The notes beneath the pieces are model-generated. The model did no database searches. It was not told the origin of the DNA and was given only the letters and a program-made list of their open reading frames with translations. Source: Chamaelirium japonicum (lineage: Eukaryota > Streptophyta > Magnoliopsida > Liliales > Melanthiaceae). From it: DNA of 64,000 nt. The DNA lies in assembly GCA_947650365.1 (NCBI GenBank), contig CANTAL010000099.1:248001-312000 (forward strand), given 5' to 3'. This document shows, one piece after another, positions 1-64,000 of the stretch. The first letter of the stretch is position 1, and each line of letters starts with the position of its first letter. A program made the translations under genes and the position numbers.

Positions 1-747
1 CACAATCTATTCTAATTCATTAGTACGATCCATTCTAATTCATTCGTACGATCCATTCTAATTCATTAGCACGATCCAAATTCATTTATCCGTACGATCT
101 ATTCTATTTCATTCGTACGATCCATTCTTATCGCACGATCCATTCTAATTCATTCGCACGATCCATTCTCCATTCTAATTCCTTCGTACGATCCATTCTA
201 ATTCCTTCATACGATCCATTCTAATTCATTCGTACGATCCATTCTAATTCATTCGTACGATCCATTCTAATTCCTTCGTATGATCCATTCTAATTCATTC
301 GTACGGTATGATTCATTCTAATTCATTCGTACGATTCATTCCAATTCAATCCATTCTAATTCATTCGTACGATCCATTCTAATTCATTTGTACGATCCAT
401 TCTAATTCATTCGTACGATCCAATCTAATTCATTTGTACGATCCATTCTAATTCATTCGTACGATTCATTCTAATTCAATCCATTCTAATTCATTCGTAC
501 GATCCATTACTCATTCGTACGATCCATTCTAACTCATTCGCACGAATGAATCCATTCTAATTCATTCGTATGATCCATTCTAATTCATTCGTATGAATGT
601 ATCGATTCTAATTCATTCGTACGATCCATTCTATCTCATTCGTACAATCCATTCTATTTCATTCGTACGATCCATTCTAATTCATTCGCACGATCCATTC
701 TAAGTCATTCGCACGATCTATTCTAATTCATTAGCACGATCATTCAT
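1..747 (+). repeat. 23-bp satellite, F block 1
   Basis: Head-to-tail 23-bp units reading AATTCATTC-CGTACG-ATCC on the + strand, cut by the window edge. It contains the 15-bp short unit (AATTCAATCC), the CGTACGGTATG long variant near 300 and 28-bp CGCACGAATGAATCC units. It ends at the dyad CATTCATACGAATG (741-754), where polarity flips. Confidence 0.95.
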
Positions 748-1351
748 ACGAATGAATTAGAATGTATCGTATGAATGAATTAGAATGGATCATATGAATG
801 AATTAGAATGGATTGTACGAATGAAATAGAATAGATCGTACGAATGAATTAGAATGGATCGTGCGAATGAATTAGAATGGATCGTGCGAATGAATTAGAA
901 TGGATCGTACGAATGAATTAGAATGGATCGTATGAATGAATTAGAATGGACCATACGAATGAATTAGAATGGATGCATTCGGGTGAATGAATTAGAATGG
1001 ATCGTGCGAATGAATTAGAATGGATCGTACGAAGGAATTAGAATGGATCGTACGAAGGAATTAGAATGAATACCTTCGTGCAAATGAATTAGAATGGATC
1101 GTACGAATGAGTAAGAATGGATTGTACGAATGAAATAGAATGGATCGTATGAATGAATTAGAATGGATCGTGCGAATGAATTAGAATGGATCGTACGAAT
1201 GAATTAGAATAGATTGTGCGAATGAATTAGATTGGATCGTACGAATGAATTAGAATGGATCGTACGAATGAATTAGAATGGATCGTATGAATGAATTAGA
1301 ATGGATCGTGCGAATGAATTAGAATGGATCGTACGAATGAAATAGAATGGA
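748..1351 (-). repeat. 23-bp satellite, R block 1
   Basis: Reverse-complement units (GAATGAATTAGAATGGATCG). It includes the GAATACCTTCGTGCAAATG variant near 1068 that recurs in many R blocks as GGATACCTTCGTGC. It ends in junction J1. Confidence 0.95.
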
Positions 1352-1363
1352 TTCGCACGAATG
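1345..1363 (+). repeat. Head-to-head junction J1 (first copy)
   Basis: GAATGGATTCGCACGAATG joins an R arm to an F arm. The spacer CGCACGAATGT between the arms belongs to the 28-bp unit, so the junction is asymmetric and its orientation can be read. The same junction recurs at 5453, 21077 (one mismatch), 32036, 33541, 41818 (one mismatch) and 45004. As its reverse complement it recurs at 10035, 14919, 21826, 23307, 36829, 56436, 57760 and 62420. Confidence 0.92.
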
Positions 1364-2884
1364 TATCCATTCTAATTCATTCGTACGTTCGATTCTAATT
1401 CAATCGTACAATCCATTCTAATTCATTCGCACGATCCATTCGCATTCACTCAAACGATCCATTCTAATTCATTCATATGATCCATTCTAATTCATTCGCA
1501 CGAATGTATCCATTCTAATTCATTCGTACGATCCATTCTAATTCATTTGTACGAATGTATCCACTGTAGTTTATTCATACGATCCATTCTAATTCTTTCG
1601 CACGAATGTATCCATTCCAATTCATTCGTACGATCTATTCTAATTCATTCGCACAATCTATTCTAATTCATTCGTACGATCTATTCTAATTCATTAGCAT
1701 GATCCATTCTAATTCATTCGTACGATCTATTCTATTTCATTCGTACAATCCATTCTTACTCAATCGTATGATCCATTCTAATCCATTCGCACAATCTATT
1801 CTAATTCATTCGTACGATCCATTCTATTTCATTCGTACGATCCATTCGAATTCATACAATCCATTATATTTCATTCATACGATCCATTTTAATTCATTCG
1901 CACGATCCATTCTAATTCATTCATACGATCCATTCTAATTCATTCGTACGATCCATTCTAATTTCTTCGTATGATCTATTCTAATTCCTTCGTACGATCC
2001 ATTCTAATTCCTTCGTACGATCTATTCAAATTCATTCGCACGAATCTATCCATTCTAATTCATTCGTACGATCCATTCTAATTCATTCACACGATCCATT
2101 CTAATTCATTAATTCGATCCAATCTAATTCATTCATACGATCTATTCTAATTCATTCGCACGAATATATCCTTTCTAATTCATTTGTACGATCCAAATTC
2201 ATTTATCCGTACAATCTATTCTATTTCATTCGTACGATCCATTCTTATCGTACGATCCATTCTAATTCAATCCATTCTAATTCATTCGTACGATCCATTC
2301 TAATTCATTCGTACGATCCATTCTAATTCATTCGTACGATTCATTCTAATTCAATCCATTCTAATTCATTCGTACGATCCATTCTAATTCATTCGTACGA
2401 TCCATTCTTACTTATTCGTACGATCCATTCGTATCCTTTCTAATTCATTCGTACGATCCATTCTAATTCCTTCGTACGATCCATTCTAATTCATTCGTAC
2501 GATCCATTCTAATTCATTCGCACGATCCATTCTAATTCATTCGTACGATCCATTCTATTTCATTCATACGATCCATTCTAATTCATTCATACGATCTATT
2601 CTAATTCTTTCGCACGAATGTATCCATTCTAATTCATTCGTACGATCCATTCTAATTAATTCGCACGATCTATTCTAATTCATTCATACAATCCATTCTA
2701 AATCTTTTGCACGAATGTATCCATTCTAATTCATTCGTTCGATCCATTCTAATTCATTCGTACGATCCATTCTAATTGATTCGCACGATCCATTCTAATT
2801 CATGCATACGATCCAATCTAATTCATTCATATGATCCATTCTAATTCATTCGCACGAATGTATCCATTCTAATTCATTCGTACA
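1352..2884 (+). repeat. 23-bp satellite, F block 2
   Basis: F arm of a J1 module. It carries a recognisable higher-order segment (unit variants CTATTTC, 19-bp unit AATTCATACGATCC, CGCACAATC) whose landmark starts at 1699, 354 bp from J1. 1345-2190 is repeated at +4,108 bp. Roughly 1680-2590 is repeated at +44,568 bp. The part from 2431 on is repeated at +28,518 bp. It ends at the F to R junction TACATGTATGAATG (2881). Confidence 0.93.
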
Positions 2885-5459
2885 TGTATGAATGAATTAG
2901 AATGGATCGTACGAATGAATTAGAGTTGATACATTCGTGCGAATGAATAAGAATGGATCGTACGAATGAATTAGATTGGATCGTATGAATGAATTATAAT
3001 GGATCATGCGAATGAATTAGAATAGATCATACGAATGAATTAAAATAGATCGTACGAATGAATTAGAATGGATACATTCGTGCAAAAGAATTAGAATGGA
3101 TTGTATGAATGAATTAGAATGGATCGTGCGATTGAATTAGAATGGATACATTCGTGCGAATGAATTAGAATGGATCGTATGAATGAATTAGATTGGATCG
3201 TATGAATGAATTAGAATAGATCGTATGAATGAATTAGAATGGATCATACGAATGAATTAGAATGGATCGTACGAATGAAATAGAATGGATTGTACGAATG
3301 AGATAGAATGGATCGTACGAATGAATTAGAATGGATACATTCATGCGAATGAATTAGAATGGATCATACGAATGAATTAGAATGGATTCATTCGTGCGAA
3401 TGAATTAGAATGGATCGTACGAATGAGTAAGAATGGATCGTACGAATGAATTAGAATGGATTGAATTAGAATGAATCGTACAAATGAATTAGAATGGATC
3501 GTACGAATGAATTAGAATAGATCGTACGAATGAATTAGAATGGATTGAATTAGAATGAATCGTACGAATGAATTAGAATGAATCATACCGTACGAATGAA
3601 TTAGAATGGATCATACGAAGGAATTAGAATGGATCGTACGAATGAATTAGAATGGATTGTACGAAGGAATTGGAATGGATCGTACGAAGGAATTAGAATG
3701 GATAGTACGAATGAATTAGAATGGATACCTTCGTGCAAATGAATTAGAATGGATCGTACGAATGAGTAAGAATGGATCGTACGAATGAAATAGAATGGAT
3801 CGTATGAATGAATTAGAATGGATCGTGCGAATGAATTAGAATGGATCGTACGAATGAATTAGAATAGATTGTGCGAATGAATTAGAATGGATCGTAGGAA
3901 TGAATTAGAATGGATCGTACGAATGAATTAGAATGGATTGAATTAGAATGAATCGTACGAATGAATTAGAATGAATCATGCCATACGAATGAATTAGAAT
4001 GGATCATACGAAGGAATTAGAATGGATCGTACGAATGAATTAGAATGGATCGTACGAATGAATTAGAATGGATCGTACGAAGGAATTATAATGGATCGTA
4101 CGAAGGAATTAGAATGGATAGTACGAATGAATTAGAATGGATACCTTCGTGCAAATGAATTAGAATGGATCGTACGAATGAGTAAGAATGGATCGTACGA
4201 ATGAAATAGAATGGATCGTATGAATGAATTAGAATGGATCGTGCGAATGAATTAGAATGGATCGTACGAATGAATTAGAATAGATTGTGCGAATGAATTA
4301 GAATGGATCGTACGAATGAATTAGAATGGATCGTACGAATGAATTAGAATGGATCGTATGAATGAATTAGAATGGATCGTGCGAATGAATTAGAATGGAT
4401 CGTACGAATGAATTAGAATATGGATCGTACGAATGAATTAGAATGGATCGTATGAATGAATTAGAATGGATCGTACGAATGAATTAGAATGGATCGTATG
4501 AATGAATTAGAATGGATCGTGCGAATAAATTAGAATGGATCGTATGAATGAATTAGAAAAGATTGTGCGAATAAAATAGAATGGATTGTACGAATGAGAT
4601 AGAATGGATCGTACGAATGAATTAGAATGGATACATTTATGCTAATGAATTAGAATGGATCATACGAATGAATTAGAATGGATTCATTCGTGCGAATGAA
4701 TTAGAATGGATCGTACGAATGAGTAAGAATGGATCATACGAATGAATTAGAATGGATTGAATTAGAATGAATTGTACGAATGAATTAGAATGGATCGTAC
4801 GAATGAATTAGAATGGATCATACGAATGAATTAGAATGGATTGAATTAGAATGAATCGTACGAATGAATTAGAATGAATCATACCGTACGAATGAATTAG
4901 AATGGATCATACGAAGGAATTAGAATGGATCGTACGAATGAATTAGAATGGATCGTACGAATGAATTAGAATGGATCGTACGAAGGAATTAGAATGGATA
5001 GTACGAATGAATTAGAATGGATACCTTCGTGCAAATGAATTAGAATGGATCGTACGAATGAGTAAGAATGGATCGTACGATTAAAATAGAATGGATCGTA
5101 TGAATGAATTAGAATGGATCGTGCGAATGAATTAGAATGGATCGTACGAATGAAATAGAATAGATTGTGCGAATGAATTAGAATTGATCGTACGAATGAA
5201 TTAGAATGGATCGTACGAATGAATTAGAATAGATTATGCGAATGAATTAGAATGGATCGTATGAATTAGAATTGATCGTACGAATGAATTAGAATGGATC
5301 ATACGAAGGATTTAGAATGGATCGTACGAATGAATTAGAATGGATCGTACGAATGAATTAGAATGGATCGTACGAATGAATTAGAATGGATTGTATGAAT
5401 GAATTAGAATGGATCGTGCGAATGAATTAGAATAGATCGTACGAATGAAATAGAATGGA
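2885..5459 (-). repeat. 23-bp satellite, R block 2
   Basis: Long R block with landmark variants GGATTGAATTAGAATG, AATCATACCGTACG and GGATACCTTCGTGC. It contains internal tandem copies: the CATACCGTACG landmark occurs near 3590 and 4881 (CATGCCATACG near 3975), and CCTTCGTGC near 3728, 4143 and 5024. Ends in J1 at 5453-5471. Confidence 0.93.
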
Positions 5460-6874
5460 TTCGCACGAATGTATCCATTCTAATTCATTCGTACGATCCA
5501 TTCTAATTCATTCGTACAATCCATTCTAATTCATTCGCACGATCCATTCGCATTCACTCAAACGATCCATTCTAATTCATTCATATGATCCATTCTAATT
5601 CATTCGCACGAATGTATCCATTCTAATTCATTCGTACGATCCATTCTAATTCATTTGTACGAATGTGTCCACTCTAATTCATTCATACGATCCATTCTAA
5701 TTCATTCGCATGAATGTTTCCATTCCAATTCATTCGTACGATGCATTCTAATTCATTCGCACAATCTATTCTAATTCATTCGTACGATCAATTCTAATTC
5801 ATTAGCATGATCCATTCTAATTCATTCATACGATCTATTCTATTTCATTCGTACAATCCATTCTTACTCAATCGTATGATCCATTCTAATCCATTCGCAC
5901 AATCTATTCTAATTCATTCGTACGATCCATTCTATTTCATTTGTACGATCCATTCTAATTCATACGATCCATTCTATTTCATTCATACGATCCATTTTAA
6001 TTCATTCGCACGATCCATTCTAATTCATTCATACGATCCATTCTAATTCATTCGTACGATCCATTCTAATTTCTTCGTATGATCTATTCTAATTCCTTCG
6101 TACGATCCATTCTAATTCCTTCGTACGATCCATTCAAATTCATTCGCACGAATCTATCCATTCTAATTCATTCGTACGATCCATTCTAATTCATTCGCAC
6201 GATCCATTCTAATTCATTAATACGATCCAATCTAATTCATTCATACGATCTATTCTAATTCATTCGCACGAATATATCCTTTCTAATTCATTCGTACGAT
6301 CCATTCTAATTCATTCGCACAATCTATTCTAATTCATTAGTACGATCCATTCTAATTCATTCGTACGATCCATTCTAATTCATTAGCACGATCCAAATTC
6401 ATTTATCCGTACGATCTATTGTATTTCATTCGTACGATCCATTCTTATCGTACGATCCATTCTCCATTCTAATTCCTTCGTACGATCCATTCTAATTCCT
6501 TCGTATCCATTCTAATTCACTCATACGATCCATTCTAATTCATTCATACGATCTATTCTAATTCATTCGCATGAATGTATCCATTCTAATTCATTCGTAC
6601 GATCCATTCTAATTCATTCGCACAATCTATTCTAATTCATTCATACGATCCATCCTAATTCATTCGCACGAATGTATCCATTCTAATTCATTCGTACAAT
6701 CCATTCTATTTCATTCGTACGATCCATTCTTACTCATTCGTACGATCCATTCGTATCCATTCTAATTCATTCGTACGATCTATTCTAATTCATTCGTACG
6801 ATCCATTCTAATTCATTAATACGATCCAATCTAATTCATTCATACGATCCATTCTAATTCATTCGTACGATCCA
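5460..6874 (+). repeat. 23-bp satellite, F block 3
   Basis: Copy of F block 2 at a constant +4,108 bp over at least 840 bp (landmarks 1699/5807, 2041/6149, 2161/6269). After about 6380 the register changes. The block is cut off mid-unit by the solo LTR. Confidence 0.93.
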
Positions 6875-7045
6875 TGTATGGGTCATCAGATCCAGGTCAC
6901 ATATGGGTCATCGGACCCTGGTTGCACATGAGTCATCAGACACGAGGTATACATAGGTCATCAACCCTGGTTAACTATGGTTCATCAGACCCCGGTTCAC
7001 ATAGGTCATTAGACCCTTATTAGGCATGGGTCATTCAACCCTAGT
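6875..7045. repeat. Degenerate 22-27-bp minisatellite in the solo LTR
   Basis: About seven imperfect copies of a unit around GGGTCATCAGACCC(T/C)GGTTCACA. They lie at the 3' (U5) end of the LTR in its minus-strand sense. The copies are strongly diverged, in keeping with an older insertion. Confidence 0.7.
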
Positions 7046-7229
7046 CATGGAATCTATTTGAAACCTCTAACGGAAGTAGGATTCAATATTTGCATTAGTA
7101 GCAGGTATGATATTTGCATAACGTAAGATATGGGGGAACTCGGTCCCAGAATAAGTCCGACTCTTAAAAGGGAATGTCTCACAAGCCTCTGTGTGCCCTA
7201 AGTCTAAAAGGGTACTCACTGGTTTCTAG

Positions 7230-7810
7230 TAACATAGTTGGCTAGGTTTTTGAGATTTTGAACCTGTTATTGCTAGTCTCGTGACAATCAAGCCCGGAAC
7301 ACTAGTTTTGTTATCAATGCAAGATCGACTAAATAGGGACCCATAATAGGGTATTTTGGTAATTTTATATTTTTGAGATCGTCCAACCGTTAGTGGGTAG
7401 ATCTCGTCAAACTTTTCGTGTCGCTGCCATTTTCGACAGCTTACGACCCCGGATAACGAATCAGTGATTAAACCAATATTGGTCAAACCGGGCACCAAAT
7501 AAGGGCATTTTAGTAATTGTGATTAGTAGGTGTCGACCTACAGCCAACAGTTAGGTTTCATGATTTGGAGTCCAACGCTGCTAGTTTCATGGCAATCGGA
7601 GTTCGGATCGGCTAGTTACTACCAGCTTAAGAATGGTTAGACCGGACCCCATTAGGGGCATTCTGGTAATTACGTTCGGTGGTTGTCAACCCAACGTCAA
7701 TGGGTCGGTACTGGAGAACCGAGTCCATTGCCGCCAGTTTCGCCGAATTCCGACTTCGGACGACGAAATGGTGGTCGGGACAATTTCGAAACTATGCACT
7801 ACGGAATGAT
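7230..7810. repeat. Degenerate 154-bp tandem repeat, four copies
   Basis: An anchor like TGCTAGTxTCxTGxCAATC recurs at 7271, 7425, 7579 and about 7733, spaced exactly 154 bp. A second anchor GGGCATTxTGGTAATT recurs at 7349, 7503 and 7656 (154 and 153 bp). The copies are diverged but collinear. This explains the short ORFs here (for example minus strand 7498-7226 and plus strand 7679-7864), which are not genes. Confidence 0.72.
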
Positions 7811-7821
7811 AAGGTTTGCTA

Positions 7822-7877
7822 TTTAAGTGGGTCCCACACACTTAAGTGGGGTCCACTCATTTAAGTGGGATCAGTAG
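7822..7877. repeat. 19-bp direct repeat, three copies
   Basis: TTAAGTGGG-based units start at 7822, 7841 and 7860. On the minus strand each gives CCCACTTAAAT or CCCACTTAAGT. An AT-rich stretch at 7908-7946 follows on the + strand, so a core promoter of the LTR could lie around here. That is inference only. Confidence 0.6.
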
Positions 7878-8339
7878 GGCCTCCTCCAAGGTAGGGGCCA
7901 CTATTTAAAATTTAAATATTTAAATATTGATAAATTATATAATATTACTTGAATGCCCACTAGGGGCATTCAAATTTACAAAACCCACCCCTCCATTGTT
8001 ACAACGAGCTTGGGAGGGGGTTTTCGCGATGCTCCCGAATCTCGCACGGGGTCAACCGGCCTCGCCGTCGGCGGTGATCCGAAGAGGGCGCTAGGGAGAG
8101 CGGCCCAGAACCCTCCATGCGAGCCGGGGCGGCCTAGTTCCTAGCCGGTGGGATCCGGAAAATGACCCGGAGTTGGGCGGTTTCGAAGCAACTAAGAGGT
8201 GCACAGGGGCTTGCCTCGGGTGGGGTTCGTGGAGGTCGTCGGCACCGTCTCCGTCGCTGCAGGTACTCCGCGTGCCGAGGAGGACATGGTGGCGGGGTCG
8301 GGGAGTCACCAGTGCGGAGGAGCCGCCGCTGCAGCCACC

Positions 8340-8935
8340 GCGCGCCTCCCTCTCCTCTCCTCTCCTTCTTCTTCTTCCTCTCTCCTCTAGTTTCTCTCTT
8401 TCTTCTCTCTTTTCCTCTCTTTCTCTCTCTTCTGTTGACCGGAAATGGGGGAGGGGCTCGCCGGGGTCGCCGACATCACTGCGACGGAGGAGGAGGCCGG
8501 GATTCCCCGCCGCCGCCGCCGCTTGCTGCTGCTCCGCCTCCCCTTCTCTTCTCTGATCTCTCTCTTCCTCTTTCTCTCTCTTTCTTTCCCTCTTCTTTCT
8601 CTCTGGTTTCTCCTTCTTTTCCTCTTCTCTCTCCCGAACTCTCTCTCTTTCTATCTGGTTTTTCCCACCGGGTGAGGGAGCCGGGGAGTGGGGTTAGGTT
8701 TAAAGGGTGAGGGGGAGAGGGCTTGGTGTCAACGGGGTGATGGGAGAGGGGGTGACGTCTGATGGGAGAGGGGGCCGGGTTTGGTGGATCTGGTCCCCTC
8801 TCTCTCTCTCTCTCCATTTCTCTCCATTCCCTCTCCAACTCTCTCTCACTCCATTTCCCCAATTCTCTCTCCAATTCCCACACTCTCTCTCTCTCCATTT
8901 GTCTTTCCATTCCTTTCCATTCCTCTCTTTCTAGG
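8340..8935. repeat. Pyrimidine-rich low-complexity tracts in the solo LTR
   Basis: Three CT-rich tracts (about 8342-8432, 8535-8660 and 8795-8935), including pure CT dinucleotide runs, separated by GC-rich purine segments such as GGGAGAGGGGG. The strand asymmetry keeps several overlapping frames open (182 aa at 8162-8710; 167 aa on the other strand at 8979-8476). Their Ser/Leu/Pro- or Glu/Arg-rich translations are composition artefacts. Confidence 0.8.
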
Positions 8936-9009
8936 TTTGGGGCCGGCCGGGTAGCCCAGAGAACAGGGCGCTGGGGCATGGGCTCATGGGTCCGGGCATC
9001 AAGACGATG

Positions 9010-9965
9010 AGGCTATTTGTTAATTTTATAAGCCGACGATCGCGGAATCAGTGGTTAGGATTCGTCGAATGCTACAAGGCTCGAACACGATACGCACGTA
9101 AATGGCACAATGACTTGTGGAAAAGGTCACCCCACGACGTCCATACCAAGAGTCGAAGAAGGGACCTCTTCAACAGGAGCGAGAGAGGATACCATCGAGC
9201 CATGAGCTCGTTGGTTTTGTCCCTTACCGGCTGAATAAGGCCTAGGTTAGCTAAGTGACCCGAATGGTCGATTTGACCCACCTAGAGGTTGTTCGGACAT
9301 TTGGGTGGGTTCACGAGCAAGTTCGGCCAACCAACTTGGTCGTGAACCAATTGTCCACTAACACGGTTATCGAGGACTGCCTAGTAAATAATAATCAGTC
9401 ATATCTTCTAAACCGTAAGTCTGATCTTTGCCCGGGACCTGCCGTTGGAAAGATCTCAACGGTATGGACCTAACGATTTAGGTTTGGCCGGGTTTTACTC
9501 ACACGATCATCCTATATGATGGAAATGACAAAAACAAACATCAGGGCGCAACTCTTCTACCGTGCGTCAGAAAGTCCCAAAAATATCCGTTGGTAAGGTC
9601 TCAACGAGACAAACTCACTGGTACAATTTCATAGGGTTTCGATTACCCGATTGATCACATTGAAAATTTATGTCGAAAACTATCTACTATCATAACTTTT
9701 CATACAGATGCTTGTTTGACGCGCGGGACGCGCCAAAGCGGAGGTATCGAAGATACGGACAAACGTATCGTAAAACATTTCTGGAGTTTACGTAAAACAA
9801 AACCAGAAACGAAGGAAAACAAAAACATTCGATAAAAAGATAAATATACATTAAAATATTTATAAAGGCATCCTTACATTTCACATGGATCATCATATAT
9901 ATATTAATACATTTATTACATCATTTATTCTTAAATAATAGAGGAGGAATTTTAGGGATCTTACA
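9010..9965 (-). other. U3-like end of the solo LTR, no gene seen
   Basis: Mixed-composition DNA that becomes AT-rich from about 9780 to the LTR end. In minus-strand sense this is the first kilobase of the LTR, where U3 would lie. The ORFs at 8986-9234 and 9255-9473 have no recognisable domain. No promoter element is clear enough to call. Confidence 0.5.
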
Positions 9966-10044
9966 GTGCGAATGAATTAGAATGGATTGTACGAATGAAT
10001 TAGAATGGATCGTACGAATGAATTAGAATGGATACATTCGTGCG
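9966..10044 (-). repeat. 23-bp satellite, short R block 3
   Basis: About three R units between the solo LTR and J1 (reverse orientation, 10035-10053). The first unit begins GTGCGAATG directly after the LTR, lacking its GGATC. Confidence 0.92.
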
Positions 10045-10569
10045 AATCCATTCTATTTCATTCGTACGATCCATTCTAATTCATTCGCACAATCCATTCT
10101 AATTCATTCATACGATCCATTCTAATTCATTCGTACGATCCATTCTAATTCATTCGCACAATCTATTCTAATTCATTCGTATGATCCATTCTAATTCATT
10201 CGCACGATCCATTCTAATTCATTCATACGATCCATTCTATTTTATTCGTACGATCCATTCTTACTCATTCGTACGATCCATTCTAATTCATTTGCATGAA
10301 GGTATCTATTCTAATTCATTCGTACTATCCATTCTAATTACTTCATACGATCCATTCTAATTCCTTCGTACGATCCATTCTAATTCATTCGTACGATCCA
10401 TTCTAATTCCTTCGTATGATCCATTCTAATTCATTCGTACGGTATGATTCATTCTAATTCATTCGTACGATTCATTCTAATTCAATCCATTCTAATTCAT
10501 TCGTACGATCCATTCTAATTCATTCGTACGATCCATTCTAATTCCTTCGTACGATCCAGTCTAATACGA
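10045..10569 (+). repeat. 23-bp satellite, F block 4
   Basis: F arm of a reverse J1 copy, with the CGTACGGTATGATTC long unit near 10439 and the 15-bp AATTCAATCC unit. It flips polarity in CTAATACGATACATTCGTG (10561-10579). Confidence 0.93.
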
Positions 10570-11277
10570 TACATTCGTGCGAATGAATTAGAATGGATCG
10601 TATGAATGAATTAGATTGGATCGTATGAATGAATTAGAATGGATCGTGCGAATGAAATAGAATGGATCGTACGAATGAATTAGAACGGATCGTACGAATG
10701 AATTAGAATGGATCGTACAAATGAATTAGAATGGATCGTATGAATTAGAATGGATCGTACGAAGGAATTAGAATGGATCGTATGAATGAATTAGATTGGA
10801 TCGTATTAATGAATTTGAATGGATCGTATGAATGAATTAGATTGGATCATATGAATGAATTAGAATGGATCTTGCGAATGAATTAGAATGGATCATACGA
10901 ATGAAATAGAATGGATTGTATGAATGAATTAGAATAGATCGCGCGAATGAATTAGAATGGATCGTACGAATGAATTAGAATGGATCATATGAATGAATTA
11001 GAATGGATCGTACGTATGAATTAGAATGGATCGTGCGAATGAATTAGAATGGATCGTATGAATGAATTAGAGTTGATACATTCGTACGAAGGAATTAGAA
11101 TGGATCGTACGAATGAATTAGAATGGATTATATGAATGAATTAGAATGGATCGTACGAATGAATTAGAATGGATACATTCGTGCGAATGAATTAGAATGG
11201 ATTGTACGAATAAATTAGAATGGATCGTACGAATGAATTAGAATAGATTGTACGAATGAATTAGAATGGATCGTACG
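10570..11277 (-). repeat. 23-bp satellite, R block 4
   Basis: Contains ATGAATTTGAATGG and GAATTAGAGTTGATACATTCG variants. The block and its right junction match 54.5-55.1 kb in direct orientation, with an indel of about 160 bp. Ends in the rare R to F junction GGATCGTACGTCTAATTC (J2). Confidence 0.93.
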
Positions 11278-12126
11278 TCTAATTCATTCGTACGATCCAT
11301 TCTAATTCATTCATACAATCCATTCTACTTCTTTTGCACGAATGTATCCATTCTAATTCATTCGTACGATCCATTCTAATTCCTTCGTACGATCCATTCT
11401 AACTCCTTCGTACGATCCATTCTAATTCATTCCCATGAATGTATCCATTCTAATTGATACGTACGATCCATTCTATTTCATTCGTATGATCCATTCTTAC
11501 TCATTCGTACGATCCAATCTAATTCATTCATACGATCCATTCTACGATCCATTCTAATTCATTCGTACGTTCCATTCTAATTCATTAGCACGATCAATGC
11601 TATATCATTCGCACGAATCCATTCTAATTCATTCGTACGATCCATTCTAATTCATTCGCACGAATGAATCCATTCTAATTCATTCGTACAATCCATTCTA
11701 TTTCATTTGTACGATCCATTCTTACTCATTCGTAAGATCCATTCTAATTCATTGGCACGAATGTATCCATTCTAATTCATTCGTACGATCCACTCTAATT
11801 CATTCGTACGATCCATTCCAATTCATTCTAATTCTAATTCATTCGCACGAATGTATCCATTCTAATTCATTCGTACGATCCATTCTAATTCATTCGCACA
11901 ATCTATTCTAATTCATTCGTACAATCGATTCTAATTCATTCATACGATCCATTCTAATTCATTCGCACGAATGTATCCATTCTAATTCATTCGTACGATC
12001 TATTCTAATTCATTCGCACGATCTATTCTATCTCATTCGTACAATCCATTCTATTTCATTCGTACGATCCATTCGAATTCATTCGTACGATTCATTCTAA
12101 TTCAATCCATTCTAATTCATTCGTAC
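11278..12126 (+). repeat. 23-bp satellite, F block 5
   Basis: Starts with J2 and the CTACTTCTTTTGCACGAATG variant also seen at 55.09 kb. Near 11818 it carries CAATTCATTCTAATTCTAATTC, shared with 36.1 kb. Ends at CGTACGAATTAGAATTAG. Confidence 0.93.
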
Positions 12127-14927
12127 GAATTAGAATTAGAATGGATCGTACGAATGAATTAGAATGGATCGTACGAATGAATTAGAATGGATCGTACGAA
12201 TGAATTAGAATAGATTGAATTAGAATGAATCGTAGGAATGAATTAGAATGAATCATACCGTACGAATGAATTAGAATGGATAATACGAAGGAATTAGAAT
12301 GGATCGTACGAATGAATTAGAATGGATCGTTCGAATGAATTAGAATAGATTGTGCGAATGAATTAGAATGGATCATACGAATGAATTAGAAAGGATACAT
12401 TCGTGCGAATGAATTAGAATGGATCGTATGAGTGTGAATGAATTAGAATGGATCGTGCGAATGAATTAGAATGGATCGTATTAATGAATTAAAATGGATC
12501 GTGCGAATGAATTAGAATGGATCGTACGAATGAGTAAGAATGGATCGTGCGAATGAATTAGAATGGATCATATGAATGAATTAGAATGGATAGTATGAAT
12601 GAATTAGAATGGATCGTTCGAATAAATTAGAATGGATCGTATGAATAAATTAGAATAGATTGTGCGAATGAATTAGAATGGATCGTACGAATGAATTAGA
12701 ATGGATACATTCGTGCGAATGAATTAGAATGGATCGTATGAATGAATTAGAATCGATCGTACGAATGAATTAGAATGGATCATGCGAATGAATTAGAATG
12801 GATCGTGCGAATGAATTAGAATGGATCGTACGAATGAAATAGAATGGATTGTACGAATGAGATAGAATGGATCGTACGAATGAATTAGAATGGATACATT
12901 CATGCGAATGAATTAGAATGGATCATACGAATGAATTAGAATGGATTCATTCGTGCGAATGAATTAGAATGGATCGTACGAATGAGTAAGAATGGATCGT
13001 ACGAATGAATTAGAATGGATTGAATTAGAATGAATCATACGAATGAATTAGAATGGATCGTACGAATGAATTAGAATGGATCGTACGAATGAATTAGAAT
13101 GGATTGAATTAGAATGAATCGTACGAATGAATTAGAATGAATCATACCGTACGAATGAATTAGAATGGATCATACGAAGGAATTAGAATGGATCGTACGA
13201 ATGAATTAGAATGGATCGTACGAATGAATTAGAATGGATCGTACGAAGGAATTAGAATGGATAGTACGAATGAATTAGAATGGATACCTTCGTGCAAATG
13301 AATTAGAATGGATTGTACGAATGAGTAAGAATGGATCGTACGAATGAAATAGAATGGATCGTATGAATGAATTAGAATGGATCGTGCGAATGAATTAGAA
13401 TGGATCGTACGAATGAATTAGAATAGATTGTGCGAATGAATTAGAATGGATCGTACGAATGAATTAGAATGGATCGTACGAATGAATTAGAATGGATCGT
13501 ATGAATGAATTAGAATTGATCGTATGAATGAATTAGATTGGATCGTATTAATGAATTAGAATGGATCGTACGAATGAATTAGAATAGATCGTACGAATGA
13601 ATTAGAATGGATACGAATGGATCGTACGAATGAGTAAGAATGGATCGTACGAATGAAATAGAATGGATTGTATGAATGAATTAGAATGGATACATTCGTG
13701 CGAATGAATTAGGATGGATCGTATGAATGAATTAGAATAGATTGTGCGAATGAATTAGAATGGATCGTACGAATGAATTAGAATGGATACATTCATGCGA
13801 ATGAATTAGAATGGATCGTATGAATGAATTAGAATGGATCGTATGAGTGAATTAGAATGGATACGAAGGAATTAGAATGGATCGTACGAAGGAATTAGAA
13901 TAGAGAATGGATCGTGCGAATGAATTAGAATGGATCGTGCGATAAGAATGGATCGTATGAATGAAATAGAATAGATCGTACGGATAAATGAATTTGGATC
14001 GTGCTAATGAATTAGAATGGATCGTATGAATGAATTAGAATGGATCGTACTAATGAATTAGAATAGATTGTGCGAATGAATAAGAATGGATCGTACGAAT
14101 GAATTAGAAAGGATATATTCGTGCGAATGAATTAGAATAGATCGTATGAATGAATTAGATTGGATCGTATTAATGAATTAGAATGGATCGTGCGAATGAA
14201 TTAGAATGGATCGTACGAATGAATTAGAATGGATAGATTCGTGCGAATGAATTTGAATGGATCGTACGAAGGAATTAGAATGGATCGTACGAAGGAATTA
14301 GAATAGATCATACGAAGAAATTAGAATGGATCGTACGAATGAATTAGAATGGATCGTATGAATGAATTAGAATGGATCGTGCGAATGAATTAAAATGGAT
14401 CGTATGAATGAAATAGAATGGATCGTATGAATTAGAATGGATCGTACGAATGAAATAGAATGGATCGTACGAATGAATTAGAATAGATTGTGCGAATGGA
14501 TTAGAATGGATCATACGATTGAGTAAGAATGGATTGTACGAATGAAATAGAATAGATCGTACGAATGAATTAGAATGGATCATGCTAATGAATTAGAATT
14601 GATCGTACGAATGAATTAGAATAGATTGTGCGAATGAATTAGAATGGATCGTACGAATGAATTGGAATGGATACATTCGTGCGAATAAATTAGAATGGAT
14701 CGTATGAATGAATTAGAGTGGATACATTCATACAAATGAATTAGAATGGATCGTACGAATGAATTAGAATGGATACATTCGTGCGAATGAATTAGAATGG
14801 ATCATATGAATGAATTAGAATGGATCGTTTGAGTGAATTCGAATGGATCATGCGAATGAATTAGAATGGATTGTACGAATGAATTAGAATGGATCGTACG
14901 AATGAATTAGAATGGATACATTCGTGC
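12127..14927 (-). repeat. 23-bp satellite, R block 5
   Basis: Begins with an R module marked by GTATGAGTGTGAATG (about 12427), GAATCGATCG (12750), GAGATAGAATGG, GGATTGAATTAGAATG and CCTTCGTGC. From about 13.5 kb to the end it matches 61.0-62.4 kb at a constant +47,501 bp (GGATACGAATGG at 13609/61110; J1 at 14919/62420). It holds the inverted copy (14344-14583) of the segment at 1699. Confidence 0.93.
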
Positions 14928-16016
14928 GAATCCATTCTATTTCATTCGTACGATCCATTCTAATTCATTCGCACGATCCATTCTAATTCATTCATACGAT
15001 CCATTCTAATTCATTCGTACGATCCATTCTAATTCATTCGTACGATCCATTCTAATTCATTCGCACAATCTATTCTAATTCATTCGTACGATCCATTCTA
15101 ATTCATTCGCACGATCCATTCTAATTCATTCATACGATCCATTCTATTTCATTCGTACGATCCATTCTTACTCATTCGTACAATCCATTCTAATTCATTT
15201 GCACGAAGGTATCCATTCTAATTCATTCGTACTATCCATTCTAATTCCTTCGTACGATCCATTCTAATTCCTTCGTACGATCCATTCTAATTCGTTCGTA
15301 CGATCCATTCTAATTCATTCGTACGATCCATTCTAATTCCTTCGTATGATCCATTCTAATTCATTCGTACGGTATGATTCATTCTAATTCATTCGTACGA
15401 TTCATTCTAATTCAATCCATTCTAATTCATTCGTATGATACATTCTTACTCATTCGTACGATCCATTTTAATTCATTCGCACGAATGAATCCATTCTAAT
15501 TCATTCGTATGATCCATTCTAATACATTCGCATGAATGTATCCATTCTAATTAATTCGTACGATCAATTCTATCTCATTCGTATAATCCATTCTATTTCA
15601 TTCGTACGATCCATTCTAATTCATTCGCACGAACCATTCTAATTCATTCGCATGATCCATTCTAATTCATTCGTACGATCGATTCTAATTCATTCATACG
15701 ATCCATTCAAATTCATTCGCACGAATGTATCCATTCTAATTCATTCGTACGATCCATTCTAATTCATTCGCACAATCTATTCTAATTCATTCATACGATC
15801 CATTCTAATTTATTCGCACGATCCATTCTAATTCATTCATACGATCCATTCTAATTCATTCATATGATCCATTCTAATTCATTCGCACGATCCATTCTTA
15901 CTCATTCGTACGATCCATTCTAATTCATTCTCACGATCCATTCTAATTCATTAATACGATCCATTCTAATTCCTTCGCACGATCTATTCTAATTCATTCA
16001 CACTCATACGATCTAT
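14928..16016 (+). repeat. 23-bp satellite, F block 6
   Basis: F arm of reverse J1 (14919-14937). Carries the CGATCGATTC marker at 15677 and TTCACACTCATACG near the end. Similar to 21.84-23.0 kb, to 23.3-30.4 kb once the retrotransposon is removed, and to 62.43-63.6 kb. Confidence 0.93.
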
Positions 16017-19000
16017 TGTACGAATGAAATAGAATGGATCGTATGAATGAATTAGAATGGATCGTGCGAATGAATTAGAATGGATCATACGAATGAATTA
16101 GAATAGATTGTGCGAATGAATTAGAATGGATCGTACGAATGAATTAGAATGGATCGTACGAATGAATTAGAATAGATTGTGCGAATGAATTAGAATGGAT
16201 CGTACGAATGAATTAGAATGGATCGTACGAATGAATTAGAATGGATCGTATGAATGAATTAGAATGGATCGCACGAATGAATTAGAATGGATCGTGCGAA
16301 TGAATTAGAATGGATCGTACGAATGAATTAGAATGGATCGTGCGAATGAATTAGAATGGATCGTACGAATGAATTAGAATGGATCGTACGAATGAATTAG
16401 AATGGATCGTTCGAATGAATTAGAATAGATTGTGAGAATGAATTAGAATGGATCGTGCGAATGAATTAGAATGGATCGTGCGAATGAATTAGAATGGATC
16501 GTGTGAATGAATTAGAATGGATCGTACGAATGAATTAGAATGGATCGTACGAATGAATTAGAATGGATCGTTCGAATGAATTAGAATAGATTGTGCGAAT
16601 GAATTAGAATGGATCGTACGAATGAATTAGAAAGGATACATTCGTGCGAATGAATTAGAATGGATCGTATGAGTGTGAATGAATTAGAATGGATCGTGCG
16701 AATGAATTAGAATGGATCGTATGAGTGTGAATGAATTAGAATGGATCGTGCGAATGAATTAGATTGGATCGTATTAATGAATTAGAATGGATCGTGCGAA
16801 TGAATTAGAATGGATCGTACGAATGAGTAAGAATGGATCGTGCGAATGAATTAGAATGGATCATATGAATGAATTAGAATGGATCGTATGAATGAATTAG
16901 AATGGATCGTGCGAATAAATTAGAATGGATCGTATGAATGAATTAGAATAGATTGTGCGAATGAATTAGAATGGATCGTACGAATGAATTAGAATGGATA
17001 CATTCGTGCGAATGAATTAGAATGGATCGTATGAATGAATTAGAATCGATCGTACGAATGAATTAGAATGGATCATGCGAATGAATTAGAATGGATCGTG
17101 CGAATGAATTAGAATGGATCGTACGAATGAAATAGAATGGATTGTACGAATGAGATAGAATAGATCGTACGAATGAATTAGAATGGATACATTCATGCGA
17201 ATGAATTAGAATGGATCATACGAATGAATTAGAATGGATTCATTCGTGCGAATGAATTAGAATGGATCGTACAAATGAGTAAGAATGGATCGTACGAATG
17301 AATTAGAATGGATTGAATTAGAATGAATCGTACGAATGAATTAGAATGGATCGTACGAATGAATTAGAATGGATCGTACGAATGAATTAGAATGGATTGA
17401 ATTAGAATGAATCGTACGAATGAATTAGAATGAATCATACCGTACGAATGAATTAGAATGGATCAGACGAAGGAATTAGAATGGATCGTACGAATGAATT
17501 AGAATGGATCGTACGAATGAATTAGAATGGATCGTACGAAGGAATTAGAATGGATAGTACGAATGAATTAGAATGGATACCTTCGTGCAAATGAATTAGA
17601 ATGGATCGTACGAATGAGTAAGAATGGATCGTACGAATGAAATAGAATGGATCGTATGAATGAATTAGAATGGATCGTGCGAATGAATTAGAATGGATCG
17701 TACGAATGAATTAGAATAGATCGTGCGAATGAATTAGAATGGATCGTACGAATGAATTAGAATGGATCGTACGAATGAATTAGAATGGATCGTGCGAATG
17801 AATTAGAATGGATCGTACAAATGAATTAGAATGGATCGTACGAATGAATTAGAATGGATCGTTCGAATGAATTAGAATAGATTGTGCGAATGAATTAGAA
17901 TGGATCGTACGAATGAATTAGAAAGGATACATTCGTGCGAATGAATTAGAATGGATCGTATGAGTGTGAATGAATTAGAATGGATCGTGCGAATGAATTA
18001 GAATGGATCATATTAATGAATTAGAATGGATCGTGCGAATGAATTAGAATGGATCGTACGAATGAGTAAGAATGGATCGTGCGAATGAATTAGAATGGAT
18101 CATATGAATGAATTAGAATGGATCGTATGAATGAATTAGAATGGATCGTGCGAATAAATTAGAATGGATTGTATGAATGAATTAGAATAGATTGTGCGAA
18201 TGAAATAGAATGGATCGTACGAATGAATTAGAATGGATACATTCGTGCGAATGAATTAGAATGGATCGTATGAATGAATTAGAATCGATCGTACGAATGA
18301 ATTAGAATGGATCATGCGAATGAATTAGAATGGATCGTGCGAATGAATTAGAATGGATCGTACAAATGAAATAGAATGGATTGTACGAATGAGATAGAAT
18401 GGATCGTACGAATGAATTAGAATGGATACATTCATGCGAATGAATTAGAATGGATCATATGAATGAATTAGAATGGATCGTATGAATGAATTAGAATGGA
18501 TCGTGCGAATAAATTAGAATGGATCGTATGAATGAATTAGAATAGATTGTGCGAATGAATTAGAATGGATCGTACGAATGAAATAGAATGGATTGTACGA
18601 ATGAATTAGAATGGATACATTCGTGCGAATGAATTAGGATGGATCGTATGAATGAATTAGAATGGATCGTACGAATGAATTAGAATGGATTGAATTAGAA
18701 TGAATCGTACGAATGAATTAGAATGAATCATACCGTACGAATGAATTAGAATGGATTATACGAAGGAATTAGAATGGATCGTATGAATGAATTAGAATGG
18801 ATCGTACGAATGAATTAGAATGGATCGTACGAAGGAATTAGAATGGATCGTACGAATGAATTAGAATGGATAGTACGAATGAATTAGAATGGATACCTTC
18901 GAGCAAATGAATTAGAATGGATCGTACGAATGAGTAAGAATGGATCGTACGAATGAAATAGAATGAATTAGAATGGATCGTGCGAATGAATTAGAATGGA

Positions 19001-19378
19001 TCGTACGAATGAATTAGAATAGATTGTGCGAATGAATTAGAATGGATCGTACGAATGAATTAGAATGGATCGTACGAATGAATTAGAATGGATCGTATGA
19101 ATGAATTAGAATGGATCGTGCGAATGAATTAGAATGGATCGTGCGAATGAATTAGAATGGATCGTACGAATGAATTAGAATGGATACATTCGTGCGAAAG
19201 AATTAGAATAGATCGTATGAATGAATTAGAATGGATCGTATGAATGAAATAGAATGGATCGTACGAATGAATTAGAATGGATCGTGCGAATGAATTAGAA
19301 TGGATCGTACGAATGAATTAGAATGGATCGTACGAAGGAATTAGAATGGATCGTACGAATGAATTAGAAAGGATACAT
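16017..19378 (-). repeat. 23-bp satellite, R block 6
   Basis: Second-longest polarity block. Two copies of the R module follow each other: GTATGAGTGTG at 16667 and 16719 (a local 52-bp tandem duplication) and again at 17958; GAATCGATCG at 17043 and 18292. The module period is therefore about 1.24-1.25 kb. Confidence 0.93.
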
Positions 19379-19543
19379 TCGAATTCATTCATACGATCCA
19401 TTCTAATTCCTTCGTACGATCCATATTCTAATTCATTCGCACAATCCATTCTAATTCATTCGCATGATCCATTCTAATTCGTTCATACGATCCATTCTAA
19501 TTCATTCACACAATCCATTCTAATTCATTCTAATTTATTCATA
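19379..19543 (+). repeat. 23-bp satellite, short F block 7
   Basis: Short F block entered through GGATACATTCGAATTCATTC and left through ATATGTGAGTGGATCGTG. Both junctions appear in inverse order and orientation at 30780-30947, so this block lies inside an inverted duplicate. Confidence 0.92.
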
Positions 19544-21085
19544 TGTGAGTGGATCGTGTTTTTTCGTGCTAATGAATTAGAAAGGATCGTACGAATGAAT
19601 TAGAATGGATACATTCGTGCGAAAGAATTAGAATGGATCGTATGAATGAATTAGATTGGATCATATGAATGAATTAGAATGGATCGTACGAATGAATTAG
19701 AATGGATCGTGCTAATGAATTAGAATGGATCGTGCGAATGAATTAGAATGGATCGTGCGAATGAATTAGAATGGATCGTACGAATGAATTAGAATGGATC
19801 GTACGAATGAATTAGAATGGATCGTTCGAATGAATTAGAATAGATTGTGCGAATGAATTAGAATAGATCGTACGAATGAATTAGAAAGGATACATTCGTG
19901 CAAATGAATTAGAATGGATCGTATGAGTGTGAATGAATTAGAATGGATCGTGCGAATGAATTAGAATGGATCGTATTAATGAATTAGAATGGATCGTGCG
20001 AATGAATTAGAATGGATCGTACGAATGAGTAAGAATGGATCGTGCGAATGAATTAGAATGGATCATATGAATGAATTAGAATGGATCGTATGAATGAATT
20101 AGAATGGATCGTGCGAACAAATTAGAATGGATCGTATGAATGAATTAGAATTGATTGTGCAAATGAATTAGAATGGATCGTACGAATGAATTAGAATGGA
20201 TACATTCGTGCGAATGAATTAGAATGGATCATATGAATGAATTAGAATCGATCGTACGAATGAATTAGAATGGATCATGCGAATGAATTAGAATGGATCG
20301 TGCGAATGAATTAGAATGGATCGTACGAATGAAATAGAATGGATTGTACGAATGAGATAGAATGGATCGTACGAATGAATTAGAATGGATACATTCATGC
20401 GAATGAATTAGAATGGATCATACGAATGAATTAGAATGGATTCATTCGTGCGAATGAATTAGAATGGATCGTACGAATGATTAAGAATGGATCGTACGAA
20501 TGAATTAGAATGGATTGAATTAGAATGAATCGTACGAATGAATTAGAATGGATCGTACGAATGAATTAGAATGGATCGTACGAATGAATTAGAATGTATT
20601 GAATTAGAATGAATCATACGAATGAATTAGAATGAATCATATCGTACGAATGAATTAGAATGGATCATACGAAGGAATTAGAATGGATCATACGAATGAA
20701 TTAGAATGGATCGTATGAATGAATTAGAATGGATCGTATGAAGGAATTAGAATGAATCGTACGAAGGAATTAGAATGGATAGTACGAATGAATTAGAATG
20801 GATACCTTCGTGCAAATGAATTAGAATGGATCGTACGAATGAGTAAGAATGGATCGTACGAATGAAATAGAATGGATCGTATGAATGAATTAGAATGGAT
20901 CGTGCGAATGAATTAGAATGGATCGTACGAATGAATTAGAATAGATTGTGTGAATGAATTAGAATGGATCGTACGAATGAATTAGAATGGATCGTACGAA
21001 TGAATTAGAATGGATCGTATGAATGAATTAGAATGGATCGTGCGAATGAATTAGAATGGATCGTACGAATAAAAAAGAATGGATT
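19544..21085 (-). repeat. 23-bp satellite, R block 7
   Basis: Opens with GTGTTTTTTCGTGCTAATG, a T6 run unlike any normal unit. Then another R module (GTATGAGTGTG 19921, GAATCGATCG 20245). Ends in a diverged J1 (21077-21095, GGATTTGCACG) preceded by an AAAAAAG run. Confidence 0.92.
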
Positions 21086-21175
21086 TGCACGAATGTATCC
21101 ATTCTAATTCATTCGTATGATCCATTCTAATTCATTCGTACAATCCATTCTAATTCATTCGCACGATCCATTCGC
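21086..21175 (+). repeat. 23-bp satellite, truncated F block 8
   Basis: Only four units follow this J1 copy before polarity flips in CCATTCGCATTAGAATGG. The same truncated F arm follows J1 at 32045. Confidence 0.9.
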
Positions 21176-21835
21176 ATTAGAATGGATTTATTCGTGCAAA
21201 TGAATTAGAATAGATCATACGAAGAAATTAGAATGGATCGTACGAATGAATTAGAATGGATCGTATTAATGAATTAGAATGGATCGTGTGAATGAATTAA
21301 AATGGATCGTATGAATGAAATAGAATGGATCGTATGAATTAGAATAGATCGTACGAATGAAATAGAATGGATCGTACGAATGAATTAGAAAAGATTGTGC
21401 GAATGGATTAGAATGGATCATACGATTGAGTAAGAATGGATTGTACGAATGAAATAGAATAGATCGTACGAATGAATTAGAATGGATCCTGCTAATGAAT
21501 TAGAATTGATCGTACGAATGAAATAGAATAGATTGTGCGAATGAATTAGAATGGATCGTACGAATGAATTGGAATAGATACATTCGTGCGAATGAATTAG
21601 AATGGATCGTATGAATGAATTAGAGTGGATACATTCGTACAAATGAATTAGAATGGATCGTACGAATGAATTAGAATGGATACATTCGTGCGAATGAATT
21701 AGAATGGATCATATGAATGAATTAGAATGGATCGTTTGAGTGAATGCGAATGGATCGTGCGAATGAATTAGAATGGATTGTACGAATGAATTAGAATGGA
21801 TCGTACGAATGAATTAGAATGGATACATTCGTGCG
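21176..21835 (-). repeat. 23-bp satellite, R block 8
   Basis: R arm of reverse J1 (21826-21844). It is an inverted copy of the 1352-1940 segment with point changes: GGATCCTGC near 21485 where the others have GGATCATGC. That site lies 354 bp from the junction, as in the other copies. Confidence 0.92.
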
Positions 21836-23206
21836 AATCCATTCCATTTCATTCGTACGATCCATTCTAATTCATTCGCACGATCCATTCAAATTCATTC
21901 ATACGATCCATTCTAATTCATTCGTACGATCCATTCTAATTCATTCGTAAGATCCATTCTAATTTATTCGCACAATCTATTCTAATTCATTCGTACGATC
22001 CATTCTAATTCATTCGCACGATCCATTCTAATTCATTCATAAGATCCATTCTATTTCATTCGTACGATCCATTCTTACTCATTCGTACGATCCATTCCAA
22101 TTCATTTGCACGAAGGTATCCATTCTAATTCATTCGTACTATCCATTCTAATTCCTTCGTACGATCCATTCTAATTCCTTCGTACTATCCATTCTAATTC
22201 GTTCGTACGATCCATTCTAATTCATTCGTACGATCCATTCTAATTCCTTCATATGATCCATTCTAATTCATTCGTACGGTATGATTCATTCTAATTCATT
22301 CGTACGATTCATTCTAATTCAATTCATTCTAATTCATTTGTACGATCCATTCTAATGCATTCGTATGATTCATTCTAATTCAATCCATTCTAATTCATTC
22401 GTACGATCCATTCTTACTCATTCGTACGATCCATTCTAATTCATTCGCACGAATGAATCCATTCTAATTCATTTGTATGATCTATTCTAATTCATTCGCA
22501 TGAATGTATCCATTCTAATTCATTCGTACGATCCATTCTATCTCATTCGTATAATCTATTCTATTTCATTCGTACGATCCATTCTAATTCATTCGCACGA
22601 TCCATTCTAATTCATTCGCATGATCCATTCTAATTCATTCGTACGATCGATTCTAATTCATTCATACGATCCATTCTAATTCATTCGCACGAATGTACCC
22701 ATTCTAATTCATTCGTACGATCCATTCTAATTCATTTGCACAATCTATTCTAATTCATTCATACGATCCATTCTAATTTATTCGCACGATCCATTCTAAT
22801 TCATTCATACGATCCATTCTAATTAATTCATATAATCCATTCTAATTCATTCGCACGATCCATTCTTACTCATTCGTACGATCCATTTTAATTCATTCGC
22901 ACGATCCATTCTAATTCATTAATACGATCCATTCTAATTCATTCGCACGATCCATTCTAATTCATTCACACTCATACGATCCATTCTAATTCATTCGCAC
23001 GAATGTATCCTTTCTAATTCATTCGTACGATCCATTCTAATTCATTCGCACAATCTATTCTAATTCATTCGAACGATCCATTCTAATTCATTCGTACAAT
23101 CCATTCTAATTAATTCACACGATCCATTCGCATTCACTCAAACGACCCATTCTAATTCATTCGTACGATCCATTTTAATTCCTTCGTACGATCCATATTC
23201 TAATTA
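21836..23206 (+). repeat. 23-bp satellite, F block 9
   Basis: F arm with CGTACGGTATG, the 15-bp unit, CGATCGATTC at 22644 and CACACTCATACG at about 22967. The CCATTCTATCTCATTCG sequence near 22533 is a paralogous empty site for the retrotransposon inserted at 24066. Ends in the perfect dyad ATTCTAATTAGAAT (23197-23210). Confidence 0.93.
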
Positions 23207-23316
23207 GAATGGATCGTTTGAGTGAATGCGAATGATCGTGCGAATGAATTAGAATGGATTGTACGAATGAATTAGAATGGATCGTACGAATGAATTAGAA
23301 TGGATACATTCGTGCG
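23207..23316 (-). repeat. 23-bp satellite, short R block 9
   Basis: About five R units including GTTTGAGTGAATGCG, ending in reverse J1 (23307-23325). Confidence 0.9.
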
Positions 23317-24065
23317 AATCCATTCTATTTCATTCGTACGATCCATTCTAATTCATTCCCACGATCCATTCTAATTCATTCATACGATCCATTCTAATTC
23401 ATTCGTACGATCCATTCTAATTCAGTCGTACGATCCATTCTAATTCATTCGTACGATCCATTCTAATTCATTCGCACAATCTATTCTAATTCATTCGTAC
23501 GATCCATTCTAATTCATTCGCACGATCCATTCTAATTCATTCATACGATCCATTCTATTTCATTCGTATGATCCATTCTTACTCATTCGTACGATCCATC
23601 CTAATTCATTTGCACGAAGGTATCCTTTCTAATTCATTCGTACTATCCATTCTAATTCCTTCGTACGATCCATTCTAATTCCTTCGTACGATCCATTCTA
23701 ATTCATTCGTACGATCCATTCTAATTCATTCGTACGATCCATTTTAATTCCTTTGTATGATCCATTCTAATTCATTCGTACGGTATGATTCATTCTAATT
23801 CTTTCGTACGATTCATTCTAATTCAATCCATTCTAATTCATTCATACGATCCATTCTAATTCATTCGTACGATCCATTCTAATTCATTCGTACGATTCAT
23901 TCTAATTCAATCCATTCTAATTCATTCATACGATCCATTCTTACTCATTCTTACGATCCATTCTAATTCATTCGCACGAATGAATCCATTCTAATTCATT
24001 CGTATGATCCATTCTAATTCATTCGCATGAATGTATCCATTCTAATTCATTCGTACGATCCATTC
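23317..24065 (+). repeat. 23-bp satellite, F block 10 (left of the retrotransposon)
   Basis: F arm following J1, interrupted by the element at 24066. The same block continues unchanged in polarity and register at 29984. Confidence 0.93.
24061..24065. repeat. Target-site duplication, left copy (CATTC)
   Basis: CATTC directly before the TG end of the left LTR. The same five bases follow the CA end of the right LTR at 29984-29988. A 5-bp duplication is standard for LTR-retrotransposon integrase. Removing element plus one copy restores CCATTCTATCTCATTCG, which occurs uninterrupted elsewhere in the array. Confidence 0.93.
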
Positions 24066-24262
24066 TGTTTGGGGGAATTTTTCCTGGTCCTTGCGAGCCA
24101 CCTGTAAGACCAAGAAAAGAGAAACGTGAGAACGGCTGGCTCCCTTAGGAGCGCAGACCCTCCGACGCTCAAGTCAGTCACGGTAGCACAACGGCGAGCT
24201 CTTGTACACCAAAGTGGTAGGGAAAGGGATTTCGAACCTGTACTTTGGAGCCTGGGGGTGTG

Positions 24263-24270
24263 TATTTATA
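24263..24270 (-). promoter_or_regulatory. TATA box in the 3' LTR
   Basis: TATAAATA on the minus strand inside CTATAAATACACACCC, a good plant TATA context. In this LTR it would fire outward into the satellite to the left. With a start about 30 bp downstream, R plus U5 would be roughly 170 bp. Confidence 0.6.
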
Positions 24271-24611
24271 GACATGGGCGACCTATCTAGTTACGACGCG
24301 TGGAAGCTGTTTCCGGCACCTTCTAGGCCCCCCACGTGCTGGCTCACGTGGATCTGACAGTCCTTGGTACTTGAGCTCCTGACATTCTTTGTCGTCTAGC
24401 TCGCCTGACGAAGTAGTGGGGGACAGCTGCTGCTGTTCTGTTGCCGCCAGGGGAATCTTCTAGAATGTTCAAGTCTAGGAGGTCTCAAACCGACTCTGAC
24501 GGGCTTCCGTGGACTGCAATCGTCCACGTAGCTTCAGTGGGTTCTCAACACCTGGCAATCTCAGGGAAAAAGCAAAGGCCAGCTCGCCCGATACTGCTCC
24601 GTCCTTTTGCC

Positions 24612-24783
24612 TATATTTATCAAGAGTTGGACCTCGCGGGAGCAACCTCTTCGATAAACAGGGGTCTAGGCGAGCTTCTGGGCGAGCTCGGGCGAGCTCC
24701 TACGCGAGCTGGGGGCGCGTCTTCTCCTCCATATCTATCAAGAGTCGGACCTTGCAGGAGCGACCTCTTCGATAAACAGGGGA
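24612..24783. repeat. 50-bp direct duplication in the 3' LTR
   Basis: TATCAAGAGTxGGACCT followed by TCTTCGATAAACAGGGG occurs twice, about 118 bp apart (near 24618 and 24736), with a few substitutions. The same pair is in the right LTR near 29273 and 29391. Confidence 0.8.
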
Positions 24784-25085
24784 AGCTTGGCGAGCTCCTT
24801 CGCGTTCTTTGTCTAAGCCATTTACCGAACTCGGGCGAGCTCCTTGCGAGCTGTTCGGGCGAGCTCCTTGCGAGCTGTGGGCGAGCTCCTTGCGAGCTGT
24901 TCGGATGCATGACGATCTAACTCCCGCTGCTTCTGCCAGCGCGTTCTCGTGCTGGCTGGGCGAGCTCCTGGGCGAGCTCCTGAGCGAGCTTAGGCGAGCT
25001 CCTGGGCGAGCTTGGCGAGCTCCTGGGCGAGCTTGGCGAGCTCCTGGGCGAGCTTGGGCGAGCTCCTTCGCGCTCTTTGTCTAAG
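24660..25085. repeat. GAGCTC-rich short repeats in the 3' LTR
   Basis: Many copies of GGGCGAGCTCCT and GGCGAGCTTGGCGAGCTCC, densest at 24955-25065, where the spacing is about 10-21 bp. Each has the palindrome GAGCTC. They lie in U3 and could bind a regulator, but nothing in the sequence proves this. Ala/Ser-rich or Pro/Glu-rich frames across them are composition artefacts. Confidence 0.8.
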
Positions 25086-25330
25086 CCTTTTATCGAATTT
25101 GGGCGTGCTCCTGCGGGGTCTGGGAGGGTGCCAGCTCTTGGTGGGGCGAGCTGCACTCAGATACAAGGTGTCCATCCAGCTCCATGTGAAGGCGAGCTCC
25201 TGATGGGCTGAGAGGGCGAGCTCCTTGCGAGCTCCTTGCGAGCCTGAAAAGGGGGCACGCTCAGCTTCCGAGGGTTCCAACTCCCGGACGGGCTGTCCAA
25301 GATAAGTGGTTTTTGACTACCCCCAACATT

Positions 25331-25340
25331 ACCCCCTCCT
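25331..25340 (-). other. Polypurine tract
   Basis: On the minus strand AGGAGGGGGT then AA lies immediately before the TGTTGGGGG start of the 3' LTR. This is the expected place and composition for the plus-strand primer of reverse transcription. Confidence 0.75.
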
Positions 25341-26132
25341 GAGGGAGTGATCGAGGAAACTCGACGCTTGCTCAGGAGTCTTAGCGAGCTCCTATCCCTT
25401 GTAATGTGCCTGATATCAATGTCTGCTGCAACAGTTTTCTGGCGGGACGGAGATTGTAGGCATGGGCGGCCTGCGCCGTGAGCTCTGACTGCCCGTATTT
25501 CGTAAACGCTGGGCGGGCCGGGGGCTTCAGCCACGAGCGATCTCCTTCCGGTGCGAGCTCGTCACACGCGGTCAGGGTCGGCGTCGGGCGAGCTGCGGGC
25601 TCCAGCCGTGGGCAATTTGCGCCGAGAGCTTTGACTCAGTACTTTGCAAACGCAGGGCGGGCCGGGAGCGTCAGCCACGAGCGATCTCCTTCCGGTGCGA
25701 GCTCGTCACACGCGGTTAGGGTCGGCATCGGGCGAGCTGCGGGCTCTAGCCGTGGGCGATCTGGGCGGCGTGGTCTTTGGCTCGGCGTCTCATGGGTGAG
25801 ACCTCGAGGACGATGCTGCTATGTCCAAGGAACGCAGCTCTCCGCTACTGCAAGCGTCGGGTGGGCTGGGAGCACCTTCCACGGGCGGCCTCCTTCTGGT
25901 GTGAACTAGCCGTGCACAGTCGGGGTCCACACCGGGCGGGCTGCAGATACCTGTCGCAAGCGACCTCGCGTAGGGTCTCCGGGCGATTTACGAGCCACAG
26001 CCACGGGTTGGTCCCGGGCGGGCTGTGAGCCATGGTCACTGGTGCTTCTTCTATCTGTGTTCTGCTCAAACTGCTTCCCACTACTGCCATGTGGACAACA
26101 AACTGGTGTGGCCTTGTGCCGAAAGTTGTGCC
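25341..26132. other. GC-rich internal region with a ~145-bp duplication
   Basis: Two near-identical segments (about 25472-25617 and 25618-25762) sharing GGGCGGGCCGGG, GCCACGAGCGATCTCC and CACGCGGT, 144-146 bp apart. A much-diverged third copy starts near 25859 (GGGCTGGGAGCACC). Plus-strand ORFs here (25478-25909 and others) are antisense to the element and reflect the repeats. No pol motif is visible on either strand. Confidence 0.7.
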
Positions 26133-26588
26133 GTGTCTGCCCGTGATGTCACCAGATCGCTCAGCGAGCTAAGCTGCGTGGTATCAGGCCGCGTAAGGTG
26201 TCTCCGCCGCGTCTGCCCGTGATGTCACCAGATCGCTCAATGAGCTAAGCTGCGTGGCATCAGGCCGCGCAAGGTGTTTCTGCCGCATCTGCCCGTGATG
26301 TCACCAGGTCGCTCAACGAGCTAAGCTGCGTGGCATCAGGCCGCGTAAGGTGTCTCTGCCGCGTCTGCCCGTGATGTCACCAGGTCGCTCAACGAGCTAA
26401 GCTGCGTGGCATCAGGCCGCGTAAGGTGTCTCTGCCGCGTCTGCCCGTGATATCACCAGGTCGCTCAACGAGCTAAGCTGCGTGGCATCAGGCCGCGTAA
26501 GGTATCTCTGCCGCGTCTGCCCGTGATGTCACCAGGTCGCTCAACGAGCTAAGCTGCGTGGCATCAGGCCGCGTATGGTGTTCTCCCC
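26133..26588. repeat. 76-bp tandem repeat, six copies
   Basis: Units begin G(T/C)(G/A)TCTGCCCGTGATGTCA at 26133, 26209, 26285, 26361, 26437 and 26513. Each contains CGAGCTAAGCTGCGTGG and ATCAGGCCGCG. Identity is high, with one to four changes per unit. 76 is not a multiple of three, so this is not a coding repeat. Confidence 0.93.
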
Positions 26589-26850
26589 GACGATCCGAGG
26601 ACCATACCCCGGACGAGGTAGCTAAATCGATAAAAAATAAATGACATCGCAAAAAGATCGATATGCATGAAAAATTCGATATGTGCGAAATAGTGGGGCC
26701 CTATAGCTCGACAAAAATACAAAACGATAGAAATCGAATAAAAACAGAGCGTAAGGGCCAAAGGGTGGAAGTCCAACGAGCGATGAAAGAATCAAAAAGC
26801 TAGCTATCCCCTGACCGGTTAAGGATCCTCAGAACCTCGGTTTAGGACTG
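26589..26850. other. Unique spacer between the two tandem repeats
   Basis: AT-richer DNA with several ATCGATA and AAAAA motifs. A 70-codon minus-strand frame (26776-26564) has no recognisable domain. I see no gene. Confidence 0.6.
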
Positions 26851-27325
26851 CCCCGGGAAGCTCAAGGTCGCCCACTGGCTGCCTCTGAGGATCCCGGTCT
26901 TGCTTTAAGTCCGCACAACGGCGGACTACCCCGGGAAGCTCAAGGTTGCCCACTGGCTGCCTCTGAGGATCCCGGTCTTGCTTTAAGTCCGCACAACGGC
27001 GGACTACCCCGGGAAGCTCAAGGTTGCCCACTGGCTGCCTCTGAGGATCCCGGTCTTGCTTTAAGTCCGCACAACGGCGGACTACCCCGGGAAGCTCAAG
27101 GTTGCCCACTGGCTGCCTCTGAGGATCCCGGTCTTGCTTTAAGTTCGCACAACGGCGGACTACCCCGGGAAGCTCAAGGTTGCCCACTGGCTGCCTCTGA
27201 GGATCCCGGTCTTGCTTTAAGTCCGCGCAGCGGTGGACTGTTCTTTGAGGACGCTGCTCGTGAGCTGATCGCGTGCGAGCTGTTCGCTGTAAATTTCTAC
27301 TGAGCACAGATTTGAATTTGTCCAA
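26819..27325 (-). CDS. Doubtful repeat ORF downstream of gag
   Basis: A 168-codon frame beginning 23 bp beyond the gag stop, on the same strand. After about 30 residues it is five copies of a 26-residue repeat containing CADLKQDRDPQRQPVG and NLELPG. No known domain is recognised. Tandem repeats between the coding part and the 3' LTR are common in Tat/Ogre elements and are normally non-coding. The open frame follows from the unit being a multiple of three. I list it because it is uninterrupted and sense-oriented, not because it is likely to be translated. Confidence 0.2.
   Translation of the reverse strand: MDKFKSVLSRNLQRTARTRSAHEQRPQRTVHRCADLKQDRDPQRQPVGNLELPGVVRRCANLKQDRDPQRQPVGNLELPGVVRRCADLKQDRDPQRQPVGNLELPGVVRRCADLKQDRDPQRQPVGNLELPGVVRRCADLKQDRDPQRQPVGDLELPGAVLNRGSEDP
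26851..27240. repeat. 78-bp tandem repeat, five copies
   Basis: Units starting GAAGCTCAAGGTTGCCCAC at 26857, 26935, 27013, 27091 and 27169, nearly identical. 78 bp is 26 codons, so one minus-strand frame stays open throughout. Confidence 0.93.
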
Positions 27326-27347
27326 GCATACTATCGCACAAAATGGT

Positions 27348-28631
27348 TTACAAGAGGGTGCCTACGCACAAGGTAGGGGGCTGCTGCTGCTCGGCCATCT
27401 TCCCTCGACGATCCAGCACCACATCTTCGAGCTTAATGTGTTGTTGGACCAAGGCAAAGAGCTCGATCATGGTGCGGGGATCAGAAATGACTATCGCGTC
27501 ATGTAGCTCACCTCCTTCGGGGAGCGCGCTCCGAAAGGCACTCACGGCCATCCGGTCTCGCCCTGCTGAGTCCTCAAGAGCGAGATAGGCGTTCCGGAAT
27601 CGCATTGAGAAGCACCGGAGGGTCTCCCTTGCGCCCATGGTAAGACCGAACAGTGATTCGATCTGCTTCGGAGGTCGCCGATTGCACCGGTACTGTTCCA
27701 GGAACAGCCCGGATAGAGCAGTGAAGTTCGGGACCGAGCCCGGAGGTAACTTATGAAACCAGTCGAGGGCCGAACCCGCCAAGCTGCTCGGGAAGGCGCG
27801 GCACAGAACGTGGTCCTGATCCCGAAAGAATAACAACTTTCGGTAGGCCAAGAGGTGGTCCACGGGGTCTTGCGACCCGTTGAACAAAACAAACTTTGGT
27901 GGGGTCCAGTGCTGAGGGAAACCTCCCTGACGAACCTCGTTGGTGAAGGGCGAGCTCCCTCCCCGAACGGCGAGCTCTTCTATGAGGTCGACGGGTGTGC
28001 TAAGTAGCTGCCAGCGCTCGGGGTGATTTCCCAAAGACAGCTGCGCAGGTACCAAGCAATCATGCACGCTTCCTCGAAACCGGTTCGCCGCAGCCTTGCT
28101 ATGGTTGTGCTCGGGGGCGACGTCCTCCGACTCGCCCGAGTCCGCACCGAGGCTTCGTCGGCGAGGAGGGGCCATCAGCAGGGTTGACTTGTTGCTGGAG
28201 CGCTGGGTGCCGAGTTGCTGCGGCCGCTCGAGCGCGGTCCCTCTCGTCCGGCGCGCCACTGCGTCCTCCACAGGGGGCTCCTGCTGGGATGCCCGCCATG
28301 TGGGCGCCATAGTGGGCTGATGCGATGCTGGGACAAGGGGAGGTCGCACAGGGAAAACAACCCCCGCCGACACTCCTGGACGCTGGGATGGGATCACTGA
28401 CTCTTCCCTCCGCGGGGTGAGCCCGGGGGAGAGATCAGTGATCCGGCTCGTCGTCGGAACCTGGCGCAGTCGCACTATCTCGCCCACCATGGCCCGCTGA
28501 GTGGCCAACACCTTCAAAAGGAGATGGCCGTTAACCAGGACAGGGGGTTGTGATGCTTCAGCGAGCAGCTTGCTTTGTGCAGACTCGGCGTGGGCTTTCA
28601 CCCGTGTCTGCCTCCGCGTGACCGGAGCCAT
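27348..28631 (-). CDS. gag: Retrotransposon Gag polyprotein (Tat-like)
   Basis: 427 residues, starting MAPVTRRQTR about 70 bp after the primer-binding site. Residues 1-230 are Pro/Arg/Gln-rich and low in recognisable structure. About 240-400 matches the retrotransposon gag domain (Retrotrans_gag type): FNGSQDPVDHL near 250, CRAFPSSLAGSALDWFHKLP at 277-296, then FxxLSGLFLEQY, ETLRCFSMRF (336-345) and AVSAFRSALPEG (362-373). This pattern is typical of plant Tat/Ogre-type Gag, which packages element RNA in virus-like particles. The usual CCHC zinc knuckle is absent: the ORF stops at LCVGTLL soon after the capsid-like part. The sequence may be shortened, or may rely on a partner's Gag. Antisense frames at 27273-27588 and 28096-28400 are shadows. 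Confidence 0.85.
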   Translation of the reverse strand: MAPVTRRQTRVKAHAESAQSKLLAEASQPPVLVNGHLLLKVLATQRAMVGEIVRLRQVPTTSRITDLSPGLTPRREESVIPSQRPGVSAGVVFPVRPPLVPASHQPTMAPTWRASQQEPPVEDAVARRTRGTALERPQQLGTQRSSNKSTLLMAPPRRRSLGADSGESEDVAPEHNHSKAAANRFRGSVHDCLVPAQLSLGNHPERWQLLSTPVDLIEELAVRGGSSPFTNEVRQGGFPQHWTPPKFVLFNGSQDPVDHLLAYRKLLFFRDQDHVLCRAFPSSLAGSALDWFHKLPPGSVPNFTALSGLFLEQYRCNRRPPKQIESLFGLTMGARETLRCFSMRFRNAYLALEDSAGRDRMAVSAFRSALPEGGELHDAIVISDPRTMIELFALVQQHIKLEDVVLDRRGKMAEQQQPPTLCVGTLL

Positions 28632-28701
28632 CCGGGTGTCTGGAAAAGCACGGCTTTCAACCGCGTGGTCGTGGGCGTTCTCGCAGGAACCAGTCGATAT
28701 A

Positions 28702-28718
28702 TCCCACAGACGGCGCCA
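28702..28718 (-). other. Primer-binding site
   Basis: Two bases after the 5' LTR in sense, the minus strand reads TGGCGCCGTCTGTGGGA. The first nine bases (TGGCGCCGT) are complementary to the 3' end of plant tRNA-Asp, a usual primer for this group. The rest matches less well, so the tRNA assignment is tentative. Confidence 0.65.
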
Positions 28719-28720
28719 AA

Positions 28721-29983
28721 TGTTTGGGGGAATTTTTCCTGGTCCTTGCGAGCCACCTGTAAGACCAAGAAAAGAGAAACGTGAGAACGGCTGGCTCCCT
28801 TAGGAGCGCAGACCCTCCGACGCTCAAGTCAGTCACGGTAGCACAACGGCGAGCTCTTGTACACCAAAGTGGTAGGGAAAGGGATTTCGAACCTGTACTT
28901 TGGAGCCTGGGGGTGTGTATTTATAGACATGGGCGACCTATCTAGTTACGACGCGTGGAAGCTGTTTCCGGCACCTTCTAGGCCCCCCACGTGCTGGCTC
29001 ACGTGGATTTGACAGTCCTTGGTACTTGAGCTCCTGACATTCTTTGTCGTCTAGCTCGCCTGACGAAGTAGTGGGGGACAGCTGCTGCTGTTCTGTTGCC
29101 GCCAGGGGAATCTTCTAGAATGTTCAAGTCTAGGAGGTCTCAAACCGACTCTGACGGGCTTCCGTGGACTGCAATCGTCCACATAGCTTCAGTGGGTTCT
29201 CAACACCTGGCAATCTCAGGGAAAAAGCAAAGGCCAGCTCGCCCGATACTGCTCCGTCCTTTTGCCTATATTTATCAAGAGTTGGACCTCGCGGGAGCAA
29301 CCTCTTCGATAAACAGGGGTCTAGGCGAGCTTCTGGGCGAGCTCGGGCGAGCTCCTACGCGAGCTGGGGGCGCGTCTTCTCCTCCATATCTATCAAGAGT
29401 CGGACCTTGCAGGAGCGACCTCTTCGATAAACAGGGGAAGCTTGGCGAGCTCCTTCGCGTTCTTTGTCTAAGCCATTTACCGAACTCGGGCGAGCTCCTT
29501 GCGAGCTGTTCGGGCGAGCTCCTTGCGAGCTGTGGGCGAGCTCCTTGCGAGCTGTTCGGATGCATGATGATCTAACTCCCGCTGCTTCTGCCAGCGCGTT
29601 CTCGTGCTGGCTGGGCGAGCTCCTGGGCGAGCTCCTGAGCGAGCTTAGGCGAGCTCCTGGGCGAGCTTGGCGAGCTCCTGGGCGAGCTTGGCGAGCTCCT
29701 GGGCGAGCTTGGGCGAGCTCCTTCGCGCTCTTTGTCTAAGCCTTTTATCGAATTTGGGCGTGCTCCTGCGGGGTCTGGGAGGGTGCCAGCTCTTGGTGGG
29801 GCGAGCTGCACTCAGATACAAGGTGTCCATCCAGCTCCATGTGAAGGCGAGCTCCTGATGGGCTGAGAGGGCGAGCTCCTTGCGAGCTCCTTGCGAGCCT
29901 GAAAAGGGGGCACGCTCAGCTTCCGAGGGTTCCAACTCCCGGACGGGCTGTCCAAGATAAGTGGTTTTTGACTACCCCCAACA
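28721..29983 (-). repeat. 5' LTR (right copy, minus-strand sense)
   Basis: Same 1,263-bp length and ends as the left LTR, and the promoter LTR for the gag transcript. It carries T at 29009, A at 29183 and T at 29568 where the left copy has C, G and C. All three are transitions that would result from cytosine deamination in this copy. The GAGCTC-rich tract lies at about 29315-29740. Confidence 0.95.
28918..28925 (-). promoter_or_regulatory. TATA box in the 5' LTR
   Basis: TATAAATA on the minus strand, in the same CTATAAATACACACCC context as the left LTR. Transcription would start near 28890 and run leftward through the primer-binding site and gag. Confidence 0.65.
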
Positions 29984-29988
29984 CATTC
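29984..29988. repeat. Target-site duplication, right copy (CATTC)
   Basis: Matches CATTC at 24061-24065, directly after the ...CCAACA end of the right LTR. Confidence 0.93.
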
Positions 29989-30780
29989 TATCTCATTCGT
30001 ACGATCCATTCTAATTCATTCGCACGATCCATTCTAATTGATTCGCATGATCCAGTCTAATTCATTCGTACGATCGATTCTAATTCATTCATACGATCCA
30101 TTCTAATTCATTCGCACGAATGTATCCATTCTAATTCATTCGTACGATCCATTCTAATTCATTCGCACAATCTATTCTAATTCATTCATACGATCCATTC
30201 TAATTTATTCGCACGATCCATTCTAATTCATTCATACGATCCATTCTAATTCATTCATATGATCCATTCTAATTCATTTGCACGATCCATTCTTACTCAT
30301 TCGTACGATCCATTCTAATTCATTCGCACGATCCATTCTAATTCATTAATACGATCCATTCTAATTCATTCGCACGATCCATTCTAATTCATTCACACTC
30401 ATACGATTCATTCTAATTCATTCGCACGAATGTATCCTTTCTAATTCATTCGTACGATCCATTCTAATTCATTCGCACAATCTATTCTAATTCATTCGAA
30501 CGATCCATTCTAATTCATTCGTACGATCCATTCTAATTCATTCGTATGATCCATTCTAATTCATTCGCACGATCTATTCTAATTCATTCGCACGATCCAT
30601 TCTAATTCATTAGCACGATCCATTCTAATTCATTCGTACGATCCATTTTAATTCATTTATACGATCCAATCTAATTCATTCATACGATCCATTCTAATTC
30701 TTTCGCACGAATGTATCCATTCTAATTCATTCGTACGATCCATTCTAATTCATTAGCACGAAAAAACACGATCCACTCAC
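29984..30780 (+). repeat. 23-bp satellite, F block 10 (right of the retrotransposon)
   Basis: Continuation of 23317-24065. CGATCGATTC marker at 30071 and TTCACACTCATACG near 30390, as in the other J1 F arms. It ends with TTAGCACGAAAAAACACGATCC, the inverse of the T6 motif at 19555. Confidence 0.93.
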
Positions 30781-30946
30781 ATACGAATAAATTAGAATGA
30801 ATTAGAATGGATTGTGTGAATGAATTAGAATGGATCGTATGAATGAATTAGAATGGATCGTGCGAATGAATTAGAATGGATCGTGCGAATGAATTAGAAT
30901 CTGGGTCGTACGAAGGAATTAGAATGGATCGTACGAATGAATTCGA
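30781..30946 (-). repeat. 23-bp satellite, short R block 10
   Basis: Inverse counterpart of F block 7 (19379-19543). It ends in ATTCGAATGTATCCTTTC, the same junction read from the other side. Confidence 0.92.
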
Positions 30947-31403
30947 ATGTATCCTTTCTAATTCATTTGTACGATCCATTCTAATTCCTTCGTACGATCC
31001 ATTCTAATTCATTCGTACGATCCATTCTAATTCATTCGCACGATCCATTCTAATTCATTCGTACGATCCATTCTATTTCATTCATACGAGCCATTCTAAT
31101 TCATTCATACGATCTATTCTAATTCTTTCGCACGAATGTATCCATTCTAATTCATTCGTACGATCCATTCTAATTCATTCGCACGATCCATTCTAATTCA
31201 TTCATACAATCCATTCTAATTCTTTTGCACGAATGTATCCATTCTAATTCATTCCTTCGATCCATTCTAATTCATTCGTACGATCCATTCTAATTCATTC
31301 GCACGATCCATTCTAATTCATGCATACGATCCAATCTAATTCATTCATACGATCCATTCTAATTCATTCGCACGAATGTATCCATTCTAATTCATTCGTA
31401 CAT
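30947..31403 (+). repeat. 23-bp satellite, F block 11
   Basis: Direct copy of 2431-2885 at exactly +28,518 bp, ending at the same TACATGTATGAATG junction (31399 versus 2881). Confidence 0.93.
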
Positions 31404-32044
31404 GTATGAATGAATTAGAATGGATCGTACGAATGAATTAGAGTTGATACATTCGTGCGAATGAATTAGAATGGATCGTACGAATGAATTAGATTGGATC
31501 GTATGAATGAATTATAATGGATCATGCGAATGAATTAGAATAGATCATACTAATGAATTAGAATGGATCGTACGAATGAATTAGAATGGATACATTCATG
31601 CAAAAGAATTAGAATGGATTGTATGAATGAATTAGAATGGATCGTGCGAATGAATTAGAATGGATACATTCGTGCGAATGAATTAGAATAGATCGTATGA
31701 ATGAATTAGAATGGATCGTACGTAGGAATTAGAATGGATAGTACGAATGAATTAGAATGGATACCTTCGTGCAAATGAATTAGGATGGATCGTACGAATG
31801 AGTAAGAATAGATCGTACGAATGAAATAGAATAGATCGTATGAATGAATTAGAATGGATCGTGTGAATGAATTCGAATGGATCGTACAAATGAATTAGAA
31901 TAGATTGTGCGAATGAATTAGAATGGATCGTACGAATGAATTAGAATGGATCGTACGAATGAATTAGAATGGATCGTATGAATGAATTAGAATGGATCGT
32001 GCGAATGAATTAAAATGGATCGTACGAATGAAATAGAATGGATT
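31404..32044 (-). repeat. 23-bp satellite, R block 11
   Basis: The first ~280 bp continue the +28,518 copy (GAGTTGATACATTCG, CATGCAAAAGAATTAG). It then switches to a CCTTCGTGC-type R arm and ends in J1 (32036-32054). Confidence 0.92.
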
Positions 32045-32157
32045 CGCACGAATGTATCCATTCTAATTCATTCGTACGATCCATTCTAATTCATTCGTAC
32101 AATCCATTCTAATTCATTCGCACGATCCATTCGCATTCACTCAAACGATCCATTCAA
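32045..32157 (+). repeat. 23-bp satellite, truncated F block 12
   Basis: Only five units follow this J1, through TTCGCATTCACTCAAACG, then polarity flips at CCATTCAAATTAGAATATGG. Confidence 0.9.
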
Positions 32158-33549
32158 ATTAGAATATGGATCGTACGAAGGAATTAGAATGGATCGTACG
32201 AATGAATTAGAATGGGTCATTTGAGTGAATGCGAATGGATCGTGCGAATGAATTAGAATGGATTGTACGAATGAATTAGAATGGATCGTTCGAATGAATT
32301 AGAATAGATTGTGCGAATGAATTAGAATGGATCGTACAAATGAATTAGAAAGGATACATTCGTGCGAATGAATTAGAATGGATCGTATGAGTGTGAATGA
32401 ATTAGAATGGATCGTGCGAATAAATTAGGATGGATCGTATTAATGAATTAGAATGGATCATGTGAATGAATTAGAATGGATCGTACGAATGAGTAAGAAT
32501 GGATCGTGCGAATGAATTAGAATGGATCATATGAATGAATTAGAATGGATCGTATGAATGAATTAGAATGGATCGTGCGAATAAATTAGAATGGATCGTA
32601 TGAATGAATTAGAATAGATTGTGCGAATGAATTAGAATGGATCATACGAATGAATTAGAATGGATACATTCGTGCGAATGAATTAGAATGGATCGTATGA
32701 ATGAATTAGAATCGATCGTACGAATGAATTAGAATGTATCATGCGAATGAATTAGAATGGATCGTGCGAATGAATTAGAATGGATCGTACGAATGAAATA
32801 GAATGGATTGTACGAATGAGATAGAATGGATCGTACGAATGAATTAGAATGGATACATTCATGCGAATGAATTAGAATGGATCATACGAATGAATTAGAA
32901 TGGATTCATTCGTGCGAATGAATTAGAATGGATCGTACGAATGAGTAAGAATGGATCGTACGAATGAATTAGAATGGATTGAATTAGAATGAATCGTACG
33001 AATGAATTAGAATGGATCGTACGAATGAATTAGAATGGATCGTACGAATGAATTAGAATGGATTTAATTAGAATGAATCGTACGAATGAATTAGAATGAA
33101 TCATACCGTACGAATGATTTAGAATGGATCATACGAAGGAATTAGAATGGATCGTACGAATGAATTAGAATGGATCGTACGAATGAATTAGAATGGATCG
33201 TACGAAGGAATTAGAATAGATCGTACGAAGGAATTAGAATGGATAGTACGAATGAATTAGAATGGATACCTTCGTGCAAATGAATTAGAATGGATCGTAC
33301 GAATGAGTAAGAATGGATCGTACGAATGAAATAGAATGGATCGTATGAATGAATTAGAATGGATCGTGCGAAAGAATTAAAATGGATCGTACGAATGAAT
33401 TAGAATAGATTGTGCGAATGAATTAGAATGGATCGTACAAATGAATTAGAATGGATCGTACGAATAAATTAGAATGGATCGTATGAATGAATTATAATGG
33501 ATCGTGCGAATGAATTAGAATGGATTGTACGAATGAAATAGAATGGATT
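32158..33549 (-). repeat. 23-bp satellite, R block 12
   Basis: One complete R module: GTATGAGTGTG 32386, GAATCGATCG 32709, GAGATAGAATGG, GGATTTAATTAGAATG, CATACCGTACG and CCTTCGTGC, ending in J1 (33541-33559). Confidence 0.93.
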
Positions 33550-34498
33550 CGCACGAATGTATCCATTCCAATTCATTCGTACGATCCATTCTAATTCATT
33601 CGTACAATCCATTCTAATTCATTCGCACGATTCATTCGCATTCACTCAAACGATCCATTCTAATTCATTCATATGATCCATTCTAACTCATTCGCACGAA
33701 TGTATCCATTCTAATTCATTCGTACGATCCATTCTAATTCATTTGTACGAATGTATCCACTCTAATTCATTCATACGATCCATTCTAATTCATTCGCACG
33801 AATGTATCCATTCCAATTCATTCGTACGATCCATTCTAATTCATTCGCACAATCTATTCTAATTCATTCGTACGATCAATTCTAATTCATTAGCATGATC
33901 CATTCTAATTCATTTGTACGATCTATTCTATTTCATTCGTACAATCCATTCTTACTCAATCGTTTGATCCATTCTAATCCATTCGCACAATCTATTCTAA
34001 TTCATTCGTACGATCCATTCTATTTCATTCGTACGATCCATTCTAATTCATACGATCCATTCTATTTCATTCATACGATCCATTTTAATTCATTCGCACG
34101 ATCCATTCTAATTCATTCATACGATCCATTCTAATTCATTCGTACGATCCATTCTAATTTCTTCATATGATCTATTCTAATTCCTTCATACGATCCATTC
34201 TAATTCCTTCGTACGATCCATTCAAATTGATTCGCACGAATCTATCCATTCTAATTCATTCGTACGATCCATTCTAATTCATTCGCACGATCCATTCTAA
34301 TTCATTAATACGATCCAATCTAATTCATTCATACGATCTATTCTAATTCATTCGCACGAATATATCCTTTCTAATTCATTCGTACGATCCATTCTAATTC
34401 ATTCGCAAAATCTATTCTAATTCATTAGTACGATCCATTCTAATTCATTCGTACAATCCATTCTATTTCATTCGTACGATCCATTCTTACTCATTCGT
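33550..34498 (+). repeat. 23-bp satellite, F block 13
   Basis: F arm collinear with 1352-2200 and 5460-6310. The landmark at 33895 is 354 bp from J1. Polarity flips in the perfect dyad CATTCGTACGAATG (34492-34505). Confidence 0.93.
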
Positions 34499-34707
34499 AC
34501 GAATGAAATAGAATGGATTGTATGAATGAAATAGAATAGATCGTACGAATGAATTAGAATGGATCGTATGAATGAATTAGATTGGATCGTATGAATGAAT
34601 TAGAATGGATTGTACGAATGAAATAGAATAGATCGTACGAATGAATTAGAATGGATCGTGCGAATGAATTAGAATGGGTAGTACGAATGAATTAGAATGG
34701 ATACACG
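34499..34707 (-). repeat. 23-bp satellite, short R block 13
   Basis: Nine units ending in the R to F junction GGATACACGATCCAGATCC (34699-34717). The block is repeated at about 50.33-50.54 kb. The junction also occurs inverted at 39946-39964. Confidence 0.92.
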
Positions 34708-36154
34708 ATCCAGATCCATTCTAATTCATTCGCACAATCTATTCTAATTCATTCGTAGGATCCATTCTAATTCATTACTACGATCCATTCTAATTCATTC
34801 GTACGATCCATTCTAATTCATTCGCACGATCCATTCTAATTCATTCATACGATCCATTCTATTTCATTCGTACGATCCATTCTTACTCATTCGTACGATC
34901 CATTCTAAATCATTTGCACGAAGGTATCCATTCTAATTCATTCGTACTATCCATTCTAATTCCTTCGTACGATCCATTCTGATTCATTCGTACGATCCAT
35001 TCTAATTCATTCGTAGGATCCATTCTAATTCCTTCGTATGATCCATTCTAATTCATTCGTACGGTATGATTCATTCTAATTCATTAATACGATCCAATCT
35101 AACTCATTCGTACGATCCATTCTAATTCATTCGCACGATCCATTCTAATTCATTCGCACGATCCATTCTAATTCATTCGCACGATCCATTCTAATTCATT
35201 CGTACGATCCATTCTAATTCAGTCGCACGATCAATTCTAATTCATTCGCACGAATGTATCCATTCTAATTCATTCGTATGATCCATTCTAATTCATTCAC
35301 ACGATCCATTCTAATTCATTCATACAATCCATTCTATTTATTTTGCACGAATGTATCCATTCTAATTCATTCGTACGATCCATTCTATTTCATTCGTACG
35401 ATCCATTCTAATTCAATCGTACAATCCATTCTAATTCATTCGCACGATCTATTCGAATTCATTCGCACGAATGTATCCACTCTAATTCATTCATACGATC
35501 CATTCTAATTCCTTCGTACGATCCATTCTATTTCATTCGTATGATCCATTCTATTTCATTCATATAATCCATTCTAATTCATTCGCACGATCCATTCTAA
35601 TTCATTCATACGATCCATTCTAATTCATTCGTATGATCCATTCTAATTCATTCGTTCGATCCATTCTAATTTATTTGCACGATCCATTCTAATTCATTCA
35701 TACGATCCATTCTTACTCATTCGTACGATCCATTCTAATTCATTCGCACGATCCATTCTAATTCATCCGTACGATCCATTCTATTTCATTCGTACGATCC
35801 ATTCTTACTCATTCGTACGATCCATTCTAATTCATTCGCGCGAATGTATCCATTCTAATTCATTCGTATGATCCATTCTAATTCCTTCGTACAAACCATT
35901 CTAATTCCTGCGTACGATCCATTCTAATTCCTTTGTACGACCCATTATATTTCATTCGTATGAATTTATCCATTCTAATTCATTTGCACGAATGTATCCA
36001 TTCTAATTCATTCGTACGATCCATTCTAATTCATTGACACGAATGTATCCATTCTAATTCATTCGTACGATCCACTCTAATTCATTCGTACGATCCATTC
36101 CAATTCATTCTAATTCTAATTCATTCGCACGAATGTATCCATTCTAATTCATAC
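34708..36154 (+). repeat. 23-bp satellite, F block 14
   Basis: Mixed F units. The part near 35278-35508 is an inverted relative of 51955-52185 and 60628-60858. CAATTCATTCTAATTCTAATTC near 36102 matches 11818. Flips at AATTCATACGAATGAATT. Confidence 0.93.
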
Positions 36155-36837
36155 GAATGAATTAGAATGGATCGTACGAATGAATTAGAATGGATCGTAC
36201 GAATGAATTAGAATGTATCGTATGAATGAATTAGAATGGATCGTGCGAATGAATTAAAATGGATCGTATGAATGAAATAGAATGGATCGTATGAATTAGA
36301 ATGGATCGTACGAATGAAATAGAATGGATCGTACGAATGAATTAGAATAGATTGTGCGAATGGATTAGAATGGATCATACGATTGAGTAAGAATGGATTG
36401 TACGAATGAAATAGAATAGATCGTACAAATGAATTAGAATGGATCATGCTAATGAATTAGAATTGATTGTACGAATGAATTAGAAAAGATTGTGCGAATG
36501 AATTAGAATGGATCGTACGAATGAATTGGAATGGATACATTCGTGCGAATGAATTAGAATGGATCGTATGAATGAATTAGAGTGGATACATTCGTACAAA
36601 TGAATTAGAATGGATCGTACGAATGAATTAGAATGGATACATTCATGCGAATGAATTAGAATGGATCGTACGAATGAATTAGAATGGATTATTTGAATGA
36701 ATTAGAATGGATCGTACTTATGAATTAGAATGGGTCGTTTGAGTGAATGCGAATGGATCGTGCGAATGAATTAGAATGGATTGTACCAATGAATTAGAAT
36801 GGATCGTACGAATGAATTAGAATGGATACATTCGTGC
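36155..36837 (-). repeat. 23-bp satellite, R block 14
   Basis: R arm of reverse J1 (36829-36847) with the inverted 1699-type segment. Its landmark is 400 bp from J1 instead of 354, a gain of exactly two 23-bp units. Confidence 0.93.
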
Positions 36838-37914
36838 GAATCCATTCTATTTCATTCGTACGATCCATTCTAATTCATTCGCACGATCCATTCTAATTCA
36901 TTCGTACGATCCATTCTAATTCATTCGTACGATCCATTCTAATTCATTCGTACGATCCATTCTAATTCATTCGTACGATCCATTCTAATTCCTTCGTATG
37001 ATCCATTCTAATTCATTCGTACGGTATGATTCATTCTAATTCATTCGTACGATTCATTCTAATTCAATCCATTCTAATTCATTCGTACGATCCATTCTAA
37101 TTTATTCGTACGATCCATTCTAATTCATTCGTACGATTCATTCTAATTCAATCCATTCTAATTCATTCGTACGATCCATTCTTACTCATTCGTACGATCC
37201 ATTCTAATTCATTCGCATGAATGAATCCATTCTAATTCATTCGTATGATCCATTCTAATTCATTCGCATGAATGTATCCATTCTAATTCATTCGTACGAT
37301 CCATTCTATCTCATTCATACAATCCATTCCATTTCATTTGTACGATCCATTCTAATTCATTCGCACGATCCATTCTAATTCATTCGCATGATCCATTCTA
37401 ATTCATTCGTACGATCGATTCTAATTCATTCATACAATCCATTCTATTTCATTCGTACGATCCATTCTAATTCATTCGCACGATCCATTCTAATTCATTC
37501 GCACGATCCAATCTAATTCATTTGCACGATCCATTATAATTCATTCGTACGATCCATTCTAATTCATTCGTACGATTCATTCTAATTCAATCCATTCTAA
37601 TTCATTCGTACGATCCATTCTTACTCATTCGTACGATCCATTCTAATTCATTCGCACGAATGAATCCATTCTAATTCATTCGTTTGATCCATTCTAATTC
37701 ATTCGCATGAATGTATCCATTCTAATTCATTCATACGATCCATTCTATCTCATTCGTATAATCCATTCTATTTCATTCGTACGATCCATTCTAATTCATT
37801 CTCACGATCCATTCTAATTCATTCGCATGATCCATTCTAATTCATTCGTACGATCGATTCTAATTCATTCATACGATCCATTCTAATTCAATCGCACGAA
37901 TGTATCCATTCTAA
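36838..37914 (+). repeat. 23-bp satellite, F block 15
   Basis: F arm containing two successive copies of the CGATCGATTC marker (37412 and 37851, 439 bp apart), a local tandem duplication. Flips at CCATTCTAAATGAATTAG. Confidence 0.93.
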
Positions 37915-39955
37915 ATGAATTAGAATGGATCGTACGAATGAGTAAGAATGGATCGTGCGAATGAATTAGAATGGATCATATGAATGAATTAGAATGGATC
38001 GTATGAATGAATTAGAATGGATCGTGCGAATAAATTAGAATGGATCGTATGAATGAATTAGAATAGATTGTGCGAATGAATTAGAATGGATCGTACGAAT
38101 GAATTAGAATGGCTACATTCATGCGAATGAATTAGAATGGATCGTATAAATGAATTAGAATCGATCGTACGAATGAATTAGAATGGATCATGCGAATGAA
38201 TTAGAATGGATCGTGCGAATGAATTAGACTGGATCGTACGAATGAAATAGACTGGATTGTACGAATGAGATAGAATGGATCGTACGAATGAATTAGAATG
38301 GATACATTCATGCGAATGAATTAGAATGGATCATACGAATGAATTAGAATGGATTCATTCGTGCGAATGAATTAGAATGGATCGTACGAATGAGTAAGAA
38401 TGGATCGTACGAATGATTTAGAATGGATTGAATTAGAATGAGTCGTACGAATGAATTAGAATGGATCGTACGAATGAATTAGAATGGATCGTATGAATGA
38501 ATTAGAATGGATTGAATTAGAATGAATCGTCTGAATGAATTAGAATGAATCATACCGTACGAATGAATTAGAATGGATCATACGAATGAATTAGAATGGA
38601 TCGTACGAATGAATTAGATTTGATCGTACGAAGGAATTAGAATGGATCGTACGAAGGAATTAGAATGGATAGTACGAATGAATTAGAATGGATACCTTCG
38701 TGCAAATGAATTAGAATGGATCGTACGAATGAGTAAGAATGGATCGTACGAATGAAATAGAATGGATCGTATGAATGAATTAGAATGGATCGTGCGAATG
38801 AATTAGAATGGATCGTACGAATGAATTAGAATAGATTGTGCGAATGAATTAGAATGGATCTTACGAATGAATTAGAATGGATCGTACAAATGAATTAGAA
38901 TGGATCGTATTAATGAATTAGAATGGATCGTGCGAATGAATTAGAATGGATCGTACGAATGAATTAGAATGGATACATTCGTGCGAAAGAATTAGAATGG
39001 ATCGTATGAATGAATTAGATTGGATCTTACGAATGAATTAGAATGGATCGTACGAATGAATTAGAATGGATCGTATGAATGAATTAGAATGGATCGTGCG
39101 AATGAATTAGAATGGATCGTGCAAATGAATTAGAATGGATCGTATGAATGAATTAGAATGGATCGTGCGAATGAATTAGAATGGATCATATGAATGAATT
39201 AGAATGGATCGTATGAATGAATTAGAATGGATCGTGCGAATAAATTAGAATGGATCGTATGAATGAATTAGAATAGATTGTGCGAATGAATTAGAATGGA
39301 TCGTACGAAGGAATTAGAATGGATCGTACGAAGGAATTAGAATGGATAGTACGAATGAATTAGAATGGATACCTTCGTACAAATGAATTAGAATGGATCG
39401 TACGAATTAATTAGAATGGATCGTTTGAATAAATTAGAATGGATCGTACTTATGAATTAGAATGGGTCATACGAATGAAATAGAATGGATCGTACCAAGG
39501 AATTAGAAAGGATCGTACAAACGAATTAGAATGGATCGTATGAATGAAATAGAATAGATCGTACGAATGAATTAGAATGGATCGTATGATTGAATTAGAT
39601 TGGATTGTATGAATGAATTAGAATTGATTGTACGAATGAAATAGAATAGAACGTACGAATGAAATAGAATGGATCGTACGAATGAATTAGAATAGATTGT
39701 GCGAATGGATTAGAATGGATTATACGATTGAGTAAGAATGGATTGTACGAATGAAATAGAATAGATCGTACGAATGAATTAGAATGGATCGTATGAATGA
39801 ATTAGAATGGATCATGGAATGAATTAGAATGGATCGTACGAATGAATTAGAATGGATCGTATGAATGAATTAGAATGGATCGTAGTAATGGATTAGAATG
39901 GATCCTACGAATGAATTAGAATAGATTGTGCGAATGAATTAGAATGGATCTGGAT
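37915..39955 (-). repeat. 23-bp satellite, R block 15
   Basis: R module joined in mid-course (no GTATGAGTGTG; GAATCGATCG at 38158), then further R units to the inverted GGATCTGGATCGTGTATCC junction. Confidence 0.93.
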
Positions 39956-40992
39956 CGTGTATCCATTCTAATTCATTCGTACGACCCATTCTAATTCATT
40001 CGCACGATCCATTCTAATTCATTCGTACTATCTATTCTATTTCATTCGTATAATCCATTCTAATTCATTCATACGATCCAATCTAATTCATTCATACGAT
40101 CCATTCTAATTCATTCGTACGATCTATTCTATTTCATTCATACGATCCATTCTAATTCGTTTGTACGATCCTTTCTAATTCATTCGCACGATCCATTCTA
40201 ATTCATTCATACGATCCATTCTAATTCATTCGTACGATCCATTCTAATTCATTCGCACGAATGTATCCATTCTAATTCATTCGTACGATCCATTCTAATT
40301 CATTTGTACGAATGTATCCACTCTAATTCATTCGTATGATCCATTCTAATTCATTTGCACGAATGTATCCATTCTAATTCATTCGTACGATCCATTCTAA
40401 TTCATTCGTACGATCCATTCTAATTCATTCGTACGATCCGTTCTAATTCCTTCATATGATCCATTCTAATTCATTCGCACGAATGTATCCATTCTAATTC
40501 ATTCGTACGATCCATTCTAATTCATTCGTACGATCCATTCTAATTCCTTCGTATGATCCATTCTAATTCATTCGCACGAATGTATCCATTCTAATTCATT
40601 CGTATGATCCATTCTAATTCATTCGTACGATCCATTCTAAATCCTTCGTATGATCCATTCTAATTCATTCGTACGATCAATTCTAATTCATACGATCCAT
40701 TCTAATTCATTCGCACAATCTATTCTAATTCAATCGTACGATCCATTCTAATTCATTCGTACGATCCATTCTAATTCATTCGTAGGATCCATTCTATTTC
40801 ATTCATACGATCCATTTTAATTCATTCGCACGATCCATTCTAATTCATTCATACGATCCATTCTAATTCATTCGTACGATCCATTCTAATTTCTTCGTAT
40901 GATCTATTCTAATTCCTTCGTACGATCCATTCTAATTCCTTCGTACGATCCATTCAAATTCATTCGCACGAATCTATCCATTCTAATTCATT
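39956..40992 (+). repeat. 23-bp satellite, F block 16
   Basis: Starts at the inverted copy of the 34.7-kb junction. From 40257 to about 40680 it has three repeats of a CGCACGAATGTATCC, CGTACG, CCTTC(A/G)TATG group (about 115 bp each), a small higher-order tandem also seen at 50.8-51.17 kb. Flips at ATTCATTTAGAATGG. Confidence 0.92.
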
Positions 40993-41826
40993 TAGAATGG
41001 ATTGTACGAATGAGATAGAATGGATCGTACGAATGAATTAGAATGGATACATTCATGCGAATGAATTAGAATGGATCATACGAATGAATTAGAATGGATT
41101 CATTCGTGCGAATGAATTAGAATGGATCGTACGAATGAGTAAGAATGGATCGTACGAATGAATTAGAATGGATTGAATTAGAATGAATCGTACGAATGAA
41201 TTAGAATGGATCGTACGAATGAATTGGAATGGATACATTCGTGCGAATGAATTAGAATGGATCGTATGAATGAATTAGAGTGGATACATTCGTATAAATG
41301 AATTAGAATGGATCGTACGAATGAATTAGAAAGGATACATTCGTGCGAATGAATTAGAATGGATCATATGAATGAATTAGAATGGATCGTTTAAGTGAAT
41401 GCGAATGGATCGTGCGAATGAATTAGAATAGATTGTACGAATGAATTAGAATGGATCGTACGAATGAATTAGAATGGATACATTCGTGCGAATGAATTAG
41501 AATGGATCGTATGAATGAATTAGAATGAATCGTACGAATGAATTAGAGTGGATCGTACGAATGAATTAAATGGATCGTACGAATGAATTAGAATGGATTG
41601 AATTAGAATGAATCGTACGAATGAATTAGAATGAATCATACCGTACGAATGAATTAGAATGGATCGTACGAATGAATTAGAATGGACCGTACGAATGAAT
41701 TAGAATGGATTGTGCAAATGAATTAGAATGGATCGTATGAATGAATTAGAATGGATCGTATGAATGAATTAGAATGGATCGTGCGAATGAATTAGAATGG
41801 ATCGTACGAATGAAATAGAATAGATT
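40993..41826 (-). repeat. 23-bp satellite, R block 16
   Basis: Starts with GAGATAGAATGG units, then mixed R units. Ends in J1 with one mismatch (41818-41836, GAATAGATTCGCACG). Confidence 0.93.
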
Positions 41827-42796
41827 CGCACGAATGTATCCATTCTAATTCATTCGTACGATCCATTCTAATTCATTCGTACAATCCATTCTAATTCATT
41901 CGCACGATCCATTCGTATTCACTCAAATGATCCATTCTAATTCATTCATATGATCCATTCTAATTCATTCGCACGAATGTATCCATTCTAATTCATTCGT
42001 ACGATCCATTCTAATTCATTTGTACGAATGTATCCACTCTAATTCATTCATACGATCCATTCTAATTCATTCGTACGAATGTATCCATTCCAATTCATTC
42101 GTACGATCCATTCTAATTCATTCGCACAATCTATTCTAATTCATTCGTACGATCTATTCTAATTCATTAGCATGATCCATTCTAATTCATTCGTACGATC
42201 TATTCTATTTCATTCGTACAATCCATTCTTACATAATCGTATGATCCATTCTAATCCATTCGCGCAATCTATTCTAATTCATTCGTACGATCCATTCTAT
42301 TTCATTCGTACGATCCATTCTAATTCATACGATCCATTCTATTTCATTCATACGATCCATTTTAATTCATTCGCACGATCCATTCTAATTCATTCATACG
42401 ATCCATTCTAATTCATTCGTACGATCCATTCTAATTTCTTCATATGATCTATTCTAATTCCTTCGTACGATCCATTCTAATTCCTTCGTACGATCCATTC
42501 AAATTCATTCGCACGAATCTATCCATTCTATTTCATTCGTACGATCCATTCTTACTCATTCGTACGATCCATTCGTATCCATTCTAATTCATTCATACGA
42601 TCCTTTCTAATTCATTCGTACGATCCATTCTAATTCATTCGCACGATCCATTCTAATTCATTCGTACGATCCATTCTAATTCATTCGTACAATCTATTCT
42701 AATTCATTCGCACGATCCATTCTAATTCGAACCACTCTAATTCATTCGTATGATCCATTCTAATTCATTCGCACGAATGTATCCATTCTAATTCAT
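41827..42796 (+). repeat. 23-bp satellite, F block 17
   Basis: F arm with the 1699-type landmark at 42172, again 354 bp from J1. Flips at AATTCATTAGAATGG. Confidence 0.93.
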
Positions 42797-43060
42797 TAGA
42801 ATGGATCATACGAATGAGTAAGAATGGATCGTACGAATGAAATAGAATGGATTGTACGAATGAATTAGAATAGATCGTACGAATGAATTAGAATAGATTG
42901 TATGAATGAATTAGAATGGATACATTCGTGCGAATGAATTAGAATGAATCGTACGAATGAATTAGAATAGATCGTGCGAATGAATTAGAATGGATCGTAC
43001 GAATGAATTAGAATAGATTGTGCGAATGAATTAGAATGGATCGTATGAATGAATTAGATT
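42797..43060 (-). repeat. 23-bp satellite, short R block 17
   Basis: About eleven units, leaving by a one-off R to F junction (GAATTAGATTATGATCCATTT). Confidence 0.92.
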
Positions 43061-44387
43061 ATGATCCATTTTATTTCATTCGTATGATCCATTCTAATTC
43101 CTTCGTACAATCTAATTCATTCATACGATCCATTCTAATTCATTCGCACGAATGTATCCATTCAAATTCATTCGTACGATCCATTCTAATTCATTCGCAC
43201 GATCCATTCTAATTCATTCATACGATCCATTCTAATTCATTTATACGATCCAATCTAATTCATTCATACAATCCATTCTAATTCATTTGCACGAATTTAT
43301 CCATTCTAATTCATTCGTACGATCCATTCTAATTCATTCGCACAATCTATTCTAATTCATTCGCACAATCTATTCTAATTCATTCGTATGATCCATTCGA
43401 ATTCATTCGTACGATCCATTCTAATTCATTCGTACAATTCATTCTAATTCAATTCTTTCTAATTCATTCGTACGATCCATTCTAATTCATTTGCACGAAT
43501 GAATCCATTCTAATTCATTCGTATGATCCATTCTAATTCATTCGCATGAATGTATCCATTCTAATTCATTTGTACGATCCATTCTATCTCATTCGTACAA
43601 TCCTTTCTATTTCATTCGTACGATCCATTCTAATTCATTCGCACGATCCATTCTAATTCATTCGCATGATCCATTCTAATTCATTCGTACGATCGATTCT
43701 AATTCATTCATACGATCCATTCTAATTCATTCGCACGAATGTATCCATTCTAATTCATTCGTACGATCCATTCTAATTCATTCGTACAATCTATTCTAAT
43801 TCATTCATACGATCCATTCTAATTTATTCGCACGATCCATTCTAATTCCTTTGTATGATCCATTCTAATTCATTCGTATGGTATGATTCATTCTAATTCA
43901 TTCGTACGATTCATTCTAATTCAATCCATTCTAATTCATTCGTACGATCCATTCTAATTCATTCGTATGATCCATTCTAATTCATTCGTACGATTCATTC
44001 TAATTCAATCCAATCTAATTCATTCGCACGATCCATTCTTACTCATTCGTACGATCCATTCTAATTCATTCGCACGAATGAATCCATTCTAATTCATTCG
44101 TATGATCCATTCTAATTCATTCGCATGAATTATCCATTCTAATTCATTCGTACGATCCATTCTATCTCATTCGGACAATCCATTCTATTTCATTCGTACG
44201 ATCCATTCTAATTCATTCGCACGATCCATTCTAATTCATTCGCATGATCCATTCTAATTCATTCGTACGATCGATTCTAATTCATTCATACGATCCATTC
44301 TAATTCATTCGCACGAATGTATCCATTCTAATTCATTCGTACGATCCATTCTAATTCATTCGCACAATCTATTCTAATTCATTCATA
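43061..44387 (+). repeat. 23-bp satellite, F block 18
   Basis: Two successive copies of the F-arm segment with CGATCGATTC at 43690 and 44268 (578 bp apart). Leaves through CATTCATATTGTGCGAATGG. Confidence 0.93.
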
Positions 44388-45013
44388 TTGTGCGAATGGA
44401 TTAGAATGGATCATACGATTGAGTAAGAATGGATTGTACGAATGATTTAGAAGGGATCGTACTAATGAATTAGAATAGATTGTGCGAATGAATTTGGATG
44501 GATCGTACGAATGAATTAGAAAGGATATATTCGTGCGAATGAATTAGAATAGATCGTATGAATGAATTAGATTAGATCGTATGAATGAATTAGAATGGAT
44601 TATATGAATGAATTAGAATGGATCGTGCGAATGAATTAGAATGGATCGTGCGAATGAATTAGAATGGATCGTATGAATGAATTAGATTGGATCCTACGAA
44701 TGAATTAGAATGGATCGTACGAATGAATTAGAATGGATTGAATTAGAATGAATCGTACGAATGAATTAGAATGAATCATACCGTACGAATGAATTAGAAT
44801 GGATCATACGAAGGAATTAGAATGGATCGTACGAATGAATTAGAAAGGATCGTACGAATGAATTAGAATGGATCGTGCGAATGAATTAGAATGGATCGTA
44901 CGAATAAATTAGAATGGATCGTACGAATGAATTAGAATGGATCGTATGAATGATTTAGAATGGATCGTGCGAATGAATTAGAATGGATCATACGAATGAA
45001 ATAGAATGGATTC
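44388..45013 (-). repeat. 23-bp satellite, R block 18
   Basis: R units including GGATATATTCG and the GGATTGAATTAGAATG/CATACCGTACG group, ending in J1 (45004-45022). Confidence 0.93.
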
Positions 45014-45453
45014 GCACGAATGTATCCATTCTAATTCATTCGTACGATCCATTCTAATTCAATCGTACAATCCATTCTAATTCATTCGCACGATCCATTC
45101 TTACTCATTCGTACGATCCATTCTAATTCATTCGCACGATCCATTCTAATTCATTAATACGATCCATTCTAATTCATTCGCACGATCCATTCTAATTCAT
45201 TCACACTCATACAATCCATTCTAATTCATTCGCACGAATGTATCCTTTCTAATTCATTCGTACGATCCATTCTAATTCATTCGTACAATCTATTCTAATT
45301 CATTCGAACGATCCATTCTAAGTCGTTCGTACGATCCATTCTAATTCATTCGTACGATCCATTCTAATTCATTCGCACGATCCATTCTTATTCATTAATA
45401 CGATCTAATCTAATTCATTCATACGATCCATTCTAATTCATTCGTACGATCCA
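45014..45453 (+). repeat. 23-bp satellite, F block 19
   Basis: This F arm joins directly to the TTCACACTCATACAATCC region rather than the 1699-type segment. J1 here is therefore followed by a different arm. Confidence 0.92.
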
Positions 45454-46211
45454 TTAGAATGGATCGTATGAATGAATTAGAATAGATTGTGTGAATGAAT
45501 TAGAATGGATCGTACGAATGAATTAGAATGGATACATTCGTGCGAATGAATTAGAATGGATCGTATGAATGAATTAGAATCGATCGTACGAATGAATTAG
45601 AATGGATCATGCGAATGAATTAGAATGGATTGTGCGAATGAATTAGAATGGATCGTACGAATGAAATAGAATGGATTGTACGAATGAATTAGAATGGATA
45701 AATTCATGCTAATGAATTAGAATGGATCATATGAATGAATTAGAATGGATTCATTCGTGCGAATGAATTAGAATGGATCGTACGAATGAGTAAGAATGGA
45801 TCGTACGAATGAATTAGAATGGATTGAATTAGAATGAATCATACGAATGAATTAGAATGGATCGTACGAAGGAATTAGAATGGATCGTACGAAGGAATTA
45901 GAATGGATAGTACGAATGAATTAGAATGGATACCTTCGTGCAAATGAATTAGAATAGATCGTACGAATGAGTAAGAATGGATCGTACGAATGAAATAGAA
46001 TGGATCGTATGAATGAATTAGAATGGATCGTGCGAATGAATTAGAATGGATCGTACGAATGAATTAGAATAGATTGTGCGAATGAATTAGAATGGATCGT
46101 ACGAATGAATTAGAATGGATCGTACGAATGAATTATAATGGATCGTATGAATCAATTAGAATGGATCGTGCGAATGAATTAGAATGGATCGTACGAATGA
46201 AATAGAATGGA
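45454..46211 (-). repeat. 23-bp satellite, R block 19
   Basis: R module fragment with GAATCGATCG at 45577 and CCTTCGTGC near 45933. Leaves through a one-off junction GAATGGATTCATTCGCAC. Confidence 0.93.
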
Positions 46212-48695
46212 TTCATTCGCACAATCTATTCTAATTCATTCGTACGATCTATTCTAATTCATTAGCATGATCCATTCTAATTCATTTGTACGATCTATTC
46301 TATTTCATTCGTACAATCCATTCTTACTCAATCGTATGATCCATTCTAATCCATTCGCACAATCTATTCTAATTCATTCGTACGATCCATTCTATTTCAT
46401 TCGTACGATCCATTCTAATTCATACGATCCATTCTATTTCATTCATACGATCCATTTTAATTCATTCGCACGATCTATTCTAATTCATTCATACGATCCA
46501 TTCTAATTCATTCGTACGATCTATTCTAATTTCTTCGTATGATCTATTCTAATTCCTTCGTACGATCCATTCTAATTCCTTCGTACGATCCATTCAAATT
46601 CATTCGCACGAATCTATCCATTCTAATTCATTCGTACGATCCATTCTAATTCATTCGCACGATCCATTCTAATTCATTAATACGATCCAATCTAATTCAT
46701 TCATACGATCTATTCTAATTCATTCGCACGAATATATCCTTTCTAATTCATTCGTACGATCCAAATTCATTTATCCGTACGATCTATTCTATTTCATTTG
46801 TACAATCCATTCTTATCGTACGATCCATTCTAATTCAATCCATTCTAATTCATTCGTACGATCCATTCTAATTCATTCTTACGATCCATTCTAATTCATT
46901 CGTACGATTCATTCTAATTCAATCCATTCTAATTCATTCGTACGATCCATTCTATTTCATTCGTACGATCCGTTCTTACTTATTCGTACGATCCATTCGT
47001 ATCCATTCTAATTCATTCGTACGATCTATTCTAATTCATTCATATGATCCATTCTAATTCCTTCGTACGATCCATGCTAATTCATTCGTACGATCCATTC
47101 TAATTCATTCGCACGATCCATTCTAATTCATTCGTACGATCCATTCTATTTCATTCATACGATCCATTCTAATACATTCATACGATCTATTCTAATTCTT
47201 TCGTACGTTTCATTCTAATTCTAATTCATTCATACGATCCATTCTAATTCCTTCGTACGATCCATTCTTACTCATTCGTACGATCCATTCTAATTCATTC
47301 GCACGAATGAATCCATTCTAATTCATTCGTATGATCCATTCTAATTCATTCGCATGAATGTATCCATTCTAATTCATTCGTACAATCCATTCTATCTCAT
47401 TTGTACAATCCATTCTATTTCATTCGTACGATCCATTCTAATTCATTCGCACGATCCATTCTAATTCATTCGCATGATCCATTCTAATTCATTCGTACGA
47501 TCGATTCTAATTCATTCATACGATCCATTCTAATTCATTCGCACGAATGTATCCATTCTAATTCATTCGTACGATCCATTCAAATTCATTCGTACGATCC
47601 ATTCTTACTCATTCGTACGATCCATTCTAATTCATTCATACGATCCAATCTAATTCATTCATACGATCCATTCTAATTCATTCGCACAATCTATTCTAAT
47701 TCATTCATACGATCCATTCTAATTTATTCGCACGATCCATTCTAATTCATTCATATGATTCATTCTAATTCATTCATATGATCCATTCTAATTCATTCGC
47801 ACGATCCATTCTTACTCATTCGTACGATCCATTCTAATTCATTCGTACTATCCATTCTAATTCATTCATACGATCCATTCTATTTCATTCGTACGATCCA
47901 TTCTTACTCATTCGTATGATCCATTCTAATTCATTTGCACGAAGGTATCCATTCTAATTCTTTTGTACTATCCATTCTAATTCCTTCGTACGATCCATTC
48001 TAATTCCTTCGTACGATCCATTCTAATTCATTCATACGATCCATTCTAATTCATTCGCACGATCCATTCTAATTCATTCGCACGATCCATTCTAATTCAT
48101 TAGCACGATCCATTCTAATTCATTCGTACGATCCATTCTAATTCATTTATACGATCCAATCTAATTCATTCATACGATCCATTCTAATTCTTTCGCACGA
48201 ATGTATCCATTCTAATTCATTCTATTTCAATCCATTCTAATTCATTCGTACGATCCATTCTAATTCATTCGTACAATCTATTCTAATTCATTCATACGAT
48301 CCATTCTAATTTATTCGCACGATCCATTCTAATTCATTCATACGATCCATTCTAATTCATTCATATGATCCATTCTAATTCATTCGCACGAATGTATCCA
48401 TTCTAATTCAGTCGTACGATCCATTCTAATTCATTTGTACGAATGTATCCACTCTAATTCATTCATACGATCCATTCGAATTCATTCGCACGAATGTATC
48501 CATTCCAATTCATTCGTACGATCAATTCTAATTCTTTCGCACAAATGTATCCACTCCAATTCATTCGTACGATCCATTCTAATTCATTCGCACGATCCAT
48601 TCTAATTCATTCGTACGATCCAATCTAATTCATTCGTACGATCCATTCTAATTCATTCGTACGATCCATTCTATTTCATTCATACGATCCATTCT
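46212..48695 (+). repeat. 23-bp satellite, F block 20
   Basis: Longest F block. The start copies 1680-2590 at +44,568 bp (landmarks 1699/46267, 2190/46758, 2431/46999). A +23-bp slip follows (2601/47192), meaning one unit gained. CGATCGATTC at 47508. Flips at CCATTCTAATGAATTAG. Confidence 0.93.
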
Positions 48696-50530
48696 AATGA
48701 ATTAGAATGGATTGAATTAGAATGGATCGTACGAATGAATTAGAAAGGATACATTCGTGCGGATGAATTAGAATATATCGTATGAGTGTGAATGAATTAG
48801 AATAGATCGTGTGAATGAATTAGAATGGATCGTATTAATGAATTAGAATGGATCGTGCGAATGAATTAGAATGGATCGTATGAATGAGTAAGAATGGATC
48901 GTGCGAATGAATTAGAATGGATCATATGAATGAATTAGAATGGATCGTATGAATGAATTAGAATGGATCGTGCGAATAAATTAGAATGGATCGTATGAAT
49001 GAATTAGAATAGATTGTGCGAATGAATTAGAATGGATCGTACGAATGAATTAGAATGGATACATTCGTGCGAATGAATTAGAGTGGATCGTATGAATGAA
49101 TTAGAATCGATCGTACGAATGAATTAGAATGGATCATGCGAATTAATTAGAATGGATCGTGCGAATGAATTAGAATGGATCGTACGAATGAAATAGAATG
49201 GAAGTTACGAATGAGATAGAATGGATCGTACGAATGAATTGGAATGGATACATTCATGCGAATGAATTAGAATGGATCATACAAATGAATTAGAATGGAT
49301 TCATTCGTGCGAATGAATTAGAATGGATCGTACGAATGAGTAAGAATGGATCGTACGAATGAATTAGAATGGATTGAATTAGAATGAATCGTACGAATGA
49401 ATTAGAATGGATCGTACGAATGAATTAGAATGGATCGCATGAATGAAATAGAATGGATCGTACGAATGAATTAGAATGGATCATACGAATGAATTAGAAT
49501 GGATACATTCGTGCGAATGAATTAGAATGGATCGTATGAATGATTTAGAATCGATCGTACGAATGAATTAGAATGGATCATGCGAATGAATTAGAATTGA
49601 TCGTGCGAATGAATTAGAATGGATCGTACGAATGAAATAGAATGGATTGTATGAATGAGATAGAATGGATCGTACGAATGAATTAGAATGGATACATTCA
49701 TGCGAATGGATTAGAATGGATCATACGAATGAATTAGAATGGATTCATTCGTGCGAATGAATTAGAATGGATCGTACGAATGAGTAAGAATGGATCGTAT
49801 GAATTAATTAGAATGGATTGAATTAGAATGAATCGTATGAATGAATTAGAATGGATCGTATGAATGAATTAGAATGGATCGTACGAATGAATTAGAATGG
49901 ATTGAATTAGAATGAATCGTACGAATGAATTTGAATGAATCATACCGTACGAATGAATTAGAATGGATCATACGAAGGAATTAGAATGGATCGTACGAAT
50001 GAATTACAATGGATCGTACGAATGAGTAAGAATGGATCGTACGAATGAAATAGAATGGATCGTATGAATGAATTAGAATGGATCGTGCGAATGAATTAGA
50101 ATGGATACATTCGTGCGAATGAATTAGAATGGATCGTATGAATGAATTAAATTGGATCGTATGAATGAATTAGAATGGATCGTGCGAATGAACTAGAATG
50201 GAACGTACGAATGAATTAGAATGGATCGTTTGAATGAATTAGAATGGATCGTACTTATGAATTAGAATGGGTCATACGAATGAAATAGAATGGATCGTAC
50301 GAAGGAATTAGAAAGGATCGTACAAACGAATTAGAATGGATCGTATGAATGAAATAGAATAGATCGTACGAATGAATTAGAATGGATCGTATGAATGAAT
50401 TAGATTGGATCGTATGAATGAATTAGAATGGATTGTACGAATTAAATAGAATAGATCGTACGAATGAATTAGAATGGATCGTGCGAATGAATTAGAATGG
50501 GTCGTACGAATGAATTAGAATGGATACACG
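48696..50530 (-). repeat. 23-bp satellite, R block 20
   Basis: R module (GTATGAGTGTG 48782) with a 444-bp tandem duplication: GAATCGATCG 49104/49548, GAGATAG 49213/49657, GGATTGAATT 49371/49815. Ends in GGATACACGATCCAGATCC (50522-50540). Confidence 0.93.
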
Positions 50531-51527
50531 ATCCAGATCCATTCTAATTCATTCGCACAATCTATTCTAATTCATTCGTAGGATCCATTCAAATTCATTA
50601 CTACGATCCATTCTAATTCATTCATACGATCCATTCTAATTCATTCGTATTATCCATTCTAATTCATTCGCACGATCCATTCTAATTCATTCATACGATC
50701 CATTCTAATTCATTCGTATGTATCCATTCTAATTCATTCATACGATCCATTCTAATTCTACGATCCATTCTTACTCATTCGTATTATCCATTTTAATTCA
50801 TTCACACGAATGTATCAACTCTAATTCATTCGTATGATCCATTCTAATTCATTCGCACGAATGTATCCATTCTAATTCATTCGTACGATCCATTCTAATT
50901 CATTCGTACGATCCATTCTAATTCATTCGTACGATCCATTCTAATTCCTTCGTATGATCCATTCTAATTCATTCGCACGAATGTATCCATTCTAATTCAT
51001 TCGTACGATCCATTCTAATTCATTCGTACGATCCATTCTAATTCCTTTATATGATCCATTCTTATTCATTCGCACGAATGTATCCATTCTAATTCATTCG
51101 TACGATCCATTCTAATTCATTCGTACGATCCATTCTAAATCCTTCATATGATCCATTCTAATTCATTCGTACGATCAATTCTAATTCATACGATACATTC
51201 TAATTCATTCGCATAATCTATTCTAATTCATTCGTACGATCCATTCTAAATCATTTACACGAATGTATCCATTCTAATTCATTCGTACGATCCATTCTAA
51301 TTCATTCATACGATCCATTCTAATTCATTCGCATGAATGTATCCATTCTAATTCATTCGTACGATCCATTCTAATTCATTCGCACAATTTATTCTAATTC
51401 ATTCATACGATCCATCCTAATTCATTCGCACGAATGTATCCATTCTAATTCATTCGTACAATCCATTCTATTTCATTTGTACGATCCATTCTTACTCATT
51501 CGTACGATCCATTCTTACTCATTCGTA
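50531..51527 (+). repeat. 23-bp satellite, F block 21
   Basis: Contains the ~115-bp three-fold group also seen at 40.3-40.7 kb, here in the same orientation. Flips at ACTCATTCGTACAAAGG. Confidence 0.93.
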
Positions 51528-54500
51528 CAAAGGAATTAGAATGGATCGTACGCAGGAATTAGAATAGTTTGTACGAAGGAATTAGAATGGATCGTACGAA
51601 TGAATTAGAATGGATACATTCGTGCGAATGAATTAGAATGGATTGTACGAATGAGTAAGAATGGATCGTACGAATGAAATAGAATGAATCGTACGGATGA
51701 ATTAGAATGGATCGTGCGAATGAATTAGAATGGATCGTACAAATGAGTAAGAATGGATCGTATGAATGAATTAGAATGGATCGTGCGAATAAATTAGAAT
51801 GGATCGAACAAATGAATTACAATGGATCATACGAATGAATTAGAATGGATCGTATGAATGAATTAGAATGGATCGTGCGAATGAATTAGAATGGATTATA
51901 TGAATGAAATAGAATGGATCATACGAATGAAATAGAATGGATCGTACGAAGGAATTAGAAAGGATCGTATGAATGAATTAGAGTGGATACATTCGTGCGA
52001 ATGAATTCGAATAGATCGTGCGAATGAATTAGAATGGATTGTACGAATGAATTAGAATGGATCGTACGAATGAAATAGAATGGATCGTACGAATGAATTA
52101 GAATAGATACATTCGTGCAAAAGAAATAGAATGGATTGTATGAATGAATTAGAATGGATCGTGTGAATGAATTAGAATGGATCATACGAATGAATTAGAA
52201 TGAATACATTCGTGCGAATGAATTAGAATGGATCGTGCGAATGAATTAGAATGGATCGTACGAATGAATTAGAATGGATCGTATGAATGAATTAGAATGG
52301 ATCGTGCGAATGAATTAGAATGGATCGTGCGAATGAATTAGAATGGATCGTACGAATGAATTAGAATGGATCGTATGAATGAATTAGATTGGATCGTATT
52401 AATGAATTAGAATGGATCGTATGAATGAATTAGAATAGATCGTACGAATGAATTAGAATGGATACGAATGGATCGTACGAATGAGTAAGAATGGATCGTA
52501 CGAATGAAATAGAATGGATTGTACGAATGAATTAGAATGGATACATTCGTGCGAATGAATTAGGATGGATCGTATGAATGAATTAGAATAGATTGTGCGA
52601 ATGAATTAGAATTGATCGTACGAATGAATTAGAATGGATACATTCATGCGAATGAATTAGAATGGATCGTATGAATGAATTAGAATGGATCGTATGAGTG
52701 AATTAGAATGGATACGAAGGAATTAGAATGGATCGTACGAAGGAATTAGAATGGAGAATGGATCGTGCGAATGAATTAGAATGGATCGTACGAATGAAAT
52801 AGAATAGATCGTACGGATAAATGAATTTGGATCGTGCTAATGAATTAGAATGGATCGTACGAATGAATTAGAATGGATCGTACTAATGAATTAGAATCGA
52901 TTGTGCGAATGAATTAGAATGGATCGTATGAATGAATTAGAAAGGATATATTCGTGCGAATAAATTAGAATAGATCGTATGAATGAATTAGATTGGATCG
53001 TATTAATGAATTAGAATGGATCGTGCGAATGAATTAGAATGGATCGTACGAATGAATTAGAATGGATCATACGAATGAAATAGAATGGATCGTATGAATG
53101 AATTAGAATGGATCGTGCGAATGAATTAGAATGGATCGTACGAATGAATTAGAATAGATTGTGCGAATGAATTAGAATGGATCGTACGAATGAATTAGAA
53201 TGGATCGTACGAATGAATTAGAATGGATCGTATGAATGAATTACAATGGATCGTGCGAATGAATTAGAATGGATCGTACGAATGAATTAGAATGGATCGA
53301 ACGAATGAATTAGAATGGATACATTTGTGCAAAAGAATTAGAATGGATTGTATGAATGAATTAGAATGGATCGTGCGAATGAATTAGAATGGATCGTACG
53401 AATGAATTAGAATGGATACATTCGTGCGAATGAATTAGAATGGATCATACGAATGAATTAGAGTTGATACATTCGTGTGAATGAATTAAAATGGATAATA
53501 CGAATGAGTAAGAATGGATCGTAGAATTAGAATGGATCGTATGAATGAATTAGAATGGATCGTACGAATGAATTAGAATGGATACATTCGTGCGAATGAA
53601 TTAGAATGGATCGTACGAATGAGTAAGAATGGATTGTACGAATGAAATAGAATGGATCGTACGGATGAATTAGAATGGATCGTGCGAATGAATTAGAATG
53701 GATCGTTCGAATGAGTAAGAATGGATCGTATGAATGAATTAGAGTGGATCGTACGAATGAATTAGAATGGATCGTACGAATGAGTAAGAATGGATCGTAT
53801 GAATGAATTAGAATGGATCGTGCGAATAAATTAGAATGGATCGAACGAATGAATTAGAATGGATCGAACGAATGAATTAGAATGGATCATACGAATGAAT
53901 TAGAATGGATCGTACGAATGAATTAGAATGGATTATATGAATGAAATAGAATGAATCATACGAATGAAATAGAATGGATCGTACGAAGGAATTAGAATGG
54001 ATCGTATGAATGAATTAGAGTGGATACATTGAATGAATTAGAGTGGATACATTCGTACAAATGAATTAGAATGGATCGTACGAATGTATTAGAATGGATA
54101 CATTCGTGCAAATGAATTAGAATGGATCATATGAATGAAATAGAATGGATTGTACGAATGAGATAGAATGGATCGTACGAATGAATTAGAATGGATACAT
54201 TCATGCGAATGAATTAGAATGGATCATACGAATGAATTAGAATGGATTCATTCGTGCGAATGAATTAGAATGGATCGTACAAATGAGTAAGAATGGATCG
54301 TACGAATGAATTAGAATGGATTGAATTAGCATGAATCATACGAATGAATTAGTATGGATCGTATTAATGAATTTGAATGGATCGTGCGAATGAATTAGAA
54401 TGGATCATACGAATGAGTAAGAATTGATCGTGCGAATGAATTAGAATGGATCATATGAAAGAATTAGAATGGATTGTATGAATGAATTAGAATGGATCGT

Positions 54501-55043
54501 GCGAATGAATTAGAATGGATACATTCATGCGAATGAATTAGAATGGATCGTATGAATGAATTAGATTGGATCGTATGAATGAATTAGAATGGATCGTGCG
54601 AATGAATTAGAATGGATCGTACGAATGAATTAGAATGGATCGTACGAATGAATTAGAATGGATCGTATGAATTAGAATGGAACGTACGAAGGAATTAGAA
54701 TGGATCGTATGAATGAATTAGATTGGATCGTATTAATGAATTTGAATGGATCGTATGAATGAATTAGATTGGATCGCATAAATGAATTAGAATGGATCGT
54801 GCGAATGAATTAGAATGGATCGTATGAATGAATTAGAGTAGATACATTCGTACGAAGGAATTAGAATGGATCGTACGAATGAATTAGAATGGATTATATG
54901 AATGAATTAGAATGGATCGTACGAGTGAATTAGAATGGATACATTCGTGCGAATGAATTAGAATGGATTGTACGAATAAATTAGAATGGATCGTACGAAT
55001 GAATTAGAATAGATTGTACGAATGAATTAGAATGGATCGTACG
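51528..55043 (-). repeat. 23-bp satellite, R block 21
   Basis: Longest block. The segment at 51955-52185 recurs at 60628. Part of 52.3-53.0 kb matches 13.5-14.2 and 61.0-61.7 kb (GGATACGAATGG, GGATAAATGAATTTGG). The right end (54.5-55.04 kb) matches R block 4 and leaves by the same J2 junction. Confidence 0.93.
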
Positions 55044-55932
55044 TCTAATTCATTCGTACGATCCATTCTAATTCATTCATACAATCCATTCTACTTCTTT
55101 TGCACGAATGTATCCATTCGCACGATCCATTCTAATTCATTCTTTTGCACGAATGTATCCATTCGCACGATCTATTCTAATTCATTCGCACGATCCATTC
55201 TAATTCATTCGTACGATCTATTCTATTTCATTCGTACAATCCATTCTAATTCATTCATACGATCCAATCTAATTCATTCATACGATCCATTCTAATTCAT
55301 TCGTACGATCTATTCTATTTCATTCATACGATCCATTCTAATTCGTTTGTACGATCATTTCTAATTCCTTCGTACGATCCATTCTATTTCATTCGTATGA
55401 CCCATTCTAATTCATAAGTACAATCCATTCTAATTCATTCAAACGATCCATTCTAATTCATTCGTACGATCCATTCTAATTCATTCGCACGATCCATTCT
55501 AATTCATTCATACGATCCAATCTAATTCATTCATACGATCCATTCTAATTCATTCGCACGAATGTATCCATTCTAATTCATTCGCATGATCCATTCTAAT
55601 TCATTCATACGATCCATTCTATTTCATTCGTACGATCCATTCTTACTCATTCGTACGATCCATTCTAATTCATTTGCACGAAGGTATCCATTCTAATTCA
55701 TTCGTACTATCCATTCTAATTCTTTCGTACGATCCATTCTAAATCCTTCGTACGATCCATTCTAATTCATTCGTACGATCCATTCTAATTCCTTCGTATG
55801 ATCCATTATAATTCATTCGTGCGGTATGATTCATTCTAATTCATTCGTACGATTCATTCTAATTCAATCCATTCTAATTCATTCGTACGATCCATTCTAA
55901 TTCATTTGTACGATCCATTCTAATTCATTCGT
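55044..55932 (+). repeat. 23-bp satellite, F block 22
   Basis: J2-type start with CTACTTCTTTTGCACG. It contains two adjacent CTTTTGCACGAATGTATCCATTCG groups (about 58 bp apart). The 1,324-bp tandem duplication begins at about 55557. Flips in CATTCGTACGAATG (55926-55939). Confidence 0.93.
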
Positions 55933-56444
55933 ACGAATGAATTAGAATGGATCGTACGAATGAATTAGAATGGATTGAATTAGAATGAATCGTACGAATG
56001 AATTAGAATGAATCATACCGTACGAATGAATTAGATTGGATCATACGAATGAATTAGAATGGATACATTTGTACGAATGAATTAGAATGGATCGTACGAA
56101 TGAATTAGAATGGATCGTACGAATGAATTAGAATGGATCATATGAATGAATTAGAATGGATCGTATGAATGAATTAGAATGGATCGTGCGAATAAATTAG
56201 AATGGATCATGCGAATGAATTAGAATGGATCGTGCGAATGAATTAGAATGGATCGTACGAATGAAATAGAATGGATTGTACGAATGAGATAGAATGGATC
56301 GTACGAATGAATTAGAATGGATACATTCATGCGAATGAATTAGAATGGATCATACGAATGAATTAGAATGGATTGAATTAGAATGAATCATGCGAATGAA
56401 TTAGAATGGATCGTACGAATGAATTAGAATGGATACATTCGTGC
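55933..56444 (-). repeat. 23-bp satellite, R block 22
   Basis: R arm of the first duplication copy, ending in reverse J1 (56436-56454). Confidence 0.92.
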
Positions 56445-57256
56445 GAATCCATTCTATTTCATTCGTACGATTCATTCTAATTCATTCGCACGATCCATTC
56501 TAATTCATTCATACGATCCATTCTATTTCATTCGTACGATCCATTCTTACTCATTCGTACGATCCATTCTAATTCATTTGCACGAAGGTATCCATTCTAA
56601 TTCATTCGTACTATCCATTCTAATTCCTTCGTACTATCCATTCTAATTCCTTCGTACGATCCATTCTAATTCATTCGTACGATCCATTCTAATTCATTCG
56701 TACGATCCATTCTAATTCCTTCGTATGATCCATTCTAATTCATTCGTACGATTCATTTTATTTCATTCGTACGATCCATTCTAATTCATACGATCCATTC
56801 TATTTCATTCATACGATCCATTTTAATTCATTCGCACGATCCATTCTAATTCATTCGTACGATCCATTCTAATTCATTCGCTCGAATGTATCCATTCTAA
56901 TTCATTCGCACGATCCATTCTAATTCATTCATATGATCCATTCTATTTCATTCGTACGATCCATTCTTACTCATTCGTACGATCCATTCTAATTCATTTG
57001 CACGAAGGTATCCATTCTAATTCATTCGTACTATCCATTCTAATTCTTTCGTACGATCCATTCTAAATCCTTCGTACGATCCATTCTAATTCATTCGTAC
57101 GATCCATTCTAATTCCTTCGTATGATCCATTATAATTCATTCGTACGGTATGATTCATTCTAATTCATTCGTACGATTCATTCTAACTCAATCCATTCTA
57201 ATTCATTCGTACGATCCATTCTAATTCATTTGTACGATCCATTCTAATTCATTCGT
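56445..57256 (+). repeat. 23-bp satellite, F block 23
   Basis: F arm of the first copy plus the start of the second. The 28-bp unit near 56880 reads CGCTCGAATG instead of CGCACGAATG and marks the copy boundary. Confidence 0.92.
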
Positions 57257-57768
57257 ACGAATGAATTAGAATGGATCGTACGAATGAATTAGAATGGATT
57301 GAATAAGAATGAATCGTACGAATGAATTAGAATGAATCATACCTTACGAATGAATTAGAATGGATCATACGAATGAATTAGAATGGATACATTCGTACGA
57401 ATGAATTAGAATAGATCGTACGAATGAATTAGAATGGATTGTACGAATGAATTAGAATGGATCATATGAATGAATTAGAATGGATCGTATGAATGAATTA
57501 GAATGGATCGTGCGAATAAATTAGAATGGATCATGCGAATGAATTAGAATGGATCGTGCGAATGAATTAGAATGGATCGTACGAATGAAATAGAATGGAT
57601 TGTACGAATGAGATAGAATGGATCGTACGAATGAATTAGAATGGATACATTCATGCGAATGAATTAGAATGGATCATACGAATGAATTAGAATGGATTGA
57701 ATTAGAATGAATCGTACGAATGAATTAGAATGGATCGTACGAATGAATTAGAATGGATACATTCGTGC
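57257..57768 (-). repeat. 23-bp satellite, R block 23
   Basis: R arm of the second duplication copy. GATTGAATAAGAATG replaces GATTGAATTAGAATG. Ends in reverse J1 (57760-57778). Confidence 0.92.
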
Positions 57769-60097
57769 GAATCCATTCTATTTCATTCGTACGATTCATT
57801 CTAATTCATTCGCACGATCCATTCTAATTCATTCATACGATCCATTCTATTTCATTCGTACGATCCATTCTTACTCATTCGTACGATCCATTCTAATTCA
57901 TTTGCACGAAGGTATCCATTCTAATTCATTCGTACTATCCATTCTAATTCCTTCGTACTATCCATTCTAATTCCTTCGTACGATCCATTCTAATTCATTT
58001 GTACGATCCATTCTAATTCATTCGTACGATCCATTCTAATTCCTTCGTATGATCCATTCTAATTCATTCGTACGATTCATTCTATTTCATTCGTACGATC
58101 CATTTTAATTCATACGATCCATTCTATTTCATTCATACGATCCATTTTAATTCATTCGCACGATCCATTCTAATTCATTCGTACGATCCATTCTAATTCA
58201 TTCGTACGATCCATTCTAATTCCTTCGTACGATCCATTCTAATTCCTTCGTATCCATTCTAATTCACTCATACGATCCATTCTAATTCATTCATACGATC
58301 CATTCTAATTCATTCGTATGAATGTATCCATTCTAATTCATTCGTACGATCCATTCTAATTCATTCGCACAATCTATTCTAATTCATTCGTGCGAATGAA
58401 TCCATTCTAATTCGTTCGTATGATCCATTCTAATTCATTCGCATGAATGTATCCATTCTAATTCATTCGTACGATCCATTCTATCACATTCGTACAATCC
58501 ATTCTATTTCATTCGTACGATCCATTCTAATTCATTCGCACGATCCATTCTAATTCATTCGCATGATCCATTCTAATTCATTCGTACGATCGATTCTAAT
58601 TCATTCATACGATCCATACTAATTCATTCGCACGAATGTATCCATTCTAATTCATTCGTACGATCCATTCTAATTCATTCGCACGATCCATTCTAATTCA
58701 TTCATACGATCCATTCTATTTCATTCGTACGATCCATTCTTACTCATTCGTACGATCCATCCTAATTTATTTGCACGAAGGTATCCATTCTAATTCATTC
58801 GTACTATCCATTCTAATTCCTTCGTACGATCCATTCTAATTCCTTCGTACGATCCATTCTAATTCATTCGTACGATCCATTCTAATTCATTCGTACGATC
58901 CATTCTATTTCATTCATACGATCCATTTTAATTCATTCGTACGATCCATTCTAATTCATTCACACGATCCATTCTAATTCATTCGCACGATCCATTCTAA
59001 TCCATTCATACGATCCATTCTAATCCATTCGTACGATCCATTCTAATTCATTCGTACGATCCATTCTAATTCATTCGTACGATCCATTCTAATTCCTTCG
59101 TATGATCCATTCTAATTCATTCGTACAGTATGATTCATTCTAATTCATTCGTACGATTCATTCTAATTCAATCCATTCTAATTCATTCGAACGATCCATT
59201 CTAATTCATTCGTACGATCCATTCTAATTCATTCGTACGATTCATTCTAATTCAATCCGTTCTAATTCATTCGTACGATCCATTCTTACTCATTCGTACG
59301 ATCCATTCTAATTCATTCGCACGAATGAATCCATTCTAATTCATTCGTATGATCCATTCTAATTCATTCGCATGAATGTATCCATTCTAATTCATTCGTA
59401 CGATCCATTCTATCTCATTCGTACAATCCATTCTATTTAATTCGTACGATCCATTCTAATTCATTCGCACGATCCATTCTATTTCATTCGCATGATCCAT
59501 TCTAATTCATTCGTACGATCGATTCTAATTCATTCATACGATCCATTTTAATTCATTCGTACGAATGTATCCATTCTAATTCATTCGTACGATCCATTCT
59601 AATTCATTCGTACAATCCATTCTAATTTATTTGCACGATCCATTCTTACTCATTCGTACGATCCATTCTAATTCCTTCGTACGATCCATTCTAATTCCAT
59701 CGTATCCATTCTAATTCACTCATACGATCCATTCTAATTCAATCATACGATCCATTCTAATTCATTCGCATGAATGTATCCATTCTAATTCATTCGTACG
59801 ATCCATTCTAATTCATTCACACAATCTATTCTAATTCATTCATACGATCCATCCTAATTCATTCGCACGAATGTATCCATTCTAATTCATTCGTACAATC
59901 CATTCTATTTCATTCGTACGATCCATTCTTACTCATTCGTACGATCCATTCGTATCCATTCTAATTCATTCGTACGATCCATTCTAATTCCTTCGTATGA
60001 TCCATTCTAATTCATTCGTACGATTCATTCTAATTCAATCCATTCTAATTCATTCGTACGATCCATTCTAATTCATTCGTACGATTCATTCGTACGA
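57769..60097 (+). repeat. 23-bp satellite, F block 24
   Basis: Long F block with CGATCGATTC at 58588 and 59517 (929 bp apart), CGTACAGTATG near 59118 and several 15-bp units. Leaves through CATTCGTACGATCGTATGAG. Confidence 0.93.
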
Positions 60098-62428
60098 TCG
60101 TATGAGTGTGAATGAATTAGAATGGATCGTGCGAATGAATTAGAATGGATCGTATTAATGAATTAGAATGGATCATGCGAATGAATTAGAATGGATCGTA
60201 CGAATGAGTAAGAATGGATCGTGCGAATGAATTAGAATGGATCATATGAATAAATTAGAATGGATCGTATGAATGAATTAGAATGGATCGTGCGAATAAA
60301 TTAGAATGGATCTTATGAATGAATTTGAATAGATTGTGCGGATGAATTAGAATGGATCGTACGAATGAATTAGAATGGATACATTCGTGCGAATGAATTA
60401 GAATGGATCGTATGAATGAATTAGAATCGATCGTACGAATGAATTAGAATGGATCATGCGAATGAATTAGAATGGATCGTGCGAATGAATTAGAATGGAT
60501 CGTACGAATGAAATAGAATGGATTGTACGAATGAGATAGAATGGATCGTACGAATGAATTAGAATGGATTATATGAATGAAATATAATGGATCATACGAA
60601 TAAAATAGAATGGATCGTACGAAGGAATTAGAATGGATCGTATGAATGAATTAGAGTGGATACATTCGTGCGAATGAATTCGAATAGATCGTGCGAATGA
60701 ATTAGAATGGATTGTACGAAAGAATTAGAATGGATCGTACGAATGAAATAGAATGGATCGTACGAATGAATTAGAATGGATACATTCGTGCAAAAGAAAT
60801 AGAATGGATTGTATGAATGAATTAGAATGGATCGTGTGAATGAATTAGAATGGATCATACGAATGAATTAGAATGGATACATTCGTGCGAATGAATTAGA
60901 ATGGATCGTACGAATGAATTAGAATAGAACGTATGAATGAATTAGAATGGATCGTGCGAATGAATTAGAATGGATCGTGCGAATGAATTAGACTGGATCG
61001 TACGAATGAATTAGAATGGATCGTATGAATGAATTAGATTGGATCGTATTAATGAATTAGAATGGATCGTACGAATGAATTAGAATAGATCGTACGAATG
61101 AATTAGAATGGATACGAATGGATCGTACGAATGAGTAAGAATGGATCGTACGAATGAAATAGATTGGATTGTACGAATGAATTAGAATGGATACATTCGT
61201 GCGAATGAATTAGGATGGATCTTATGAATGAATTAGAATAGATTGTGCGAATGAATTAGAATGGATCGTACGAATGAATTAGAATGGATACATTCATGCG
61301 AATGAATTAGAATGGATCGTATGAATGAATTAGAATGGATCGTATGAGTGAATTAGAATGGATACGAAGGAATTAGAATGGATCGTACGAAGGAATTAGA
61401 ATGGAGAATGGATCGTGCGAATGAATTAGAATGGATCGTGCAATAAGAATGGATCGTACGAATGAAATAGAATAGATCGTACGGATAAATGAATTTGGAT
61501 CGTGCTAATGAATTAGAATGGATCGTACGAATGAATTAGAATGGATCGTACTAATGAATTAGAATAGATTGTGCGAATGAATTAGAATGGATCGTACGAA
61601 TGAATTAGAAAGGATATATTCGTGCGAATGAATTAGAATAGATCGTATGAATGAATTAGATTGGATCGTATTAATGAATTAGAATGGATCGTGCGAACGA
61701 ATTAGAAAGGATCGTACGAATGAATTAAAATGGATAGATTCGTGCGAATGAATTTGAATGGATCGTACGAAGGAATTAGAATGGATCGTACGAAGGAATT
61801 AGAATAGATCATACGAAGAAATTAGAATGGATCGTACGAATGAATTAGAATGGATCGTATGAATGAAGTAGAATGGATCGTGCGAATGAATTAAAATGGA
61901 TCGTATGAATGAAATAGAATGAATCGTATGAATTAAAATGGATCGTACGAATGAAATAGAATAGATCGTACGAATGAATTAGAATAGATTGTGCGAATGG
62001 ATTAGAATGGATCATACGATTGAGTAAGAATGGATTGTACGAATGAAATAGAATAGATCGTACGAATGAATTAGAATGGATCATGGTAATGAATTAGAAT
62101 TGATCGTACGAATGAATTAGAATAGATTGTGCGAATGAATTAGAATGGATTGTACGAATGAATTGGAATGGATACATTCATGCGAATGAATTAGAATGGA
62201 TCGTATGAATGAATTAGAGTGGATACATTCGTACAAATGAATTAGAATGGATCATACGAATGAATTAGAATGGATACATTCGTGTGAATGAATTAGAATG
62301 GATCATATGAATGAATTAGAATGGATCGTTTGAGTGAATGCGAATGGATCGTGCGAATGAATTAGAATGGATTGTACGAATGAATTAGAATGGATCGTAC
62401 GAATGAATTAGAATGGATACATTCGTGC
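60098..62428 (-). repeat. 23-bp satellite, R block 24
   Basis: R module (GTATGAGTGTG about 60099, GAATCGATCG 60424), then the segment at 60628-60858 shared with 51955. From 61.0 kb it is the +47,501 copy of 13.5-14.93 kb. The inverted 1699-type landmark at 62084 lies 354 bp from J1 (62420-62438). Confidence 0.93.
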
Positions 62429-64000
62429 GAATCCATTCTATTTCATTCGTACGATCCATTCTAATTCATTCGCACGATCCATTCTAACTCATTCATACGA
62501 TCCATTCTAATTCATTCGTACGATCCATTCTAATTCATTCGTATGATCCATTCTAATTCATTCGCACAATCTATTCTAATTCATTCGTACGATCCATTCT
62601 AATTCATTCGCACGATCCATTCTAATTCATTCATACGATCCATTCTATTTCATTCGAACGATCCATTCTTACTCATTCGTACGATCCATTCTAATTCATT
62701 TGCACAAAGGTATCCATTCTAATTCATTCGTACTATCCATTCTAATTCCTTCGTACGATCCATTCTAATTCCTTCGTACGATCCATTCTAATTCATTCGT
62801 ACGATCCATTCTAATTCATTCGTACGATCCATTCTAATTCCTTCGTATGATCCATTCTAATTCATTCGTACGGTATGATTCATTCTAATTCATTCGTATT
62901 ATTCATTCTAATTCAATCCATTCTAATTCATTCGTACGATCCATTCTAATTCATTCGTACGATCCATTCTAATTCATTCGTACGATTCATTCTAATTCAA
63001 TCCATTCTAATTCATTCATACGATCCATTCTTACTCATTCGTACGATCCATTCTAATTCATTCGCACGAATGAATCCATTCTAATTCATTCGTATGATCC
63101 ATTCTAATTCATTCGCATGAATGTATCCATTCTAATTCATTCGTACGATCCATTCTATCTCATTCGTACAATCCATTCTATTTCATTCGTACGATCCATT
63201 CTAATTCATTCGCACGATCCATTCTAATTCATTCGCATGATCCATTCTAATTCATTCGTACGATCGATTCTAATTCATTCATATGATCCATTCTAATTCA
63301 TTCACACGAATGTATCCATTCTAATTCATCCGTACGATCCATTCTAATTCATTCGCACAATCTATTCTAATTCATTCATACGATCCATTCTAATTTATTC
63401 GCACGATCCATTCTAATTCATTCATACGATCCATTCTAATTCATTCATATGATCCATTCTAATTCATTCGCACGATCCATTCTTACTCATTCGTACGATC
63501 CATTCTAATTCATTCGCACGATCCATTCTAATTCATTAATACGATCCATTCTAATTCATTCGCATGATCCATTCTAATTCATTCACACTGATACGATCCA
63601 TTCTAATTCATTCGCACGAATGTATCCTTTCTAATTCATTCGTACGATCCATTCTAATTCATTCGCACAATCTATTCTAATTCATTCGAACGATCCATTC
63701 TAATTCATTCGTACGATCCATTCTAATTCATTCATACGATCCATTCTAATTCATTCGCACGATCCATTCTAATTCATTCGTACGATCCATTCTAATTCAT
63801 TCGTACGATCCATTTTAATTCATTTGCACAATCTATTCTAATTCATTCGTACGATCCATTCTAATTCATTCGCACGATCCATTCTAATTCATTCATATGA
63901 TCCATTCTATTTCATTCATACGATCCATTCTTACTCATTCGTACGATCCATTCTAATTCATTTATACGATCCATTTTAATTCATTCGTACGATCTATTCT
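62429..64000 (+). repeat. 23-bp satellite, F block 25
   Basis: F arm collinear with 14928-16000, with two extra units near 62.95 kb. Marker CGATCGATTC at 63261 and TTCACACTGATACG near 63583. Cut by the window end. Confidence 0.93.

Follow-up and report, generated by a model that had tools for sequence, protein, structure and literature searches.

The satellite array and its strand switches

Most of the window, i.e., the whole stretch of 64,000 nucleotides analysed here, consists of a satellite with a 23-bp unit detected by TRF. Long head-to-tail arrays, a short unit and very high copy number mark it as satellite DNA: 2,234,541 exact 23-bp units were counted in the genome, and the satellite is estimated to occupy 298-353 Mb of the 1.52 Gb, about a fifth. 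TRF together with segmentation by strand gave the following layout:

1..6874, strands alternating: 23-bp satellite, unit GAATGAATTAGAATGGATCGTAC
6875..9965, no strand assigned: non-satellite insert, edges accurate to a few bases
9966..24065, strands alternating: 23-bp satellite
24066..29983, minus strand: LTR retroelement inside the satellite array
29984..64000, strands alternating: 23-bp satellite

The retroelement has LTRs at 24066-25328 and 28721-29983, a target duplication CATTC, and a gag ORF on the minus strand (27348-28631). The insert at 6875..9965 is CT-rich with TG...CA ends and sits where the satellite goes from minus to plus; no clear target duplication was found for it. The 23-bp family was the only one seen, with no second satellite family in the window and 24 fetched loci, which represent a tiny part of the arrays. 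A literature search with four stretches of the satellite sequence retrieved no paper, and one on 23-bp satellites retrieved only papers that were unrelated as judged by title.

Subarrays on opposite strands follow each other within one array and thus show macro-dyad symmetry, with 47 strand switches in 54.4 kb and about one per kb both in the window and in the 24 fetched loci, 20 of which were taken from contig C1 and chosen for containing the 19-mer of junction J1. Segmentation by strand divided the 47 switches into 24 head-to-head (plus to minus) and 23 tail-to-tail (minus to plus), the former number being that of the original prediction. The accompanying claim that 15 of the 24 head-to-head switches are copies of J1, seven in one sense and eight in the other, was borne out by 19-mer matching and segmentation; thirteen copies are exact and two have one mismatch:

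1345..1363, plus: J1 head-to-head junction, exact
5453..5471, plus: J1 copy, exact
10035..10053, minus: J1 copy, exact; the insert 6875-9965 cuts its right arm after 69 bp
14919..14937, minus: J1 copy, exact
21077..21095, plus: J1 copy, one mismatch; a tail-to-tail switch ends its right arm after about 70-80 bp
21826..21844, minus: J1 copy, exact
23307..23325, minus: J1 copy, exact; right arm, including a tail-to-tail switch, common to the 32036 copy over 982 bp
32036..32054, plus: J1 copy, exact
33541..33559, plus: J1 copy, exact; arms in common with the opposite copy 62420 over 1375 bp (left) and 913 bp (right)
36829..36847, minus: J1 copy, exact
41818..41836, plus: J1 copy, one mismatch
45004..45022, plus: J1 copy, exact
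56436..56454, minus: J1 copy, exact; right arm leaves the majority after about 43 bp
57760..57778, minus: J1 copy, exact; near-duplicate of the 56436 copy (592 bp left and 1168 bp right in common)
62420..62438, minus: J1 copy, exact

With up to two mismatches allowed, the 19-mer had 20 matches in the window against 0.01 expected, and the remaining five (11606, 35455, 48478, 51990 and 60663) have two mismatches each and are located within one-strand stretches. A match to the 19-mer is not by itself diagnostic, as six of the 22 exact copies fetched from C1 lie in one-strand array with no switch. The 24-bp core of J1 carries two non-consensus bases over the 15 window copies (0.56%), i.e., 2 of 360 positions against about 25 of 1,380 in the flanks (Fisher p 0.10); these figures refer to the 15 window rows only, a 71-row profile having been set aside as contaminated by non-junction matches with three to four mismatches. 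The landmark ATTCATTAGCATGATCC was indeed present 354 bp from J1 in all six copies for which it had been predicted, the 62438 copy deviating at one base. It also accompanies copy 21844, with one change, and was absent from three further copies tested (36847, 45004 and 32036).

Other junctions were grouped by average linkage at 11% over ±45 bp; single linkage was rejected since it merged nearly everything. Switch 46210 was grouped with J1 by this clustering and was left out of the J1 count because its core differs. Three other types recur in the window:

34690..34730, also 39960 and 50527, no strand assigned: J2, second head-to-head type, GGATACACGATCCAGATCC
11265..11290, also 55043, no strand assigned: third head-to-head type
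55915..55945, also 57252, no strand assigned: tail-to-tail junction, palindrome TTCATTCGTACGAATGAA

The window contains five head-to-head types against 16 tail-to-tail types. The contrast is weaker when the 20 loci from C1, selected for J1, are added: 25 clusters among 150 head-to-head switches and 41 among 144 tail-to-tail switches.

Origin of J1

J1 occurs well beyond the window. Exact 40-mers of J1 with the left unit AAATA number 10,395 in the genome assembly (5,144 forward and 5,251 reverse), so that the inversion site is conserved in thousands of copies, and those with the common left unit AATTA number 466. J1 dominates the array of the window, yet it makes up only roughly 2-4% of the estimated switches genome-wide. 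Among the places listed on contigs C1 and C2 there are both sites near contig ends and interior sites. All the C2 places listed were forward, but the idea that C2 carries J1 in this direction only was dropped, as locus L022 from C2 has four exact reverse copies.

The strand switches could in principle be assembly misjoins, since long satellite arrays are hard to assemble and J1 is known here from the assembly. This is extremely unlikely, however, as J1 recurs thousands of times with consistent arms on contigs C1, C2 and C111, and the spacing of the switches, about 1 kb both in the window and in the 24 loci, is well inside the scale of single long reads.

The unit to the left of J1 and the distances between J1 arms both point to a single origin. 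AAATA stands next to J1 in 41 of the 46 fetched junctions, compared with 453 of 7,273 units overall (a background of 6%), and the J1 left arms differ by 5.5%, compared with 23% for 15 phase-aligned random satellite stretches; on these grounds the J1 copies are taken to be of one origin. Every one of the 105 pairs of window copies shares at least 124 bp to the left and at least 39 bp to the right of J1 by heuristic extension. Same-direction and opposite-direction pairs have practically the same left-arm distance (0.0549 and 0.0548). The original prediction of one ancestral junction that was copied together with its arms and is present in both directions is therefore supported by arm identity, the AAATA marker and the 40-mer counts, and the arm comparison that could have revealed independent origins, carried out on the 15 window copies, did not refute it.

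Some observations would fit a repeated origin of J1 at a point of the unit that is fragile or palindromic: three copies on C1 (in L016, L018 and L019) have other left units, in addition to the 466 exact 40-mers with AATTA, and J1 sits at a near-palindrome. However, the rare AAATA unit is found in 10,395 of the 10,861 exact 40-mers as well as in most of the fetched junctions, and arm identity is far above background. Given the left-unit marker and the arm distances, repeated independent origin was rejected as the principal explanation, and is very unlikely as a general reading; the left-unit test largely refutes it, although a few independent origins are possible.

Snap-back (fold-back) replication, in which both arms would be inverted copies of one stretch, is also improbable as the source of J1. 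When single-stranded, the DNA around J1 forms a long hairpin of -48.4 and -38.4 kcal/mol, with z values of -16 and -11, whereas two one-strand controls fold at only -8.5 and -7.5 kcal/mol, but a long hairpin is expected of any head-to-head satellite. The likeness between left and right arms over the first 92 bp is 0.83-0.89 in the 15 window copies, values also reached by 298 random opposite-strand pairs (mean 0.84, 90th percentile 0.91), although agreement from one J1 copy to another is about 95%. A perfect snap-back palindrome is thus unsupported. The snap-back origin is disfavoured, with an old fold-back since erased by gene conversion being possible.

Spread of J1 through the array

The most probable history, which we favour with some confidence, is that one illegitimate joining made J1, that ordinary satellite recombination copied it, and that inverted exchange turned copies round. 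As judged from the sequence, a plus-strand unit ending GAATGGAT would have been joined once to the minus-strand variant unit TCGCACGAATGTATCC, with an overlap of at most the two bases AT, giving two opposed arrays around a 12-bp spacer. As shown by the exact counts and the left-unit marker, the genome now contains about ten thousand copies of J1 with its neighbouring units. These would have arisen through the usual satellite turnover, i.e., unequal exchange, gene conversion or break-induced copying, and sometimes through insertion of a segment at a non-homologous site. With both strands present in the array, inverted stretches could exchange with each other, which would flip segments and bring J1 to about equal numbers in both directions. 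The process would be a general one, since copy numbers in the thousands were also counted for three other junctions: the 26-mer of the tail-to-tail junction TTCATTCGTACGAATGAA at 4,185 places, exact 39-mers of J2 at 3,844 and a third junction at 2,241. As part of the same favoured reading, a dedicated element or enzyme is probably unnecessary for the spread of J1.

The arms are in keeping with such a history. The left-arm distances are not matched by the right-arm ones (Mantel r 0.22, p 0.13 over all 15 copies; r -0.28, p 0.73 over the seven copies with long right arms), which points to recombined arms. The end of the longest shared arm stays in same-strand satellite for 13 of 15 left and seven of 15 right arms, as homologous exchange would leave it. 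Median shared extension is 222 bp left and 101 bp right for J1 pairs and 106 and 103 bp for random shared 19-mers; the extension is heuristic and not fully symmetric, the left arms of 5453 and 23307 sharing 192 or 425 bp between runs. Shared arms are thus common in the array, and J1 is one of several junctions copied in bulk, so that the suggested role of J1 as core of the amplified unit finds no support in general. The left arms are nevertheless common over about twice the random length, and copying may therefore favour segments around J1. No constant period of J1 and no fixed unit length were found; spacing and arm lengths vary.

Alternatively, J1-centred segments might have been copied and inserted as such, whether through template switching, through break-induced copying or as circular DNA that is reinserted, and each event would bring one old head-to-head J1 and make one new tail-to-tail edge. 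The five head-to-head against 16 tail-to-tail types in the window would be expected from this, and several arms run close to an edge: those of copy 33541 are homologous nearly to the tail-to-tail edge (1375 of 1392 bp left, 913 of 935 bp right), and the right arms of 21077 and 21826 are homologous to another copy up to the edge and over 624 of 659 bp, respectively. The further extension of the left arms relative to random 19-mers points the same way, and satellite arrays have been reported in circular DNA of Tribolium freemani (cited in PMC13081366). However, many arms end inside same-strand satellite, some tail-to-tail edges have themselves been copied (23198/32148, where 32148 is the left edge of 33541, and 55928/57252), further tail-to-tail switches, such as 34494 and 36145, group with C1 loci, the segments have no fixed unit length, and the contrast between types weakens in the larger sample. 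It is thus rather unlikely that the J1-centred inverted segment is the substrate from which the satellite preferentially spreads, with copies leaving the array as hairpins, circles or template-switch products and re-entering it either way. If it were, reinsertion would keep head-to-head junctions few and make tail-to-tail edges new each time, and direction-switching would be part of how the satellite filled a fifth of the genome.

A foldback-like mobile element centred on J1 was rejected, as satellite surrounds J1 for more than 1 kb in each of the 20 C1 loci. Only L007, L010 and L015 among them reach non-satellite DNA within 10 kb, and the 19-mer copies in L007 and L010 are no switches. A J1 module with constant ends and a target duplication in non-satellite DNA was not found in the 20 loci, and arm lengths vary.

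Simple models do not reproduce few head-to-head (five) beside many tail-to-tail (16) types. When exchange between direct and inverted repeats was simulated in a toy model (480 runs with arbitrary rates, 361 of them dropped as outside the density range), a single type accounted for 62% or more of its class in 110 of the 119 in-range runs; a type ratio as large as 5 to 16 appeared in only three of the 119, and the median was only one to three types per class, far below 16. A random-insertion model, also with arbitrary rates and with a switch density far above the real one, produced many types, but none of its 60 runs showed either the dominance or the asymmetry.

Comparison with other satellites

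According to PMC13081366, satellites of the flour beetle Tribolium madens form macro-dyad symmetries with conserved inversion sites (2,044 INV_1a, 3,486 INV_1b and 6,428 INV_2); as of 2026, the same paper states, symmetries of this kind had been documented in Tribolium only. The original prediction knew of no described mechanism for the pattern at J1; these thousand-fold copied sites are a described parallel, and most of the pattern can result from satellite stretches recombining in direct and inverted orientation. In T. madens, as here, arrays switch direction, few conserved inversion types have thousands of copies, the satellite makes up a very large part of the genome, and the arms are able to form long hairpins. 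The two systems differ in that T. madens has two intermingled satellites derived from an element of about 110 bp (TmSat2 monomer 704 bp) with inverted subarrays of several kb, confirmed by raw reads, whereas here one 23-bp satellite switches about once per kb and is known from the assembly (PMC13081366). Cassettes of two satellites with fixed transition zones, as in Tribolium, were not found in the window and the 24 loci, where instead, within the window, one head-to-head junction dominates beside many tail-to-tail ones.

Many strand switches are also present within human satellite arrays (HSat3 on chr9 and beta satellite), where more than 200 are stated and recombination between repeats is named as one source of inversions; the portion of that account used here describes no single junction copied thousands of times (PMC10813616).

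A single-origin junction with more than 10,000 exact copies in a 23-bp plant satellite suggests that the macro-dyad pattern is wider than Tribolium. Descent and recombination largely account for the pattern, so that an inversion site may be highly conserved without having a function, and the left-unit marker offers a simple way to tell descent from repeated origin in other genomes.

In higher-order repeats, a block of variant satellite units is homogenised and spread. The block of variant units that includes J1 has been homogenised and spread in a similar way but, unlike higher-order repeats, without a constant period and with copies in both directions.

J1 and the satellite array of the window

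Strand segmentation resolved the 23-bp satellite (unit GAATGAATTAGAATGGATCGTAC), which makes up about 54.4 kb of the window (contig C111, positions 248001-312000), into 50 stretches with a median length of 833 bp, with 24 switches from plus to minus (head-to-head) and 23 from minus to plus (tail-to-tail). The original prediction that a single junction, J1, forms 15 of the 24 head-to-head switches, seven forward and eight reverse, was borne out, and the short landmark sequence that it placed 354 bp from J1 in six copies was found there in all six, one of them with a changed base. The 19-mer core of J1 was exact in 13 window copies and carried one mismatch in two. As read from the sequence, J1 joins GAATGGAT to TCGCACGAATGTATCC, with a 12-bp spacer between the opposed satellite and an overlap of AT at most. 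The satellite is broken by two non-satellite inserts:

6875-9965: 3.1-kb insert that contains CT-rich tracts and has TG...CA termini
24066-29983, minus strand (gag ORF): LTR retroelement with two LTRs and a CATTC target duplication

The first insert, at the ends of which no matching target duplication was found, sits at a minus-to-plus change of the satellite and leaves the J1 copy at 10035 with a right arm of 69 bp. The second is probably a recent non-autonomous element; its LTRs (1,263 bp) have three differences, its gag ORF (PF03732, E 2.3e-08) lies on the minus strand, and no pol-like ORF was recognized by eye among its listed ORFs of at least 120 aa, of which gag alone was scanned.

Folded as single-stranded DNA, two J1 copies formed long hairpins (z -16 and -11, compared with -1.8 and -1.5 for two one-strand satellite controls); such a hairpin should be expected of any head-to-head satellite. 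A recent snap-back origin of J1 was unsupported, since the similarity of its arms (0.83-0.89) lay in a range that random pairs from opposite strands also span. Non-consensus positions numbered 2 of 360 in the core versus about 25 of 1,380 in the flanks (p 0.10). The core is thus without clear extra conservation over the flanks, and therefore no function need be assumed for the conservation of J1.

Origin of the J1 copies

The J1 copies share a single origin. Each of the 105 pairs formed by the window copies had at least 124 bp on the left and at least 39 bp on the right in common, by an extension score that penalizes background satellite similarity. The mean left-arm distance of the 15 copies was 5.5% over 165 bp, that of 15 random phase-aligned stretches in a multiple alignment was 23.3%, and a gentler background, from pairwise alignment of random opposite-strand stretches, was about 16%. 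The variable five bases of the satellite unit read AATTA in 5,792 and AAATA in 453 (6.2%) of the 7,273 units of fetched sequence. Directly left of J1, the unit carried AAATA in 41 of 46 junctions (52 matches to a 24-mer, less six excluded as lying in a one-strand array). Genome-wide, the exact J1 40-mer occurred 10,395 times with AAATA versus 466 times with AATTA; independent origins of J1 would predict the reverse of this ratio.

Spread and turning of the copies

Left-arm and right-arm distances disagreed among the 15 copies (Mantel r 0.22, p 0.13; r -0.28, p 0.73 for the seven copies with 600-bp right arms), and by left-arm distance same-direction pairs were no nearer than opposite-direction pairs. 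The copies therefore seem to have undergone recombination close to J1 and repeated turning. The pair at 33541 and 62420 shows this most clearly; these two copies run in opposite directions and have 1,375 bp on the left and 913 bp on the right in common at about 97%. On the left in 13 of 15 copies, and on the right in 7 of 15, the sequence beyond the longest shared arm was still satellite of the same strand, the outcome expected of homologous exchange; a few of the other shared arms reached a tail-to-tail edge, the outcome expected of insertion. Random 19-mers shared within the window (149 pairs) also had a median reach of 106 bp to the left and 103 bp to the right, and arm sharing is therefore general, although J1 left arms reach further (median for J1 pairs 222 bp left, 101 bp right).

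It is fairly likely that J1 was joined once and then spread and turned by ordinary satellite recombination; this explanation is weakened by the longer left arms of J1 and by the low type richness of the corresponding toy model, which combined exchange between direct repeats, inversion between inverted repeats and rare illegitimate insertion. After 361 of 480 runs outside the observed switch-density range were dropped, 110 of the 119 in-range runs had a single junction that accounted for 62% or more of its class. The window holds five head-to-head versus 16 tail-to-tail junction types; a ratio as large was obtained in 3 of the 119 runs, and the median was just 1-3 types per class. A random-insertion model gave a median of 18-19 types per class, with switches far denser than the real ones and, in 60 runs, neither J1-like dominance nor the type asymmetry. 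Neither model reproduces the whole window. Several tail-to-tail types with just one example in the window reappear in loci of C1, a 137-Mb contig of the same assembly, and a larger, J1-selected sample contained 25 clusters among 150 head-to-head switches versus 41 among 144 tail-to-tail switches. Given the misfit of the models and the contrast in types, segments centred on J1 may be copied by preference.

Genome-wide abundance and known systems

J1 is neither local to the window nor unique. Counted as exact strings only, as in all genome-wide counts here, the J1 40-mer was nearly equal on the two strands of the assembly (1.52 Gb, 3,253 contigs), with 5,144 versus 5,251 copies. J2, a second head-to-head type, had 3,844 copies, and a palindromic tail-to-tail 26-mer and a palindromic head-to-head 34-mer were found at 4,185 and 2,241 places, respectively. 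Exact J1 represents roughly 2-4% of all satellite switches genome-wide, given 0.86-1.29 switches per kb (window and 24 fetched loci, a non-random sample in which 20 loci were picked for carrying the J1 19-mer) and 298-353 Mb of satellite, about one-fifth of the assembly as extrapolated from exact-unit density. The 40-mer was exact in only 11 of the 15 window copies, and the true share is therefore somewhat higher. The bare 19-mer (14,945 matches) gives too high a count because 6 of its 22 exact copies on C1 are one-strand variants. The share of 15 of 24 is a property of the window array. Among the matches listed, the first J2 positions were on another contig, C2, and those of the other patterns on C1; judged from these matches J2 seems absent from C1, and junction repertoires may therefore be array- or chromosome-specific.

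Inversions within the centromere satellites of plants are known. In the titles and abstract openings of the literature searched, no satellite inversion site copied in bulk was recognized from any plant. The available part of a study of Salicaceae centromeres describes centromeric inversions between haplotypes and mentions no bulk-copied junction (PMC12046899), and more than 200 inversions are described in human HSat3 and beta-satellite arrays (PMC10813616, available part). The closest case found is Tribolium madens, in which, according to the available part of the source, satellite arrays contain inverted subarrays with three types of inversion sites (2,044, 3,486 and 6,428 copies, 98.2-98.9% similarity); ectopic recombination was proposed for one type, conservation of the sites was suggested to possibly reflect modes of spread, and macro-dyad symmetries were stated to be documented only in Tribolium (PMC13081366). 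As far as could be tested, the J1 system works in the same way, whereas its satellite has a much shorter unit and denser switches and is a single one.

The exact 23-bp unit was present in 2,234,541 copies genome-wide. To the eye, much of the variation between units, for example CGTACG, CATACG, TGTACG and CGTGCG, resembles C-to-T or G-to-A substitution at the unit's two CpG sites, the kind of change expected in methylated heterochromatin. On C1, five pairs of satellite loci separated by about 0.65 to 2.7 Mb (L003/L005, L004/L006, L007/L010, L008/L011 and L009/L012) had matches of 6.9-9.8 kb at 94.5-98.3%; an inverted match between L003 and L004 spanned 4.6 kb at 94.8%. These matches represent either large duplications and inversions of whole array blocks, or an assembly duplication.
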